Below, piece after piece: positions 1 through 64,000 of a stretch of 64,000 nt of DNA. Position numbers and translations under genes: made by a program. The notes beneath the pieces are model-generated. The model saw only the letters and a list, made by a program, of their open reading frames with translations. It did no database searches and was not told where the DNA came from. Location: NCBI GenBank assembly GCA_030679035.1, contig JAUXTH010000143.1:1-64000 (forward strand). The letters are read 5' to 3'. Numbering within the stretch: position 1 is the first letter of the stretch; each line of letters starts with the position of its first letter. Source of the stretch: Methylobacter sp. Lineage in GTDB: Bacteria; Pseudomonadota; Gammaproteobacteria; Methylococcales; Methylomonadaceae.

Positions 1-222
1 TTCTTTGGTTACTTTCTTTTGGCGAAGCAAAAGAAAGTAACTCGCCTTCGGGTGCGAGAACCCGCTTCAATCAACTGTCGCGCTAGCGACACTTTAATGT
101 TAAAGCGATCGAAATTCGACTGACTGCGTAACATCAGTTAAAAAACACATCAAAATGGTTGAATCCCAATCCTTGGTTGATCTATAGTCTTGTTTTTAGA
201 CCTAATTGCAGGCGATCCTCCC
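1..222. repeat. Noncoding end with hairpin repeat
   Basis: No gene is supported here. Positions 9-21 and 28-40 form a perfect 13-bp inverted repeat around a 6-nt loop, followed by a second small hairpin (41-45 with 54-58). This resembles dispersed intergenic hairpin repeats of proteobacteria. It lies downstream of nuoN, but no T-run follows it on the minus strand, so it is not a clear terminator for nuo. Confidence 0.55.
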
Positions 223-375
223 ATGTTCGACATAATCCTCATCTTAGTCGCAATCGCTGTCATCAGCTTTCTTATAATTGCAGCGACGCAACCGGTCGAC
301 CTTAAGAGGTTGACTGCGATAATAGCCGGACTGCCGTTAATATTCATTCCATCGCATAGACTATCGACTGAATGA
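223..375 (+). CDS. Possible small two-helix membrane protein
   Basis: An ATG at 223 opens a 50-codon frame encoding two hydrophobic stretches (about residues 3-21 and 31-43) separated by a short polar loop. An AGGCGA sequence about 8 nt upstream could serve as a weak ribosome site. The frame runs convergently into the end of nuoN and overlaps it by 32 nt. I recognise no family. Hydrophobicity alone is weak evidence, so this may be noise; translation data or conservation would decide. Confidence 0.2.
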   Translation: MFDIILILVAIAVISFLIIAATQPVDLKRLTAIIAGLPLIFIPSHRLSTE

Positions 376-1786
376 CGTTTATCAAAAAACTTGGATAAAT
401 ACCCAACCAAACCAGCAGCCCCGCTAAAACGGCGAGTGTTGCTGTGGAAATCCAATCTTGGGCAGGTTTAATTACCTGCGCTTCAGCGTTCATCGACATC
501 ACAACGATGATTCTCAAGTAGTAATAAAGCCCCAGGCCGCTGCCAACGATAATAGCGGACAACAATCCCCACAACCGTCCTTCGGCGGCGCTGGTAAAGA
601 GATAGAATTTACCGATGAATCCGGCAGTCAGCGGAATACCCGCCAGCGAGAGCAGCATCAGCGTAAAAACTGCCGCCAACCACGGCCGCCGCCAAAACAG
701 CCCTCGATAAAAAGCAATGTCATCCGCTTCCGTTTGCGGCGTTGAAAGCACCGAAATAACCCCGAAAGCGCCGATCGTGGTAATGAAATAAGCCGGCAGA
801 TAAAAGCTAACGGACTCTACCGCCAATGCCGAAGAAATGCTGCCGCCCGCAATGAACGCGACCAGCAGATACCCCATGTGCGCAATAGACGAATAGGCCA
901 GCAAACGTTTAACATTATTTTGCAGCAACGCCAGCAAATTACCGCCCAGTATGGACAGGCCGGCAATGACGCTGAAAACGGTCAGTAACGGCGTGTAATC
1001 ATAACTATAGCTGCTGAGAAAATATCTCAGCAGCAGGGCGAAAACGGCGCATTTTGAAACGGCGGCGATAAATGCGGTAACCGGCGCTGGTGCGCCTTCA
1101 TAGACATCCGGGGTCCATAAGTGAAACGGCGCCAAAGAAAGTTTGAAACCCAGCCCGGCCACGATCAGGAGTGTTCCACTTAAGATCATCGCGTTGATAT
1201 TGTCCCGGCTCGTGATATAGCCGCCGATGCCGTTGAAATTAAGTTCGCCGCATTGCGCATAGATCAGCGCCATGCCCATCAGCAGGAAGGCCGAGGACAC
1301 ACCGGACAATACCAGGTATTTGACCGCCGCCTCCAGCGGCCGTGCCTGGTTGAGCGGATAGCCGATCAGCACAATCAGGGAGATACTGAGTATTTCAAGC
1401 CCGATAAAAAAGGTCGCAAAATGACTGCTGCAAACCAGCACCGAACCGCCCAGCAATGCGGTCAGCAACAGCAACGGGAGTTCTTCATGTTCTCCTTCAC
1501 GATCTTTGAAATAGTCGTAACAAAACCCCAGCACCGCCAAACCTCCCGACAGCAACAGCGCCATATAGAACAGCGAGTAGGCATCCACCAGCATCAATAA
1601 CGTTGCCTGAATTGGACTTTCCTGCCATGCGATGCCCAGTGTCCACAGTGACATAATAATGCCGGCGGCGGCGATGCCAAAAGCCAGGACGAAATGCCGC
1701 CTGACAGCAATGCTGAGCATTACTGCTACTGCGGTTGCGGCGAGAATGATGATAGGCGCAAGGGCGATAATCTGGTTAATGTTCAT
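344..1786 (-). CDS. nuoN: NADH-quinone oxidoreductase subunit N
   Basis: Antiporter-like membrane subunit of complex I (about 480 residues), part of the proton-pumping arm next to NuoM. The frame is open further upstream, but the ATG at 1786 is the right start: the protein then begins MNINQIIALAPI, matches the usual NuoN length, and the codon overlaps the nuoM stop as TGATG. Many hydrophobic segments and the conserved proton-antiporter core (for example the HLWTPDVYEGAP motif) are visible. It is the last gene of the nuo operon. Confidence 0.96.
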   Translation of the reverse strand: MNINQIIALAPIIILAATAVAVMLSIAVRRHFVLAFGIAAAGIIMSLWTLGIAWQESPIQATLLMLVDAYSLFYMALLLSGGLAVLGFCYDYFKDREGEHEELPLLLLTALLGGSVLVCSSHFATFFIGLEILSISLIVLIGYPLNQARPLEAAVKYLVLSGVSSAFLLMGMALIYAQCGELNFNGIGGYITSRDNINAMILSGTLLIVAGLGFKLSLAPFHLWTPDVYEGAPAPVTAFIAAVSKCAVFALLLRYFLSSYSYDYTPLLTVFSVIAGLSILGGNLLALLQNNVKRLLAYSSIAHMGYLLVAFIAGGSISSALAVESVSFYLPAYFITTIGAFGVISVLSTPQTEADDIAFYRGLFWRRPWLAAVFTLMLLSLAGIPLTAGFIGKFYLFTSAAEGRLWGLLSAIIVGSGLGLYYYLRIIVVMSMNAEAQVIKPAQDWISTATLAVLAGLLVWLGIYPSFLINVIQSIVYAME

Positions 1787-3270
1787 CAGCGCTCCATCGC
1801 AACGGAATTTTGCATTTCCTGCTTCAGTGCAGAAGCCGATACGTCCAATACGGCCTGAGGACTCAGACCAAGCCAGGCAGTGACAAGCAACAGTAGTCCT
1901 AGCGATACCCATTCGCGGAGATCGACATCGGACAAAAAAGAATGTTGAGACGATGGGCCGCAAAAGACTTTTTGTATCAAGATAAGCGCATAAACCGGGG
2001 CCAGAATAAGCACCAGGGTTGTCACAGATGCCAATACCCTATTGACGCTGAAAGCCCCCTGCAACACCAGGAATTCGCCAATAAAGTTCCCCAATCCCGG
2101 CAGGCCCAGCGAGGCTATCGCAAAAAACAATGTCAACGCCGACAGCCGGGGCAGTGCCGACCTGAGCCCTCCCATATTGGCCATTTCTCGGGTATGCAGG
2201 CGTTCTTGCAAAGCACCCGCGATCATGAACAACGCCGACGCACTGATGCCGTGAGCAAGCATGGTGATGACCGAACCCTGCAAGGCAAGTAAGTTCCAGG
2301 AAAATACCCCAAGCAGGATAAAGCCCATGTGGCTGATACTGGTATAAGCAATCAGCCGTTTCAGGTCGGACTGCGCAAAAGCCATCATCGCCGCATAAAG
2401 TACGCTTACGGTTCCCAGCGTCAGCGCAAACGGGGCAAACTGATGCGCCGCTTCGGGAAACAACGGGATGACGAAGCGCAGCAAGCCGTAAGCGCCGGTC
2501 TTGAGCATCACGCCAGCCAGGATCACGCTGCCGCCGGTAGGAGCCTGCGTGTGGGCGTCGGGTAGCCAGCTATGGAAAGGCACCGCCGGCAACTTGACGG
2601 TAAACGCGATAAAAAAACCCAACATCAGCCAGAAGGCGGCATCGGGGTCAAGTGCGGTATTCAGCAATTCGAAATAATCAAAAGTATACGTATCACTATT
2701 GTTATGGTGTATCTGCACCAAAATCACTATCGCCAGCAGCAGCAAAAGACTGCTCGCTTGCGTAAAAATGAAAAACTTTATTGCCGCATAAGTTCGGTTC
2801 TCATGGCCCCAGATGCTGATCAGAAAATACATCGGGATAATCATTAATTCCCAGAAAAAAAAGAACAGGAACAGGTCAACCGCCAGAAAAACGCCGATGG
2901 TACCGGCCAGACACGTCAGCAGATTAAAGAAAAAGAAACCCTGCCGGTTCTTGATTTCGGTCCAGGAACTGCTGACCGCCATAAACCCTAGCAATACCGT
3001 CATGGCTGTCAAAAGCAGACTTAGACCATCCATAGCCAAATGGAAACCAATGCCGAAACGTGGAATCCACGGACTATAAAAATGAGCAAACCAGGCTGAT
3101 AACAGACCGCCCGCATGTTCCGCCGCCAAGCATGGCAATACCAGCAACAGAACCTCAACCGTAAGCGTAATAATCGCTACCCAACGAGGAACTACCGGAC
3201 TCCAGCGCTCTGAAAACCAGGCAGCGAACCCGCCCAGCAGCAAAACGCAAATAAGCGCAAGCAGTATCAC
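1786..3270 (-). CDS. nuoM: NADH-quinone oxidoreductase subunit M
   Basis: Antiporter-like proton-pumping subunit of complex I, 494 residues. I chose the GTG at 3270 because it overlaps the nuoL stop as GTGA and gives the usual NuoM N-terminus (ILLALICVLLLGG); an upstream ATG at 3330 would lie 64 nt inside nuoL and add a non-hydrophobic leader. The membrane glutamate of the FFWELMIIPMY motif (about residue 141) corresponds to the essential Glu144 of the E. coli protein. The HSWLPDAHTQAPTGGS motif of the family is intact. Confidence 0.96.
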   Translation of the reverse strand: MILLALICVLLLGGFAAWFSERWSPVVPRWVAIITLTVEVLLLVLPCLAAEHAGGLLSAWFAHFYSPWIPRFGIGFHLAMDGLSLLLTAMTVLLGFMAVSSSWTEIKNRQGFFFFNLLTCLAGTIGVFLAVDLFLFFFFWELMIIPMYFLISIWGHENRTYAAIKFFIFTQASSLLLLLAIVILVQIHHNNSDTYTFDYFELLNTALDPDAAFWLMLGFFIAFTVKLPAVPFHSWLPDAHTQAPTGGSVILAGVMLKTGAYGLLRFVIPLFPEAAHQFAPFALTLGTVSVLYAAMMAFAQSDLKRLIAYTSISHMGFILLGVFSWNLLALQGSVITMLAHGISASALFMIAGALQERLHTREMANMGGLRSALPRLSALTLFFAIASLGLPGLGNFIGEFLVLQGAFSVNRVLASVTTLVLILAPVYALILIQKVFCGPSSQHSFLSDVDLREWVSLGLLLLVTAWLGLSPQAVLDVSASALKQEMQNSVAMER

Positions 3271-5102
3271 GACAGCAATCCTATGGCGATAATGACCACG
3301 GTGCCGAGCGCCATGGATGAAACGTACCAACGGATACGCCCGGTCTGGGACGCGCTGGCCATCAGGTGCCCTCCCCGACTGAGCAAGGCTATCCCAGTGT
3401 ATGCACGATCCACTGCATCGTTTTTATTGAGTTTGGCGATGGCTTTAAAGGGGCGCACCACCAATGCGCCATAAAGCGCATCCACGCCCCAGCCGTTAAA
3501 ACAAAATATCCGCATTTGGTTTGCCACCCTGAAATCCACAAGACGCTGAGCGGAAAAGGTACCGGTAAGATAAAACAATGCCGCAATAGACAAGCCTATA
3601 AGCGGTGCCGTAGCGGTGATGACCGCAACAAGGTCAAAAGCGGGATCATTGTTGAATAAAACCGGGAATACAGAATCCAGCGGGATTTTCAACATACCGC
3701 CAAATAGCGCCAACGCACCCAGCAAGACCAGCGGTATGCTCATTTGCCAACCGAGCCTGGTTTCAATGACCGGGCATTCCCTGCCGAAAAAGACCACGAA
3801 GACCAGACGAAAACAGTAAATGCCGGTGATGATTGCACCCAGGCAACCGGCCGCCCATAGACCGGGCGAGGCGTCAAAAGCCGCCAACAGAATCTCGTGT
3901 TTGCTGTAAAAACCTGAGGTAAAAGGCAGTGCGGATAACGCGGCGCTGCCGATCAAAAAGCTCCAGAAAGCCAAAGGCATGGCTTTACGCAGCCCGCCCA
4001 TCTTGAAAATATTGTGCTCGTGATGAAAACAGAAAATCACCGCGCCTGCGGCAAGGAACAACAGCGCCTTGAAGAAGGCATGGGTCAGCAGGTGAAAAAT
4101 AGCCGACGGCCAGGCTCCGACGCCCAAGGCGAGAAACATATAACCAATCTGGCTGATCGTCGAATACGCCAGAATGCGCTTGATGTCGGTCTGAACGAGT
4201 GCGGAGCAACCGGACATCAACAAGGTCAGCGCACCAATCACAGCGACTGCGAATTGAACCGACGGGGCCATCATGAACAAGGCATTGGTTCTGGCAATCA
4301 GGTAGACGCCCGCCGTGACCATAGTGGCGGCATGAATCAGCGCGCTGACCGGCGTAGGGCCAGCCATGGCGTCGGGCAGCCAGGATTGCAGCGGCAATTG
4401 CGCGGATTTGCCCAGCGCTCCGCCCAGCAGCAAGGTTGCGGCGGCAACAGGCAACAGGGCGCCTGGAGCCCAGTGGCTGGTAGCGCGGAGCATCAGGATC
4501 TGAATATCAAAGGTGTGCAGCTGCGTGAACAGCAAAAATAAACCGATCAATAAAGCCGTGTCCCCTACCCTGGTCATCACAAACGCTTTGCGTGCGGCAT
4601 AACCGTTGTTAGTGTCTTCATACCAGAAGCCGATCAGCAGATAACTGCCAAGCCCGACACCTTCCCAGCCCAGGTAAAGCAGCACCAGATTGTCCGCCAG
4701 CACCAGCACCAGCATCGCGGACACAAACAGGTTCATATAGGCGGAAAAACTCGCGTAGCCGGGGTCTGACGCCATAAATCCGGCTGAATAGACATGGATT
4801 AAAAAGCCGACCCCGGTCACGACAAACAACATCGTGACCGACAATGCATCGAGATAGAAGCCAATAGGTATCGACAAGTCGTCGACATCCATCCAGACTC
4901 CCAACACCATGCGGTAAGGCTCCATCGTTCCATTCAGGAATTCGGCTCCGATCAGGGCAACCAATATCGCTGCAACAGCCACGCTTCCAACTCCTAGCCA
5001 GGTAATCAGCGGTTTGGAAAATCGGTCACCCGCCAAGACCAGGATCAAAAATCCCAGGAACGGAAATAACGGTATCCAGCCTAGCAATTCGATCACCTTC
5101 AT
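3267..5102 (-). CDS. nuoL: NADH-quinone oxidoreductase subunit L
   Basis: Largest antiporter-like subunit of complex I (611 residues, typical), which also carries the long lateral helix along the membrane arm. The GWEGVGLGSYLLIGFW motif with its membrane glutamate (about residue 147) and the SWLPDAMAGPTPVSALIHAA motif are present. The ATG at 5102 lies just downstream of the nuoK stop. The 3' end overlaps the nuoM GTG start, so the two are probably translationally coupled. Confidence 0.97.
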   Translation of the reverse strand: MKVIELLGWIPLFPFLGFLILVLAGDRFSKPLITWLGVGSVAVAAILVALIGAEFLNGTMEPYRMVLGVWMDVDDLSIPIGFYLDALSVTMLFVVTGVGFLIHVYSAGFMASDPGYASFSAYMNLFVSAMLVLVLADNLVLLYLGWEGVGLGSYLLIGFWYEDTNNGYAARKAFVMTRVGDTALLIGLFLLFTQLHTFDIQILMLRATSHWAPGALLPVAAATLLLGGALGKSAQLPLQSWLPDAMAGPTPVSALIHAATMVTAGVYLIARTNALFMMAPSVQFAVAVIGALTLLMSGCSALVQTDIKRILAYSTISQIGYMFLALGVGAWPSAIFHLLTHAFFKALLFLAAGAVIFCFHHEHNIFKMGGLRKAMPLAFWSFLIGSAALSALPFTSGFYSKHEILLAAFDASPGLWAAGCLGAIITGIYCFRLVFVVFFGRECPVIETRLGWQMSIPLVLLGALALFGGMLKIPLDSVFPVLFNNDPAFDLVAVITATAPLIGLSIAALFYLTGTFSAQRLVDFRVANQMRIFCFNGWGVDALYGALVVRPFKAIAKLNKNDAVDRAYTGIALLSRGGHLMASASQTGRIRWYVSSMALGTVVIIAIGLLS

Positions 5103-5105
5103 CGC

Positions 5106-5414
5106 CTACCCTTTCATCCCGTTCAGTGAGTCTGCATCCAGCGTATGGAAACGGCGGAAAATTTGCAGCACCAATCCCAGCCCTACACCCACTTCGGCTG
5201 CGGCCAGCGTTAATATCAGCAGGAACATGATTTGCCCATCCGCCTGTCCCCACCGAGCCCCCGCCACGATAAAAGCTAGGCCGGTAGCGTTGAGCATGAC
5301 TTCCAGGGACATCAGAATCATAATCAGGTTACGCCGCGCCAGTACGCCGATCAACCCCAGAACGAACAGTGTCACAGACAGCAACAGGCCATGTTCCATC
5401 GGAATCCCGTTCAT
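5106..5414 (-). CDS. nuoK: NADH-quinone oxidoreductase subunit K
   Basis: Small MrpC-like membrane subunit of complex I, 102 residues with three hydrophobic helices. The frame is open for 235 codons further upstream, but that part is a shadow of nuoJ and repeats. The ATG at 5414 overlaps the nuoJ stop as ATGA and gives the family N-terminus ([13 protein letters not shown]). The conserved [12 protein letters not shown] and [10 protein letters not shown] segments carry the two membrane glutamates needed for proton transfer. Confidence 0.96.
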
Positions 5415-5932
5415 GACTTTCCCTCGGTCGTGGTCTTGAGCATCGGTTTTCCCAAGTGATAAGCGCCGACCAACCCGGCCAGCAATAACATCGAAGCCAG
5501 TTCCACTGCCAGCAGATAGGGGCCGTATAACGCTATCCCCACCTGCTTGGCGTTCACTACGTGGTCGGTATCGGCGCTGCCGCCAAGTACAACGATGACC
5601 AGCATTTCGATGAACAGAATCAATGCCAGCAATGATGGTCCGATCCAGATGCCCGGCTGTAGCCAGGCGCGTTCCTGCTCCAAGGTCTTTTGCCCTTGAT
5701 TGAGCATCATAATGACGAAAACGAACAGCACCATAATGGCCCCGGCGTAAATAATCACTTCCAGCACCGCGGCAAAATGCGCCCCCAGCAGAAAGAACAG
5801 AACGCCGACGGCCAGCAGGGATAAAATCAGGTACAGCAAGCCATGCACCGCATTGAGCCGGGTGATCATCATCACCGTCGCGAAAACGGCAACGGCGGAA
5901 GTGATGTAAAACAAAGTCATAACCATAATCAT
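5411..5932 (-). CDS. nuoJ: NADH-quinone oxidoreductase subunit J
   Basis: Membrane subunit of complex I, up to 173 residues, containing the conserved [17 protein letters not shown] segment of the helix with the pi-bulge. Three in-frame ATGs (5932, 5926, 5920) are close together; an AGAG sequence just before the first is better spaced for the second or third. The gene follows a 274-nt palindromic-repeat block that separates it from nuoI, then is coupled to nuoK by ATGA. Confidence 0.95.
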
Positions 5933-5943
5933 CTCTTTTAATA

Positions 5944-6193
5944 GTTCCCACGCTCCGGCGTGGGAATTCAGTCTGCAACGCTCCAGCGTTGCAGGACGCC
6001 ATCATTCTGGCAAAGCTGCCGGATCCTTTTCCGCTCGTTCCCAAGCTCCAGCTTGGGAACGCCGTCTTGGAAGCTCTAGCTTCCCGAAACCCAGAAAGCT
6101 GGAGCATGGAAACCAGCATAATAATTCCCCCGCTCCAGTGTTACGGGACGCTGGAGCGTCTACCACTGCATTCCCACGCCGGAGCGTGGGAAC
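5944..6193. repeat. Palindromic repeat cluster, family A
   Basis: The nuoI-nuoJ gap is filled by nested inverted repeats built on the pattern TTCCCA(m)GCTC..GAGCGTGGGAA, with terminal copies GTTCCCACGCTCCGGCGTGG at the left and an inverted partner at the right. The organisation, palindromic termini facing each other across internal palindromes, resembles REP doublets (REPINs). Related blocks occur at 6743-6846 and 49302-49396. In the nuo mRNA this would form strong hairpins. Confidence 0.8.
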
Positions 6194-6206
6194 GATAAAT
6201 GTTCCA

Positions 6207-6722
6207 TCAGGGCAGCAGGGTTTTCACATCGATCGGCGGAACCTCATTTTCAGCTTGCCCCTTGGCCTTGCCGCCGACCGTCATCCCGGCTACGCGGTAA
6301 AAGTTGTAGTCGTGATATTTTCCGGTGCCGTCGATCAATAGATGCTGCTTTTCGTAAACCATGTTCTGCCGATCGTATTCGCACATTTCAAAATCCGGCG
6401 TCAGTTGAATCGCGTTGGTCGGGCAGGCTTCCTCGCAAAACCCGCACATAATGCAGCGGGAGAAATTGATGCGGAAGAATTCGGGATACCAGCGCCCGTT
6501 CTCGTCCTCGGCTTTCTGCAACGCGATGCAGTCTACCGGGCAAGCTACCGCGCATAGATTGCAGGCAACGCAACGCTCTTCGCCGTCAGGGTCGCGGGTC
6601 AATACGATGCGTCCGCGGTAGCGTGGAGACAGCGCCGGTTTCTGTTCCGGGTATTCCACCGTATCCGGCTTGACGAACATATGTTTCAAAACTTCCCATA
6701 GAGATCGCAGTTGACTTAGCAT
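6207..6722 (-). CDS. nuoI: NADH-quinone oxidoreductase subunit I
   Basis: Iron-sulfur subunit of the complex I peripheral arm (171 residues), carrying clusters N6a and N6b that pass electrons towards NuoB. Two ferredoxin-type 4Fe-4S motifs are visible: [12 protein letters not shown] from residue 51 and [12 protein letters not shown] from residue 90. An AAGGGA ribosome site precedes the ATG. The gene is flanked on both sides by palindromic repeats that break the otherwise tight spacing of the operon. Confidence 0.97.
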
Positions 6723-6742
6723 CGGTTTTCCCTTCTTACGCT

Positions 6743-6846
6743 GGTTCCCAAGCTCCAGCTTGGGAACCCAGGGGGCGAAGCTCCAGCTTCGCGAGACGGG
6801 AAGCTGGAGCTTCCCTTACTGAATTCCCAAGCTGGAGCTTGGGAAC
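6743..6846. repeat. Palindromic repeat cluster, family A
   Basis: Second copy of the family A palindromes, in the nuoH-nuoI gap: GGTTCCCAAGCTCCAGCTTG at the left end, internal AAGCTCCAGCTTC-type palindromes, and an inverted copy ending at 6846. An open frame across it is a by-product of the repeat and is not called as a gene. Confidence 0.8.
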
Positions 6847-6946
6847 TAGCGAAACTTCGAGCTCTTTGTGTCTCGGCAATTGCTCCTGCATTGCTCTACC
6901 TCCTACATCCATGTAGTCGTTCGTGGTGAATAAAACGGGCATTGCC

Positions 6947-7903
6947 TTACCCCTGTAATGACAAGACCAAGCCGCCGGTAACCAGCAAGTTCAACAGCGC
7001 CGCCGGCAGCAGCACTTTCCAGCCAAAAGCCATCAGCTGGTCGTAGCGGGGACGAGGCAACGCCCCCCTCAACAGAATAAAGAACATAATGCCGACAGCG
7101 GTTTTCAGGCAAAACCATAGCAGCGGCGGCAGCCAAGGCCCCAGCCAGCCACCGAAAAAGAGCGTCACCATCATCGCCGAGCCTAGCGTAATGCCGAGAT
7201 ATTCGCCTACGAAAAACATGCCGAATTTCATGCCGGAATACTCGGTATGAAAACCGCCGACCAGCTCCTGTTCGGCTTCCGGCAGATCAAGCGGAGCCCG
7301 GCGGCTCTCGGCGACGACCGCAATCAGGAAGATGACAAAACCGAAAAACTGGGGAACGATGAACCAGCCGTCGCGCTGAGCTTCGACAATCTCCCTTAAA
7401 TTGAAGGTACCGGACAGCATTACCACGCCCATAATCGAAATGCCCATGAACACTTCGTAGCTGACGGTCTGGGCCGCGGCGCGAAGGCCTCCCAACAGCG
7501 AGTATTTGTTGCCGGACGCATAGCCAGCCAGCACGATGCTGTAGACGGACAGCGAGGACAGCGCCAGGAAGTAAAGCAGTCCAAAGTTGAAATCGATGAT
7601 GCCGACGCCCGGCGCAAAGGGGATCACGGCGAAACCGGTCAACATGGTGATGAATACGATGGTAGGAGCCAGTACGAATACCGGTTTGTCGGCGAAGGGC
7701 GGTATCCAGTCCTCCTTGAAAAACATTTTGATCATGTCCGCCGCCACCTGCATTAAACCGAACGGCCCGACCCGGTTGGGCCCCAGACGATCCTGCCAGA
7801 CCGCCAGGAGTCGGCGTTCCACCCAGATCAGCATCGCTGCGACGAAAATTACCGATACGAGAATGCCGATAATGTCGGCTGCATCGCCCAAGCCTGCATT
7901 CAT
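6947..7903 (-). CDS. nuoH: NADH-quinone oxidoreductase subunit H
   Basis: Membrane subunit of complex I that forms the quinone-binding chamber with NuoB and NuoD; 318 residues. The family signature [19 protein letters not shown] and the loop [20 protein letters not shown] are present. A strong AGGAGG site lies about 7 nt before the ATG, which overlaps the nuoG stop as ATGA. A repeat-filled gap follows before nuoI. Confidence 0.97.
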
Positions 7904-10587
7904 AACCGGTCCTCCTGATTTAATTTTTTTAAAGTTACTTGAGACCAGGTTTTCATGGACTGGAATGCCGGCAATCCTGCCGTTATGCCAAGCAAACCGC
8001 GAGGCAAGGTAAGTTCAATCTGCACCGGAATCTTTAGAATCGATATGCCTAAAAGGCTGCTGATTTCCACTTGGTCGCCCGTCTCGGCTCCCAGTATCTC
8101 GGCATCCAAAGGATTCAGCAAAACACAGAAAGCGGGTAGCCTTTCGGCCAGTGCCGGCGATTGCAGGCTTAATTCCTCACTGCCGAAAATGTGCGGCAGC
8201 GGCATAATCCGCCACCGGCCTTGTTCCGGTTTAAAAGATGGCGGAATATCGCCGAACCAAGGCAGAGTGCCGGATGCTTCAATCAGCCGCACTCCGGCAT
8301 CTCCGCCACGCAATTGGCCGCCTGTTTGTTGCTGGAATTTGTTGATCGCCTGATTGGAGTTCCAGCCCGGTGCCCAAATAACCGGCAATACAGCCGGTGG
8401 CACTTGCACTGTATCGCCTTCCATCGAAAAAGCGAACGGCGTTTCCAGATCATGCGGCTGGCCGGGTTCGCTGACCTTGATGTCGGCATGCATCGCGGTA
8501 CGCCCGCTGTAACGGTGGGGCTGCCTGGGGATCTTGCTGCCTTTGACGGTGTAATCCGCCCCCGGCGCGGCCTGGATGATAGCCGCAAGATCGGGGAATG
8601 CGCTTGCGCAAGCCGCCGTAAGGTCATCGTGATGGCGCCATCGAGCATCGTCCATGACGCTCGCCAGCCACTGCCAGCTGCCGCGAACCGGCTCTGTCGC
8701 GGGATAAACCGGGAAATAACGCTGGGCCCGCCCTTCATTATTGACCCAAGTGCCTTCGGATTCGGCGAAAGTCGCCGCCGGCAGCAACAAGTCGGCTTGC
8801 TCCGTCGTTTTATTTTCCAGACTGTCGATGACGACCACATGCCTGACAATTTCCAGAAACATGTCCACCTCTTGACCCGGCACCCGCCGGTAGAGATCGT
8901 TCTCAAGAATAATCACGCTATCGGACAAACCGCTGCCGATTCGTTCGAAAGCCTGTTGCAAACCTGTCCCGCCCATTATTGCCAAACCGAGGCTGTTGCA
9001 TTCGGGAACGGTAAACGTCAGTTGTTTGTCTGTTGAAGGCAGCGCCTTGACGACGTTGTAGGCCGCCTGAATGACGTCGAGGCTTGCACAACTGGTTCCC
9101 GATACGATCAGCGGACGTTTCGCCTGTTTCAGGCTGTCGGCAATGGTTGATGCCAGCGATTGTTCGGCATCGCCCAAAGCGGCTGGCGCGGGAGCCGACT
9201 CGTCAAGACAATGGGCGATCGCAAAGCCCAGACGGGCAATATCTTCCGGGCTACCTCGATAAGTGCTAGCGGCCACGTCATCCAGGCGGGTCGCACAAAT
9301 GCCGGCAATAAACACCGGACTTTGGGCCTGACTCTCCAAATTCCTGACCGCCGCATCCTGCCAGGGCGAAATGTGCAGGGTGTAGGCCATCTCGAATGAG
9401 GCATTGCGCGCTGCCTGCCGCAACGAAAGCGCCAGCCTTGGGGCGCTGTGGGTTACGTCTTCGCCGAGGATCAACACCGCATCGGCTTGTTCGACTTCCC
9501 GTAGCGACGGGGAATGGATGCCGCCGTTACGCATCAGTTCGATAATTGCGTTAAGCAGGGTATGCTCCGTATCATCCAAACCGAGGAAGAAATTTTCTTC
9601 TCCAACCAACGTGCGCAAAGCGAAATTGGCTTCCAGCGAGGCGCGCGGCGAGCCTATGCCGATTGCGGGTTTGCCCGCTTTCAACAGCTGACGAAAATGG
9701 CTTTCCGCCGCATCGGCGGTGATGTCCTGACCGTTGAGCCGCAGTTTGTTGATGCGCTTGGGACTGTTGACGAAACCGTAACCGAAGCGCCCCCGGTCGC
9801 AGAGAAAATAGCCGTTGACCTCCCCGTGATAGCGGTTGATAACGCGCCTGAGTTCTCCGTAGCGTTCGCCGGGCGCGGTGTTGCAGCCCAGGCCGCAATG
9901 TGCGCAAATCGACGGCGCGGTCTGTAAATCCCACTTCCTCGCATAATGAGCACTAAAGGTTTTGTCGGTGAAGACGCCGGTGGGACAGACCTCGACCAGA
10001 TTGCCGCTGAATTCGCTTTCCAGTGCACCGTCCTCAAAACGGCCGAAATAGACGTTGTTATGCATGCCGAAGACCTGAAGATCATGGCCTCCGGCATAGT
10101 CGTCATAGAAACGCACGCAGCGGTAGCAGGCGATGCAGCGGTTCATCTCGTGATTGATAAAAGGGCCGAGATTCTGGTTATTGTGGGTTCGTTTCAGGCC
10201 CCGGTAGCGGCGAAAAGTGTGGCCTGTCATGACCGTCATGTCCTGCAAATGGCATTCGCCGCCTTCCTCGCAGACCGGGCAGTCGTGGGGATGGTTGGTC
10301 ATCAGCAGTTCGATATTATCGCTGCGAAATTGACGCGCCTGTTCTGCGGCTATGGAAATGCGCATGTTATCAGCCACCGGCGTCATGCAGGCCATGACCA
10401 AGCGCCCGCGCTGGTCTTCGGCATCCTTGTACTGGATGACCGCGCATTGCCGACAAGCGCCCGCCGAACCCAGCGCCGGATACCAGCAAAAATAAGGCAG
10501 ATCCAAACCCAGCGACAGGCAGGCGGACAACAGGTTGTTACCGTCCTGAACGTCATAAAGCTGACCGTCGATTTCGATGCGGATCAT
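7900..10587 (-). CDS. nuoG: NADH-quinone oxidoreductase subunit G
   Basis: Large iron-sulfur subunit of the NADH-dehydrogenase module, 895 residues. The N-terminus holds a 2Fe-2S ferredoxin domain (cysteines in the [15 protein letters not shown] region), then the His/Cys-ligated cluster ([16 protein letters not shown]), then two 4Fe-4S motifs ([10 protein letters not shown] and CAHCGLGCN regions). The rest is a molybdopterin-oxidoreductase-like fold that no longer binds cofactor in complex I. It is coupled by ATGA at both ends, to nuoF and nuoH. Confidence 0.97.
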
Positions 10588-11858
10588 TGCACTTGCTCCA
10601 TCGCGATGTAGCGTTCAAAGTCTTCGCGGAAATATTTAAGCGCGCTTTGCAGCGGTTCCATGGCTCCGGGAGCCAACGCGCAAAAGGTATTTCCGGGACC
10701 CAGCATCCGGGTTAATCCAGCCAAGGTGTCAAGGTCTTCGATGCGGCCTTTTCCGGCGATGATGTCTTTCAGTAAGCTTACCGTCCAAGGCAGGCCGTCC
10801 CGGCATGGCGTACACCATCCGCAAGATTCCTGGGCAAAAAACTGTTCCAGGTTCAGTACCATTTTTACCGGGCAGGTCTTGTCGTCGAGAACAATGATGA
10901 CTCCGGTCCCCATGCGGCTGCCGGCTTTGGCTACGGCTTCGTAATCCATGAGCGTATCCAGATGTTCCGGCAATAAAAAATCGGTTGACGCGCCGCCGGG
11001 CAAAAAGCCGCGCAACTTGTAACCGTCCCGCATGCCACCGGCATGTTGCTCGATTATTTCCCGGATGGGCGTGCCCATCGGCAGTTCCCACAAACCCGGA
11101 TGCTTGACGCGGCCGCTGGCTCCGAACAGCTTGGTGCCCTTATCGACGCCCCGCGCCAATCCCTGATACCACTCGATTCCATAATGTAAAATGTGCGGCA
11201 CGTTGCATAAGGTTTCGACGTTATTGACCACGGTCGGCTTGCCCCAAAGCCCGCTGACCAGCGGAAACGGCGGTTTGGCGCGCGGCGTGGCCCGTTTTCC
11301 CTCCAGTGCATTAAGCAGCGCCGTTTCCTCGCCGCAGATATAACGCCCTGCGCTGGTATGCAGGACTATCTCCAGGCTGAAAGCGGAATTTAAAATATGT
11401 TCGCCCAGATAGCCCTTCGACCTAGCTTCCAGCAAAGCCTGTTCGAGACGCTGCTTGGCAAGATGGTATTCCCCGCGCAGGAAGATATAGGCCCTCTGAG
11501 CTTGAATGGCATAGGCCGCAATGATCATGCCCTCAATTAACTGATGCGGGTCTTGCTCCAGCAGCATTCTGTCCTTGAACGTTCCCGGTTCCATTTCATC
11601 GGCGTTGGCGACCAGATAGCGCGTTTGGGATAAATCATCTACGGGAACCAGACTCCATTTAAGCCCGGTGCCGAATCCCGCGCCGCCCCTGCCCCGTAGA
11701 CCTGCATCCTTGACCCATTGCTGCACGTCTTTCGGCTGCAATTCGGTGATGGCCTTTCGCAGTCCTTGATAACCGCCGGTGCTCTCGTAATCAGCCAGCG
11801 TCGCAAAGACGCGATCCGGGCGGATGTTTTTAGTCAGCGGCTTATCCATTATTTCCAT
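10584..11858 (-). CDS. nuoF: NADH-quinone oxidoreductase subunit F
   Basis: NADH-binding subunit of complex I, 424 residues, holding FMN and 4Fe-4S cluster N3. Visible motifs: the glycine-rich GRGGAGFGTGLKW nucleotide loop, the ADEMEPGTFKDR segment, and the ESCGWCTPCRDG cluster motif with a later cysteine in the NTFCAL segment. A GAGG sequence 4-5 nt before the ATG at 11858 supports this start; an in-frame ATG at residue 4 is an alternative. Confidence 0.97.
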   Translation of the reverse strand: MEIMDKPLTKNIRPDRVFATLADYESTGGYQGLRKAITELQPKDVQQWVKDAGLRGRGGAGFGTGLKWSLVPVDDLSQTRYLVANADEMEPGTFKDRMLLEQDPHQLIEGMIIAAYAIQAQRAYIFLRGEYHLAKQRLEQALLEARSKGYLGEHILNSAFSLEIVLHTSAGRYICGEETALLNALEGKRATPRAKPPFPLVSGLWGKPTVVNNVETLCNVPHILHYGIEWYQGLARGVDKGTKLFGASGRVKHPGLWELPMGTPIREIIEQHAGGMRDGYKLRGFLPGGASTDFLLPEHLDTLMDYEAVAKAGSRMGTGVIIVLDDKTCPVKMVLNLEQFFAQESCGWCTPCRDGLPWTVSLLKDIIAGKGRIEDLDTLAGLTRMLGPGNTFCALAPGAMEPLQSALKYFREDFERYIAMEQVQ

Positions 11859-11864
11859 ATCGCC

Positions 11865-12344
11865 TCACCTTCCCAGAATTTCGTTAACGGCATCTTCGGT
11901 GATGTCGAGCCTCAGTTCATCCCCAACCATTGCGACCGGCGCATGGTCGCAGGCGCCCAGGCAGACAATCGGCAGTATTGTGTATTCGCCGTCTGCGGAC
12001 ATTTCGCCCAGCTCGACGTTTAAATGCCGACACAAGCGTTCGCGCACTTGATCGCTACCCAGCATCCAGCAGCTAACGCTGTTGCAATAATGAATGACGG
12101 TCTTGCCAACGGGTTGGCGGTAAATCAGGTTGTAGAAGGTCGCGACCGCTTCCAGTTGTGCAGGCGACATTTCCAATAGTTCGGCCACCGCAACCAGGCA
12201 TTGATCGGAAACCCAGCGCCGGTGTTTCTGGACGATTCTCAAAGCCTCGATAGAGACGGCGGTTTTATCTTCGTAATGGCTCATCTCGGCGTTAATCTCG
12301 CGGATTTCAGTGAGGCTTAAACCTTCAAAAATTTGCCCGTTCAT
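11865..12344 (-). CDS. nuoE: NADH-quinone oxidoreductase subunit E
   Basis: Thioredoxin-fold 2Fe-2S subunit of the NADH-dehydrogenase module (159 residues), carrying cluster N1a. The four cluster cysteines lie in the HYCNSVSC and CLGACDHAP motifs. The start codon follows the nuoCD stop almost directly and the gene ends 6 nt before nuoF. Confidence 0.97.
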   Translation of the reverse strand: MNGQIFEGLSLTEIREINAEMSHYEDKTAVSIEALRIVQKHRRWVSDQCLVAVAELLEMSPAQLEAVATFYNLIYRQPVGKTVIHYCNSVSCWMLGSDQVRERLCRHLNVELGEMSADGEYTILPIVCLGACDHAPVAMVGDELRLDITEDAVNEILGR

Positions 12345-12345
12345 A

Positions 12346-14112
12346 TCAGCGATCCACGTCGGCCATCACAAAATCGATGCTGGCCAATATCGCCACCAGA
12401 TCGGCGACCATCATTCCTCGGCACATCTGTGGAATCATCTGCAAATGCGGGAAAGAGGGCGTGCGGATACGGGTACGGTACGACTGGGTGCCGCCATCGC
12501 TGGTCAGGTAGTAGGCATTCAAGCCTTTGGTCGCCTCAATGGTTACACAGGACTCGCCGGCAGGAATCACCGGCCCCCAGCTTGAGTTAAGAAAATGCTG
12601 GATCAGGGTTTCTATATCATGCAGCGTTTTCTCTTTGGGCGGCGGCGTGGTCAATGGATGGATGGCCTTGTAAGCTCCTTCCGGCATGTTTTCCAGGCAT
12701 TGCCTGATGATGCGAAGGCTCTGGCGCATCTCCTCGACCCGCACGGTGCAACGGTCGTAACAGTCGCCGCGATTGCCGGTGGGTATTTCAAATTCGTAGT
12801 TTTCGTAGCCCGAGTAAGGCCGCGCCTTGCGGTAATCCCATGCAAATCCGGTCGCTCTAAGACCCGCGCCGGTCACGCTCCAATCGATCGCTTCCGCAGT
12901 CGTATAAGCGCCGATGCCCTGAGTCCGGCGCTTGAGTGTGCTGTTTTGCAACACCAGCTTGTCGTATTGGTCCAGCCGGGCGGGCAAATAATCGATAAAC
13001 TCGCGTATGCGTTTATCCCAACCTCTCGGTAAATCCATAGCGACGCCGCCGATACGAAAATAACTGGAATGCATGCGCGCGCCGCTGATCGACTCCAGAA
13101 TATCGAACACTTTTTCGCGGTCGATAAACATATAAAAGATAGGCGACATCTGGCCCACGTCCTGGGCGTAGGTGCCGTAAAACAACAGATGACTGGCAAG
13201 ACGGTAGAGTTCGCAGATCATCACGCGGATGACCTGGGCCCGATCCGGAACTTCGATGCCGGCCAGTTGCTCGACGCTAAGCACATAAGGCAGATTGTTC
13301 ATCGAACCGCCCAGATAATCGACCCGATCTGTATACGGAATATAGGTGTGCCAGGACTGCCGTTCGCCCATTTTTTCCGCACCGCGATGGTGATAACCGA
13401 TGTCGGGCAGCGCATCGACTATCTCTTCGCCGTCCAGTTGCAGGGCGATACGAAAAGCGCCATGCACGCTGGGATGATTGGGCCCCATATTCAAGAACAT
13501 GAAATCGCTGTCTTCACTGTGCCGTCGCATGCCCCAATCCTCCGGCACGAAGCGCAAGGCATCCTGTTCGATTTCCTGGCGCTCGTCAGGCAGGCTGAAA
13601 GGTTCCATTTCCGTGGCGCGGGCATAATGATCCTTACGTAGCGGATGTCCCTGCCAAGTCGGCGGCATGATGATGCGACGAAGATGCGGGTGGCCTTCGA
13701 CGACAATACCGAACATGTCCCACACCTCGCGCTCGTACCAATTGGCCGAGGGCCACATATCGCTGATCGTCGGGACGGACAAGTCGGCTTCGTTCAACGC
13801 GACCTTGAGGCGAATATCCTCGTTGCGGTCGAACGAAAGCAAATGATAGACGACGGTAAATTCACTGTCGGGGAGCCCTTGCCGGTGAGTGCGCTGACGC
13901 TCGTCGACGGCGGTCAGATCGAACAGCAGTGCATAGGAAGATTTTAAATAGCCGAGAATGGCGCGGAGGTTTGTCCGGGAAATCCAAAGCGTGGTTATGC
14001 CGTCTCGGGTCGGCTGAATGATAAAGCCATTGCTGCCTGTCCGTTCCACCAGTTCGCGCACGATCTGAGGCGCGCCAGAAGGAATATCGATGTTGTCCGC
14101 GTTACCGTCCAA
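12346..14112 (-). CDS. nuoCD: Fused NADH-quinone oxidoreductase subunit C/D
   Basis: One 588-residue protein combining NuoC (about 1-180; 30-kDa subunit, with the [10 protein letters not shown] motif) and NuoD (about 190-588; 49-kDa subunit forming the quinone site, with the [14 protein letters not shown] motif). The fusion is typical of E. coli-type Gammaproteobacteria. The start is a TTG at 14112, preceded by a strong GGAGGGAG ribosome site. A 150-nt repeat element separates it from nuoB. Confidence 0.97.
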
Positions 14113-14137
14113 TGTACTCCCTCCATAATGTTGTTTC

Positions 14138-14303
14138 GGAGTTCAAAGCTGGCTTTGAACGGAAAAAATCAGTTTGTCCACGAAAAGCACGAAAATATCT
14201 AAAGGGCGCTACCCAGTTGAGCTGTAAATCATCAGCGCATCGATGTATTTCGTGGATAAATTGCCGTTTTAGGTTTACCAGTACAAGGCCAGCCTTGTAC
14301 TCC
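14138..14303. repeat. MITE-like element with palindromic ends, family D
   Basis: The nuoB-nuoCD gap holds an element whose ends are inverted repeats of each other (about 19 of 23 positions), GGAGTTCAAAGCTGGCTTTG at the left and its counterpart ending in TTGTACTCC at the right. Each end is itself a palindrome (14141-14160 and 14281-14300). The interior contains CCACGAAAAGCACGAAAA, a motif that recurs at 23142-23160. No coding potential; the element looks like a REPIN or MITE in transcribed sequence. Confidence 0.7.
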
Positions 14304-14325
14304 AGCATGTTTATCCCTGCCACGA

Positions 14326-14964
14326 CTATATCTCGTCCGGACTTCTCAACTGCCGCGTACGCATTCTTTCTTCCGTCAGCAAATCGCGGTAGCTGGGTTT
14401 GGGACCTTTGATCACCGCTTGATCGCCGACCACCCAACTTAACGGACGCCTTTCCTTGCCTATCGCCTCCTGCAACAGCATCAAGCCTTGCAGCAAAGCC
14501 TCCGGCCGGGGCGGACAACCCGGCACATAAACATCCACCGGCAAGAACTTGTCCACGCCCTGTACGACGCTGTAAATGTCATACATCCCGCCGGAGTTGG
14601 CGCAGGAGCCCATCGATATAACCCAGCGCGGTTCCAGCAGTTGATCGTAGAGCCGCTTGACCACCGGTGCCATTTTCCGGAACACCGTGCCGGAAATGAC
14701 GATCAGATCCGCCTGGCGCGGCGATCCCCTGATCACTTCAGAACCGAAGCGGGCAATGTCATGACGGCTGGTGAATGCGGTCGCCATCTCTACATAGCAG
14801 CAAGACAGGCCGAAGTTGAAAGGCCAAACGGAATTAGATTGCCCCCAGGCGACCATATCCTCAAGCCTGGCGAACAGGAAATTGCGGCGCAGCGCTTCTT
14901 CATAAGTCTGCTGCCCGGGTTGCGGTGCGGGATCAGTCTCCGCTTTGGTTAGAGTCCAATGCAT
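14326..14964 (-). CDS. nuoB: NADH-quinone oxidoreductase subunit B
   Basis: Iron-sulfur subunit of complex I holding terminal cluster N2, the electron donor to quinone; about 212 residues. The tandem cysteine motif GLSCCYVEM and the further ligands in GSCANSGG and VPGCPPRPE are present. The frame is open upstream into nuoA; the ATG at 14964 has an AGGGGG ribosome site with 4-nt spacing, and the adjacent ATG at 14967 is the alternative. Confidence 0.96.
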
Positions 14965-14972
14965 CATTCCCC

Positions 14973-15377
14973 CTATGATCTGCTGTTGCGCTGCCTGCTG
15001 GTGCGCCAATCCAGAGCGCCTACAGCCCACAGGTAAACCAATGCTGCGATTAATATACTGATAAAAATCAGCGCCTCGATAAAACCGGACCAGCCGGATT
15101 CTTGCAATGCAACCGACCAGGCGAATAGGAATACGCTTTCCATGTCGAAAATAACGAAAAAGATCGCGAGCAAATAAAATTGAACGGAAAAACGGATATG
15201 CACATCACCTGCCGGGACAATACCCGATTCAAAGGGTTCGTCGGCAGCTTTAGCGTGGTGTCTCTGTCCCAGCAGGTACGCGCCTCCGAGCATGATGCCG
15301 GTGATAGCGACTACGGCTCCGAAGTAGATAATCAGTGGGAGCAAATGGGTGGCGAGAATGGCTTCGGAGTTATTCAC
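14973..15377 (-). CDS. nuoA: NADH-quinone oxidoreductase subunit A
   Basis: First gene of the nuo operon; a 134-residue membrane subunit with three predicted helices and the family motifs [10 protein letters not shown] and [13 protein letters not shown]. The start is a GTG at 15377, with a GAGG sequence about 8 nt upstream. It ends just before nuoB, with the nuoB ribosome site overlapping its stop codon. Confidence 0.96.
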
Positions 15378-15839
15378 ATTAGAGAGCCTCGTTTTATCGC
15401 TAATAAATTAAAGATATGAACTCTACTACGGGAGGCTTTCCCCCTCCCCCTATTGCCGATCTTAAATCTCTTGAACTGCGCACAGCAAAGGAGTTTCTAG
15501 CCATTCTATGTAGCAAGCCGATAAAAAAAAATGCGTACAAGTACCTATGGCGGTTGAAATGAGAAGAGAACAATATATTTTTGCTTTATTTTGGAAAAAT
15601 CATTGCTTCTGGACGAATGAGCCCTTCGACTGCGCTCAGGAGAGCCTTGTTGGATCATCCTTCAGAGCCTGCCTCTTCTCGGAGTGTGCTATGATTTTTT
15701 CAAAGCCGGTTTCGTAACTTTGGCAGCATTGTCGTAATCACTGCACGGGGACAGGGGTTACAAACTCGCAGAGTAAATACCGGTGGCGAACCTGGGTTCA
15801 ACAGTACATCGGTTTGATTCTATCATCACAGGAGAGCGA
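15378..15839. other. Divergent intergenic region upstream of nuoA
   Basis: This gap between nuoA and the divergent metallo-beta-lactamase gene must contain both promoters, but I cannot pick out a convincing -35/-10 pair. It includes a GC-rich hairpin next to nuoA (about 15430-15450) and a CCCTTCGACTGCGCTCAGGA segment (15622-15641) of the type found as a dispersed repeat in many genomes. No gene is supported. Confidence 0.5.
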
Positions 15840-16583
15840 ATGATGAATATTTCTTCCACATATAGACTCCCTAATGAAACGCCACAGTGGGTTTGCCTGC
15901 AATGCGGCTACAACATGATCGGCCAGATGCCCGACATTTGTCCGTTTTGCGGAGCCAGCCATGATCGCTTCATGGCTTGGGATGATGCCGAAAAGACCTA
16001 TCGCGTCACAACCCGCGCCGTGAATAACGTTGTCGGTCAATTGATTTCCGTACCGAAACTGGGACTGGAACATGCGGCTTATCGTATTGAAACAAAGGCA
16101 GGCGCGGTCTGGATTGACTCGCCATCGGCTTTCAACCGTGATCTGGCGCCGGTTAACACCATTTTGTTCACCCACCATCACTTCATGGGCGCTTCCAATC
16201 AATACCGACGCCTATGGAATGCGGAAGTACGGCTGCATGATCTGGATGCCAAACACCGTCTGGCGGCATTATTCGATGTCGATCAGCGCTTTACTGATGA
16301 CTTTATCGCCTACGGCATAAAGGCTTATCACATCGGCGGACACACGCCGGGGTTTACTATTTATATCTATCAGGATGTGTTGTTTATCTGTGATTACGTG
16401 TTTCTATCCGATGCCGGTATGCGGTTTAATCCGTACGGACCCGCGCACGAAACCTCAATACATGCCCAACGGATACATGAAATCGTCAGCGGCAAAGCAC
16501 TAAAAACGGTCTGCGGCTATAACTACGTTACCAATTTTGCTGACTGGCTGGTTAAGTTCGATCACCTTATTATGAACCGGTGA
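15840..16583 (+). CDS. Rubredoxin-like/metallo-beta-lactamase fold protein
   Basis: About 247 residues. The N-terminus has two CxxC knuckles (CLQCGY, CPFCGASHDRF) as in the rubredoxin domain of rubrerythrins, so it should bind iron or zinc. The rest is a metallo-beta-lactamase fold with HIGGHTPGFTIY as a later metal-ligand motif, but the usual HxHxDH site reads THHHFMGAS, lacking the Asp and last His. The ATGs at 15840 and 15843 both follow an AGGAGAG site. A redox or hydrolase role is possible; substrate unknown. The next gene starts within 40 nt. Confidence 0.75.
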   Translation: MMNISSTYRLPNETPQWVCLQCGYNMIGQMPDICPFCGASHDRFMAWDDAEKTYRVTTRAVNNVVGQLISVPKLGLEHAAYRIETKAGAVWIDSPSAFNRDLAPVNTILFTHHHFMGASNQYRRLWNAEVRLHDLDAKHRLAALFDVDQRFTDDFIAYGIKAYHIGGHTPGFTIYIYQDVLFICDYVFLSDAGMRFNPYGPAHETSIHAQRIHEIVSGKALKTVCGYNYVTNFADWLVKFDHLIMNR

Positions 16584-16619
16584 AGCTTGTCATATCCTCC
16601 CCCTTTTAGAGTAATCCGC

Positions 16620-18089
16620 ATGCGGCATTCCACGCTTGCCTGTTGTCTGATTCTCATTATTCAAGGTTGTGCGGCCCTAAAACCTTATCCCGATTCTTCG
16701 TTGTCAGGCGAAGATGGAACCTGTCAACGTTGGTTTGAAAACATTGAGTCCACGCTGAACGAATACGATTTAAATGACCCGGAAACCGTGCGTATCACCG
16801 GTTTTCCTCATCTCAGGGTCAACCGCTTCCTGGCGTCGATGGGCGAGCGGACGACATCAACTGAAGCCTTTGCTGAATGGCTGGAACAAATGCGGCAACT
16901 CGATTCAACGGGCAAAAAGCTTGAGCTCGCCAACTTGCCGGCCTCAGCGATGCGGCAACTGGTTTCGAAAATGCCCCTAGAGGGCTCTTTTGAACAAGCC
17001 TTGGAGCACTGCGGCAAGCGCCTGAACCAGCTCAGTTTAAATAACCCCGAACATAAACAAAGGCTATTGGAACAAGCCCAAGTCCCCGACGCCTATCAAA
17101 GCTGGAAACGCATTGTCGGACTATATCCACTGGCACATTATGCAGCCGTTATCGGTATCGACCGTTTGCACCGGGAATTGGACGCCGGCTTTAAAATACC
17201 GTTAGCAAAACTGCCCCAGCAAGGCACGCTTATCCGCTACAGTCCCCCACACAGCAATCCGTTATCATTCGAACACATTGGCGCGATGCTGAGTTCGGCT
17301 TACGATAACCCGCTAGGGATTCCGCACCTTACTTCCTTGCAATTACAACAGTTGCTGGAGCATTTCGCGCCTGTTTGGGAAATCGATACCCGCAACGATA
17401 CCGATAAAATAGGCGCTGTCGGTCTGGACGGCGACAAGCAACCACGAATTGATATCAATCAAGCTACGACTTATGTCGCACATGGATATGCTCGCTGGCA
17501 CGGCAAAGTGGTATTGCAATTAATCTATCAAATCTGGCTGCCCGCGCGTGAGAAAACAGGCATGCTGGATTTATACGGCGGGCCGTTGGATAGTCTGATT
17601 TGGCGCGTTACGTTAAGCCCCGAAGGTGTGCCTATCGCTTTCGACAGCGTCCATGCTTGCGGCTGCTATTACCTGCTTTTCCCCAGCCAGGGATACCGGG
17701 CGGTACCGCCGAAAGATGGCGCAGAACCCGTGTTAAGCCCTAAATCCATCACAAGCATTTCGCCCGGTCACCGTTTGGTGTTGCGTTTACAAAGCCGTAC
17801 GCATTACCTGCAACAAGTGTCGTTCGTGGGCGATACTTCCCGTAGCTATATGTTCCAAGATTTAGAACAGCTGCGTTCATTACCGATGCCGAACGGTGGC
17901 AAGCGCAGTCTGTACGATCAGGACGGCATTATTGATGCCAGCGAACGCACCGAACGATTTCTACTTTGGCCTTACGGAATCGCAAGTCCCGGCGCCATGC
18001 GGCAATGGGGCACACACGCAATCGCTTTCATCGGCAGACGCCATTTCGATGATCCGTTTTTGTTAGAAAATTTGTTGGACACGAAATGA
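16620..18089 (+). CDS. Predicted lipoprotein, function unknown
   Basis: About 489 residues. From the ATG at 16620 the N-terminus is a lipoprotein signal (MRHSTLACCLILIIQGC) with the cysteine as likely lipid site, so the protein is probably membrane-anchored in the periplasm. An upstream TTG frame (16587) would bury the signal and is less likely. No catalytic motif or family is recognised. A Cys-rich HACGCYYLLFPSQGY segment lies in the C-terminal half. It follows the metallo-beta-lactamase gene closely and may be co-transcribed. Confidence 0.7.
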   Translation: MRHSTLACCLILIIQGCAALKPYPDSSLSGEDGTCQRWFENIESTLNEYDLNDPETVRITGFPHLRVNRFLASMGERTTSTEAFAEWLEQMRQLDSTGKKLELANLPASAMRQLVSKMPLEGSFEQALEHCGKRLNQLSLNNPEHKQRLLEQAQVPDAYQSWKRIVGLYPLAHYAAVIGIDRLHRELDAGFKIPLAKLPQQGTLIRYSPPHSNPLSFEHIGAMLSSAYDNPLGIPHLTSLQLQQLLEHFAPVWEIDTRNDTDKIGAVGLDGDKQPRIDINQATTYVAHGYARWHGKVVLQLIYQIWLPAREKTGMLDLYGGPLDSLIWRVTLSPEGVPIAFDSVHACGCYYLLFPSQGYRAVPPKDGAEPVLSPKSITSISPGHRLVLRLQSRTHYLQQVSFVGDTSRSYMFQDLEQLRSLPMPNGGKRSLYDQDGIIDASERTERFLLWPYGIASPGAMRQWGTHAIAFIGRRHFDDPFLLENLLDTK

Positions 18090-18504
18090 CCAATCAAGGC
18101 TTAAGGAATTATCAATGCAAAACGGCAGTGAAACTTCTTGGCGTTTGACTGAGAATACCTTAAGTTAGCGTTCTTATGGGAGGGAATGAGACAACCAAAG
18201 GGGCTGTGTCCCTTTATTTTATGAATTTGACTGCTCGATTCAGGAGCAAAGGCGAAATCAGCAGGTGACAATTCAATATCAAACACAAAAGAAAAAGGTA
18301 TTTAGAGCCTTTGAGGCGACGAAAGTTAAGCAATTTAAACCATTAAATAGCCCGGAAGCGTGGATGGCTTTGTTTAAATTATCTTCAGTCGCAACATCAT
18401 CTCCTTCAACCTAAAGACTTATATCTGGCAGACCATGAATACTGTATCGGCGGCATTTGGAGTTCAAGGCTTGCTTTGACCGTTTAACCTAAAAACACAC
18501 CCGC
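18090..18504. other. Intergenic region, nothing recognised
   Basis: A convergent gap between the lipoprotein gene and the zinc-ribbon membrane protein gene. It is relatively AT-rich, contains only short frames without ribosome sites, and shows no clear terminator. It might hold decayed coding sequence, but I cannot name any parent gene. Confidence 0.4.
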
Positions 18505-19257
18505 TCAGCTTGGACGACTTAGTCCCTTATATTGCTTAGCCAGTAAAAGCCAACTCCACAGCATCGACAGCAGCATGATGGCTGACCCCATCGCGAAAGC
18601 CGCTTTGGCCAGCACATGGTCATATTGCAAAAGGCCGGACTCGGTCAGAAGGTATTGCCAGTCGTGAAAACCATAGGGCGCAGAATGGCCGAAATTGCCG
18701 CCCAACAGCGGCAACTGCCCTGCCCGCGCATCGTTCATATACGGCGCAATATCCAGAAAGTTTTCGCCGACCCACCATAACGCGACCGATGCGCCGAAAG
18801 GATCGCGTGTTTTAAGCAATAACACGCCCACGCAGATTGACGGCATTAACAACTGCCCCAGCGTTCCGCCTAATGAGGTAATAAATGCACCGAACGGCCT
18901 GAAAATAATATGTCCCGCCTCATGAAACGGCAGGTTGACCAGATGCAAAAAGGAGTTCCCGGCCGCATTGCTTTCGATGGATGCCCCGATCAGCTGCCAG
19001 CTCCAAATAATAAGGCCCGCAAAAATAATCGATCTGCCTGAAAAATACGCCACCGTGGTTTGCTGTGCCTCATGGAACAAAAACTGCGTCAACGGCGGGG
19101 CTTCATCCTCTTCATACAGCGTCACAATGGTCGGCTGAACATCCTGCTGCTCGGTCTGCACCGGATGGTATCTGAGGTATTTCTCAAATACGATGCCGCA
19201 ATGAGGGCAGATTTCACTTTGCACTTGCAGCGCGTGTCGGCACTTGGGACAGTTCAT
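18505..19257 (-). CDS. Zinc-ribbon membrane protein with HEAGH motif
   Basis: About 250 residues from the ATG at 19257, chosen for its AAGGA site 4-5 nt upstream; the frame is open further. The N-terminus is a zinc ribbon (CPKCRHALQVQSEICPHC). Several hydrophobic helices follow, and one carries PFHEAGHIIFRPFG, an HExxH zinc-protease signature of the M50 type. The second M50 motif with its metal Asp is not evident, so peptidase activity is uncertain. Probably an inner-membrane protein; role unknown. Confidence 0.7.
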   Translation of the reverse strand: MNCPKCRHALQVQSEICPHCGIVFEKYLRYHPVQTEQQDVQPTIVTLYEEDEAPPLTQFLFHEAQQTTVAYFSGRSIIFAGLIIWSWQLIGASIESNAAGNSFLHLVNLPFHEAGHIIFRPFGAFITSLGGTLGQLLMPSICVGVLLLKTRDPFGASVALWWVGENFLDIAPYMNDARAGQLPLLGGNFGHSAPYGFHDWQYLLTESGLLQYDHVLAKAAFAMGSAIMLLSMLWSWLLLAKQYKGLSRPS

Positions 19258-19342
19258 GGTTTCCTTGGCAGATTGGTTCAGCTTGATCGTTTCAACTTTA
19301 CCCGGTTGCATCGCTTTTTGAAACCCGAAAAAAGCATGAAAG

Positions 19343-19476
19343 GTATCTGATTTAAATTTCAGGGCATTTGGAGCCGCGACTTCAGTCGCGGTAATGGCTG
19401 ATCACCATAGCGATCGGTCATGCGCGACTGAAGTCGCGGCTACGTTTATGGTTTACCTGCCTTTTAAAGTAGATAC
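19343..19476. mobile_element. MITE-like element, family B, copy 1
   Basis: A 134-bp noncoding element with long imperfect inverted ends, beginning GTATCTGATTTAAATTTCAG and ending in the inverted counterpart TTTTAAAGTAGATAC. Inside the ends are the palindromes GCCGCGACTTCAGTCGCG and CGCGACTGAAGTCGCGGC facing each other. A second copy lies at 61861-62006. No transposase is present, so it would need one in trans. Confidence 0.75.
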
Positions 19477-19528
19477 CATGAAAGTATGTGCTATATTTCG
19501 CCGCCCACACCCTCTATCAGGAGATACC

Positions 19529-19966
19529 ATGTCAAAACCCGTCACCCCTTTGTTGGCAGCCGATATTTTAATCGAACTGATCGACCAGCCTGACCGGCCC
19601 TTTGTGTTGATCGAGCGCGCCTATCCGCCGTACGGTTGGGCGATTCCGGGCGGTTTTGTCGATGTTGGTGAAACCGTGGAACATGCAGCAATCCGCGAGG
19701 CCAAGGAAGAAACCTGTCTCGATATTACCTTGACAGCTTTACTGGGCATCTACTCCAATCCAGAACGCGATTCCCGCAATCATACCGTCACCGCCGTCTA
19801 TATTGCCGAAGCATCAGGAATGCCGCGTGCCGCCGATGATGCAAAAAATTTCGGCATTTTTACTTTCGACAATCTTCCCGCCGTGTTGGCCTTCGACCAT
19901 GCCCAGGTAGTGGAGGATTACCGGAATTACCGGATGACCGGAAAAGTTACGCCGTTGCGGGTGTGA
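19529..19966 (+). CDS. Nudix hydrolase
   Basis: 145 residues from the ATG at 19529, which has an AGGAG site; the frame upstream runs through the repeat element and is not used. The Nudix box reads GFVDVGETVEHAAIREAKEE followed by TCL, so the catalytic glutamates are intact but the usual glycine near the end is cysteine. Such proteins hydrolyse nucleoside diphosphates linked to another group; ADP-ribose or NADH-type substrates are common in this size class, but the substrate here cannot be read. Confidence 0.85.
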   Translation: MSKPVTPLLAADILIELIDQPDRPFVLIERAYPPYGWAIPGGFVDVGETVEHAAIREAKEETCLDITLTALLGIYSNPERDSRNHTVTAVYIAEASGMPRAADDAKNFGIFTFDNLPAVLAFDHAQVVEDYRNYRMTGKVTPLRV

Positions 19967-20011
19967 ATGAAAAAGCTTCCTGATTATTAGCAAGGAACTT
20001 CAGCCAGCACC

Positions 20012-20138
20012 GTCATACTGGCAGGGATGCCAGTATCCAGTCACATGGATGTAAATGCATGGGGCGTAACTCAAACAACAGAGCACTTGAAAAGTTACCA
20101 TCCATGGCTCTGGATTCCGGCTTCCCTGCCGGAATGAC
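20012..20138. repeat. Inverted repeat element, family E
   Basis: The segment opens GTCATACTGGCAGGGATGCC and closes with the inverted GGCTTCCCTGCCGGAATGAC, about 127 bp overall. Each end is itself partly palindromic (TGGCAGGGATGCCA-like). It sits between the Nudix gene and the end of gcvP and matches a common type of dispersed intergenic repeat. Confidence 0.65.
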
Positions 20139-20208
20139 GGGCTTTTGGGCGATAACTAAAGCATCTTGCTAATCAAGAAAGCCTTGTCCACGAAAGATTG
20201 ATCATCAA

Positions 20209-23103
20209 TTACTCATCACCCATCACCGGCGGACAACTGCAAAACACATGCCGGTCGCCATAGACATTATCGATACGCCCGACCGGCGGCCAGTACTTGT
20301 CATCGTGCTGATCGCTGTTCGGGAAAAAAGCCTGTTGTTTCGAGTAAGGCAGATTCCATTCCCCCAGTAACAAGCGGTGAGTGTGCGGCGCATTATGCAG
20401 CAGATTGTTTTCGGCATCGGCCACACCGTTTTCTATCGCTTTGATTTCTTCGCGGATGGCGATTAACGCGGCGCAGAACCGATCAATCTCGGCTTTGTTT
20501 TCGCTTTCGGTGGGCTCTATCATCAAAGTGTCGGCGACCGGGAACGATACGGTGGGCGCGTGAAAACCGTAGTCGATCAGACGTTTGGCGATGTCTTCGA
20601 CGGTGACGTTGCAGGTCTTTTTAAATTCATGGCAATCGATAATGCATTCATGCGCGACCCAGCCGTTTTTGCCGGTGTATAAAATCGGGTAATACGGAGA
20701 CAGACGTTTGGCGATGTAGTTAGCGTTCAGGATCGCGGTCAGGGTTGCGCGTTTTAAACCGGCTGCCCCCATCATCGCGATATACGCCCAGGAAATAGTG
20801 TAGATACTGGCCGATCCCCACGGCGCCGCGGACACGGTGCCGATGGTGCCGTGCTCGCCTTTGGCCGGATTGACGCCTTCGACTACCGGATGGTCGGGCA
20901 GGAACGGAGCCAGATGCGCGCCCACGCCTATCGGGCCAACGCCGGGGCCGCCGCCGCCATGCGGGATGCAGAAGGTTTTATGCAGGTTAAGATGCGCGAC
21001 ATCGGCGCCTATTTTGCCGGGACGGCTCAAGCCCACCAGCGCATTGAAGTTCGCGCCGTCCAGATAAACCTGCCCTCCGTGCTGATGAACAAGATCGCAG
21101 ATTTCCCGGAACGCCTGCTCGAACACGCCGTGCGTGGACGGATAGGTGATCATCAGCGCGGCCAGAGTATCCTGGTATTCGGCGGTTTTGGCGCGCAAAT
21201 CATCCAGGCTGACGTTGCCGTTTTCATCGCAGGCGACGACCACGACTTTAAGCCCGGCCATCGTTGCGCTGGCCGGATTGGTGCCGTGCGCGGAAGCGGG
21301 GATCAGGCAGATATTGCGTTGCGCTTGGCCCCTGACTTCATGGTATTTGCGGATAACCAGAAGGCCTGTGTATTCGCCCTGGGAACCGGCATTGGGTTGC
21401 AGGGAGAAAGCATCGAAGCCGGTCAGGTCGCACAGCATGTCTTCCAGTTCGGCAAACATCTGTTGGTAGCCGTGAGTCTGGTACAGCGGAGCGAACGGGT
21501 GCAGGCCGTTGAATTCATAATACGAAATGGTCTGCATTTCTGTTGCGGCGTTCAGCTTCATCGTGCAGGAACCCAGCGGGATCATCGAGCGGTCCAGCGC
21601 TATGTCGCGTCTGGCTAATCGGCGCATATAACGCATCATTTCGGTTTCAGAATGGTAGCGGTCGAACACCGGATGTTGCAAAATTTTGTCGTTACGCAAC
21701 AAGGCTTCCGGGATGCACTCGCCGACTGTCGCATCCAAACCATTAATGTCAGGCAGATCGGCCGTGGCGGATGCAAAAACCAGCCAGACATCTCTTAAGT
21801 TTCCCCGCGTGGTGGTTTCATCCAGGGAAATGCCGATATGATCCGCATCGATAACACGCAGGTTGATATTTGCCTCCGCGGCCTGTGCGGCTATGCGTTT
21901 CGCCCGGTTCGGGGTGCTGATAACCAGGGTGTCGAAATAACACTCGCTCAACACTTGGTGACCCAGCTGGGTAATTCCTGCGGCCAGGATTTGCGTGTAG
22001 CGATGCACCCGGCCTGCAATCAAGCGCAAGCCTTCCGCGCCGTGATAAACCGCATAAAACCCAGCGATCACGGCGAGCAAAACCTGCGATGTGCAGATAT
22101 TGCTGGTGGCCTTGTCCCGACGGATATGCTGCTCGCGGGTTTGCAGCGCCATGCGCAATGCAAGCTGTCCATGGCTGTCCTTCGATACGCCGATAATGCG
22201 TCCTGGAACCGAGCGCTTGTATTCGTCCTTGGTCGCAAAATACGCGGCATGAGGCCCGCCGTAACCCATCGGCACGCCAAAACGCTGGGAGTTGCCGACT
22301 ACGATATCGACACCAAATTCGGCAGGCGGTTTAAGCAACACCAGCGCCAACAAATCCGCCGCTACCGTGACCAGCGCCGATTTGGCTTGGGCTATCGAGG
22401 TGACTGCGGCCAAGTCTTTTATTTCGCCGTTGCAGCCGGGATATTGCACCAACAGCGCAAAAAAATCGTATTGCTCCAGATCCTGATAAGGGTCGGCGAC
22501 GATAACCTGATAACCCAGAGAGCGGGCGCGGGTCTTGATCACGGCGATGGTTTGCGGGTGGCAGTCCTGATCGACAAAGATGCTGTTGGCCGCGCTCTTG
22601 GACAGGCGCCGCGACATGGTCATCGCTTCCGCCGCCGCTGTGGCCTCATCAAGCAGCGAGGCGTTGGCAAGCCCCATGCCGGTCAGGTCGATAATGACCT
22701 GCTGAAATGTCAGCAGCGCTTCCAGTCGCCCCTGACTGACTTCGGCCTGATAAGGCGTGTATGCCGTATACCAGGCGGGGTTTTCCAGCACATTGCGCTT
22801 GATCACCGCAGGCATCACGGTGTCGTAATAGCCCATGCCGATCATCGAGGTGAACACCTTATTGCGTTCGCGCATGTTGCGCAGATGCTTGATCACCGCG
22901 CGTTCACTGATCGTTTCGGTCAGCTTTAGCGGTTCATGGTTCAGGATATTGGCCGGAATGGCCAGCTCGATGATGTCTTCCAGTTCGCTTATGCCCAGCT
23001 CCGCCAGCATGTCTTTGGTTTGCTGAGGATTGGGGCCGATGTGGCGGTTGATGAAATTACCGCGCATTTCCAGTTGAGTCAGACTAGGGCGAGATGAAGT
23101 CAT
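20209..23103 (-). CDS. gcvP: Glycine dehydrogenase (decarboxylating), P protein
   Basis: P protein of the glycine cleavage system, which decarboxylates glycine and loads the aminomethyl group onto the lipoyl arm of GcvH. It is the long, single-chain form (964 residues). The PLP-binding lysine is Lys709 in [17 protein letters not shown]. Start at 23103. It lies downstream of gcvT on the same strand, with a 330-nt repeat-containing gap; gcvH is not in between, so it must be encoded elsewhere. Confidence 0.97.
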
Positions 23104-23433
23104 GATATGTACCTACTCAGCAGTGAAGGAAGTAGGCATTGTCCACGAAAAGCACGAAAAGCACGAAAAAATTTAGGTAGCCATCAGCCACGGACTGTCA
23201 CAGATGCACGCAGATAAACTAGCCGAATGGAGCATATTGCCAATCCACCGTAGGAGCGGGCCGCGCCCGCGACATTGAGGAAGCGATTATAAATTATGCT
23301 ACATCATCGCGGGCATGGCCCGCTCCTACAACGCCTGGCTTAATGGCATTGGGCATATCGCCCGTATGGAATATTTCGTATTGCTTAGTCATCAAGGAAA
23401 CGATAGGAACGAGGAAAACCCGCCCCTGATTTA
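23104..23433. repeat. gcvT-gcvP gap with dispersed repeats (family C)
   Basis: No gene. A GTCCACGAAAAGCACGAAAA-type tandem motif lies at about 23141-23170, and a REP-doublet-like element lies at 23250-23329: GTAGGAGCGGGCCGCGCCCG at the left facing CGGGCATGGCCCGCTCCTAC at the right, each partly palindromic. A second copy of this family lies inside the island at 29778-29846. Confidence 0.75.
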
Positions 23434-24582
23434 TCAGTGCTTATCAGTCAAATCCGTGTCATCCGTGTTCGGTTTTTCTAACTGCTGAGCAGCTTCATTT
23501 TTCCCATAGTAGCGATGGGGGACAAAAGGCAGCGGGGTCACGGTGACGGCAATCCGGTGGTCACGAACCTGGGCGTATAGCGTATTGCCCTCGTCAGCGA
23601 CAATACGATCCAGTAACGCCATAGCAATCGGCTGCGCCAAACTGGGAGAAAAACCACCGCTGGTGACATAACCTACGGCGAGACCTTTACTATTGTAAAT
23701 CTCACAGCCTTCCCGCACCGGTATTTTGCCTTCCACCAACAAACCCGCACGTATTTTTTCCGAACCGTGCTGCAACTGAGCCAGAATTTTTTCGGCGCCG
23801 GGAAATTGGTTATGGTTCTTTTTAAGCAGCCATTGGAGGCCTGCCTCTACCGGCGTAATCGATTCATTGATTTCATGGCCGTACAGGCACAGACCCGCTT
23901 CCAGGCGCAAGGTATCCCTGGCCGCCAAACCGATAGGCTCAACGCCGTCCTCGGCCAGCAACAGGCGGGCAAGTTGTTCCGCATAATGATTGGCAACCAG
24001 GATTTCAAAGCCGTCCTCGCCGGTATAGCCGCAACGGGCGACGTTGCATTTTATGCCATCAATGCTTGTTCCACAGGCTTGCATAAAAGCAAGCTTAGCG
24101 GCCTGTGCAGAAAATTTTTGCATGACCGATGCAGCCGCCGGCCCTTGCAGGGCGAATAAAGCCTGCCCCGTCAGCTCATTAAAGCAGCAGCGGCCGGATA
24201 AATGGTTGTACAGGTACTTGAAGTCTTTGTCTTTGCAGTTCGCATTCGCAATAATCATCACACCCGACTCGATGCGGGTAATGATGATGTCATCCATAAT
24301 TCCGCCATCGTTATTGGTCAATACGGTATATATCTGCTGACCGATTCTAAGCCCGGCAATATCTCCGGGTATCAGCTGCCCAAGCTCGTGAACGGCATCC
24401 TCGCCCAGGATCAGGCACTGCCCCATGTGGGAGATATCGAAAAAACCGGCGTGCTTGCGGCAATGCAGATGTTCGTGCAGTGTGCCGTTGCCGTAATGCA
24501 GCGGCATATGATAACCGGCAAAAGGCACCATCTTGGCGCCAAGCTCAAGATGAAGATTGTAAAGCGGGGTCTGTTTTAGCAT
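23434..24582 (-). CDS. gcvT: Aminomethyltransferase (glycine cleavage T protein)
   Basis: Transfers the C1 unit from the lipoyl aminomethyl group of GcvH to tetrahydrofolate, releasing ammonia. 382 residues from the ATG at 24582, which gives the normal N-terminus (MLKQTPLYNLHLELGAKMVP); the frame extends upstream but without family similarity. The C-terminus after the usual VPHRYYGK ends in an unusual tail (PNTDDTDLTDKH) whose DNA resembles a dispersed ATCCGTGTCATCCGTG repeat. Transcribed towards gcvP. Confidence 0.95.
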   Translation of the reverse strand: MLKQTPLYNLHLELGAKMVPFAGYHMPLHYGNGTLHEHLHCRKHAGFFDISHMGQCLILGEDAVHELGQLIPGDIAGLRIGQQIYTVLTNNDGGIMDDIIITRIESGVMIIANANCKDKDFKYLYNHLSGRCCFNELTGQALFALQGPAAASVMQKFSAQAAKLAFMQACGTSIDGIKCNVARCGYTGEDGFEILVANHYAEQLARLLLAEDGVEPIGLAARDTLRLEAGLCLYGHEINESITPVEAGLQWLLKKNHNQFPGAEKILAQLQHGSEKIRAGLLVEGKIPVREGCEIYNSKGLAVGYVTSGGFSPSLAQPIAMALLDRIVADEGNTLYAQVRDHRIAVTVTPLPFVPHRYYGKNEAAQQLEKPNTDDTDLTDKH

Positions 24583-24856
24583 GTCAGTAATTATCTTGGC
24601 GTGTAAGCAATGTGCGTAGTGTAGCGATTTGTTCGATCTTTTACCACGGTCAACGCACTGAACGTGAAGAAAAAGCCTAACGACCAAAGTCTGACATTAA
24701 CACGGATGACTCTGCTTACGCGAGGCTCCATCCTGATAACCCGTTGATCCGTTGTTTTAGTTTTTTAGATTAAAGCCATAGCTAGTATAATCACTGCTTT
24801 GTTTCGGCTTGCCTTGTCTTGCTGCACTCACTTCTTCTAAAATCTCAGAGAACTCT

Positions 24857-25948
24857 ATGGCGCTGTATTGTGGAATCGTTGGCTTACCCAATGTTGGAAA
24901 ATCGACCTTATTTAATGCTTTAACCCGCGCGAAAATCGCGGCCGAAAACTACCCCTTCTGCACCATCGACCCCAATGTTGGCGTAGTCCCCGTGCCTGAC
25001 CCCCGGATGGACAAGCTGGCGGAAATTGTAAAACCCGAGCGCACCTTGCCCACCACGATTGAGTTTGTAGACATCGCAGGCCTGGTTGCAGGCGCATCAA
25101 AAGGCGAAGGCCTCGGCAACCAATTTTTAGCCAATATTCGTGAAACGGATGCGATAGCTCATGTGGTGCGCTGCTTTCAGGATGATAACGTCATCCATGT
25201 CGCCGGAAAAATCGATCCGCTTTCCGACATCGAAGTCATCAACACCGAACTGGCACTGGCCGATATGGCCTCCGTTGAAAAAGCCCTGTTACGCGCCAGC
25301 AAAGCGGCCAGAACCGGCAACAAAGACGAGCAGGCAAAAAAAGACGTACTGGAAAAGGTTTTCAAGCAACTGGATGCAGGAGAACCCGCGCGCACCTTGC
25401 CTTTATCCGTAGATGAAAAAGCCCTGATCAGGGATTTATGCCTGATGACGCTCAAGCCCGCCATGTATATCGCCAATGTCCAGGATGACGGTTTCGAGAA
25501 CAACCCGTTACTCGATAAAGTACAAGCTCTGGCAGACAAGGAAGGCGCGATGGTGGTGCCTATCTGCGCGGCCATAGAGGCGGAAATAGCCCAGCTGGAT
25601 GACGAAGAAAAGAAGGAATTTTTGGATGACTTAGGGTTGGAAGAACCCGGCTTGAACCGTGTCGTACGGGCCGGATATAAGCTGCTGAATCTGGCAACTT
25701 ACTTTACTGCCGGTGTCAAAGAAGTCAGAGCCTGGACGATCCCGGTCGGCGCAACCGCCCCCCAGGCGGCCGGCGTAATTCACAGCGACTTTGAAAAAGG
25801 CTTCATCCGCGCCGAAGTCATCGCCTATCAGGATTTCATCGATTATAAAGGTGAACAGGGTGCCAAAGACGCCGGAAAATGGCGACTTGAAGGCAAGGAT
25901 TATATCGTTAAAGACGGCGACGTCGTACATTTCAGATTCAACGTTTGA
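24857..25948 (+). CDS. ychF: Redox-regulated ribosome-binding ATPase YchF
   Basis: Obg-related P-loop NTPase of exactly the usual 363 residues from the ATG at 24857; 16 upstream codons in frame are not needed. The P-loop [12 protein letters not shown] lies near the N-terminus, [17 protein letters not shown] follows as the switch region, and a TGS domain forms the C-terminus. The family prefers ATP and binds ribosomes. A hairpin follows the stop codon, then tRNA-Met. Confidence 0.96.
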
Positions 25949-25955
25949 CAAAGTG

Positions 25956-25983
25956 AGAGCGGGTACCTATAATTCCCGCTCTT
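25956..25983 (+). terminator. Hairpin after ychF
   Basis: GAGCGGG (25957-25963) pairs with CCCGCTC (25975-25981) just after the ychF stop. Only two T residues follow, so it may be an attenuated terminator or a processing or stability hairpin upstream of the tRNA. Confidence 0.4.
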
Positions 25984-26001
25984 CAAAAGACCTGCTTAAA
26001 T

Positions 26002-26078
26002 GGCGATGTAGCTCAGCTGGTTAGAGCACGGGATTCATAACCCCGGGGTCGGTGGTTCAAGTCCACCTATCGCCACCA
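26002..26078 (+). tRNA. tRNA-Met (elongator, CAU anticodon)
   Basis: A 77-nt cloverleaf: acceptor GGCGATG with TATCGCC, D arm GCTC/GAGC, anticodon loop TTCATAA with CAT, T arm GGTGG-TTCAAGT-CCACC, discriminator A and encoded CCA. An elongator rather than initiator type, by the standard first acceptor base pair and resemblance to E. coli metT. The anticodon stem has an A-C apposition next to the loop. Its last 51 nt are duplicated at 58905-58955, marking it as the integration site of the island. Confidence 0.95.
26028..26078 (+). repeat. Island left attachment site (within tRNA-Met)
   Basis: Left copy of the 51-nt direct repeat; it covers the anticodon arm, variable region, T arm, acceptor 3' strand and CCA. 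Because the tRNA stays intact here, this half was presumably supplied by the incoming element. Confidence 0.8.
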
Positions 26079-26219
26079 TCAAATAAAAGGGATAGATGAT
26101 TTTATCGAAGTCTTTTTACTGCATGTAGTCAATTTATCACAACCGGCTTTGAATTTTCAGAGTACCCTTCCAGGTATTTACATGAAAAATGTGCGTACTT
26201 AAGCTGTATTAGTTCAGAC

Positions 26220-27197
26220 TTACCCTACAATCACCAGCCAGTCAGTCAGATAGGTCATCTTTACCGACAAGTTTTTTCCCAAGACTTTCAGCATGTCGTC
26301 CGACTCACGCAAATTAATGCGACCATTGATTTTGAGTTCACGCAAAGTATTGTCCTTGTAAACCACCATACCGGTTCTGTAGCGGCGGATCTGGCTAATA
26401 ACACTTTCCAGCGGGACATTCTCAAACACCAGAAAACCGTTCACCCAGGAAGTTGTCAACGCCGAATCCAGTAGCCGGGTTTCGCCTAATCCTGCTGCAT
26501 TGACCGATACAGCCTCACGATCATGCAAAATCAGCGGCTGCATCAAAACACCCCGGTCGGTCACTTCAACGCGGCCGGACACGACTTTGACTTCGTCGCT
26601 CTCGCTCTTTTCATGCACGAAAAAACGGGTCCCCAATACGCGGGTCGTCGAATGACCGGCCTGGACAATAAACGGCCGGTTGGGGTCGGGCTTGACCTCG
26701 AAATAGACTTCGCCCTTCAGCAATTCGACGCTACGTTGCGGGCCATCCATGCTGACTGCGATAGAACTGTCGGTATTGAGCATCGCAGTGGAGCCGTCAT
26801 CGAAATAGACGGTTTTGCGCTCGCCCATCCTGGTCGAATAATCGCCTTGCACCAATATCTCCAGTTCGCTATGGAACAACAAGGTAAAAACCAGACAGGC
26901 TGCCATCGCCAGCGGCAGGTTGAATTTAGAGGAAGTTGTTTTTTTCTGCGGTGCTATGCGGTGTTTTTGAGCTGTTTCGCCAAGGGCTTGCAACAGGTCT
27001 GCATCGCCCCACAGCTTGCTGATTTCATTAAAGGTTTCATGATGCGCGTCGGATTGATTCAGCCATCGCAAAAATGACGTTTTTTCCTCGCTGGTGACAT
27101 TGTCGGCTCGTAACCGTATAAACCAAGCCACCGCTTGCTCGTCAAGATCGTTATTAAGCTCGGATTCCAAACTGTTCGTTTCGTTTTTCTGTTTCAT
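26220..27197 (-). CDS. FecR-family anti-sigma/regulator
   Basis: 325 residues. A cytoplasmic N-terminal sigma-binding region (about 1-90, with AVAWFIRLRADN and FLRWLNQSDAHHETF), one membrane helix (about 92-112) and a periplasmic FecR domain (GERKTVYFDDGSTAMLNTDS, GEVYFEV) are visible. It should receive the signal from the STN domain of the island TonB receptor and control the ECF sigma factor encoded at 32212-32712. It is unusual that the partner genes are 5 kb apart and on opposite strands. A GGAG site lies about 10 nt upstream. Confidence 0.9.
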   Translation of the reverse strand: MKQKNETNSLESELNNDLDEQAVAWFIRLRADNVTSEEKTSFLRWLNQSDAHHETFNEISKLWGDADLLQALGETAQKHRIAPQKKTTSSKFNLPLAMAACLVFTLLFHSELEILVQGDYSTRMGERKTVYFDDGSTAMLNTDSSIAVSMDGPQRSVELLKGEVYFEVKPDPNRPFIVQAGHSTTRVLGTRFFVHEKSESDEVKVVSGRVEVTDRGVLMQPLILHDREAVSVNAAGLGETRLLDSALTTSWVNGFLVFENVPLESVISQIRRYRTGMVVYKDNTLRELKINGRINLRESDDMLKVLGKNLSVKMTYLTDWLVIVG

Positions 27198-27336
27198 AGG
27201 TAACTACTCCAGTTTCTGCATAGAAAGCTCTCCGTAGCATGGAAACGCAACCGCATCGTTCGAAGATTTACGTTTCATAGTGCTCATTCTACCTAAAACC
27301 CATTGTTTATCATATTCCGCCTGAACTTTGTGTGCC

Positions 27337-29745
27337 CTAAGGCTGTAACAGCAGCGTGTATTCAGGCTTTCCGGCCGTCAATGGCATAGGCAAACCCTTT
27401 AACCAATAGTTCTGCTGATCCCGATAATAAGGCGATAAGGGCTGACCCGACTGGCCTCCCGGCATATGCAAAATGGCGTCTTCAAAATGGCCCGGCGCAA
27501 CCACCAGCCGTTCGCTGGCTCCAAAACCAGGCCCCGCCGCACGTACGCAAAAAGCGCAGCCCGGCAAGGCTTCGCCCGGCATATCGAGCAAACCGCTCAG
27601 TATCGGCAAAGCCCTGGAAAACGGATGCGTATGCTTGACCTTATTTAGCCTGCCCCAGTTCAATCCCATTAACGCTACCCCCGGCTGCTGACCTTGCACC
27701 AGCTGAATACTGCGTTTCAACTGCCCCAGAATAAAGTCGTCCCAACTCCGATAATGCGCCGCATCGGGCAATGCCTGAGACGGCTTTTCGCTCAGCAAGG
27801 CTTGCAGCGGCGTATCGATATAAGTCCAGGCATAACTGAAGTTTTTATCGGCCTGCCGACTGGCCGCTAAAAACGGCGTGAATACCGACTCGATCAATTG
27901 CTTGCGGAACTCGACCAGCAACGCAAAACCCAGACTGCCGACATCGGCCCGACCATCCCAGGCCAGCAGATAGTCGCGCGCCTCGGCCAAATCAGGCTGC
28001 ATCGCAATCGCTTCCTTGGTCAGACTGTCCAAGGCCAACTGCTGGTAAAATACATAAAACTCGCTTTCGGTATCCAATTGCAGATCGAACATGGCCCATT
28101 CGCCAATCTTGGGCATTTGCATAAGTTGCTGGGTAATCCTATAGGCACGGTAGCCGTTGCCGAACTGATGGCCGATCACATACGGGTAATTTTTACCCAG
28201 CCGGCGGTCGTTGGCCGACACCAGAATGCCCTCAGACGGGTCGATGACGCGCGGCAAATTCCCGGGCTCGACATAGCCGTTCCAGCCTACGCTGCCGTCC
28301 GCCCAGGAGCGACTGACCAAACCGTCATTGCCGAAGCGCTTGGGGATTTTGCCCATCAATGTCCAGGCAACACTACCGTTATCATCGGCCAGCAAAACAT
28401 TTAACTGCGGACCACCGGTGCTGTTGACGATTTTTACCGCTTGCTCCAGGGTCTCGCCTTGCTCCAAATCCAACAAATTGAGATTGACGGCATCGGCATC
28501 CAGCGCCGTCCAATGAATTGCCACCGGCTGATCCAGCAACGGCTGGCCGGCAACCGGCCCCCAGCGCGTCTGCTTAACCACGATCTGTTTGTCCGTACCG
28601 CCTTTAACGACTATGGTTTCAGGATACTCGTCGAAGCGTTGCCATTGCTCGCCTACCCGGTATTGGTCGGGATTATCGGGATTGATGTCGAGCCGCACTA
28701 AATCCAGAAAATCGCCGGTAAGATTGGTTGCTCCCCAGGCGATGTGCCGGTTGCTACCGACAATTAACAACGGTGTACCGGGTAGCGCCAAACCCGCAGC
28801 ATGCGTATCACCGTAATTTAGCTCGATACGATACCAAGTATTGGGCACCGATATACCCAAATGCATGTCGTTAGCCAGAATCGCCCGCCCGTCCCAAGTT
28901 TTTTTGCCGCTGACCGCCCAGGCATTGGAGCCGACCATAAAGTCGGACTGCTGTACTGTCTGCGCCAACGATGTCTTATCCGAGGGCTGATCGGCTAATG
29001 CGGCAGCCAAGGCCTCAACAGGAATCGCTTGCGCAGGACGCAGCGATTCTGCCTGTTTTTGCAGCTGTTCGGTGTAGGGATCGGTATCCGGCGTCAAAAA
29101 CCGCACTGCGGCGTCCGGCAAGGTTTTTCCCATTATGCTCAGCATGCGTTCGCTGCGTTCCTCCCCGGCAGTCAAGGTCTCGCACATGCCTAATACCACC
29201 AGCAGACTGTCTTCAGGAGTCCAAAGTTCCGGTTTATAACCCAATACTGTAAACTCGAAAGGCAGTGTGCCGGATTCAGCCATATAGCTGTTGACGCCGT
29301 CGGCATAGCTTTGCAGATAATGCTGATGCACTGGCGGCAGTTTTGCCAATATCGCTTTGGCTTCCCGATGGAAACCGTAGATCCTGGCCTTGATATCGTT
29401 GTCCAGCGCCATTTCACCAAAGATTTCCGCCAAACGCCCAGCGCTTTTGCGCCGCATCAAATCCATCTGAAACAAACGATCGCGGGCGGTGACATAGCCC
29501 AGCGCCCGAACCGCATCGATTCGATTGGCGGCATTGATCGCCGGAATGCCGTGTGCGTCGGTATGCACTTGAACCTCGGCCGTAAGCCGTTCCAGCTTCA
29601 CCGTGCCGTCAAGTCGCGACAGGGATTTATGCAAAACCCAAAAACCGCTGCCGATGCCAATCGCGGCCACACTTACTAGCGTCAAGCCGCTATATAAGAT
29701 AATTTTTCGAACATTCACCTTGTCATCCTTATTTCTCGTTCTCAC
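27337..29745 (-). CDS. Membrane-anchored penicillin acylase-family (PvdQ-like) acylase
   Basis: 802 residues of the Ntn-hydrolase penicillin acylase family. An N-terminal signal anchor (about 13-35) puts it in the periplasm. The self-processing site is Gly272|Ser273 in the MVGSNAWAVSG motif, Ser273 becoming the nucleophile of the beta chain. In pyoverdine biosynthesis PvdQ removes the acyl chain added by an acyl-AMP ligase; the NRPS in this island starts with such a ligase, so this enzyme most likely deacylates the exported peptide. Quorum-signal acylase activity is an alternative. Confidence 0.9.
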   Translation of the reverse strand: MRTRNKDDKVNVRKIILYSGLTLVSVAAIGIGSGFWVLHKSLSRLDGTVKLERLTAEVQVHTDAHGIPAINAANRIDAVRALGYVTARDRLFQMDLMRRKSAGRLAEIFGEMALDNDIKARIYGFHREAKAILAKLPPVHQHYLQSYADGVNSYMAESGTLPFEFTVLGYKPELWTPEDSLLVVLGMCETLTAGEERSERMLSIMGKTLPDAAVRFLTPDTDPYTEQLQKQAESLRPAQAIPVEALAAALADQPSDKTSLAQTVQQSDFMVGSNAWAVSGKKTWDGRAILANDMHLGISVPNTWYRIELNYGDTHAAGLALPGTPLLIVGSNRHIAWGATNLTGDFLDLVRLDINPDNPDQYRVGEQWQRFDEYPETIVVKGGTDKQIVVKQTRWGPVAGQPLLDQPVAIHWTALDADAVNLNLLDLEQGETLEQAVKIVNSTGGPQLNVLLADDNGSVAWTLMGKIPKRFGNDGLVSRSWADGSVGWNGYVEPGNLPRVIDPSEGILVSANDRRLGKNYPYVIGHQFGNGYRAYRITQQLMQMPKIGEWAMFDLQLDTESEFYVFYQQLALDSLTKEAIAMQPDLAEARDYLLAWDGRADVGSLGFALLVEFRKQLIESVFTPFLAASRQADKNFSYAWTYIDTPLQALLSEKPSQALPDAAHYRSWDDFILGQLKRSIQLVQGQQPGVALMGLNWGRLNKVKHTHPFSRALPILSGLLDMPGEALPGCAFCVRAAGPGFGASERLVVAPGHFEDAILHMPGGQSGQPLSPYYRDQQNYWLKGLPMPLTAGKPEYTLLLQP

Positions 29746-29777
29746 AGGGCTACGCCACTGCCATTAAGCTAGACGTT

Positions 29778-29846
29778 GTAGGAGCGGGCCATGCCCGCGA
29801 TGAAGAACAATCGCTGTTCAAATGTTGCGGGCACGGCCCGCTCCTA
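29778..29846. repeat. REP-doublet element, family C, copy 2
   Basis: GTAGGAGCGGGCCATGCCCG at the left faces CGGGCACGGCCCGCTCCTA at the right, around a 30-nt spacer, in the gap between the exporter and acylase genes. It is the same family as 23250-23329 outside the island. Confidence 0.8.
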
Positions 29847-29903
29847 GGGTGTCAATGACGCTCTACACTCATCGTTGTACACAAACTACCGGGCTACCTG
29901 CCA

Positions 29904-31574
29904 TTAAATGTAGGCTTGTACTGCATCCTCATTCGGCTGCATTTGCCTGCTTACCGCGACCGGCCTTTCCACGGCTACAATCTGGCCTTCTTCCAGCTTA
30001 ATGCAGCGATCCGCCAAATAAAAGTAACGGTCATCATGGCTGATGACCAATACTGTTTTGCCTTGGGCTTTCAAGGCCGGCAACAGCTCCGTATAGAATA
30101 AATGTTTGAATTCAGGATCCTGGTCCGCCGCCCACTCGTCGAACACGTAAAAAGGCCGGTCTTCCAAATAAGCGACCAATAGCGCCAAACGTTTACGCTG
30201 GCCTTGCGACAAATCCACCGTGGAAAACCGGCCGTTCTCAACTCGCACTTTATGATGTAAATGCAGACGCTGCAAATAATCGGCAATGAGGGCATGGTTG
30301 TTCCTGTTATCGAACCCATGCAGCTCATCAAACAAATAAAAATCCGAAAAAATCACCGAGAAGTTTTGCAAATAATCATCCCGGTTAACGTCGTCGACGA
30401 CCTCGCCGTTCCAGCGAATGAGTCCCTGTTCCGGCGTGTAGAGTCCGATCAGCAGCATTGCCAACGTAGTCTTGCCACTGCCGTTGCCGCCGACTAAAAA
30501 CACCAACTCTCCCGGATTAAAGTTCAGATCGATAGGCCCCAAGGTGAAATTACGATTTTCCTTTTCCCGATGAAATCTGTGCGTCACACCTTGTAACGAC
30601 AGTGCGGAAAACGATGCGCCCCCCTCAGTTTTATCCTGCGCATCGGCCGGTTCAATCTGACTATTGAGTTGGTCACCAAGCTGCTGGACTTTTTGTAACG
30701 ACACATTGGCGCGGCTAAAAATCGGCAAACTGTTTGTGAGTATAGTCAACGGCGACATCATGAACAAAAACACCAGCGCATAGCCGCCGATCACCTTCTG
30801 ATCGATAACCTGCCAAACCGGAAAAACATATAGAATCACGCCTATGGCCAAGTAATACAGCAGCTGCGCCCACTGATTAACCAATAAAAAAGCTATCGCT
30901 CCCCGAAAAGAGTACAGTCTATAGGTCTCAGCACTGTCCGCCAGCGACTGCGCCATAAACGCGTCGCTACGCTGCCGGTGCAATTTCAACTCGCGAATGC
31001 CTTCGGTCAAAGCCCGAAAATTGCCGCTAAGCACATCGAATTCCTCCCGCGCCTTGAGTAGATTTTTTTGGGGCAAATTACTGAACAGATTAAAACTCGA
31101 TACACCCAATACAATCACCCCGCCCAAAACCAGGGCCAGATGCCAGGACAACCAACTCAGATATGCCATGCAACCTGCCACGACCGCAAAATTAATGCAG
31201 ACGACCGGCAATAATTGACTGGCATTGGCTATCGCCGTGATATCCTCGGTCAGATTAGCCAATAATGCCGACTTGCCGATCTTTTGCAGACAAGGATAAG
31301 GCGCAGCAAGAATTAAACGGCTAATTTGGATGCGAAGATCGCAGACAATCCTGGCGCTGAGTCGATTAAGCAGATAATGCGATAGAAAATTGCTGGACAG
31401 TACCGTAATAGACAGTCCGCCAAACAGCCACGGCAAAAGTTTGGCATCCAAAGTATTCGACAGCGTCGAATTAATCAACGCCACCAAAGCCGCACTGCTT
31501 AAGCCGCTGATGATACCGGCCAGCAGTACCCCAACAATCGTTAGCCAAGAAGAGCGGCACAAAAAAACTAACAT
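29904..31574 (-). CDS. PvdE/SyrD-type cyclic-peptide ABC exporter
   Basis: 556 residues with an N-terminal six-helix transmembrane domain and a C-terminal ATPase, the fused half-transporter layout of PvdE. The ATPase shows Walker A GGNGSGKTT (about residue 360), signature LSQGQRKRLAL, Walker B FYVFDEWAADQDP and the H-loop VISHDD. In pyoverdine producers PvdE moves the acylated precursor to the periplasm, where PvdQ acts; the acylase gene is directly downstream here. AAGGAAA lies before the start. Confidence 0.93.
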   Translation of the reverse strand: MLVFLCRSSWLTIVGVLLAGIISGLSSAALVALINSTLSNTLDAKLLPWLFGGLSITVLSSNFLSHYLLNRLSARIVCDLRIQISRLILAAPYPCLQKIGKSALLANLTEDITAIANASQLLPVVCINFAVVAGCMAYLSWLSWHLALVLGGVIVLGVSSFNLFSNLPQKNLLKAREEFDVLSGNFRALTEGIRELKLHRQRSDAFMAQSLADSAETYRLYSFRGAIAFLLVNQWAQLLYYLAIGVILYVFPVWQVIDQKVIGGYALVFLFMMSPLTILTNSLPIFSRANVSLQKVQQLGDQLNSQIEPADAQDKTEGGASFSALSLQGVTHRFHREKENRNFTLGPIDLNFNPGELVFLVGGNGSGKTTLAMLLIGLYTPEQGLIRWNGEVVDDVNRDDYLQNFSVIFSDFYLFDELHGFDNRNNHALIADYLQRLHLHHKVRVENGRFSTVDLSQGQRKRLALLVAYLEDRPFYVFDEWAADQDPEFKHLFYTELLPALKAQGKTVLVISHDDRYFYLADRCIKLEEGQIVAVERPVAVSRQMQPNEDAVQAYI

Positions 31575-32211
31575 AAAATATTTCCTTTAAGCTTGCGTGT
31601 GCACAATTCAATGCGTTAGAACAAATTCTATGTAGCGCATCAGGACTCAAAGCCAAAGTGAGTCTAATAATAGGACGCCTTAAGACCTCTTTGACCTCAT
31701 CCGTTCCACTAAAAATACTGCCGAATACTGAACCTGCCACTGTCAATTTCATGAAAAAATTATGCTGAAATCGCATCGTTCGCAGGAAAAACGCCCATGC
31801 CCCGCTTAAAAAAACTATGTTATTTAACGCATTAAAATGAGCCATATGCCTATTTTTTCAAATCCCTGCCCTGCGCTCACAGATAACCCATTGTAATTAC
31901 TAAGATATGCGATTGGCACACTAACTGCTTAACTAAGCCATGAAAAGTATCGGCATTCTGCGGCAACTCAACCTGTCGTGCAGAATCGGTATATTACAAA
32001 CCGCTTGCCGGAATGCCGGTAGCTGCGAACTAACAAAACCATGTAATCACATATGTTTAATCGATTCGATAATCCATATTCTTTTGTCAAACAACCCAGG
32101 CAAATAAGCAACGCCGCTAGAGCTCAAAAAATCGAATATCAGCTTTATTCCATCGCCTCCGGCATAGCAGCAAGATAAATATTCTGAACAACAACGAAGA
32201 GGGATTTGAAC
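31575..32211. promoter_or_regulatory. Divergent promoter region, exporter/sigma factor
   Basis: This 637-nt AT-rich gap separates the exporter (minus) from the sigma factor (plus). A frame of 124 codons across its left end overlaps the exporter antisense and has no family features, so I do not call it. An inverted repeat CGGCATTCTGCGGCAA (31951-31966) / TTGCCGGAATGCCG (32005-32018) could form a hairpin or be an operator. I see no convincing Fur box. Confidence 0.45.
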
Positions 32212-32712
32212 TTGAACGTAGAAGCCATTTACTTAAATCACCAGTCCGAATTGCAGTTTCATTTGACCCGGATTGTCAACTGCCCGGATATAGCCGCCGA
32301 TCTCGCTCAAGAAAGCTTCATTATTTTTTTCCGCGAAGCGCAAAAACAAACAATTGATCATCCGCGCGGTTTTCTGTTCAGGGTTGCCAAAAACCTCGCT
32401 TACGATCACATCAAGCATCGAAAAGTAACCGAAAATTACGTACAAACAAAAGAGCAATCCCTACCCCCTCCAAGTGAATTCCCCTCTGCCGAGAAACTCG
32501 TATCCATTGACGAAAGGTTAGCCGCCATCACGCGGATACTGGATGAATTACCTTTGCGCACCCGTGAGATATTTGTCCTAAATAGGGTTTACGGCATGAC
32601 CTATGCCGAAACCGCCCAGGAATTGGGCATATCCGATAGCGCCGTTGAAAAACACATGGCCAAGGCTCTGCTGCACTGCCGTAAACAATTTAAAACCCAC
32701 AGACTGGATTAG
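32212..32712 (+). CDS. FecI-like ECF sigma factor
   Basis: About 166 residues with sigma region 2 (ADLAQESFIIFFREA, then HPRGFLFRVAKNLAYDHIK) and region 4 (LPLRTREIFVLNRVYGMTYA, ISDSAVEKHMAKAL), the layout of the iron-starvation FecI/FpvI group. There is no ATG; the TTG at 32212 has an AGAGGG site with 8-nt spacing, while the TTG at 32206 is too close. It should direct transcription of island genes under control of the FecR protein. MbtH follows on the same strand. Confidence 0.92.
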   Translation: MNVEAIYLNHQSELQFHLTRIVNCPDIAADLAQESFIIFFREAQKQTIDHPRGFLFRVAKNLAYDHIKHRKVTENYVQTKEQSLPPPSEFPSAEKLVSIDERLAAITRILDELPLRTREIFVLNRVYGMTYAETAQELGISDSAVEKHMAKALLHCRKQFKTHRLD

Positions 32713-32822
32713 CATAACAACTGAGGTATTTTGCCGCTGCTATCGTCTACTCTGCGGAAACCATCCCGTCGCAACAAATGATAGGGTGCGTTATGGCAAT
32801 TACATATCAGTGGAGAATTACA

Positions 32823-33041
32823 ATGGCTTGGGACGAAGAAGACACCACCATTTATCAGGTTGTGGTCAATCACGAAGAACAATATTCAATTTGGCCCGAA
32901 TATAAAGAAATACCGGGCGGCTGGCGGGCTGTCGACAAAACCGGCAACAAACAGGAATGCCTGAATTACATCAAAGAAGTCTGGACGGATATGCGCCCGT
33001 TAAGCTTGCAGATACACATGCAACAAACGGTGCCGCAATAG
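32823..33041 (+). CDS. MbtH-like NRPS accessory protein
   Basis: A 72-residue MbtH protein, a small partner that binds NRPS adenylation domains and promotes their folding and activity. Nearly all signature positions are present: [27 protein letters not shown], and [10 protein letters not shown]. The ATG at 32823 follows a GGAG site; 15 in-frame upstream codons are not part of the family. It lies 110 nt after the sigma factor gene and probably shares its transcript. Confidence 0.95.
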
Positions 33042-33054
33042 CCCGTGAATAGAG

Positions 33055-33078
33055 AGACGGGATTTCATCCCGTCTTTT
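33055..33078. terminator. Terminator between mbtH and sulfotransferase gene
   Basis: AGACGGGAT pairs with ATCCCGTCT around a 3-nt loop and is followed by TTT on the plus strand. It lies in the 78-nt gap between two convergent genes and could serve both directions. Confidence 0.8.
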
Positions 33079-33119
33079 AAATTCGAGCCTATGGGACTCG
33101 TCGTAACAATGCTGAATGG

Positions 33120-34328
33120 TTAAAATTCTCCGCCAAACAGCAACCTGCCAAACTCTAAGGCCATAACTACATTGCCATCGCCGGTTATTTCACCCTGCTC
33201 ATAAGCATTGACGGCGGTTTTCCTACCATCAATCAGCTCATGAAAAACTTTATAGGTTGTAGCGATTGTGCAATCACTGGGCTTATCGTCTTCTTGTAAG
33301 GTTAAATCGCCGCTATGACTCTCAATTGTCCAAACTCCGCCTTTTAACCCGGTTATCACGAATTTACAGACACCCTGTAATTGGCTGAATTTATCCATCC
33401 TTGCAGCGCTATTTCGTAAAAAACGGTTTTGGAAAAAATCATTTAAATCCAGATCCCCAAGTGTCCGTTTTTCATCGCCTTGTTGCTCGGCATACTGAAA
33501 CTCTATCGTTGGATAGCCTAGCTGCCGGTGAAGCGTGTCAACCTCGGCCATCAGTTCATTCGGAATTGCCGTCAATGGAATCGCTGTCCCATTACCGATT
33601 GAATCTTTGTTGATTTTTTCGGAAAACCAGACTTTCACATCGCCGTCTCCCTGGTCGTGAGGCACTTGAAAAATCCGATCAATTAAGTCCTCATCCCAAG
33701 GCTCGCCCAGAAAATCAAACAGTTTTGCCAAGACCTGTTCCGGTTGCTTGACCAAAGCCTCATAGTTAACCCTGATGCACTGACCGGCATGAGTCTGCTC
33801 GAATGCGATCAGTTTGCCGGTCTTATCAAGCCAGTTATCAATCATCGCGGCAACAAGATTTGTCGGGCGTTTCTGTACATAAGGGGCCAATTCAGGCATA
33901 TAGCCTAATGGGCTGAATTTAATGCTCGAATAAGCGACATCCAGGCAATTGCGGTATAAACAAATATAGTTAGCCTGCGGGAAAACCTTTGCCAGTATCT
34001 CCAGATAATCGATATTGACGGTCGATTTTTCGCACCAATTTGTTTTGCCTTTCCCTTGTGCATAGCGACCCAGCAAGTCTGTGACCACACGCCGGGTTTC
34101 TTTAATTGCCAACTGGTCTCGTTGCACTTCAGTTTCCAACTCCGGCAATTTTCCCAACGAATAATAAGTCGTCGTATATAAATCGGCGCATAACGGTCCT
34201 AAGTTCAAATGTCCCGGACTACATAGATTAGGGTGTGTATCGATAATACAGCGCAGCATTGTCGAACCTGATCGAACACAAGATAAGATAAAAATCGGTT
34301 CCAGATGACGATCATTTGTATTTGCCAT
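33120..34328 (-). CDS. Sulfotransferase with SCP2-like C-terminal domain
   Basis: 402 residues. The N-terminal part (about 1-290) is a PAPS-dependent sulfotransferase: the phosphosulfate loop CVRSGSTMLRCIID at 17-30 and the 3'-phosphate motif YRNCLDVAYSSIKFS. The last roughly 95 residues resemble a sterol-carrier (SCP2) lipid-binding domain (FVITGLKGGVWTIESHSGDL to AYEQGEITGDGN). Together with the APS kinase at the other end of the cluster it suggests O-sulfation of the lipopeptide, the SCP2 part perhaps gripping its acyl chain. The acceptor group is not known. Confidence 0.85.
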   Translation of the reverse strand: MANTNDRHLEPIFILSCVRSGSTMLRCIIDTHPNLCSPGHLNLGPLCADLYTTTYYSLGKLPELETEVQRDQLAIKETRRVVTDLLGRYAQGKGKTNWCEKSTVNIDYLEILAKVFPQANYICLYRNCLDVAYSSIKFSPLGYMPELAPYVQKRPTNLVAAMIDNWLDKTGKLIAFEQTHAGQCIRVNYEALVKQPEQVLAKLFDFLGEPWDEDLIDRIFQVPHDQGDGDVKVWFSEKINKDSIGNGTAIPLTAIPNELMAEVDTLHRQLGYPTIEFQYAEQQGDEKRTLGDLDLNDFFQNRFLRNSAARMDKFSQLQGVCKFVITGLKGGVWTIESHSGDLTLQEDDKPSDCTIATTYKVFHELIDGRKTAVNAYEQGEITGDGNVVMALEFGRLLFGGEF

Positions 34329-34453
34329 TATTAAATGTCCTTTTGTACGAGTTTCCCGCTATTGAGTAGACGCTTGTCCTAATAGCCAGGTTTTATTGTT
34401 TTGGTTTCTCAGTTGACGGCCTTATCTGGAGCCGGCCTAATCGTATAGATTAT

Positions 34454-35683
34454 TTAACCTATTGCTTTGAAATGATTTTTAGCCCGTTTTTTTTGCCGCC
34501 AGCGGATCAGGCCGGTGACAAATAACACCGGGCAGGCTAAACCGGTGACAAATACCAAGATACGCCCTGTCATGCCGAAGGCCTGCCCGGAATGCAGCGG
34601 CCATTGCCAATGGGTGAACACTTCGCCTGCCGTGCCGATGGTCGGATCGTCTACGTCCAGTATTTTTCCGCTATAGCGATCCATTACCAGGCAACGGCGC
34701 TGCAACAGGCTGCCGGGCGCATCGACGCCATCCTGACATACCGTATAGGTTTTGGTAGGTGCGGGGGCGCCGTAAATAAAATGCGGCCGTCCGGTCGGAT
34801 AGCGTTGCATGGCAATGGCGACTGCTTCGTCCATCCCGATGGCTTGAGCATTGCCGGTCGGCGGCGTGGAATGGAACCAATAGCGGTAAGTCACCGGCGA
34901 TAACAGCTCCAGCACCGGCACCACTTGATGCGGCAACACCATGTAAATACCGGAAAACAGCACCGGCAGCATCACCAGAGCGGTGTAAAAACCAGAGAGC
35001 TTGTGCAGGTCGTAATTGAAGCGGACGCTACCGGACTTAGGCTTAACGACCAAGGCTTGGCGCCAGCGGCCGGTCAACGGCCACCAAACAATCAGGCCAG
35101 TCAACACCGAGATAATCAACAATGCGCCGGATACCCCCACCACAACAGCGCTAATCTCTTCCGACTTAATCAGCAATGCGTAATGCAGCACAAAAATGAA
35201 ACCGATGAAGGTTTTGGGTATAACACTATCCGAACTGCCCATCAGGCGCTTGCCAAGCACTTGCGCGGTATAAGGATCGACGGCAACCAGCCAGTTTTCG
35301 TTGATGCCGCCCGCCGCAGCCACAGAATAACGTAGCGTTAAGGCAGCGTTGTCGTTACGCGGATAAGTGGCGAAAGTGTGTTTGGCTTGCGTCGGCATGG
35401 CTTTTCGCCCGACCTCAAAAAGAGTCGCCAACGGCTGATAAGACACCGAATCTGCCGGTGGCTTTACAATTAATAGCTCACTGTTCAACCATTCATCGAT
35501 TTCCGGATAAAACACCAGAATGCTGCCGGTGATGCCGTAGATCGAAAGCAAGAAACCCAATATCAACCCCAGCCACAGATGCACATCCAGCCAACGTTTG
35601 CGGCGGAGTTTTAGGCGAGATAGTCGCAGGTTTGCTGATTGCTGCTCAGTTGCCGAATCGGCATGATTCACATTGGATGTCAT
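34454..35683 (-). CDS. PepSY-associated membrane protein
   Basis: 409 residues with the layout of PepSY-TM proteins: an N-terminal helix after RRKRWLDVHLWLGLILGFLL, paired central helices, and a C-terminal helix, with histidines near helix ends (DVHLW, VLHYALL, DLHKLSGFY, LHSGQAF) that could bind haem. Members next to TonB siderophore receptors are thought to act as inner-membrane reductases of the imported metal complex. It lies 70 nt after the receptor gene on the same strand. Confidence 0.85.
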   Translation of the reverse strand: MTSNVNHADSATEQQSANLRLSRLKLRRKRWLDVHLWLGLILGFLLSIYGITGSILVFYPEIDEWLNSELLIVKPPADSVSYQPLATLFEVGRKAMPTQAKHTFATYPRNDNAALTLRYSVAAAGGINENWLVAVDPYTAQVLGKRLMGSSDSVIPKTFIGFIFVLHYALLIKSEEISAVVVGVSGALLIISVLTGLIVWWPLTGRWRQALVVKPKSGSVRFNYDLHKLSGFYTALVMLPVLFSGIYMVLPHQVVPVLELLSPVTYRYWFHSTPPTGNAQAIGMDEAVAIAMQRYPTGRPHFIYGAPAPTKTYTVCQDGVDAPGSLLQRRCLVMDRYSGKILDVDDPTIGTAGEVFTHWQWPLHSGQAFGMTGRILVFVTGLACPVLFVTGLIRWRQKKRAKNHFKAIG

Positions 35684-35753
35684 CGTTCATCTTATCGAAT
35701 TGAGCAGCCGATGTCGGATTGCAGCCGGCATGCAACCCGACACCGGCTCCTGT

Positions 35754-38156
35754 TTAAAACCGATACTCGAAACCGCCAAATACTCCACGGGTAGCCCCCG
35801 GGTTGAATTGCGCCGAATCCCGACCTCTGGCGTTGCCCATCACCCAGACCGAAGAAGCATAATTCTCGTTGGTTAGGTTGCGACCATCCACAAATACTTT
35901 CCAATGTTTTTTGTCATCCCAGCCAACCCTTGCACCTAATAACGCATAGGGTTTGGCGGCTAAAGTATTAGAAAAATCCACCCAGTTAGAACTCACTGCC
36001 TGTACATTGGGGCCAATATAGAAACCGCTGGGATGCTGATAGAGTGCCTCGACACGAGCATTATGTTCCGGTATGGCCGGCAGTCGGTTATTACCGTAGA
36101 TCAGATCGTTCTCAAAGCGAAAATCACTCCACATATAGTTGCCGGTAAGGCGAAGTTCGTCGCCGGTTGCAGCCAAATTCAATGGTAAACTCGTCTCCAA
36201 GCCAAGCTCGATGCCGGAATGTATGGTCGTACTGTCGGCATTTTGTGACGTAAATAAAGTTGGGTTGGTCGGATTTCGAACAGTCAGGTATTCGTTATTC
36301 AACCACGCGTGATAAAAAGCCAAATCCCATTTCAATCGATCTGCTTGTCCTCGTGTGCCGATTTCTACAGTGCTGCCGGTTTGGATGTCTCTAGTAGGCG
36401 TTAAATACAGATTGGCCAAGTCTACAATCGGCGGTGGTTCCGAACTGCGGCTTAAGTTACCGTAAATCTGCGCTTCTTTTGTCGCTTGCCAAGTAAAGCC
36501 AAGCTTAGGATTGGCGGTGAAGAAATCCTGATTAGCTTGATTGCTAGGTCTGGCAGCACTGGCAACGTAACCGAAAGTACGCTCATAGTTAACCTCACGG
36601 TAATTCAATTGAACACCAGCAATTAAGGTAAAAGCATCTGTCAGCTTAAGTTGGTCTTCCAGATAGCCTTCCACATTAAGCCATTCGTCACGTTCCGCAT
36701 TTAATAACGGGCCACGCTGGCGATTAACTGTCGAATAGTTGTCGTCATTAATGAACTGCCATTGAGTCAGCCCGCCCCAGACCACTTTGTTTTTTAAACC
36801 GAGCACATTACCATTGATTTCGTGCCGCCAATTAAAACCGGTATCCTGCCATAGATCACGATTAGAGGAGGCTGCGAAGTCATATTTGTACTGATTATTG
36901 GAATAATAGGTGCCCATATCAAAACGATCGCCATGACCCAAATCCACCGAATGTTTCAAATCAACCCGGTAAGACCGGATACCATTTGGCAACGAAAAGC
37001 GGTTCGAATTTTGCCGGGGATTTTGGTCAACTTGTTCTTTGGTTAATGCCGCCGGCCATAAGAAATCATGATTTTGTATATCGAAGTACAGCCGGGTTTC
37101 CTGCTTTTCGTTCCAGCGGTAGCCGACATTGCCATGCCCAAAAAACTGTTCCTGCTCGTTGTTTTCTCGGGTCGTGTTGTTATCGAGGTAAGAAAACGCC
37201 CCGTAGGCATCGAAGCCATTGCCGAATACTCTAGCGGCACTAACATTTGGATTGACATAACCATTGGTGCCCCAGTTCATGCCGACTTTCAGAGGGGCGG
37301 CAGTGTAGCCGGTCGGTGTGATGAAATTGATCGCGCCGCCCAAATTACTGCCGCCATATTCGAGGGCACTGGCGCCGCGATAGACCTCGACATGATCAAT
37401 CGTATAAGCATTGACCGATTCAGTATCGAAATCACCGTTCGCATGAGTAATGGGCATGCCGTTGCGAAGAACCTTCAATCCTCGAATAGGGGAAATGATT
37501 GAATTGACGTCCGACCCGCGAATCGAAATCCGTGAACCGCCGGTAGTCCCTGCACTGTTATCGCCCACATAAACGCCAGGCGCTGTCGCTAAGACATCGG
37601 TTACCGTCAACGCAGCGCCCTCTCTGATCCGCTCCCCATCAATCACCGTTGTTCCGCCTGGAACGCGATTAAGTTTAGCCTTTGAATCTGCAATGGAAGG
37701 CGTGGTCAGACTGGGACTTTCGGCCGAAGCTGTGCCCACAACAGTCATAGGCTTTAACGTAATCGTACCGGTATTTACCTCTTTCGGCGCCTCGGCTAAC
37801 TTTACCGCATCGTCATCCGTGTATTGATGAGCGATATTGGAACCGGCCAATAACTTTTGTAATGCCTGATCCGGCGTGTAGTCGCCTGCAACCGATGGCG
37901 ACTTAATACCGGATACCATTTTCTGCGGGTAACTCAGTTGAATGCCTGTCGCTTCGGAATACGCAAACAATGCTGACGCCAAATCATTGGTCGGAATATT
38001 AAAATGAATTTTCTTGTCTTTATCGGCCGACAGCGCTGGCATGACCTGAACTAGCATCCCCACAAAAGCACCACCCACTAAACAGTTTTTGATTGCTCTC
38101 TTCGAATCAAAACCGCCTTTTGAACCAGTCCCTACTTTATTAGTTTTTTTCCTCAT
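35754..38156 (-). CDS. TonB-dependent receptor with STN signalling domain
   Basis: About 800 residues from the ATG at 38156, 19 nt after the NRPS stop; the frame is open further into the NRPS gene. After the signal peptide comes an STN domain (HFNIPTNDLASALFAYSEAT to TPDQALQKLL), which touches the FecR protein, then a plug domain (RISIRGSDVNS, EVYRGASALEYGG) and a beta-barrel ending in aromatic YRF. It resembles FpvA/FecA-type transducers. It should import the metal-loaded product of this island and report its presence. Confidence 0.94.
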   Translation of the reverse strand: MRKKTNKVGTGSKGGFDSKRAIKNCLVGGAFVGMLVQVMPALSADKDKKIHFNIPTNDLASALFAYSEATGIQLSYPQKMVSGIKSPSVAGDYTPDQALQKLLAGSNIAHQYTDDDAVKLAEAPKEVNTGTITLKPMTVVGTASAESPSLTTPSIADSKAKLNRVPGGTTVIDGERIREGAALTVTDVLATAPGVYVGDNSAGTTGGSRISIRGSDVNSIISPIRGLKVLRNGMPITHANGDFDTESVNAYTIDHVEVYRGASALEYGGSNLGGAINFITPTGYTAAPLKVGMNWGTNGYVNPNVSAARVFGNGFDAYGAFSYLDNNTTRENNEQEQFFGHGNVGYRWNEKQETRLYFDIQNHDFLWPAALTKEQVDQNPRQNSNRFSLPNGIRSYRVDLKHSVDLGHGDRFDMGTYYSNNQYKYDFAASSNRDLWQDTGFNWRHEINGNVLGLKNKVVWGGLTQWQFINDDNYSTVNRQRGPLLNAERDEWLNVEGYLEDQLKLTDAFTLIAGVQLNYREVNYERTFGYVASAARPSNQANQDFFTANPKLGFTWQATKEAQIYGNLSRSSEPPPIVDLANLYLTPTRDIQTGSTVEIGTRGQADRLKWDLAFYHAWLNNEYLTVRNPTNPTLFTSQNADSTTIHSGIELGLETSLPLNLAATGDELRLTGNYMWSDFRFENDLIYGNNRLPAIPEHNARVEALYQHPSGFYIGPNVQAVSSNWVDFSNTLAAKPYALLGARVGWDDKKHWKVFVDGRNLTNENYASSVWVMGNARGRDSAQFNPGATRGVFGGFEYRF

Positions 38157-38175
38157 GATTCCACCAGTTTTATCA

Positions 38176-41100
38176 TTATAAAAACAAACACTTTTCAATG
38201 TTTCTTTCTGGAAGACGATTTCCCCCGACATTCTCCCCAGTGCGATCAAAAATAATTTTCAGCCCGTCCAATTCCTCACCATCAGAAACGGTTACAAAAC
38301 CGCTTCTGACAAAGTAGCCTTGATAACGAGCCATGATGTCCCGATCCAATAACGTACATTCCACGCTTAATGCCGACAACGCCTTATGCGTCGCCCGGCT
38401 GTCGTATTGAGGCATTTCATCCTCCGGCAATTGCGCATTTCCATCATGAATTTGCTCGGCAAACATCGGCAACAGCGACGCTAACGCAAAGTCGTCAGGG
38501 TTAGAACGGCCAAACTCCAACACTTTTTCCAGCCAATCGCGATAGGGAATGCGTTGCAACCGGTAGCCCAGACTTGCAAAGAAATCCAGCCAGTCATCGG
38601 AGTAAGGCGGCTCGGGATGATTCAAATGAAAAATGCCGCCGACGGCATCGACTTGCTGCGACAACGCCACTATCGACCGGCTCATATAATCGACCGGCGC
38701 CATGTCCATGCGAATACGCTCACGCGGCGCATAACCCATTTGCAGGCAGCCTTTAATCAGGCGGCACCAAAAATCTCCGGTATTCCATGCCCCGCTACGG
38801 CTGTCGCCGGCTACAATTGCAGGCCTGTAAATACTGACTTGAAAGCCTCTGTCCCTGGCCGCAACCACCAGTTTTTCAGCGACCCATTTGCTTTCTGCGT
38901 AACCATTCGGCAAATTCCCGCGCTGTTCGGGGTCGTCGGTTTCCTTATGGCCGGTTTCGCGGCGCGGCGCTTCGCTAAACACAGAGACTGTCGACACGTA
39001 ATGAATGGCCTTGGCTCTGCCGCGACAGGCCAAGCGCAACACTTCTTCGGTTCCCGATACATTGGCGGCTTTCAATGACTGGTAAGGCTGGACAAAATTC
39101 ACCAGCGCACCGTTGTGATAAATCACCTCGCCACGCTCGGCAATTTCCCGATAGCGGCTCTCGGACAGTCCAAAATTCGGCTCGGCCAAGTCGCCGCACA
39201 CGGCAATGACCCGGCTAAAATCGACGCGCTCGGTCAATTCATACAGCCCGATTTGCTGTTGCAGGCGAACCAAGGCCTGCCGTTCGTCGCGCGCCCTGAC
39301 CAAACAATAAATATTCGCCTGGCTATGCTCCAGCAGATCGGCCAATAAAAATACGCCCAGAAAGCCGGTAGCGCCGGTCAAAAATATCGTTCGAGCGGCT
39401 GCGACATTGATTGCATCCGCCGCCAAAGGCACGATAGCGGGATCCAACACGGCTTCGGCGTCGAAATCTATTGTTTGCCCGGCTTCCCCATCGATCAATC
39501 GAGCTTGGGCGGCTACCGTCGGTTCAGTCAAAAACGCGTTGAAGGCGACCGTAGCCGCTAGCCGTTTTTGCACAAGAAAGAACAACTGCGTCGCCAACAG
39601 CGAATGCCCTCCCAACTCAAAGAAATTGTCTTCGACGCCGACTTGTTCCACGCCCAAGACCTCTTGCCAGATTCCGGACAGGATTGTTTCGGTCTGGGTG
39701 CCAGGGGCGACGTAGTGTTTACCTCGATGTTCACTGATACCAGGAACCGGCAAGCGTTTCCTGTCCAGCTTGCCGTTGGCGCTAAGCGGCATTTCGTCCA
39801 GCAACACAAAGGCGCTGGGCACCATGTAGTCCGGAAGGACGTCTTTTAGCCGGGACTTCAGGCTGTCTATTGGTATCGTTCCGATTTGGTTTTCCACCAG
39901 GTAAGCCACCAAGCGCTTGTCGTTAGGCTGATCTTCCCGTGCCAGCACCACGGCTTCCTTAACGTCGGGAAACGCCAGCAATTGCGCTTCGATTTCGCCC
40001 AGTTCGATGCGGAAACCCCGGATTTTGACTTGGTGGTCGATGCGGCCCAAATAGTCGATGTTGCCGTCGAAGCGGTAGCGCACCAGATCGCCGGTTTTAT
40101 ACAGTCGGTCGCCAGCTGGCCCAAATGGATTGGGAATGAACTTGTCCGCCGTCAAATCCGGACGTTTCAAATAGCCGCGGCCTAGACCGATACCGGCAAT
40201 GTGCAACTCTCCCGGCGTACCGACCGGCACCGGATTCAAGTGCCGGTCGAGAATATAGAGACCGATGTTGGCGATCGGCCGTCCTATTGGTATCGCCGTT
40301 TCGATGCTGTCCGGCGAACAGGCCCAATAGCTCACGTCGACCGAGGCTTCGGTGGGGCCATACAGGTTGTGCAGTGCAGCGGGCAGTTTTTGCTGAAAAC
40401 GCACGACCAGATCAGCCGATAGCGCTTCACCGCTGCAAATGACGCGAGACAACGACGTACAGTTTTCCACGCCCGGCGTCTCGACGAAGGCGTGCAACAT
40501 GGACGGCACGAAATGGATAGTGGTGATGCCTTCGCGGCGGATAATATCGACCAGGGCCGGACTGTCTTTATGTTGCTCCGGCTCGGCGATTACCAACCGG
40601 GCGCCGGTCATCAACGGCCAGAAAAATTCCCAAACCGACACATCAAAACTGTACGGGGTCTTTTGCAGTACCCTATCCGTTTGATCCAGAGAGTATTGCT
40701 CCTGCATCCATTGCAACCTGTTCAGGATGCCTTGATGCGGAACGCCTGCGCCTTTCGGTTGTCCGGTTGAACCGGAAGTGTAGATGCAGTAGGCCAGATT
40801 TTCCGGCATCAGCGAAATGCCGGGATTGGCGTCGCAAAATTCCGCTACCACGCCCCATTCGCTATCCAGGCACAGAACAGTCGCCGTAGAAGCCGCCATT
40901 TTTTCCCGGCAAGTTTCTTGGGCCAGTACAATCGATGCGCTGACATCGTGCAGCATGAACTCCAGCCGGTCTTGCGGATAGCTCGGATCGAACGGCACGT
41001 AAGCACCGCCTGCTTTCAGTATGCCCAACAGGCCGATCACCATCTCCAACGAACGTTCTATGCAAATGCCTACCAACACATCCGGCCCGACGCCGTTGGA

Positions 41101-44100
41101 ACGCAGATAATGCGCCAGCTGATTGGCTTTGGCGTTGAGTTCGTCATAGCTTAATTGTTGTTTTTCAAAACTCAACGCGACCGCATCCGGCGTTTTTTTC
41201 ACCTGCGCTTCAATCAGCTGATGAATGCAGAGTTCCTTGGGATAATCGACGGCAGTGGCATTCCAGTCATGCAGAATTTGTTGCTGCTCGTCCGGCGTCA
41301 GCGTCGGCAGTTCGCACAGGCGCGACTCGGGCTGTTCGACAAACGCGATCAGCAGTTGCCGCAGATGCACCAGCATCGCATCGACGGTTTCGGCTGAGAA
41401 ACTGTCTGTATCATGGCTGATCTCCAGCTTCAGCCGACTGCCGGGGAAGATGGACAGCGTGAGCGGATAGCTGTTGGGGTCGACTCCGCCGACTTCATCG
41501 ATCCGTATTGGGCCGCCGACCTCCGTCAAGGCTTGGTCAATAGGATAATTTTCGAACACCAGCAGGGTATCAAACAAATTTTGACCTGGGGAAATTTCCG
41601 ACCAGCTTTGAATTTTCGCCAGCGAGGCATACTCGTAGCGGCGCATGTCCTGGTTTTGTTCAAACAAGGCTTGCAGCCAGTCGGTCACGCGGGATTCCGG
41701 TCGCAACTGCACGCGCATCGGCAAGCTGTTGATGAACAGGCCGACCATCTCTTCGACACCGGTCAGTTCCGCCGGACGCCCGGAAACGGTGATGCCGAAT
41801 ACGACGTCGACGCTGCCGCTGTAACGGCTAAGCAGCAGCCCCCAGGCAGCCTGCGCCAAGGTGTTTAGCGTCAGTTGTTGGCGCTTGACGAAGTGTTGCA
41901 AGCTTAAGGTCTCGGCTTCGGACAGCAGCAGGGTTTGTTTGCCGCTGCCTGTAGATTCCTGTAACCGGCTAGTCGCCCGGTCGGCGCCGAGCGCAACCGG
42001 TTCGGAGTAGCCTACCAACGCCGTCCGCCAGTAAACTTCGGCTGCGACCATATCTTGCCGTTGCAGCCAGGCGATATAGTCGCGATAGGGTTTCCTTGTC
42101 GGCAGGCGCGGCGTGTCGCCTCGGTGCAAGGCTTGGTAGGCGGTAAATACATCGTTTATCAACATCGGCGTGCTCCAGCCGTCCAGCAACACGTGATGAT
42201 AGCTCCATAGAAAATAATGCGTGTCGTTGGAACACTGCGCCAAGGTCAGGCGCATCAACGGCGCACGGCTAAAGTCGAAGCCCTTGGCATGGTCGTCGGT
42301 CAGGTGCTGTTGCCAACGCTGCTGCTGTTGATCCTCCGGCATGCCGCGCCAGTCGACTTCAGTGATCGGCAGTTGGACTTGCTTGTCGATGATTTGCAAC
42401 GGCTGCTCGCCGTCTTTGAAGTAAAACCGTGTACGCAGTACCGGGTGGCGTTCCAGCAGTTGCTGCCAAGCCTGTTGGAAGGCGGCGACGTTCAGTCCTC
42501 CGCGCAATCGGCAAGCCAATTGGATGCAGTAGACGCTGGATTCCGGCGCATACAGACTGTGGAATATCAGGCCGTACTGCAACGGCGCCAACGGGTAAAT
42601 GTCGTCAATCTGCCTAGGCTTTAAGGCCATAGCGTCCAGTTCGGTTTGCGACAGGGTAGGCAACGGAAAGTCGGACGGGGTGTAGCCGCCTGCGTCCGCT
42701 TGTGCGCAGTGGGCAATCAAGTCCTTCAGTTGTTGCAGATAGCGTCCGGCCAGTGTTTCCATCGTGGCACTGCGGTAGCGCTCGCGGCTGTAGCGCCAGC
42801 TTAGCTGAAGCCGTCCGTCAGCAATACTGCCGATGACTGCCAATTCATGCGCCCGAAGTCCTGCCGGGTCGCAGTTGTCGCCGGTCGCTTCCTGGGTCGG
42901 TGCAAACGGCGCATCGGCTGCCATCACGGTATCGATTTGGCCGAGGTAGTTGAAAATGATCTGCGCTTGGGACTGGGCGGCCAGTTGCGCTTTAATCTCA
43001 GCATCCGGCGAAAGGTAGCGCAGCAGGCCGTAGCCGATACCCTTCATCGGAATAGCCCGCAGCTGCTCTTTGACCGATTTCAGCGCGTCGCCTACGGGGC
43101 AATTGTTGGGAAGGTTTAACAACGCCGGGTAAACCGTGGTAAACCAGCCCACGGTGCGGGAAACATCCACATCATCGGCGATGTCTTCCCGGCCGTGGCT
43201 TTCCAAATCGACCAATACCGATTCGCTGTGCATCCAGTCGCACAGTGTCAGCGTCAGCGCGGTCACTAACAGTTCGTCTATTTTGGTGCGGTAAGCGCCG
43301 GGCGCTTCCTGTAGCAAGGCGCGCGTTTCAGCTTCGCTCAAGGTGACCGTCACTTCGTCTTCCGTTGCGCACAGGTTGCTGCCGTTGGCTTCGTCAATAG
43401 GTAAAGCCGAAACCTGATGCAGGCCGGGTAGGTCGGGTAACATCTTTTCGTTGCCCGACATTTGCGGCGCGCTAATGTCGGGCATAAACGGCATGCCCGA
43501 CCTACAGAACTGCCAACGCGTATTCAGCCAATAGTCGGTATCGAAGGTCAAACTGCCAGTGTCCGCCTGTTCCCGCATCCGCTCAGCCCACTGTTTGAAC
43601 GAGGTAGTCTTGGCCGGTAGGGATACGGTCTGTCCCGCCATCAGTTGCAGGCAAATGCTGGCCAGATCTTCCAGCAAGATCCGCCAGGAGACGCCGTCGA
43701 CCACCAGATGGTGAATCGCGATCAATACCCGACTGTCCCGCCCTTCGCCCAAGTCGAACCAAGCTGCGCGCAGCAACGGCCCGGCTGTTAAATGCAGCGC
43801 AGCCTGCCTGATTGATGCTTCCGCCTGTAAGCGTTCGGTTTGCTGCTCCACCGGGACGCCGGACAAATCGATGCGGTCGAAGATGCTGTGGGACTCTTTC
43901 GCTAAGTTGGTTTGCAGCCATCCGTCACCACCACGGCCAAAGCGCATTCTGAGCGCATCATGATGATTCAACAATTGGGCAAGAGCTACTGCGAAGATGT
44001 CCGGTGTCAAACCGGCTCTGATCGTCAACAATAAAGCCTGATTCCAATGATGGGGATTGCTCAAGTCTTGTTCGAAAAACCAGTGTTGGATCGGCGTCAA

Positions 44101-47100
44101 CGGCATGCCGCCGGACACAAGCCCTTGTTCGGCGGATAGCTGTTGAATCTGTTCGGCGGCCACCGCCAACGCGCTTAACGTTTGATTCTGAAACAGCTGT
44201 TTCGGCGTGATCACAACACCGGCCTGTCGTGCGCGGCTGACGACCTGAATACTCAGTATCGAATCGCCGCCCAGTTCGAAGAAATTGTCGTGCCGCCCGA
44301 CGCGCTTGACACCCAGCAACTCGCGCCAAATATCGGCCAAAATCTTTTCAATCGGCGTTTGCGCTTCCTGATAGTGTTGTGCCGACATTCCGCTCATATC
44401 CGGTTGCGGCAAACGCTTGTGATCCAGTTTGCCGTTGGCGCTGAGCGGCATGCTGTCCAAAATAACAAAAGCGGAAGGCACCATGTAGTCCGGCAGCGTT
44501 TCCCTGAGCCGGGCTTTGAGCTGGTCGATGTTGACGATATTCTCTTGAGCGGCAACCAGGTAGGCGACCAATCGCTTGTCGCCGGGTTGGTCTTCACGGG
44601 CAATGACCGCCGCCTCGTTTATCTCAGGCGCTTCAAGCAATCTGGCCTCGATTTCGCCCAGCTCGATTCGGAAACCGCGGATTTTCACTTGGTGGTCGAT
44701 GCGGCCTAAAAACTCGATAGCGCCGTCCGAGCGGTAACGCGCCAAGTCGCCGGTTTTATATAGCCTGCCGCCGTCAGCTTGGAACGGGTCGGGGATGAAC
44801 TTTTCCGCTGTCAGTTCGGGGCGCTGCCAATAGCCGCGCACAATACCTTCGCCGCCGATATGGAGTTCGCCTGTCACACCGATCGGCACCGGGTTGCAGG
44901 TGTCATCCAGAATGTAGAGCCGGACATTGCTGATCGGCCGGCCTATCGACAACGGCCGATCCAGGTCGTCCCGGCTTGCCGGGTAAACGCTGCTCCATAC
45001 CGTGGCTTCGGTCGGGCCGTATTCGTTGTATAACGGCACCTGCGGCAACACCGCGTAGTGCTGTTTGACAACTTCGGTCGGACACGCTTCCCCGGCGACG
45101 ATGGCCGTTTTCAGGGTTTGCAACTGGGCTCCCGCCTGGTTCAACAGCCATCCATAAAAAGACGGCAGTGCCAGCAGATGCGACACCTTCTGCGCGGCAA
45201 TCAACTCAGCCAATGCCGCCGGATCCTTAATCTGGTCGTCCTCCGGCAAACACAGGCAACCGCCCTGCCCCAGCGTCCAGAACAGCCCGGCTACGGAACT
45301 GTCGAACGCGAACGACGACAGCAACAGATAGCAGCTCACCGGTTCCTGATAATTTGCAAACCGCGCACTGGTCGAATGAACGGCATTGCGGTGCGAGACC
45401 ATCGCCCCTTTAGGCTGGCCGGTCGAACCCGAGGTGTAAATGATATAGGCCAGATCGAGCGGGTGATTGCATGGCACAGGATTGTTATCCGGGCATTGCG
45501 CGATGGCCTGCCAATCGCCATCCAGATAAATGGCGTCCTTCGCGCTATGCAACAGCCGTTGCCGGGTAAGCAACAAGTCAATTTGCGCATCCTGTAGCAT
45601 ATAGGCGATGCGCTCTTCGGGGTATGAGGGATCGAGCGGCACATAAGCGCCGCCTGCCTTCAGTATGCCCAGCATGCCGATAGCCATGTCCAGCGACCGC
45701 TCGACGCAGAGGCCGACCAAAACCTCCGGCCCGACACCCTTGGAGCGCAGATAATGAGCCAACTGATTGGCTTTGGCGTTCAGTTCGGCATAGCTTACGG
45801 TCTGCCCCGCAAACGCCACCGCATCCGCGTCCGGCGTTTTTTCCACCTGCGCTTCGAACAGTGCCTGCAAGCTTTGCTCGGCAGGATAATCGGCGGCGGT
45901 GTCGTTAAAACCGAACAGCAATTGCTTGAGCTCAACTTCCGGCATGATGCCGATCGTATCCACCGCCTGCTGCGGATTTTGTTCCAGCGCCGTTACCAAG
46001 CCTTCGACGGCAGTACGCTGATACACGGCAATCCGCGCCGGATCGATCCCGCCGATGCTTTGTACGGTCAAGCCAAAACCCTGGCCCAAATCATCGACCG
46101 ACAGCGTCAGCGGATAATTACTGCGCTCTTCGCTGCTGATCACGCGCATGCCCTCCCATTCCAGCAGCGCGTATTGGTCCGATGCGGCAATCATGTTCGA
46201 ATGCCGGTAATTAATCAGCGCGGTAAACAGCGGCGTCGAGGCTGGCACCGCACTGCAACGCTGGGCCAGCGCCAGCGAGGCTTGTTCATGCATCAGCAAT
46301 TCGTTCAAGTTGCGGTGGGTGATACCGAGTATTTCGCGCACTGTCCGGCCGTGCAGCGAAACCCGTATCGGCAAGGTATTGATGAACATGCCCACCGCTT
46401 GATCCGCTCCCGCACCGCCGCCTTGCAAACGGCCGGACAGCACGGTGCCGAACACCACGTCGGAACGGTCGCTGCATTGCCCCAACACCAAAGCCCAAGC
46501 CAGATGAAACAAGCTGGCCGGAGTCACGCTGTGTTGCCGGGCGCTGTTGCGGATACGTTGCGCCAAGTCCTTGTCCAAAGACAGCACCGCCTCACTGACC
46601 TGCCCGCCGCTGCCTTGCACGTTAAGCAGCCCGAACGGCGCGGTCGGCTCATCAATATCGCCGAGTTGCTGACGAAAATAGCTCTGATGATCCGCAGCAG
46701 AATCGGCCCGCATTTGGGCGATGAAATTCCGATACGGCTGTATCGGCGGCAGTTGTTCGGCTAGGCCGCCAAGCAACAGCCGGATTTCCGACAAAATCAG
46801 CTGTAGCGTGTAGTTGTCGTCGACCATATGATGGTTCAGCATCGCAAACCAGCATTCATCCGACTGGCTATCCTGAACCACGTAGCCTGCCAGCAACGGC
46901 GCTTGCTGTAGGTTCATCCTGAGCCGGCGCGGATCGGTGCGCTCCAGCAAGCGCTGCTGTATCCGGTCTTTTTCAACCGGCGCCAGTTCCTCAACCGGCA
47001 ACGGCGCATGGCGATGCACCACCTGAACCGGCTGCGACAAGCCGTCCCAGCGCACCGAACTGCGCAATATATCGTGCCGGTTGATCACCGTCTGCAATGC

Positions 47101-47526
47101 GCCCAAGAAGGCATCGAGACGCGTGCGGTTGTCGAACACGATGATCGAGCGGGTGATATACGGATCGCCCTGGGTTTCCAGCAAATGATGGAACAAAATC
47201 CCTTCCTGCAACGGCGCCAGCGGATAAATGTCCTGAATACCGGCTGCGCCTTCCGCCACGCTATCGACGATCAGGTCGATCTCGTCCTGGGTCAGGCTGA
47301 CCAGCGGCAGCATATCGGGGGTTATTTTCGGCGCTATCGGCGCATGGCCTTCGATAACCGCGCCGTTCCTGAGCGCGGTCAGCAAATCCTGCTTATGGGT
47401 TTTCAGCTTGGACATTAACGCCTGATCCATCGCGCCTTGCGGTGCGCGGATGACGAGTTCGCCGTCCAGCTCGCTGACGACGATATTTCTTTCCTGCATG
47501 GAGGCAAAAACTTCCTGAAAACTCAT
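38176..47526 (-). CDS. NRPS, modules 3-4 with terminal reductase
   Basis: 3116 residues: N-terminal docking region (1-55); C (HHMVDDN at about 231); A3 (YTSGSTG at about 699); T3 (LGGDSI, about 1083); epimerase (HHLVVDGVSW, about 1270); C (HHVLLDGWS, about 1777); A4 (about 2250); T4 (LGGHSL, about 2640); thioester reductase (GATGFLG from about 2713, with GYAESKWVAEKL). Pocket residues read by eye: A3 D-S-A-L-I-A-E-V-W-K, unknown; A4 D-V-W-H-I-S-L-V-D-K, serine-like. The reductase should release the chain as aldehyde or alcohol. The start overlaps the previous stop as ATGA. Confidence 0.95.
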   Translation of the reverse strand: MSFQEVFASMQERNIVVSELDGELVIRAPQGAMDQALMSKLKTHKQDLLTALRNGAVIEGHAPIAPKITPDMLPLVSLTQDEIDLIVDSVAEGAAGIQDIYPLAPLQEGILFHHLLETQGDPYITRSIIVFDNRTRLDAFLGALQTVINRHDILRSSVRWDGLSQPVQVVHRHAPLPVEELAPVEKDRIQQRLLERTDPRRLRMNLQQAPLLAGYVVQDSQSDECWFAMLNHHMVDDNYTLQLILSEIRLLLGGLAEQLPPIQPYRNFIAQMRADSAADHQSYFRQQLGDIDEPTAPFGLLNVQGSGGQVSEAVLSLDKDLAQRIRNSARQHSVTPASLFHLAWALVLGQCSDRSDVVFGTVLSGRLQGGGAGADQAVGMFINTLPIRVSLHGRTVREILGITHRNLNELLMHEQASLALAQRCSAVPASTPLFTALINYRHSNMIAASDQYALLEWEGMRVISSEERSNYPLTLSVDDLGQGFGLTVQSIGGIDPARIAVYQRTAVEGLVTALEQNPQQAVDTIGIMPEVELKQLLFGFNDTAADYPAEQSLQALFEAQVEKTPDADAVAFAGQTVSYAELNAKANQLAHYLRSKGVGPEVLVGLCVERSLDMAIGMLGILKAGGAYVPLDPSYPEERIAYMLQDAQIDLLLTRQRLLHSAKDAIYLDGDWQAIAQCPDNNPVPCNHPLDLAYIIYTSGSTGQPKGAMVSHRNAVHSTSARFANYQEPVSCYLLLSSFAFDSSVAGLFWTLGQGGCLCLPEDDQIKDPAALAELIAAQKVSHLLALPSFYGWLLNQAGAQLQTLKTAIVAGEACPTEVVKQHYAVLPQVPLYNEYGPTEATVWSSVYPASRDDLDRPLSIGRPISNVRLYILDDTCNPVPIGVTGELHIGGEGIVRGYWQRPELTAEKFIPDPFQADGGRLYKTGDLARYRSDGAIEFLGRIDHQVKIRGFRIELGEIEARLLEAPEINEAAVIAREDQPGDKRLVAYLVAAQENIVNIDQLKARLRETLPDYMVPSAFVILDSMPLSANGKLDHKRLPQPDMSGMSAQHYQEAQTPIEKILADIWRELLGVKRVGRHDNFFELGGDSILSIQVVSRARQAGVVITPKQLFQNQTLSALAVAAEQIQQLSAEQGLVSGGMPLTPIQHWFFEQDLSNPHHWNQALLLTIRAGLTPDIFAVALAQLLNHHDALRMRFGRGGDGWLQTNLAKESHSIFDRIDLSGVPVEQQTERLQAEASIRQAALHLTAGPLLRAAWFDLGEGRDSRVLIAIHHLVVDGVSWRILLEDLASICLQLMAGQTVSLPAKTTSFKQWAERMREQADTGSLTFDTDYWLNTRWQFCRSGMPFMPDISAPQMSGNEKMLPDLPGLHQVSALPIDEANGSNLCATEDEVTVTLSEAETRALLQEAPGAYRTKIDELLVTALTLTLCDWMHSESVLVDLESHGREDIADDVDVSRTVGWFTTVYPALLNLPNNCPVGDALKSVKEQLRAIPMKGIGYGLLRYLSPDAEIKAQLAAQSQAQIIFNYLGQIDTVMAADAPFAPTQEATGDNCDPAGLRAHELAVIGSIADGRLQLSWRYSRERYRSATMETLAGRYLQQLKDLIAHCAQADAGGYTPSDFPLPTLSQTELDAMALKPRQIDDIYPLAPLQYGLIFHSLYAPESSVYCIQLACRLRGGLNVAAFQQAWQQLLERHPVLRTRFYFKDGEQPLQIIDKQVQLPITEVDWRGMPEDQQQQRWQQHLTDDHAKGFDFSRAPLMRLTLAQCSNDTHYFLWSYHHVLLDGWSTPMLINDVFTAYQALHRGDTPRLPTRKPYRDYIAWLQRQDMVAAEVYWRTALVGYSEPVALGADRATSRLQESTGSGKQTLLLSEAETLSLQHFVKRQQLTLNTLAQAAWGLLLSRYSGSVDVVFGITVSGRPAELTGVEEMVGLFINSLPMRVQLRPESRVTDWLQALFEQNQDMRRYEYASLAKIQSWSEISPGQNLFDTLLVFENYPIDQALTEVGGPIRIDEVGGVDPNSYPLTLSIFPGSRLKLEISHDTDSFSAETVDAMLVHLRQLLIAFVEQPESRLCELPTLTPDEQQQILHDWNATAVDYPKELCIHQLIEAQVKKTPDAVALSFEKQQLSYDELNAKANQLAHYLRSNGVGPDVLVGICIERSLEMVIGLLGILKAGGAYVPFDPSYPQDRLEFMLHDVSASIVLAQETCREKMAASTATVLCLDSEWGVVAEFCDANPGISLMPENLAYCIYTSGSTGQPKGAGVPHQGILNRLQWMQEQYSLDQTDRVLQKTPYSFDVSVWEFFWPLMTGARLVIAEPEQHKDSPALVDIIRREGITTIHFVPSMLHAFVETPGVENCTSLSRVICSGEALSADLVVRFQQKLPAALHNLYGPTEASVDVSYWACSPDSIETAIPIGRPIANIGLYILDRHLNPVPVGTPGELHIAGIGLGRGYLKRPDLTADKFIPNPFGPAGDRLYKTGDLVRYRFDGNIDYLGRIDHQVKIRGFRIELGEIEAQLLAFPDVKEAVVLAREDQPNDKRLVAYLVENQIGTIPIDSLKSRLKDVLPDYMVPSAFVLLDEMPLSANGKLDRKRLPVPGISEHRGKHYVAPGTQTETILSGIWQEVLGVEQVGVEDNFFELGGHSLLATQLFFLVQKRLAATVAFNAFLTEPTVAAQARLIDGEAGQTIDFDAEAVLDPAIVPLAADAINVAAARTIFLTGATGFLGVFLLADLLEHSQANIYCLVRARDERQALVRLQQQIGLYELTERVDFSRVIAVCGDLAEPNFGLSESRYREIAERGEVIYHNGALVNFVQPYQSLKAANVSGTEEVLRLACRGRAKAIHYVSTVSVFSEAPRRETGHKETDDPEQRGNLPNGYAESKWVAEKLVVAARDRGFQVSIYRPAIVAGDSRSGAWNTGDFWCRLIKGCLQMGYAPRERIRMDMAPVDYMSRSIVALSQQVDAVGGIFHLNHPEPPYSDDWLDFFASLGYRLQRIPYRDWLEKVLEFGRSNPDDFALASLLPMFAEQIHDGNAQLPEDEMPQYDSRATHKALSALSVECTLLDRDIMARYQGYFVRSGFVTVSDGEELDGLKIIFDRTGENVGGNRLPERNIEKCLFL

Positions 47527-50500
47527 AACCGAAACTCCTCGAGAACGGGATTGCTTAACGACTGCCCGAAATGCTCGGGTATTAAATTGGGCGGCATTTC
47601 AAAAGCCGGGCTATTGCCCTGGTTATCGGCTATCGCCGCCGCCAGCGCGGACAATACCGGATAGGCGAACACCGCCCGCGGCTCCAATGCCCAGCCTTGT
47701 TGGCGCAAGCGTTCGACCAGCGTCAGCGCCATCAGCGAATGGCCGCCCAACTCGAAGAAATGGTCGTTGCGGCCTACCCGTTCCAACTCCAACAGCTCCT
47801 GCCAGATGCCGGACAGCGCGGTTTCTATCGCGCCTTGCGGCGCTTCGTAGCGATGGCTGATCACCGAATCCGCGTCAGGCTTGGGCAACGCGGCGCGGTC
47901 CAGCTTGCCGTTGGCGGTCAGCGGCAAGGCCGGCAAAACGACAAAGGCGCTGGGCAGCATGTAATCGGGCAAGGTCTCGGCCAAGTCGGCGCGAAGATCG
48001 GCAATCGACAATTCATTGCCTACGTCTTGGGTCAAATACGCCACCAGCCGCTTATCGCCATGCCCGTCTTCGCGGGCGATAACGACCGCCTCGCGCACAC
48101 CGGCATAAGCGCTCAGCCGGTTTTCAATCTCGCCCAATTCGATCCGAAAGCCGCGAATCTTGACCTGGAAGTCGTTGCGGCCCAAATAGTCGATAGTGCC
48201 GTCCGGCCGGTAACGGGCCAAATCGCCGGTTTTGTAGAGCCTGCTGCCGACCGGGCCGTAGGGGTTCGGAATGAATTTTTCCGCCGTCAGTCCAGGACGA
48301 TTGAGGTAACCCCGGCCCAAGCCGATGCCGCCGATATGCAGCTCGCCCGGCGTTCCCGGCAATACCGGGTTGAGCTGCCGGTCGAGAATGTAGAGCGCAA
48401 TATTGGCTATTGGGCGGCCTATCGGTATCGCCGTTTCAGCGCTGCCCGGCAAACAGGCCCAATAACTGACGTCCACCGACGCTTCGGTAGGGCCGTAAAG
48501 GTTGTGCAGTTCAGCCGGGAGTTTTTGCAAAAAGCGCTGCACCAAGTCGGCAGGCAAGGCTTCGCCGCTGCAAATGACCCGTTTTAACGACGTGCAGTTT
48601 TCCACGCCCGGCGTGTCGATAAAGACTTGCAGCATCGACGGCACGAAGTGGATAGTCGTGACATGCCGGTCGTTGATGGTGTCGATCAGCGCCAAGCTGT
48701 CCTTGTGCTGTTCCGGTCTGGCAACGACCAGTTGCGCGCCGGTCATCAACGGCCAGAAGAATTCCCAGACCGACACATCGAAACTGTACGGGGTCTTTTG
48801 CAATACCTTATCCGTTTGATCCAGTCCGTATTGCTGCTGCATCCATTGCAGCCGGTTAAGTATGCCTTGATGCGGTACGCCCGCGCCTTTCGGTTGACCT
48901 GTTGAACCGGAGGTGTAGATGCAATAGGCGAGGTTTTCCGGCTTAAGCGGAACATCGGGATTGGCGTCGCAGGCCTTCGACACTTTGTCCCATTCGCTAT
49001 CCAGGCACAGCACCGTCGCGGTAAAGGCCGCGATTTTTTCCCGGCATGTTTCCTGGGTAAGCACTATCGGCGCGTTGACATCGTGCAGCATGAAGTCCAG
49101 CCGGTCTTGCGGATAGCCGGGATCGAGCGGCACATAAGCGCCGCCTGCCTTAAGGATGCCCATCAGGCCGATCACCATCTCCAGCGACCGCTCAACGCAA
49201 ATGCCGACCAGCACATCCGGCCCGACGCCCTTGGAGCACAGGTAATGGGCCAGCTGATTGGCTTTGGCGTTCAGTTCGGCATAGCTTAAGATCAATTCAT
49301 CGTTCCCACGCTCTGCGTGGGAATGCAGTTCGAACCGCTCTGCGGTTCGGGACGCTGGAGCGTCCCTGCCTGGGTTACCACGCAGAGCGTGGGAACCATA
49401 AGTGGAATTTGGAATCCCTAGCACTTGCCTCTCGAACATCACCGCAACGGCATCCGGTGTCTTTTCAACCTGAGCTTCGAACAACTGATGGATAAACCGG
49501 TCTTGCGGATAGTCGGTTTCCGTCGCATTCCACTCGACCAGAATCTGCCGTTTATCCGCCGCACTCAGCAGCGACAACTCGGATAATCGGGTATGCGGAT
49601 GTTCGATAAAGGCTGCAAGCAGGCATTGCAACTGCTCCAGCATCCGTTTAACCGTTTCGGCTTCGAACCGGTCTGCGGCGTAGGTTATTTCCAGGCGAAG
49701 TTCCGATCCGGGAAAAGCGGATACGGTCATCGGGTAATTGCTTTGGTCGACAACGCCGATTTCGTCGACAGTCAAGCCGTCGGCATGTTCGGCCAATGCC
49801 TGGTTGATCGGATAGTTCTCGAAAACCAGCAAACTTTCAAACAAGGGCGTGCCGCGCGCCACTTCAGACCAGCCTTGGACTTGCGTTAACGGCGTATATT
49901 CATAACGGCGCATGTCCTGGTTTTGCGCAAACAGCGCTTGCAGCCAGTCGAGTACGGTGCTGTCGGGCCTTATCTTGATACGCAGGGGCAAGCTGTTGAT
50001 GAACAGGCCGACCATAGTCTCGACGCCGATTAAGTCGGCGGGACGCCCGGACACAGTGGTGCCGAAAACAATATCGTTCTCGCCGCTGTAACGGCTGAGC
50101 AATAATCCCCAGGCGGCTTGCACCAGCGTATTCATGGTCAGGTGCTGCTGTTTTGCGAAAGCCAGTAAGGTATCGGTGTATTCCGCCGATAGCGTCAGCC
50201 CAAGTTTGGCATAGTCGCTCACCTGATGTTGACCGGTGTTGTCCGCCGGTTTATCCGCAAGCAACATCGTCGGGGCGCTAAAGCCGCTAAGCTCGGAACG
50301 CCAGTACGCTTCGGCTGCGGCCATGTCCTGATTTTGCAGCCAGGCGATATAGTCGCGGTAAGGGCGCACAGCCGTTGACAATGGCGCATTCCCGCGCCGT
50401 ATCGACTCATAAGCGGCAAACAACTCTTTCACCAGCAATGGCCCGCTCCAGCCGTCCAATAATATGTGGTGGTAACTCCATAGCAGGTAATGCGCCTGAT

Positions 50501-53500
50501 CCGAACATTGCACCAAGCTCACACGCATCAACGGCGCACGGGTAAAATCGAATCCGCTTGCCAGATCGTCGGCCTGTAGCTGTTGCCAGTGTTGCGCTTG
50601 TTCCAAAGCCGGTTGGCCCCGCCAATCGTATTCGGTAATCGGCAGTTGCAGGTTCTTTTCCACGATTTGCAAAGGCTGATCCTGATTCTCGAAATGGAAA
50701 CGGGTGCGCAGAATCGGATGATGCCCGACCAGCTGTTGCCAAACTTGTTTGAAGGCAGGGACATTGAGTTCGCCCGTCAAACGGCAACCGATTTGGATGC
50801 AGTAAACGCTGGATTCGGCGGCAATCAAACTGTGGAACATCAGTCCGTGTTGCAGCGGCGCCAGCGGGTAGACGTCTTCAATCTGCCGGGGCGTCAAGAC
50901 CAAGGCGTCCAGTTCGGTTTGCGCCAAGGCAATTAACGGAAAATCAACCGGCGTATAGCTGCCCGAATCAGGCAATACGCAATGCGCTATCAACGCTTTG
51001 AGATGGCGCAGATAATGCCCGGACAGGGTTTCAATACTGGCCTTGCGGTAGCGCTCGCGGCTGTAGCGCCAGCTTAGCTGAAGCCGCCCGTCGGCAATAC
51101 TGCCGATCACGGCCAATTCATGCGCCCGGAGTCCTGCCGGATCGCAATTTGCGCCGGTCGCTGCACGGGTCGGTGAGAACGGCGCATCGGCTACCATGAC
51201 CGTGTCGATTTGGCCGAGGTAGTTAAAAATGATCTGCGCTTTGGGCTGGGCGGCCAGTTGCGCTTTAATCTCAGCATCCGGCGAAAGGTAGCGCAGCAGG
51301 CCGTAGCCGATGCCCTTCATCGGAATGGCCCGCAGTTGCTCTTTGACCAATTTCAGCGCATCGCCCAAGGAAGCGTCGCTGGAAACACTCAACAGCGCGG
51401 GATAAACGCTGGTAAACCAGCCCACGGTGCGGGAAACATCCACGTCGCCGGCTATGTCCTCGCGCCCGTGGCTTTCCAAATCGACCAATACCGATTCGCT
51501 GTGCATCCAGTCGCGTAACGTGAGCGTCAGCGCAGTCAGCAACAGTTCATCTATTTTGGTGCGATAAGCCCCAGGAGCGTCCTGTAGCAAGGCGCGCGTT
51601 TCGGCTTCGGTCAAGCTGACCGTTATCTCGCTTTCCGCTGCAAACAGGTTGCCGCCAGCGGGTTCGTCTACCGGCAACTCTGCAACCTGATGCCGCAGCG
51701 CATCCAGCCAATAATAGGTGTCGAGCGGCAAACCGCCTGCGCCTGCCTGATTGACGATTTGTTCAGACCAGTATTTGAATGAAGTGGTTTTTGCCGGTAA
51801 TGCCGGTGCCCGACCGGCCATCAATTGCCGGCAAAGGCTGCTCAAATCTTCCAGCAAAATCCGCCAGGAAACGCCGTCCACGACCAAGTGGTGGATCGCT
51901 AGCAACACACGGTCGCCCCGCCCTTCGCCCAAGTCGAACCAAACCGCACGCAATACCGGGCCTTCACTTAAATGCAGCTGGGCTTGCTGAATCGATGCCG
52001 CCGATTCCAGCATCTCGGCTTGCCATTCTGTGGGGACGTCGGCTAAATCGATGCGTTCGAAAACCGCCTGGGGTTCATCCTTAAGCAGGTGTTGTTGCCA
52101 CTCGCCGCCTTGTTGGTTAAACCGCATCCGCAACGCATCATGATGGATCAGCAATTGTTTGATGGCAGCCTCTACAATATCCGGGGTCAAGCCGGGACCG
52201 GCTTCCAGCAACAATGCCTGATTCCAGTGATGGGGGTTATTCAGGTTTTGCTCGAAAAACCAGTGCTGGATCGGCGTCAGCGGCACGCCGCCGGACACCG
52301 GCCCTTGTTCGGCGGATAGCTGTTGAATCTGTTCGGCGGCCAGCGCCAACGCGCTTAGCGTTTGATTCTGAAACAGCTGTTTCGGGGTAATCACGACACC
52401 GGCCTGCCGTGCGCGGCTGACGACCTGAATGCTCAAAATCGAATCGCCGCCCAGTTCGAAGAAGTTATCGTGCAGCCCGACGCGCTTGACCGCCAACAAC
52501 TCGCGCCAAATATCGGCCAAAATATTTTCAACCGGCGTTTGTGGTTCCTGGTAGTGTTGCGTTGACATTCCGCTCATATCCGGTTGAGGTAAACGTTTGT
52601 GATCCAGTTTACCGTTGGCGCTGAGCGGCATGCTGTCCAGCAGCACAAAGGCCGAAGGCACCATGTAATCCGGCAGCGTTTCCTTGAGCCGGGCTTTTAG
52701 CGTTTCGATGTTGACAGCCTCCTTGCTGACAGCAACCAGATAAGCGACCAGCCGCTTGTCGCCGGGTTGGTCTTCCCTGGCAATAACTGCCGCCTCTTTT
52801 GTATCGGGTGCCTCAAGCAGCCTTGCCTCGATTTCCCCCAACTCAATCCTGAATCCGCGAATTTTTACCTGATGATCGATACGGCCTAAAAAATCGATAT
52901 TGCCGTCCTGACGGTAACGCGCCAGATCGCCGGTTTTATACAGCCTGCCGCCGTTTTGTATAAACGGATCGGGGATGAACTTTTCCGCCGTCAGTTCTGG
53001 ACGTTGCCAATAGCCGCGCGCCACACCTGCTCCGCCGATATGGAGTTCGCCCTGCACCCCGATAGGCGCAGGGTTGCCGCAGCCATCCAGGATGTACAGC
53101 CGGACGTTGTCGATCGGTCGGCCGATCGATAACGGCCTGTCCAGGTCGTCTTGAGTTGCCGGGTAAACGCTGCTCCATACCGTGGCTTCGGTCGGGCCGT
53201 ATTCGTTATACATCTGCACCTGCGGCAACACCGCGTAGTGTCGCTTGACAACTTCGGTTGAGCACGCCTCTCCGGCGACAATGGCCGTTTTCAGGGTTTG
53301 CAGCTGCGCTCCTACTTGGTTCAACAGCAAACCGTAAAAGGACGGCAGCGCCAGCAGATGCGTGACTCGATGGCGTTCGATCAATGCGCCCAGAGCGGAC
53401 GGATCCTTGATCTGATCGTCCTCAGGTAAACACAGACAGCCGCCCTGCCCCAGCGTCCAGAACAATCCGGCTACGGAACTGTCGAACGCAAACGAGGACA

Positions 53501-56500
53501 GCAATAGATAGCAGCCGACCGGCTCCTGATAATAAGCGCCTCTGGCCCAGGTGGAGTGCATCAGGTTGCCGTGGCCGACGACCACGCCTTTGGGTTTGCC
53601 GGTCGAACCCGAAGTGTAAATAACATAGGCCGCGTGATCAGCATGCAGCGGTATTTCCAGGTTATCGCTGCTGTAATGGGCATAAGTGTCAATATCATCA
53701 ATGCAAATCGTCGCCAAATCGCCGCAATCCAGGCTGGGCAACAGTGCTGCACTGGTCAGCAGCCAGTCACAACCGGCATCTTGCAGCAAATAAGCGAGTC
53801 TCTCTTTGGGATAAGCAGGATCGACCGGCACATAAACCGCGCCGGCTTTGAGGATAGCCAATATCCCAAGCACCATCTCCGGGCTGCGCTGGATACACAA
53901 GGCGACGCGTTTTTCCGGCCCTGCACCTTGCATCCGCAGACACTGCGCCAGGCGATTGGCCTGCGCATTAAGCTCAGCATAGCTAAGACGCCTTTCCTGA
54001 TAGACCAGGGCTGACGCTTGCGGCTGTTGCCGAGCGACGGCTTCGAAAACGCTGTGTACCGTGCTGTTACGCGGGTAATCGGAACCGGTTTCATTCCAGG
54101 CCGACAGCTTTTTTTGCTCCGGCACGGTCAGCAACGGCAGCTCCGACAAACGGCTGGAGGGATTGGCAAGTATGCCGTGCAGCAGGCATTGGAAATGGCC
54201 TATAAGCCTTAAAACCGTAGAGCGGGACAGCAGATCGCTACGGTATTGGAACGAGGCCTCCAAGCCTTGCCCCGTCTCCGCCATCAGCAAGGTAAGATCG
54301 AATTGTACGGCGACATCCTCCAGCGCATAGCTTTCGGCCGGCACACCCGCCCAATCCAGCGCTATGCCCGGTATGCCCAGTGCCAGCCCGGCAGCGGCCG
54401 ATGCAGGATCGGCGCCGCTCTGCAACCCGAACCAGACCCGGTAAAACGCCGACAGTCCCTGATCGCGTTCAGGCTGCAATTTTTCTACCAGCAGCGAAAA
54501 CGGGTAATGCTGATGCTCCAGAGCGCCCAGCACCGTAGCGTTGACCTCGGCCAAATAATCGCTAAAGCGCTGGCCGGCGGCAGGGTGTGAGCGTAGCGCC
54601 ACCGGGTTGACGAAATAACCGACGGTGTCGGTAAACTCTCTCTTGGGCCTGCCCAGCGTCGGTGAGCCGACGATGATGTCCTGTTCTCCGCTATAACGAT
54701 AAAGCAGGGTTTTAAATACAGTCAGTAACAGCGTATACAGGGTCGTGTGATGCTCTGCGGCCAGTCGTTTAAGCTTTTGCAGGGTATCCGGTGCGATATT
54801 AAGATTTTCCGAACGCCCCCGGCATGACTGCGCACCGTCCGTTTTCCGTTCTGCAGGCAAAGCCAGCTTCGGCAATTCGCCGGACAACCGGCCTCGCCAG
54901 TATTGCCAGTCCTGTTCAGCGCGCTGGTCGGACAGATAGGCTGATTGCCAGGCGACATAATCGTCGTAACTCGCCGCCAAGTTAGGCAGCTTCGGGGTAT
55001 GCCCGGCTACCTGCCCCAGATAAAGCGCTTTGAATTCTTCCAGCAAAATCGAGAACGAGCGAAAATCGACAACGATGTGATGCGCGCAAAACACCAGCAC
55101 CTGATCGTCGTCGGCGCAGCTGAACAAGGCTGCAACCAGTAACGGTTCATTCGCCAAATCGAACGGTTCATGCACGAAAGCGGCGATATTTTCACTGCGT
55201 TGACGCTCATCGTCGCAACTGATCTCGGCGAACCGGGGCTGTAATTCCGTCAGCGGGATACGCACGATCCGGGTGTGCTGGTTAAGCCGAAAGCCGCTGC
55301 GAAGTTGTGCATGACGCTCGAACAATGCCGCCAATGCGTCGTGTACTGCCGTTTTATCAAGCTTGGCGCGGATATGTATCGCAACCGACATGTTATAGAG
55401 CGAGCTGTCCGCCTCTATCCGGTTGACGGTCCACAGCGCCTGCTGCCCGTAGGATAGCGGCTGTTCGCCGCCGTCTTTGACCGGAGCCGGCGCAATTTGC
55501 GCCGGCCCTGCCTTGGCCAATTTCAAAGCCTGTTCCGCGCACTCACCCAGAGACTGATTGCCGAGCAGATGCATGACCGGCAAATCGATAGCCAACAGCT
55601 CGTCGATAAAGTATTTCAGTTCCACCGCTTTTAGCGAGTCCATGCCCAAGCCGGTCAGCGATTGCTTTACGTCCACGGCTTCGACGGACAATCCGGACAG
55701 GGCCGCCGCCTTTTCGGCCAGATACTGCGCCAGCAGCTGCGCACCTTCGGCATCGGCAACCGACAGTAAAGCCTGTCTCAGTAAAGTCCGTTCCAGGCTA
55801 ACCGCCGGTTTAGCTGCCGCAGCGTTGCTGCTCTGGCTTACACCGTCCAACGCATCGACGGCGACCGCTTTTAAATCCTGTTGCTCAAAAGCCTGCCGAC
55901 AAGCCGAGCGCCTGATTTTGCCACTGCTGGTTTTCAGGATCGCTCCCGGTTTCAGAAGCATTACGGTGTCGGCCTGTATGCCGCATTCTTCGACCAGCCG
56001 TGCGCGTATCGCGGCGAACTCGGCCTTGTAATCGGACTGTCTTAAGCGGTTGCGCTTCAGTTCCGCCAATACGATCAGCTTTTCACCGTCGGCTCCACTG
56101 ACTGCAAAAGCAGCCGCACAGCCGGGATTTAATGCATCCGTCGCCGCTTCGGCCGCGTGCTCCAGGTCGTGAGGATAATAATTACGGCCGCGGATAATGA
56201 TCAGATCTTTCAGCCGCCCTGAAACGAACAATTCTTCGCCATTAAGAAAGCCTAAATCGCCTGTGCGCAGCCATTGGCCGTCGGTATCGCCGACAAAAGC
56301 CTGCTCGGTGGCTTGTGGATTTTGCCAATAGCCCAGGCTGATGCTGGGGCCCCCTAGCTGGATCTCGCCGATTCGGCCATCGCTGCACAATTCGCCTGAC
56401 TCCGGCTCGACGATACGAATTTGTTGTCCGGCATCGCCGGCTATCTTGCCGCAGCCAACCAGGCGTCGGCCTGCCTGATCATCCATGACCCGCTGTACAT

Positions 56501-57611
56501 TACCTTGTTCCAGACCTATCTTGTCAAAAGCCGTCACCGTGGGTTCGGCATATTTATCCCCGCCGGTAGCCAGCAAGGTTGCTTCCGCCAAGCCGTAACA
56601 GGGATAAAAAGCCTCGCGGCTAAATCCGCATTCTGCAAAAGCGGCGGCAAAACGATCCAAGGTATCCGGGTTAATCGGTTCGGCGCCGTTAAAGGCCAAT
56701 TGCCAGCTGCTAAGATCCAACCCAGCTTTTTCTTCGGCCGAGATTTTTTGCGCGCACAGATTGAATGCAAAATTGGGCCCGCCGCTGGTATGAGCGCGAT
56801 AATCGCTGATCGCTTGCAGCCAGCGGACAGGTTTTTCCAGAAACGCCATCGGCGACATTAAAATTGCGCTGGCCCCGCAATACAAGGGCTGCATGACGTT
56901 GCCGATCAAACCCATATCATGGTAGAGCGGCAACCACCCGACCACCGTCGACTGCGCATTGTGACCGAAGCGCCGTTTGATCAGCTGCTGATTCGCCATC
57001 AGATTGCCGTGGCTGATTATCACGCCCTTGGCGTTGCCGGTGGAACCCGAGGTGTATTGCAGGAAAGCCGGATCATGGTCGCGCAATGTCGGCAAGCGCC
57101 AGCCGCTTGCATCGACATCGGCAAGACTGTCGGTAATCAGCCAATGCCTATCTAACAAACCAGCACTGTCGACTGCAAATTGGCGCACCGCATTGGCGAC
57201 GCTTTGCGTGCTGAGTATCACCGCCGCCTGACTGTCATCAATGACCGCCTGCAAACGCGGCATGTGTCGGCCATTGCTCGGCGGATACGCCGGTACCGCA
57301 ATCGCTCCGGCGTAAAGACAGGCGAAAAACGCCACGATATAGTCTAATCCTGGAGGATAGAGCAAAACAGCGCGTTCGCCCTGCAACCCCTGCAACTGAA
57401 CGGCCAGCTGTCTGGCCTGCAAATCCAGCTCGCCGTAAGTCAGCGAGTTAAGCGGTTGTTCGCCGTTTTCCAGGAACGTATAAGCCGTGCGCTGCGTTTG
57501 CCGTTCTGCCCGCCACCGCAATAGTGCAACCAAGGATGCAGCGTTATCGATCAGTTCATCTTCATCGGCAACGTCAAAGCTGTACTGTTTACTTAACATC
57601 TGTTTCACCAT
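47523..57611 (-). CDS. NRPS, acyl-AMP ligase loading and modules 1-2
   Basis: 3362 residues: fatty acyl-AMP ligase (1-570; QYTSGSTGNAKG, GWLPLYHDMGLIG); ACP (GLGMDSLKAVE, about 657); acyl-accepting C (HHIVVDF, about 843); A1 (about 1335); T1 (about 1722); epimerase (about 1905); C (HHILLDGWS, about 2380); A2 (about 2898); T2 (about 3290). No thioesterase. The A1 pocket reads as A3 of the partner; A2 reads D-V-W-H-I-S-L-V-D-K, serine-like. About 44 extra residues near 2725-2770, just before the LSYAELN core of A2, come from a palindromic repeat. The start may be the ATG at 57611 or 57599. Confidence 0.95.
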   Translation of the reverse strand: MVKQMLSKQYSFDVADEDELIDNAASLVALLRWRAERQTQRTAYTFLENGEQPLNSLTYGELDLQARQLAVQLQGLQGERAVLLYPPGLDYIVAFFACLYAGAIAVPAYPPSNGRHMPRLQAVIDDSQAAVILSTQSVANAVRQFAVDSAGLLDRHWLITDSLADVDASGWRLPTLRDHDPAFLQYTSGSTGNAKGVIISHGNLMANQQLIKRRFGHNAQSTVVGWLPLYHDMGLIGNVMQPLYCGASAILMSPMAFLEKPVRWLQAISDYRAHTSGGPNFAFNLCAQKISAEEKAGLDLSSWQLAFNGAEPINPDTLDRFAAAFAECGFSREAFYPCYGLAEATLLATGGDKYAEPTVTAFDKIGLEQGNVQRVMDDQAGRRLVGCGKIAGDAGQQIRIVEPESGELCSDGRIGEIQLGGPSISLGYWQNPQATEQAFVGDTDGQWLRTGDLGFLNGEELFVSGRLKDLIIIRGRNYYPHDLEHAAEAATDALNPGCAAAFAVSGADGEKLIVLAELKRNRLRQSDYKAEFAAIRARLVEECGIQADTVMLLKPGAILKTSSGKIRRSACRQAFEQQDLKAVAVDALDGVSQSSNAAAAKPAVSLERTLLRQALLSVADAEGAQLLAQYLAEKAAALSGLSVEAVDVKQSLTGLGMDSLKAVELKYFIDELLAIDLPVMHLLGNQSLGECAEQALKLAKAGPAQIAPAPVKDGGEQPLSYGQQALWTVNRIEADSSLYNMSVAIHIRAKLDKTAVHDALAALFERHAQLRSGFRLNQHTRIVRIPLTELQPRFAEISCDDERQRSENIAAFVHEPFDLANEPLLVAALFSCADDDQVLVFCAHHIVVDFRSFSILLEEFKALYLGQVAGHTPKLPNLAASYDDYVAWQSAYLSDQRAEQDWQYWRGRLSGELPKLALPAERKTDGAQSCRGRSENLNIAPDTLQKLKRLAAEHHTTLYTLLLTVFKTLLYRYSGEQDIIVGSPTLGRPKREFTDTVGYFVNPVALRSHPAAGQRFSDYLAEVNATVLGALEHQHYPFSLLVEKLQPERDQGLSAFYRVWFGLQSGADPASAAAGLALGIPGIALDWAGVPAESYALEDVAVQFDLTLLMAETGQGLEASFQYRSDLLSRSTVLRLIGHFQCLLHGILANPSSRLSELPLLTVPEQKKLSAWNETGSDYPRNSTVHSVFEAVARQQPQASALVYQERRLSYAELNAQANRLAQCLRMQGAGPEKRVALCIQRSPEMVLGILAILKAGAVYVPVDPAYPKERLAYLLQDAGCDWLLTSAALLPSLDCGDLATICIDDIDTYAHYSSDNLEIPLHADHAAYVIYTSGSTGKPKGVVVGHGNLMHSTWARGAYYQEPVGCYLLLSSFAFDSSVAGLFWTLGQGGCLCLPEDDQIKDPSALGALIERHRVTHLLALPSFYGLLLNQVGAQLQTLKTAIVAGEACSTEVVKRHYAVLPQVQMYNEYGPTEATVWSSVYPATQDDLDRPLSIGRPIDNVRLYILDGCGNPAPIGVQGELHIGGAGVARGYWQRPELTAEKFIPDPFIQNGGRLYKTGDLARYRQDGNIDFLGRIDHQVKIRGFRIELGEIEARLLEAPDTKEAAVIAREDQPGDKRLVAYLVAVSKEAVNIETLKARLKETLPDYMVPSAFVLLDSMPLSANGKLDHKRLPQPDMSGMSTQHYQEPQTPVENILADIWRELLAVKRVGLHDNFFELGGDSILSIQVVSRARQAGVVITPKQLFQNQTLSALALAAEQIQQLSAEQGPVSGGVPLTPIQHWFFEQNLNNPHHWNQALLLEAGPGLTPDIVEAAIKQLLIHHDALRMRFNQQGGEWQQHLLKDEPQAVFERIDLADVPTEWQAEMLESAASIQQAQLHLSEGPVLRAVWFDLGEGRGDRVLLAIHHLVVDGVSWRILLEDLSSLCRQLMAGRAPALPAKTTSFKYWSEQIVNQAGAGGLPLDTYYWLDALRHQVAELPVDEPAGGNLFAAESEITVSLTEAETRALLQDAPGAYRTKIDELLLTALTLTLRDWMHSESVLVDLESHGREDIAGDVDVSRTVGWFTSVYPALLSVSSDASLGDALKLVKEQLRAIPMKGIGYGLLRYLSPDAEIKAQLAAQPKAQIIFNYLGQIDTVMVADAPFSPTRAATGANCDPAGLRAHELAVIGSIADGRLQLSWRYSRERYRKASIETLSGHYLRHLKALIAHCVLPDSGSYTPVDFPLIALAQTELDALVLTPRQIEDVYPLAPLQHGLMFHSLIAAESSVYCIQIGCRLTGELNVPAFKQVWQQLVGHHPILRTRFHFENQDQPLQIVEKNLQLPITEYDWRGQPALEQAQHWQQLQADDLASGFDFTRAPLMRVSLVQCSDQAHYLLWSYHHILLDGWSGPLLVKELFAAYESIRRGNAPLSTAVRPYRDYIAWLQNQDMAAAEAYWRSELSGFSAPTMLLADKPADNTGQHQVSDYAKLGLTLSAEYTDTLLAFAKQQHLTMNTLVQAAWGLLLSRYSGENDIVFGTTVSGRPADLIGVETMVGLFINSLPLRIKIRPDSTVLDWLQALFAQNQDMRRYEYTPLTQVQGWSEVARGTPLFESLLVFENYPINQALAEHADGLTVDEIGVVDQSNYPMTVSAFPGSELRLEITYAADRFEAETVKRMLEQLQCLLAAFIEHPHTRLSELSLLSAADKRQILVEWNATETDYPQDRFIHQLFEAQVEKTPDAVAVMFERQVLGIPNSTYGSHALRGNPGRDAPASRTAERFELHSHAERGNDELILSYAELNAKANQLAHYLCSKGVGPDVLVGICVERSLEMVIGLMGILKAGGAYVPLDPGYPQDRLDFMLHDVNAPIVLTQETCREKIAAFTATVLCLDSEWDKVSKACDANPDVPLKPENLAYCIYTSGSTGQPKGAGVPHQGILNRLQWMQQQYGLDQTDKVLQKTPYSFDVSVWEFFWPLMTGAQLVVARPEQHKDSLALIDTINDRHVTTIHFVPSMLQVFIDTPGVENCTSLKRVICSGEALPADLVQRFLQKLPAELHNLYGPTEASVDVSYWACLPGSAETAIPIGRPIANIALYILDRQLNPVLPGTPGELHIGGIGLGRGYLNRPGLTAEKFIPNPYGPVGSRLYKTGDLARYRPDGTIDYLGRNDFQVKIRGFRIELGEIENRLSAYAGVREAVVIAREDGHGDKRLVAYLTQDVGNELSIADLRADLAETLPDYMLPSAFVVLPALPLTANGKLDRAALPKPDADSVISHRYEAPQGAIETALSGIWQELLELERVGRNDHFFELGGHSLMALTLVERLRQQGWALEPRAVFAYPVLSALAAAIADNQGNSPAFEMPPNLIPEHFGQSLSNPVLEEFRL
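49302..49396. repeat. Family A palindromic repeat inside NRPS gene
   Basis: GTTCCCACGCTCTGCGTGGG at the left, internal GAACCGCTCTGCGGTTC and GGACGCTGGAGCGTCC, and an inverted end CCACGCAGAGCGTGGGAAC. It is the same family as the nuo gap repeats, and similarity extends a few bases beyond both ends. It is read through in frame (NRPS protein segment from about GIPNSTYG to AERGNDEL) with no stop codon. Confidence 0.85.
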
Positions 57612-57752
57612 TTATACAGTCTCTTGAATTGTAGTTATGTAGGCAGGAATAAGACCGTTTGAGCGGCAGCGAAAGCGACTGTTTCCGGCACGCTGAGAAT
57701 TGCTCTAACTCCTCGCAATCATTCACAGAAATAAAGCTTCCAACGCCTAGTG

Positions 57753-57781
57753 GACGATTGACCGTAATATTTTCCTCATAG
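57753..57781 (-). promoter_or_regulatory. Repeated box upstream of NRPS gene
   Basis: A 29-nt sequence that matches 58646-58674 at 26 positions. Read towards the NRPS gene it is CTATGAGGAAA, then CGGTCAATCGTC. GGAAA and CGTC resemble -35 and -10 elements of ECF sigma promoters, although the 14-nt spacing is short. It lies about 145 nt before the NRPS start; no other feature explains it. Confidence 0.45.
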
Positions 57782-57823
57782 TTGAGTTTTAACTATTCGG
57801 TCTAGCTGAGACAGATATATCGC

Positions 57824-58474
57824 TCATGCTTTTTTGCAGCTTTGATGGCTAAAGTTTGCAGCATTGATTATGCCGCGCTGCATCATTTTACCGACAACCT
57901 GTTGCACACAGACATCCAGCTCTGCGATGCCGGTTTGCACGGTAAGCTCACAGTTTCCAGGCACTTCGTAAGGGGACGTGATGCCTGTGAATTCGGCCAA
58001 CTGCCCGGCCCGAGCTTTTTTGTAGAGGCCTTTTACGTCGCGCGATTCGCAAATTTCTATGGGCGTATCGCAATAGATTTCGATGAAATCGCCATGCTCT
58101 ACGATACCGCGCACACGTTCACGGTCTGCACGATAAGGAGAGATAAAGGCGGTAAGCACAATGACACCTGCTTCCATAAAAATCTTGGCCATTTCACCGA
58201 TGCGACGAATGTTTTCCTGGCGGTCTTTTGCTGAAAAGCCCAAGTCACCGCACAAACCATGGCGAACATTGTCGCCATCCAGCACGAAGGTGCGACAACC
58301 ACGCTGATGTAACGCTTCTTCAACGGCATGAGCCAGCGTAGATTTGCCCGACCCGGATAAGCCGGTAAACCATAAGATTGCACCGCGATGACCGTTTTGC
58401 GCTTCACGCCGAGTGCGGGTAACGGTGGCGCGGTGCCAAACGACATTGGCTGTAGCTGGCCGCAGTGTAGTCAT
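57824..58474 (-). CDS. cysC: Adenylylsulfate (APS) kinase
   Basis: About 216 residues from the ATG at 58474. It phosphorylates APS to PAPS, the sulfate donor for sulfotransferases. The P-loop GLSGSGKST, the [16 protein letters not shown] segment, the RENIRR-type helix and FISPYRADR are all present. No ATP sulfurylase is encoded nearby, so APS comes from the cell pool. It lies upstream of the NRPS genes on the same strand and is coupled by ATGA to a small upstream frame. With the sulfotransferase at 33120 it implies a sulfated product. Confidence 0.94.
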
Positions 58475-58575
58475 GACAGCAGCTGCCCGGCTTGCCAACC
58501 CATCTCCCCATGGTCACAATGTTTGCGTCCGACTTCGCCTGTTTTCGTAACTTCGATCAGCTTTGGCTCATTCAT
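58471..58575 (-). CDS. Small ORF coupled to APS kinase gene
   Basis: A 34-codon frame ([18 protein letters not shown]...) beginning at the ATG at 58575, with AAGGA about 7 nt upstream and ending in an ATGA overlap with cysC. The good ribosome site and the overlap suggest real translation, at least as a leader that couples cysC. It contains HCDHG and ends [10 protein letters not shown] recognise no family; it may also be the trimmed remnant of a larger gene. Confidence 0.45.
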
Positions 58576-58645
58576 AAACCGTTCCTTATACGTATGTGAA
58601 AAAACTCACTACCGGACTGAGGCTAAATTGCTCCAGCATTAAGCT

Positions 58646-58674
58646 GACGATTGACCGCAATCCTTTCCTCATAG
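58646..58674 (-). promoter_or_regulatory. Repeated box upstream of APS kinase unit
   Basis: Second copy of the 29-nt box (26 of 29 positions as at 57753-57781), about 70 nt before the small ORF that leads into cysC and in the same orientation relative to its gene. Candidate ECF-sigma promoter or operator. Confidence 0.45.
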
Positions 58675-58904
58675 CTGTTTTCGATGTATTCGTTCGAACT
58701 ACGGCAGGCTCATATCATAGAAAAAATTCTGGCTAAATTTTAAATACTTGGCTTGTGAAACCATTCACTCTGTTTATCGCAAAAACGGTGTAGTCATTTT
58801 GTCACAGCGCCAAAATTCAACTGGTGTTGAGTATAGTAAGCATGCAGGGTTTAGGCTTGGCGATTCATGCAAGCAATTGATTGTTATACGTTAATATTCC
58901 GGTA
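58675..58904. other. Right end of island, AT-rich noncoding
   Basis: No gene, integrase or transposase fragment is seen between the cysC promoter region and the right attachment site. This is where a recombinase gene might have been expected; if one existed it has been lost. Confidence 0.5.
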
Positions 58905-58955
58905 ACGGGATTCATAACCTCGGGGTCGGTGGTTCAAGTCCACCTATCGCCACCA
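58905..58955 (+). repeat. Island right attachment site (tRNA-Met 3' fragment)
   Basis: A 51-nt copy of the tRNA-Met 3' end from ACGGGATTCATAACC to the CCA, with one difference from 26028-26078 (T at 58920). It lacks the acceptor 5' strand and D arm, so it is not a functional tRNA. Most likely the displaced original 3' end of the gene. Confidence 0.85.
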
Positions 58956-58963
58956 AACAAATC

Positions 58964-58994
58964 AAGTCCTTACGTTTAGACGAAGGGCTTTTTT
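58964..58994 (+). terminator. Displaced tRNA-Met terminator
   Basis: AAGTCCTT (58964-58971) pairs with AAGGGCTT (58983-58990) and is followed by a T-run. It begins 9 nt after the tRNA fragment, where a tRNA terminator belongs, and no such structure follows the intact tRNA at 26078. It therefore looks like the original terminator left behind at the far side of the island. Confidence 0.7.
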
Positions 58995-59209
58995 ATGTCT
59001 AAATTTTAATAGGGCGCAATTTTGGCACACTTCTAAAAAACACCCGCAGCACTTGCCAACATCCACGCACAAAAAAGTGTCCCATGGAACAAATACAAAT
59101 AACACTAAGTATTAAATCTGTATTTGCTAAGTGGTAATACGGATTTATTTTAGCTTGGAAATATGAAAAACTTTGCCGCGTACCTTATAAACTAGATTAC
59201 GGGGGAGTT
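58995..59209. other. Intergenic, AT-rich
   Basis: No gene or clear signal beyond the likely promoter of the CZB protein; a weak GGGGGAG ribosome site precedes the ATG at 59210. Confidence 0.4.
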
Positions 59210-59572
59210 ATGGATATTGATAAAGAAATTCTAAAACATGCAGACTGGAAAATAAGATTTAGTAACGCTATATTCAGGCGAGAATCTTTAGATTCCTACG
59301 TTATGGAAACTATCAGAAAAGAAAATTGCTGTGAACTCGGCCAGTGGCTGCATAGGGAAGGTAAAGTTAAATTTGGCAGTTTACCAAGTTACAAGGCATG
59401 CTTGAAAAAACATGCTGAATTTCATATTGAAGCTGAAAAAATAGCAAATGCCATTAATACAAAACAATATATAAACGCATCTAAAATGATAGGTATCGAT
59501 TCGGCTTTTAATGCTGTCGTCAGTGAAGTCTGTTGTGAAGCTAATCGTCTAAAAAAAGAATGTTGCCTTTAA
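59210..59572 (+). CDS. Stand-alone CZB (zinc-binding) domain protein
   Basis: 120 residues, entirely a chemoreceptor zinc-binding (CZB) domain: HADWKIRFSNAIF at the start, the CCELGQWLHREG core with the cysteine ligand, and KKHAEFHIEAEKI with histidine ligands. Such domains usually sit on chemoreceptors or diguanylate cyclases and sense zinc or hypochlorite. Here there is no output domain, so it may act by binding a partner. Four further cysteines near the end (VCCEANRLKKECCL) are unusual. First gene right of the island. Confidence 0.85.
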   Translation: MDIDKEILKHADWKIRFSNAIFRRESLDSYVMETIRKENCCELGQWLHREGKVKFGSLPSYKACLKKHAEFHIEAEKIANAINTKQYINASKMIGIDSAFNAVVSEVCCEANRLKKECCL

Positions 59573-59934
59573 TCGTCTATACTTTTAATTAGTCAAATTA
59601 AAAAATCAAACGCCACCTCCTGGTGTTTTACATTACGAGCAGCCTATTACCTTAATTGACTGTTCATAGCCTCTCTTCTGCAAAGTGGTGGGGCTTTTTT
59701 TTGAGCTGACACCTCGTCGCTTAACGATAACGACAAACTTCCAAAATAGGAGATTTTTCGCAAGGATCAAAATGAATTTTTAGATAGTCATACAACCAGC
59801 CGGGAATAACTCCCAGCCAATCCATGCCAATAACCGCCTATCGATACGACTGGATTTCACCCCGCTTAAAGTAATTTGAGCGCATAAAAAAAGGGGCGGA
59901 TTTACCCGCCCCTTCCTTTAAAACTGTACTGATA
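59573..59934. terminator. Gap with terminators (CZB and smbP)
   Basis: No gene. A hairpin at 59608-59628 (AAACGCCA/TGGTGTTT) and a hairpin with a long T-run at 59668-59702 (AGCCTC/GGGGCT) can end transcription from the CZB gene. On the minus strand GGGGCGG/CCGCCCC at 59893-59912, followed by a T-run, is a strong terminator for smbP. Confidence 0.7.
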
Positions 59935-60270
59935 TTATTTGTTGGCGGCTTTAATGTGCGCCACAGCAGCTTCAGCATGTGCAGTAGCCTTGCCCACATG
60001 ACCTAAATTACCTTGATCGATGGCTTCTTGCAGCTCCTTAGCGCCTTCGTCTAAATGGTTTTTGGGCACACCCTTGGCGACTATCGATCCAGCCAGTGTG
60101 TGCTCCAATGCCGCCTTTGCATGTTCGACCAAAACCGGTGCGTGGCCGGCTTTGCCATGAATTACCGCCGTATTGGCGTGTTCCAGTGCTGCCGCAGCAT
60201 GCTCTTCAGCGAAAACAGAAGTACTTAAAAGAAATAATAAACCTGCACATATGGATGCCAATTTTTTCAT
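59935..60270 (-). CDS. smbP: SmbP-like small metal-binding protein
   Basis: 111 residues with a signal peptide (cleavage after about residue 21, VFA). The mature protein is small, helical and His/Ala-rich, with repeated HAxxALEHA-type heptads (EHANTAVIHG, EHAKAALEHT, AHAEAAVAHI). This matches SmbP, a periplasmic copper-binding protein described from Nitrosomonas europaea. Likely role: copper or other metal buffering in the periplasm. Monocistronic, with its own terminator. Confidence 0.85.
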   Translation of the reverse strand: MKKLASICAGLLFLLSTSVFAEEHAAAALEHANTAVIHGKAGHAPVLVEHAKAALEHTLAGSIVAKGVPKNHLDEGAKELQEAIDQGNLGHVGKATAHAEAAVAHIKAANK

Positions 60271-60460
60271 AGTTATCTCCTCAATATTAATGTTTATATT
60301 ATTTTAGTAGCCGACTTCGGGTTTTAAAAAACCATTGTGAATCGACCTCTATATTTTTACCTCATGTCGTTTATTTTGCAATACCCATAAACTTTTCGAG
60401 GACAAATGTATTAAAACACATAACTGCACCCTACCCCGACAATTAATAATAACGTGTGCA

Positions 60461-61858
<1,398 letters not shown>

Positions 61859-61860
61859 TC

Positions 61861-62006
61861 ATATCTGCTTTAAATTTCAGAAAATTTGGAGCCGCGACTT
61901 TAGTCGCGCTGATGCTGATGGTTGTTATTGCTTGTGCCTGATCTCTCATGCGCGACTAAAGTCGCGCCTCCATTTATAGCTTTCCATGCATTTTAAAATA
62001 GATACT
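61861..62006. mobile_element. MITE-like element, family B, copy 2
   Basis: 146 bp with the same inverted ends as 19343-19476 (TATCTGCTTTAAATTTCAG at the left, TTTTAAAATAGATAC at the right) and internal facing palindromes GCGCGACTAAAGTCGCGC and GCCGCGACTTTAGTCGCG. It abuts the end of mnmA by 1-2 nt and fills the mnmA-purB gap. Confidence 0.75.
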
Positions 62007-62007
62007 G

Positions 62008-63105
62008 TTATTCGTTATATTTTGATTCAATAATCCCGCCGCCCAGGCATATCTCACCGTCGTAAAAAACGACGGATTGGCCGGGTGTAATGGCCCGTTG
62101 CGACTGGTCAAATGTAGCCTTGCACCGGTCGTATCCCAGCGGTTCTAAATAACAGGACTGGTCTGCCTGGCGATAGCGGGTTTTAGCCATGCAGCGCAAA
62201 GGTTCTGTGAGCGGCCTATTGCTACACCAATCCAGTTGACTGGCTTCCAGGGTATTATGCAACATCAACGGGTGATCGTGGCCTTGACCGACGATCAGGA
62301 TGTTGTTTTCCAGATCTTTTTCCAACACATACCATGGTTCATCCGGCGCATTTTTGACGCCGCCTATGCCTAAGCCTTGGCGTTGGCCGAAGGTGTAATA
62401 CATCAGACCGTGATGCTTGCCGATGTACTGGCCTTCCGGGGTGCGCATTTCGCCGGGCTGGGTGGGCAAATAACGTTGCAGAAATTCAGTAAACTTGCGC
62501 TCGCCGATAAAACAGATGCCGGTGCTGTCCTTTTTACGGCTGTTGGCAAAACCGGCTTTATCGGCCATGGCTCGGATTTCGGGTTTATGCAGGTGTCCTA
62601 TCGGGAACAGCGTGCGCGACAGCTGCTTTTGTCCCAGCGTGTAAAGAAAATAGCTTTGCTCTTTATTCGGATCCAGGCCTTTCAACAAAAAGTATTCACC
62701 GTCTTTCTCGGTCACTTGAGCATAGTGCCCTGTGGCGATATATTCCGCGCCCAAATCTTCAATCGCATAATTCAGAAAGGCTTTGAATTTAACGTGCTTG
62801 TTGCACAGAATATCGGGATTGGGGGTGCGGCCCGCTTTAAATTCAGACAGGAATACTTCAAATACCTCATCCCAGTATTCGGCGGCAAAATTCACGGTTT
62901 TTAATTCGATGCCCAATTTATCGCAAACCTGCTGCGCGTCGGCTAAATCTTCCATGGCAGTGCATTGTTCGGTGCCGTCATCTTCTTCCCAGTTTTTCAT
63001 AAACAAACCGGTGACTTGATGGCCTTGCTCCAACAGCAGCAATGCGGTTACCGAAGAATCGACACCGCCGGACATGCCGACGATTACTTTTTTACTCATA
63101 GTCAA
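62008..63105 (-). CDS. mnmA: tRNA-specific 2-thiouridylase MnmA
   Basis: Thiolates U34 of tRNA-Lys, -Glu and -Gln. 365 residues (363 from the second ATG at 63099). The PP-loop [15 protein letters not shown], the catalytic cysteine region [11 protein letters not shown] and the second cysteine in [15 protein letters not shown] are present. Its start overlaps the Nudix gene by 8-14 nt, showing a coupled pair as in other Gammaproteobacteria. Confidence 0.97.
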
Positions 63106-63553
63106 TATCGATAAATGATTTAAGCAAAGATAAAGGGTGGCGTTGCCCGCTGAGATATTCGTCTATACTGATAAGCACTAAAGGGCTGCGCAAACGATGC
63201 CGTTCGGCTTCGATTTGGTCACGTGTTAGCCAGTGAGCGGCGACGATGCCGTCATCCAGTTTTTGATCCGGGTTATGCGAATGGCAGCGACCGGAAAAAC
63301 ACACCCTGACAAAGCTTGGAAAGTCAGGATTTTTTCGCCAGAGCTGGATGGCGATGATGTGCTCAGGTTCAAACTGCCAGGCGGTTTCTTCCAGCACTTC
63401 ACGTTTGACGGCGGCAATCAGGTCTTCGCCCGCTTCAAGATGGCCGGCAGGTTGGTTGAATTGAAGCCCGCTGGTGGTTTCTTCTTCTACGAGCAAAAAA
63501 CGTCGGTCTTGTTCAATAACTGCGGCAACTGTAACGTGCGGCTTCCAAACCAT
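63092..63553 (-). CDS. nudJ: NudJ-like Nudix hydrolase
   Basis: 153 residues with the Nudix box [20 protein letters not shown] in the N-terminal half. Position directly upstream of mnmA, with overlap, matches nudJ of E. coli, a phosphatase acting on thiamin pyrophosphate precursors and nucleoside triphosphates. The substrate is inferred from synteny and length only. Confidence 0.9.
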
Positions 63554-63749
63554 TGCAAAATTCCGGCTGTCAAAGCTGATATTTTACTAGATTTGGGGAT
63601 ATTATGCTGGTAAAAAAATAGCCAGGGAAAAAGATACAAGGCGCAGGTTAATCTTTCTATACGCCTTGTTCATTTTGTTGAAACATAAGAGTTGAAATTC
63701 ACCGGGATTGGCACTATGTTAAGTGCTTAAATATTTTACTATTGCGATT

Positions 63750-64000
63750 ATGTCCGATTTTGATCCCTACAAAGATAAAGATGGCGGCTTGGCTGTTCAG
63801 GAAGCCAAGCCTAAGTTAAAAAGACCGCCTTTATACAAGGTGATCTTGTTAAATGATGATTTTACGCCCATGGATTTTGTCATTGAGATTTTAATGGATT
63901 TCTTTGACATGTCTGAAGAAAAGGCGACTCAGGTAATGCTGCAAGTCCATACGCAAGGGGTTGGTGTATGCGGGACGTATTCTAAAGACGTTGCTGAAAC
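63750..64000 (+). CDS. clpS: ATP-dependent Clp protease adaptor ClpS (partial)
   Basis: The frame from the ATG at 63750 to the window end gives 83 residues of ClpS: a variable N-terminus, then [20 protein letters not shown] with the NDDxTPM motif that binds N-degron residues, then [19 protein letters not shown]. It delivers N-end-rule substrates to ClpAP. The 3' end, and probably clpA, lie beyond the window. Divergent from nudJ, with a 196-nt gap containing an ACAAGGCG/CGCCTTGT inverted repeat. Confidence 0.95.

Follow-up and report, generated by a model that had tools for sequence, protein, structure and literature searches.

The gene cluster at positions 26220-58498 of the window, a 64,000-nucleotide stretch of contig JAUXTH010000143.1 from Methylobacter sp., likely encodes the production of a metallophore. 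Copper, though unproven, is the leading metal and iron its main rival. We tentatively favor, with somewhat less than even confidence, a pyoverdine-style metallophore system in which the ligands are unmodified histidines and Cu(II) would be bound through an ATCUN-type site. An earlier note on this DNA had described pyoverdine-like logic with an unfamiliar product; all of the parts it named were found in place and the motifs that we checked are intact (Table 1). Its interpretation stands with respect to pyoverdine-like handling, the sulfation genes and reductive release, but not with respect to residue X and the metal ligand, as both X positions carry a histidine code. The readable code for X and a gene resembling PepSY siderophore reductases are additions to that account.

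Table 1. Features of the Methylobacter sp. cluster, in window coordinates
Feature	Position	Strand	Basis
FecR-type anti-sigma sensor	26220..27197	-	Pfam FecR, DUF4880, FecR_C
Ntn-type (penicillin-amidase) acylase, PvdQ-like in role	27337..29745	-	PF01804 E=1.5e-162
Cyclic-peptide/PvdE-type ABC exporter	29904..31574	-	TIGR01194 490 bits (cut-off 286); ABC_membrane, ABC_tran
FecI-type ECF sigma factor	32206..32712	+	Sigma70_r2, r4_2
MbtH-like protein	32778..33041	+	PF03621
PAPS sulfotransferase fused to C-terminal SCP2 lipid-binding domain	33120..34328	-	PF13469, PF00685, PF02036
PepSY-TM inner-membrane protein, candidate metallophore reductase	34454..35683	-	PF03929
STN-type TonB-dependent receptor	35754..38249	-	STN, Plug, barrel domains
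NRPS2: TubC_N docking-C-A(His)-T-E-C-A(Ser)-T-reductase	38176..47526	-	domain search, codes, motifs
Terminal thioester reductase domain	38317..39456	-	PF07993 (NAD_binding_4) E=6e-71
A4 core, code DVWHISLVD (Ser)	40273..40902	-	code extraction; meaning presumed
A3 core, code DSALIAEVW (His)	44932..45561	-	code extraction; meaning from available part of PMC12283262
NRPS1: acyl-AMP ligase-ACP-C-A(His)-T-E-C-A(Ser)-T	47523..57611	-	domain search, codes, motifs
A2 core, code DVWHISLVD (Ser)	48408..49037	-	code extraction; meaning presumed
A1 core, code DSALIAEVW (His)	53112..53741	-	code extraction; meaning from available part of PMC12283262
APS kinase (PAPS supply)	57824..58498	-	PF01583; TIGR00455 above cut-off

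The two synthetases are read directly from the DNA as FAAL-ACP-C-A-T-E-C-A-T / TubC_N-C-A-T-E-C-A-T-R. Each of the six C/E domains has its HHxxxD motif, the carrier proteins show five serine motifs, and the A10 motif NGK occurs four times. This organization bears out the proposed acyl-AMP ligase loading (FAAL and ACP open NRPS1), the four modules with D residues at positions 1 and 3 and serine at 2 and 4 (from the placement of E domains and the codes), and the terminal reductase in place of a thioesterase. We take the code shared by A2 and A4 to specify serine. For A1, automatic extraction of the code agrees with a hand reading of the sequence. The A-domain specificity prediction that the earlier note had proposed gives DSALIAEVW for both X residues, and the available part of PMC12283262 discusses DSALIAEVW(K) under His and treats it as a histidine code; DSALIAEVWK reportedly accepts beta-OH His (same source). 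The strings DIWEICADD, DIWELTADD and DVWHIS are absent from the main text of PMC12283262, as far as available. The residue pattern acyl-D-X-Ser-D-X-Ser-al/ol is retained with the blank X filled by His at both places, and the core is predicted from these codes to be acyl-D-His-Ser-D-His-Ser-al/ol. Metal binding, previously called open, is therefore not wholly so, since two His codes supply a ligand; the statement that chelator enzymes are lacking holds for the cluster, but a metal ligand is encoded without a chelator pathway. By broad criteria for nonribosomal peptide metallophores, the cluster has, beside its NRPS, genes dedicated to export and to TonB-dependent re-import, and its assembly line encodes a predicted metal ligand in the form of the two His codes.

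The genes for handling the product follow the same logic. The acylase has a predicted catalytic Ser273 in the context GSNAW, PDB acylase beta chains (PvdQ included) begin at query residue 273, and a hydrophobic N-terminal stretch suggests a periplasmic location. The label PvdQ-like suits this protein as an Ntn acylase and in role, but its score against the NCBIfam PvdQ model is only 66 bits, far under the cut-off of 950. The exporter, which we liken to PvdE, passes its family cut-off, and the FecI/FecR pair and the STN receptor are as previously described. An internal ATG at about 38156 is the probable start of the receptor gene, so that the apparent overlap with NRPS2 likely stems from the choice of start codon. 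Receptor matches in the PDB include YncD, a PQQ transporter, CntO, FoxA, FpvA and FecA; receptor homology is uninformative for naming the metal. The PepSY-TM protein has a single PDB match at E<=0.01, the PepSY protein 7abw, which we take to be FoxB. The APS kinase and sulfotransferase genes are both present, from which the product is probably sulfated, and the solved relatives of the sulfotransferase include the CurM sulfotransferase and, weakly, SCP2/lipid-transfer proteins.

From this gene content we propose an order of steps in which deacylation, the position of the sulfate and the identity of the metal are likewise deduced. The acyl-AMP ligase would load a fatty acid, the NRPS would build acyl-D-His-L-Ser-D-His-L-Ser, and the terminal reductase would free the product as an aldehyde or alcohol. 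The sulfotransferase, using PAPS supplied through the APS kinase, would add sulfate, probably to Ser or the terminal hydroxyl, with the SCP2 domain perhaps holding the acyl tail during sulfation. The ABC protein would then carry the acylated form to the periplasm, where removal of the acyl chain by the acylase would expose NH2-His-Ser-His, which would offer a Cu(II) site of the ATCUN type and, beside it, a second imidazole. Bound to metal, the peptide would come back through the STN receptor, which would signal to FecI by way of FecR, and the PepSY protein may release the metal by reducing it (Cu(II) to Cu(I)).

The search of other genomes that the earlier note had suggested was made through the sulfotransferase, and stretches from 20 relatives were fetched, some of which cover their clusters only in part. 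An orthologous FecR/acylase/ABC/FecI/MbtH set, or the part of it visible in the fetched stretch, is present in 10 of the 20; in six the acylase and ABC genes are more distantly related, and the fetched stretches of the other four show none. Outside the window, 31 of 57 A domains are His-type, and these occur in 16 of the 17 genomes in which an A domain could be read. The remaining one, G136, has a single visible A domain, for Ser, near a contig end, and its partial cluster suggests the four-module form seen in the window. Judging from these sequences, the cluster is part of a larger group of clusters within the Methylococcales that are rich in His and carry a sulfotransferase. Histidine at position 3 was found in 8 of 12 readable assembly lines; the pattern is broken in G112, G115, G015 and G094, and ATCUN binding as a family-wide rule was rejected on these four. 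G115 is Methylobacter tundripaludum SV96, a cultured relative whose related cluster has seven modules. The codes DIWEICADD/DIWELTADD in five relatives presumably specify Dab, in line with which four of these five clusters also contain class-III aminotransferase genes (G105, G175, G108 and G011). A more specific proposal, which we regard as doubtful, is that the product is a chalkophore that gammaproteobacterial methanotrophs make nonribosomally. Its pro-peptide, (D-His-Ser)2 with an N-acyl group and a sulfate, would gain its ATCUN Cu(II) site after periplasmic deacylation and yield its copper upon PepSY reduction. This chalkophore would belong to a group of His-based metallophores in the Methylococcales that share a conserved frame of export, acylase and sigma-factor genes but exchange epimerases, hydroxylases, receptors and modules, and the same doubt applies to the two parts jointly.

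The main rival, which we consider unlikely though serious, is an iron siderophore of the beta-hydroxyhistidine type, made with an unrecognised or distant hydroxylase and binding Fe(III) by two OH-His together with Ser, sulfate or aldehyde-hydrate oxygens. Eight relatives have CmlA genes beside His modules and nine have Cupin_8 genes in their clusters, together 15 of the 20; this suggests that beta-hydroxyhistidine, and so Fe(III), is a theme in the family and counts against copper. So does the finding that the PepSY protein, with its relative 7abw, and the receptor, with its matches to siderophore-receptor families, have mostly siderophore proteins as relatives. However, a profile search found no match to TauD, CmlA_N or Cupin_8 anywhere in the window's genome; the same CmlA_N model was positive in 9 of 21 genomes tested. 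Two OH-His alone would, by our reasoning, leave Fe(III) under-coordinated. Three P450s are encoded in this genome, all unlinked to the cluster, and an unlinked hydroxylase of this kind acting on His is possible. Two partial PF13434 matches in the genome lie just over the cut-off, and that on C210 is actually a pyridine nucleotide-disulphide oxidoreductase. The best Fur-box scores upstream of FecI were 10-12 of 19 in 11 clusters, nothing above chance, and the best anywhere in the cluster was 13 of 19, equal to shuffles (13-14), though elsewhere in the genome a Fur box scoring 16/19 immediately precedes the hemP gene of a hemP-tonB-exbB-receptor run; a second Fur-like match genome-wide is on C188. 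This absence is weak evidence against the iron reading, and iron control via, for example, another regulator stays compatible with it. Copper is backed as a serious option beside iron, as the earlier note had wished considered. The genome contains pmoA, and methane oxidation by pMMO needs copper. A gene near the cluster encodes a small-metal-binding protein, of a family that we take to bind copper; this gene was not found in the relatives' fetched stretches.

A broad metallophore, or one for zinc, nickel or cobalt on the same His sites with a role comparable to pseudopaline, seems improbable. ATCUN-type sites bind Ni(II) as well, and the receptor's match to CntO, the receptor for metal-pseudopaline, is about as good as that to FoxA, but this match is weak and common to many receptors, and a reductase-like gene would be hard to explain if the metal were Zn(II) or Ni(II). 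Any metal reading could be combined with sulfation as a leaving-group step of the CurM type, after which O-sulfo-serine would be eliminated or cyclised to a sulfate-free product. Among solved structures, the sulfotransferase matches 4gox (chain named polyketide synthase) and 4gbm (CurM) best, which points that way, as CurM-type enzymes perform such chemistry. Yet these act beside PKS thioesterases, the cluster encodes no thioesterase, and the matches are weak (E=5.5e-10 and 2.4e-9), so we hold this to be quite improbable. That the product is not a metallophore at all, and is instead a peptide aldehyde protease inhibitor or a signal imported by the receptor, is most improbable: the terminal reductase domain can yield an aldehyde, but the exporter, acylase, MbtH, FecI/FecR, STN receptor and PepSY protein together fit metallophore systems.

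Among known systems, the pyoverdine pathway of Pseudomonas (PvdL/PvdE/PvdQ/FpvA/FpvI-FpvR), whose features are compared here as generally understood, shares the acyl-AMP ligase start, MbtH, PvdE-type exporter, Ntn acylase, STN receptor with sigma/anti-sigma pair and inner-membrane reductase-like protein. Unlike it, the cluster has four modules, no chelator-forming gene, a reductase rather than a thioesterase, a sulfotransferase-SCP2 protein and an APS kinase, and His is its sole evident metal ligand. NRPS1 and NRPS2 carry only His and Ser codes and none of the D-Tyr/L-Dab chromophore modules; because these modules are missing and release is by a reductase, the likeness is one of logic, not membership. 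Siderophores with beta-hydroxyhistidine, of which we take corrugatin and histicorrugatin to be examples, are likewise NRPS peptides with histidine as ligand, but the window's genome shows no match to the three hydroxylase families and the cluster lacks an Asp code and has reductive release and sulfation genes.

Methanobactins are also peptide metallophores of methanotrophs, and some are sulfated and some accompanied by FecI/FecR and an N-terminally extended receptor (PMC3621798, in the part available). They are, however, ribosomal, whereas the present product would be nonribosomal. No MbnB was found in the window's genome by the curated cut-off; its two PF05114 proteins are of the HvfB type, scoring above the HvfB cut-off but reaching only 50 and 23 bits with the MbnB model, whose cut-off is 325, and PF05114 was rejected as a methanobactin sign for this genome. 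According to the accessible text of PMC3621798, the methanobactin operon was undetected in several methanotroph genomes, including M. capsulatus Bath and M. album BG8, and any chalkophore of such genomes was judged unlike known methanobactins. A nonribosomal copper scavenger in a gammaproteobacterial methanotroph was proposed in 2004 for an NRPS of Methylococcus capsulatus, which was described with a starter module of the ornithine type and another module bearing a thioesterase (PMC517821, in part), in contrast to His/Ser modules with acyl ligase, sulfotransferase and reductase here. No description of the predicted product was found in the open-access literature, by titles and abstract openings among the matches listed, and the available parts of PMC13274454, PMC11964084 and PMC13251462 contain none either. 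Lacking a known chelator gene, the cluster would be of the kind that chelator-based detection can miss (PMC12971057, available part). For the long-sought scavenger of copper, or possibly iron, that methanotrophs would use other than methanobactin, it offers a concrete candidate at the genetic level in Methylobacter, together with a predicted order of residues and a proposed import route. If the proposal is correct, histidine would be the only ligand of this nonribosomal metallophore, which would probably be sulfated, be released reductively and come from a cluster with no known chelator gene.

The residues left as X in the earlier note, which had predicted acyl-D-X-Ser-D-X-Ser-al/ol, can be assigned from the adenylation domains of the two peptide synthetases. 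Hand reading and template-free alignment, at code positions following the GrsA numbering, gave DSALIAEVW in both A1 and A3, and DVWHISLVD, which we take to be a serine code, in both A2 and A4 (domains numbered by module). In PMC12283262, 14 histidine-activating domains yield four signatures from which histidine is said to be precisely identifiable, and the same passage cites DSALIAEVWK as accepting beta-hydroxylation. The specificity prediction called for in the earlier note therefore gives histidine by code at A1 and A3. The predicted product would be acyl-D-His-L-Ser-D-His-L-Ser, reductively released, with D-histidine at positions 1 and 3 because there are two epimerization domains.

The draft genome to which the window belongs as contig C210 (own genome) spans 4.79 Mb and has pmoA. 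Pfam and NCBIfam matches bore out every gene previously named in the cluster and added a PepSY_TM protein. Domain order is FAAL-ACP-C-A-T-E-C-A-T in NRPS1 and TubC_N-C-A-T-E-C-A-T-R in NRPS2, with the A10 lysine, carrier serines and HHxxxD motifs all retained. The two di-modules look like products of duplication, judged by pairwise identities (A1/A3 73%, A2/A4 72%, E1/E3 70%, T1/T3 94%). The sulfotransferase ends in a C-terminal SCP2 domain (Pfam; weak PDB matches to lipid-transfer proteins), which suggests that it acts on the acylated form. We infer both the position of the sulfate and its retention on the product; its loss from the final product is a live rival, since the best solved relatives of this sulfotransferase include CurM, for which sulfate is a leaving group.

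The earlier note had also proposed looking for the gene set elsewhere, and related clusters were met within the order. Searching 201 genomes, own genome included, with the sulfotransferase (E<=1e-30) returned matches in 22 genomes and 11 of 48 genera; 7 of 12 named related loci are Methylobacter, M. tundripaludum SV96 and OWC-G53F among them. Together with pmoA, this makes a gammaproteobacterial methanotroph of the genus Methylobacter the very likely source of own genome. Surrounding stretches (L numbers) were obtained for 20 of the 21 other genomes (G numbers), G075 being omitted. Sulfotransferase presence in these relatives is a selection effect because they were picked by it; histidine content was not so selected. 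Leaving the window aside, histidine-type domains make up 31 of the 57 A domains with scores of 80 bits or more (30 exact, one DSALVAEVW), with at least one in 16 of 17 genomes having a readable A domain; the other, G136, has a single serine domain close to a contig end. No readable A domain occurs in the stretches of G054, G160 and G159, and a weaker Asp-like domain of G094 falls below the cut-off and outside the count. The terminal reductase is present in 13 of 20 relatives and was not seen in G115 and G112 (both seven-module), G061, G074, or the partial stretches of G054, G131 and G090. Carbamoyltransferases (L031, L041, L054, L056) and glycosyltransferases (L031, L045, L054) in related clusters are possible extra tailoring. 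Contig L067 (3.7 kb), which was binned with Bacteroidia, carries a sulfotransferase 94% identical and is probably mis-binned methanotroph DNA.

The acylase is 82-87% identical to that of the window in seven near relatives (G136, G054, G112, G180, G131, G160, G015). Receptor identity is 79% in G136, which shares the E-C-A(Ser)-R terminus with the window, and 22-25% in G112, G180, G160 and G015 (28-30% over shorter stretches in the first three); no receptor match was seen within the G054 and G131 stretches. It thus looks as though the receptor varies in step with the NRPS inside a conserved regulator/export/acylase frame, which is what a receptor matched to its product would be expected to show.

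Copper is our tentative choice of metal, at somewhat below an even chance. The predicted plain histidine ligands would count towards it, and a free amino terminus together with histidine at position 3 makes up the ATCUN pattern, for which the acylase would generate the free amine. Of the 12 assembly lines that could be read, 8 have histidine third (window, G180, G066, G105, G067, G175, G011, G108) and 4 do not (G112, G115, G015, G094), assuming that gene order equals module order and excluding partial lines and G061. The SMBP encoded near the cluster (Table) presumably binds copper; its gene was not found in the relatives' fetched stretches. PF05114 matches in own genome were rejected as MbnB, both proteins being HvfB-type; one of the two HvfB-type loci has an HvfC-type protein (NCBIfam) and a small secreted-looking Cys-bearing ORF alongside, which we take to be possibly a bufferin-like peptide.

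Iron, the main rival and in our view somewhat less likely than copper, is favoured by the FecI/FecR design, by siderophore-flavoured receptor and PepSY matches, and by the hydroxylases of many relatives. CmlA and/or Cupin_8 occur in related clusters of 15 of 20 relatives. A CmlA-type diiron beta-hydroxylase adjoins histidine modules in G066, G115, G112, G131, G090, G094, G105 and G061 (in G131 and G090 on a different contig from the sulfotransferase) and lies outside the sulfotransferase cluster in G108; Cupin_8 is in the clusters of G066, G160, G074, G105, G067, G175, G108 and G159, with a partial match in that of G008. Genome-wide, CmlA_N was found in 9 and Cupin_8 in 13 of 21 genomes, neither in G180, G015 or G054, and own genome has no match to CmlA_N, Cupin_8 or TauD. 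Module 1 has an epimerase in the window and G180; in G066, G115 and G094 that place is taken by a CmlA gene, without an epimerase match. TauD and P450 scans covered own genome, whose three P450s all lie away from the cluster, none above the cut-off of any NCBIfam model, so an unlinked hydroxylase remains a candidate. On the side of copper, best Fur-box scores upstream of FecI were 10-12 of 19 in 11 clusters (9-14 in 500 shuffles of the window region) and 13 across the whole cluster (13-14 in 20 shuffles); the scan works in own genome, because it recovered a box scoring 16/19 immediately upstream of hemP.

Table. Coordinates of features in the window, own genome and relatives
Feature	Location	Strand	Remarks
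Single-domain CZB (chemoreceptor zinc-binding) protein	window 59210-59572	+	between cluster and SMBP
Small Metal-Binding Protein SMBP	window 59935-60270	-	PF16785, E=9.6e-32; 10 His/111 residues; close to the cluster at its APS kinase end
Overlapping strong Fur-box-like sites	L087 10341-10365 (own genome)		hemP run also holds tonB, exbB, siderophore-type receptor, PepSY-like protein
MNIO/HvfB-type RiPP maturase locus	L106 561-2658 (own genome)		
MNIO/HvfB-type RiPP maturase locus	L107 15206-16800 (own genome)		
Truncated sulfotransferase pieces, apparently a decaying copy	L041 5938-10237 (G066)		beside an ORF that we take to be transposase-like, a Cupin_8 gene and a full-length sulfotransferase
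Three sulfotransferase paralogues	L036 6669-13700 (G180)		about 40-69% identical to that of the window; two PepSY genes in same cluster; assembly line His-Ser-His-His

Among the listed titles and abstract openings of open-access papers, no account of the predicted product was found. PMC12971057 explains that its detection misses metallophore clusters that have no chelator gene. PMC3621798 reports the Mbn operon as undetected in several methanotrophs, M. capsulatus Bath and M. album BG8 being two of them, and holds that any chalkophore in Mbn-less methanotrophs would differ from known ones. An NRPS was proposed as a possible copper scavenger in 2004 (PMC517821), and its modules differ from those of the window.
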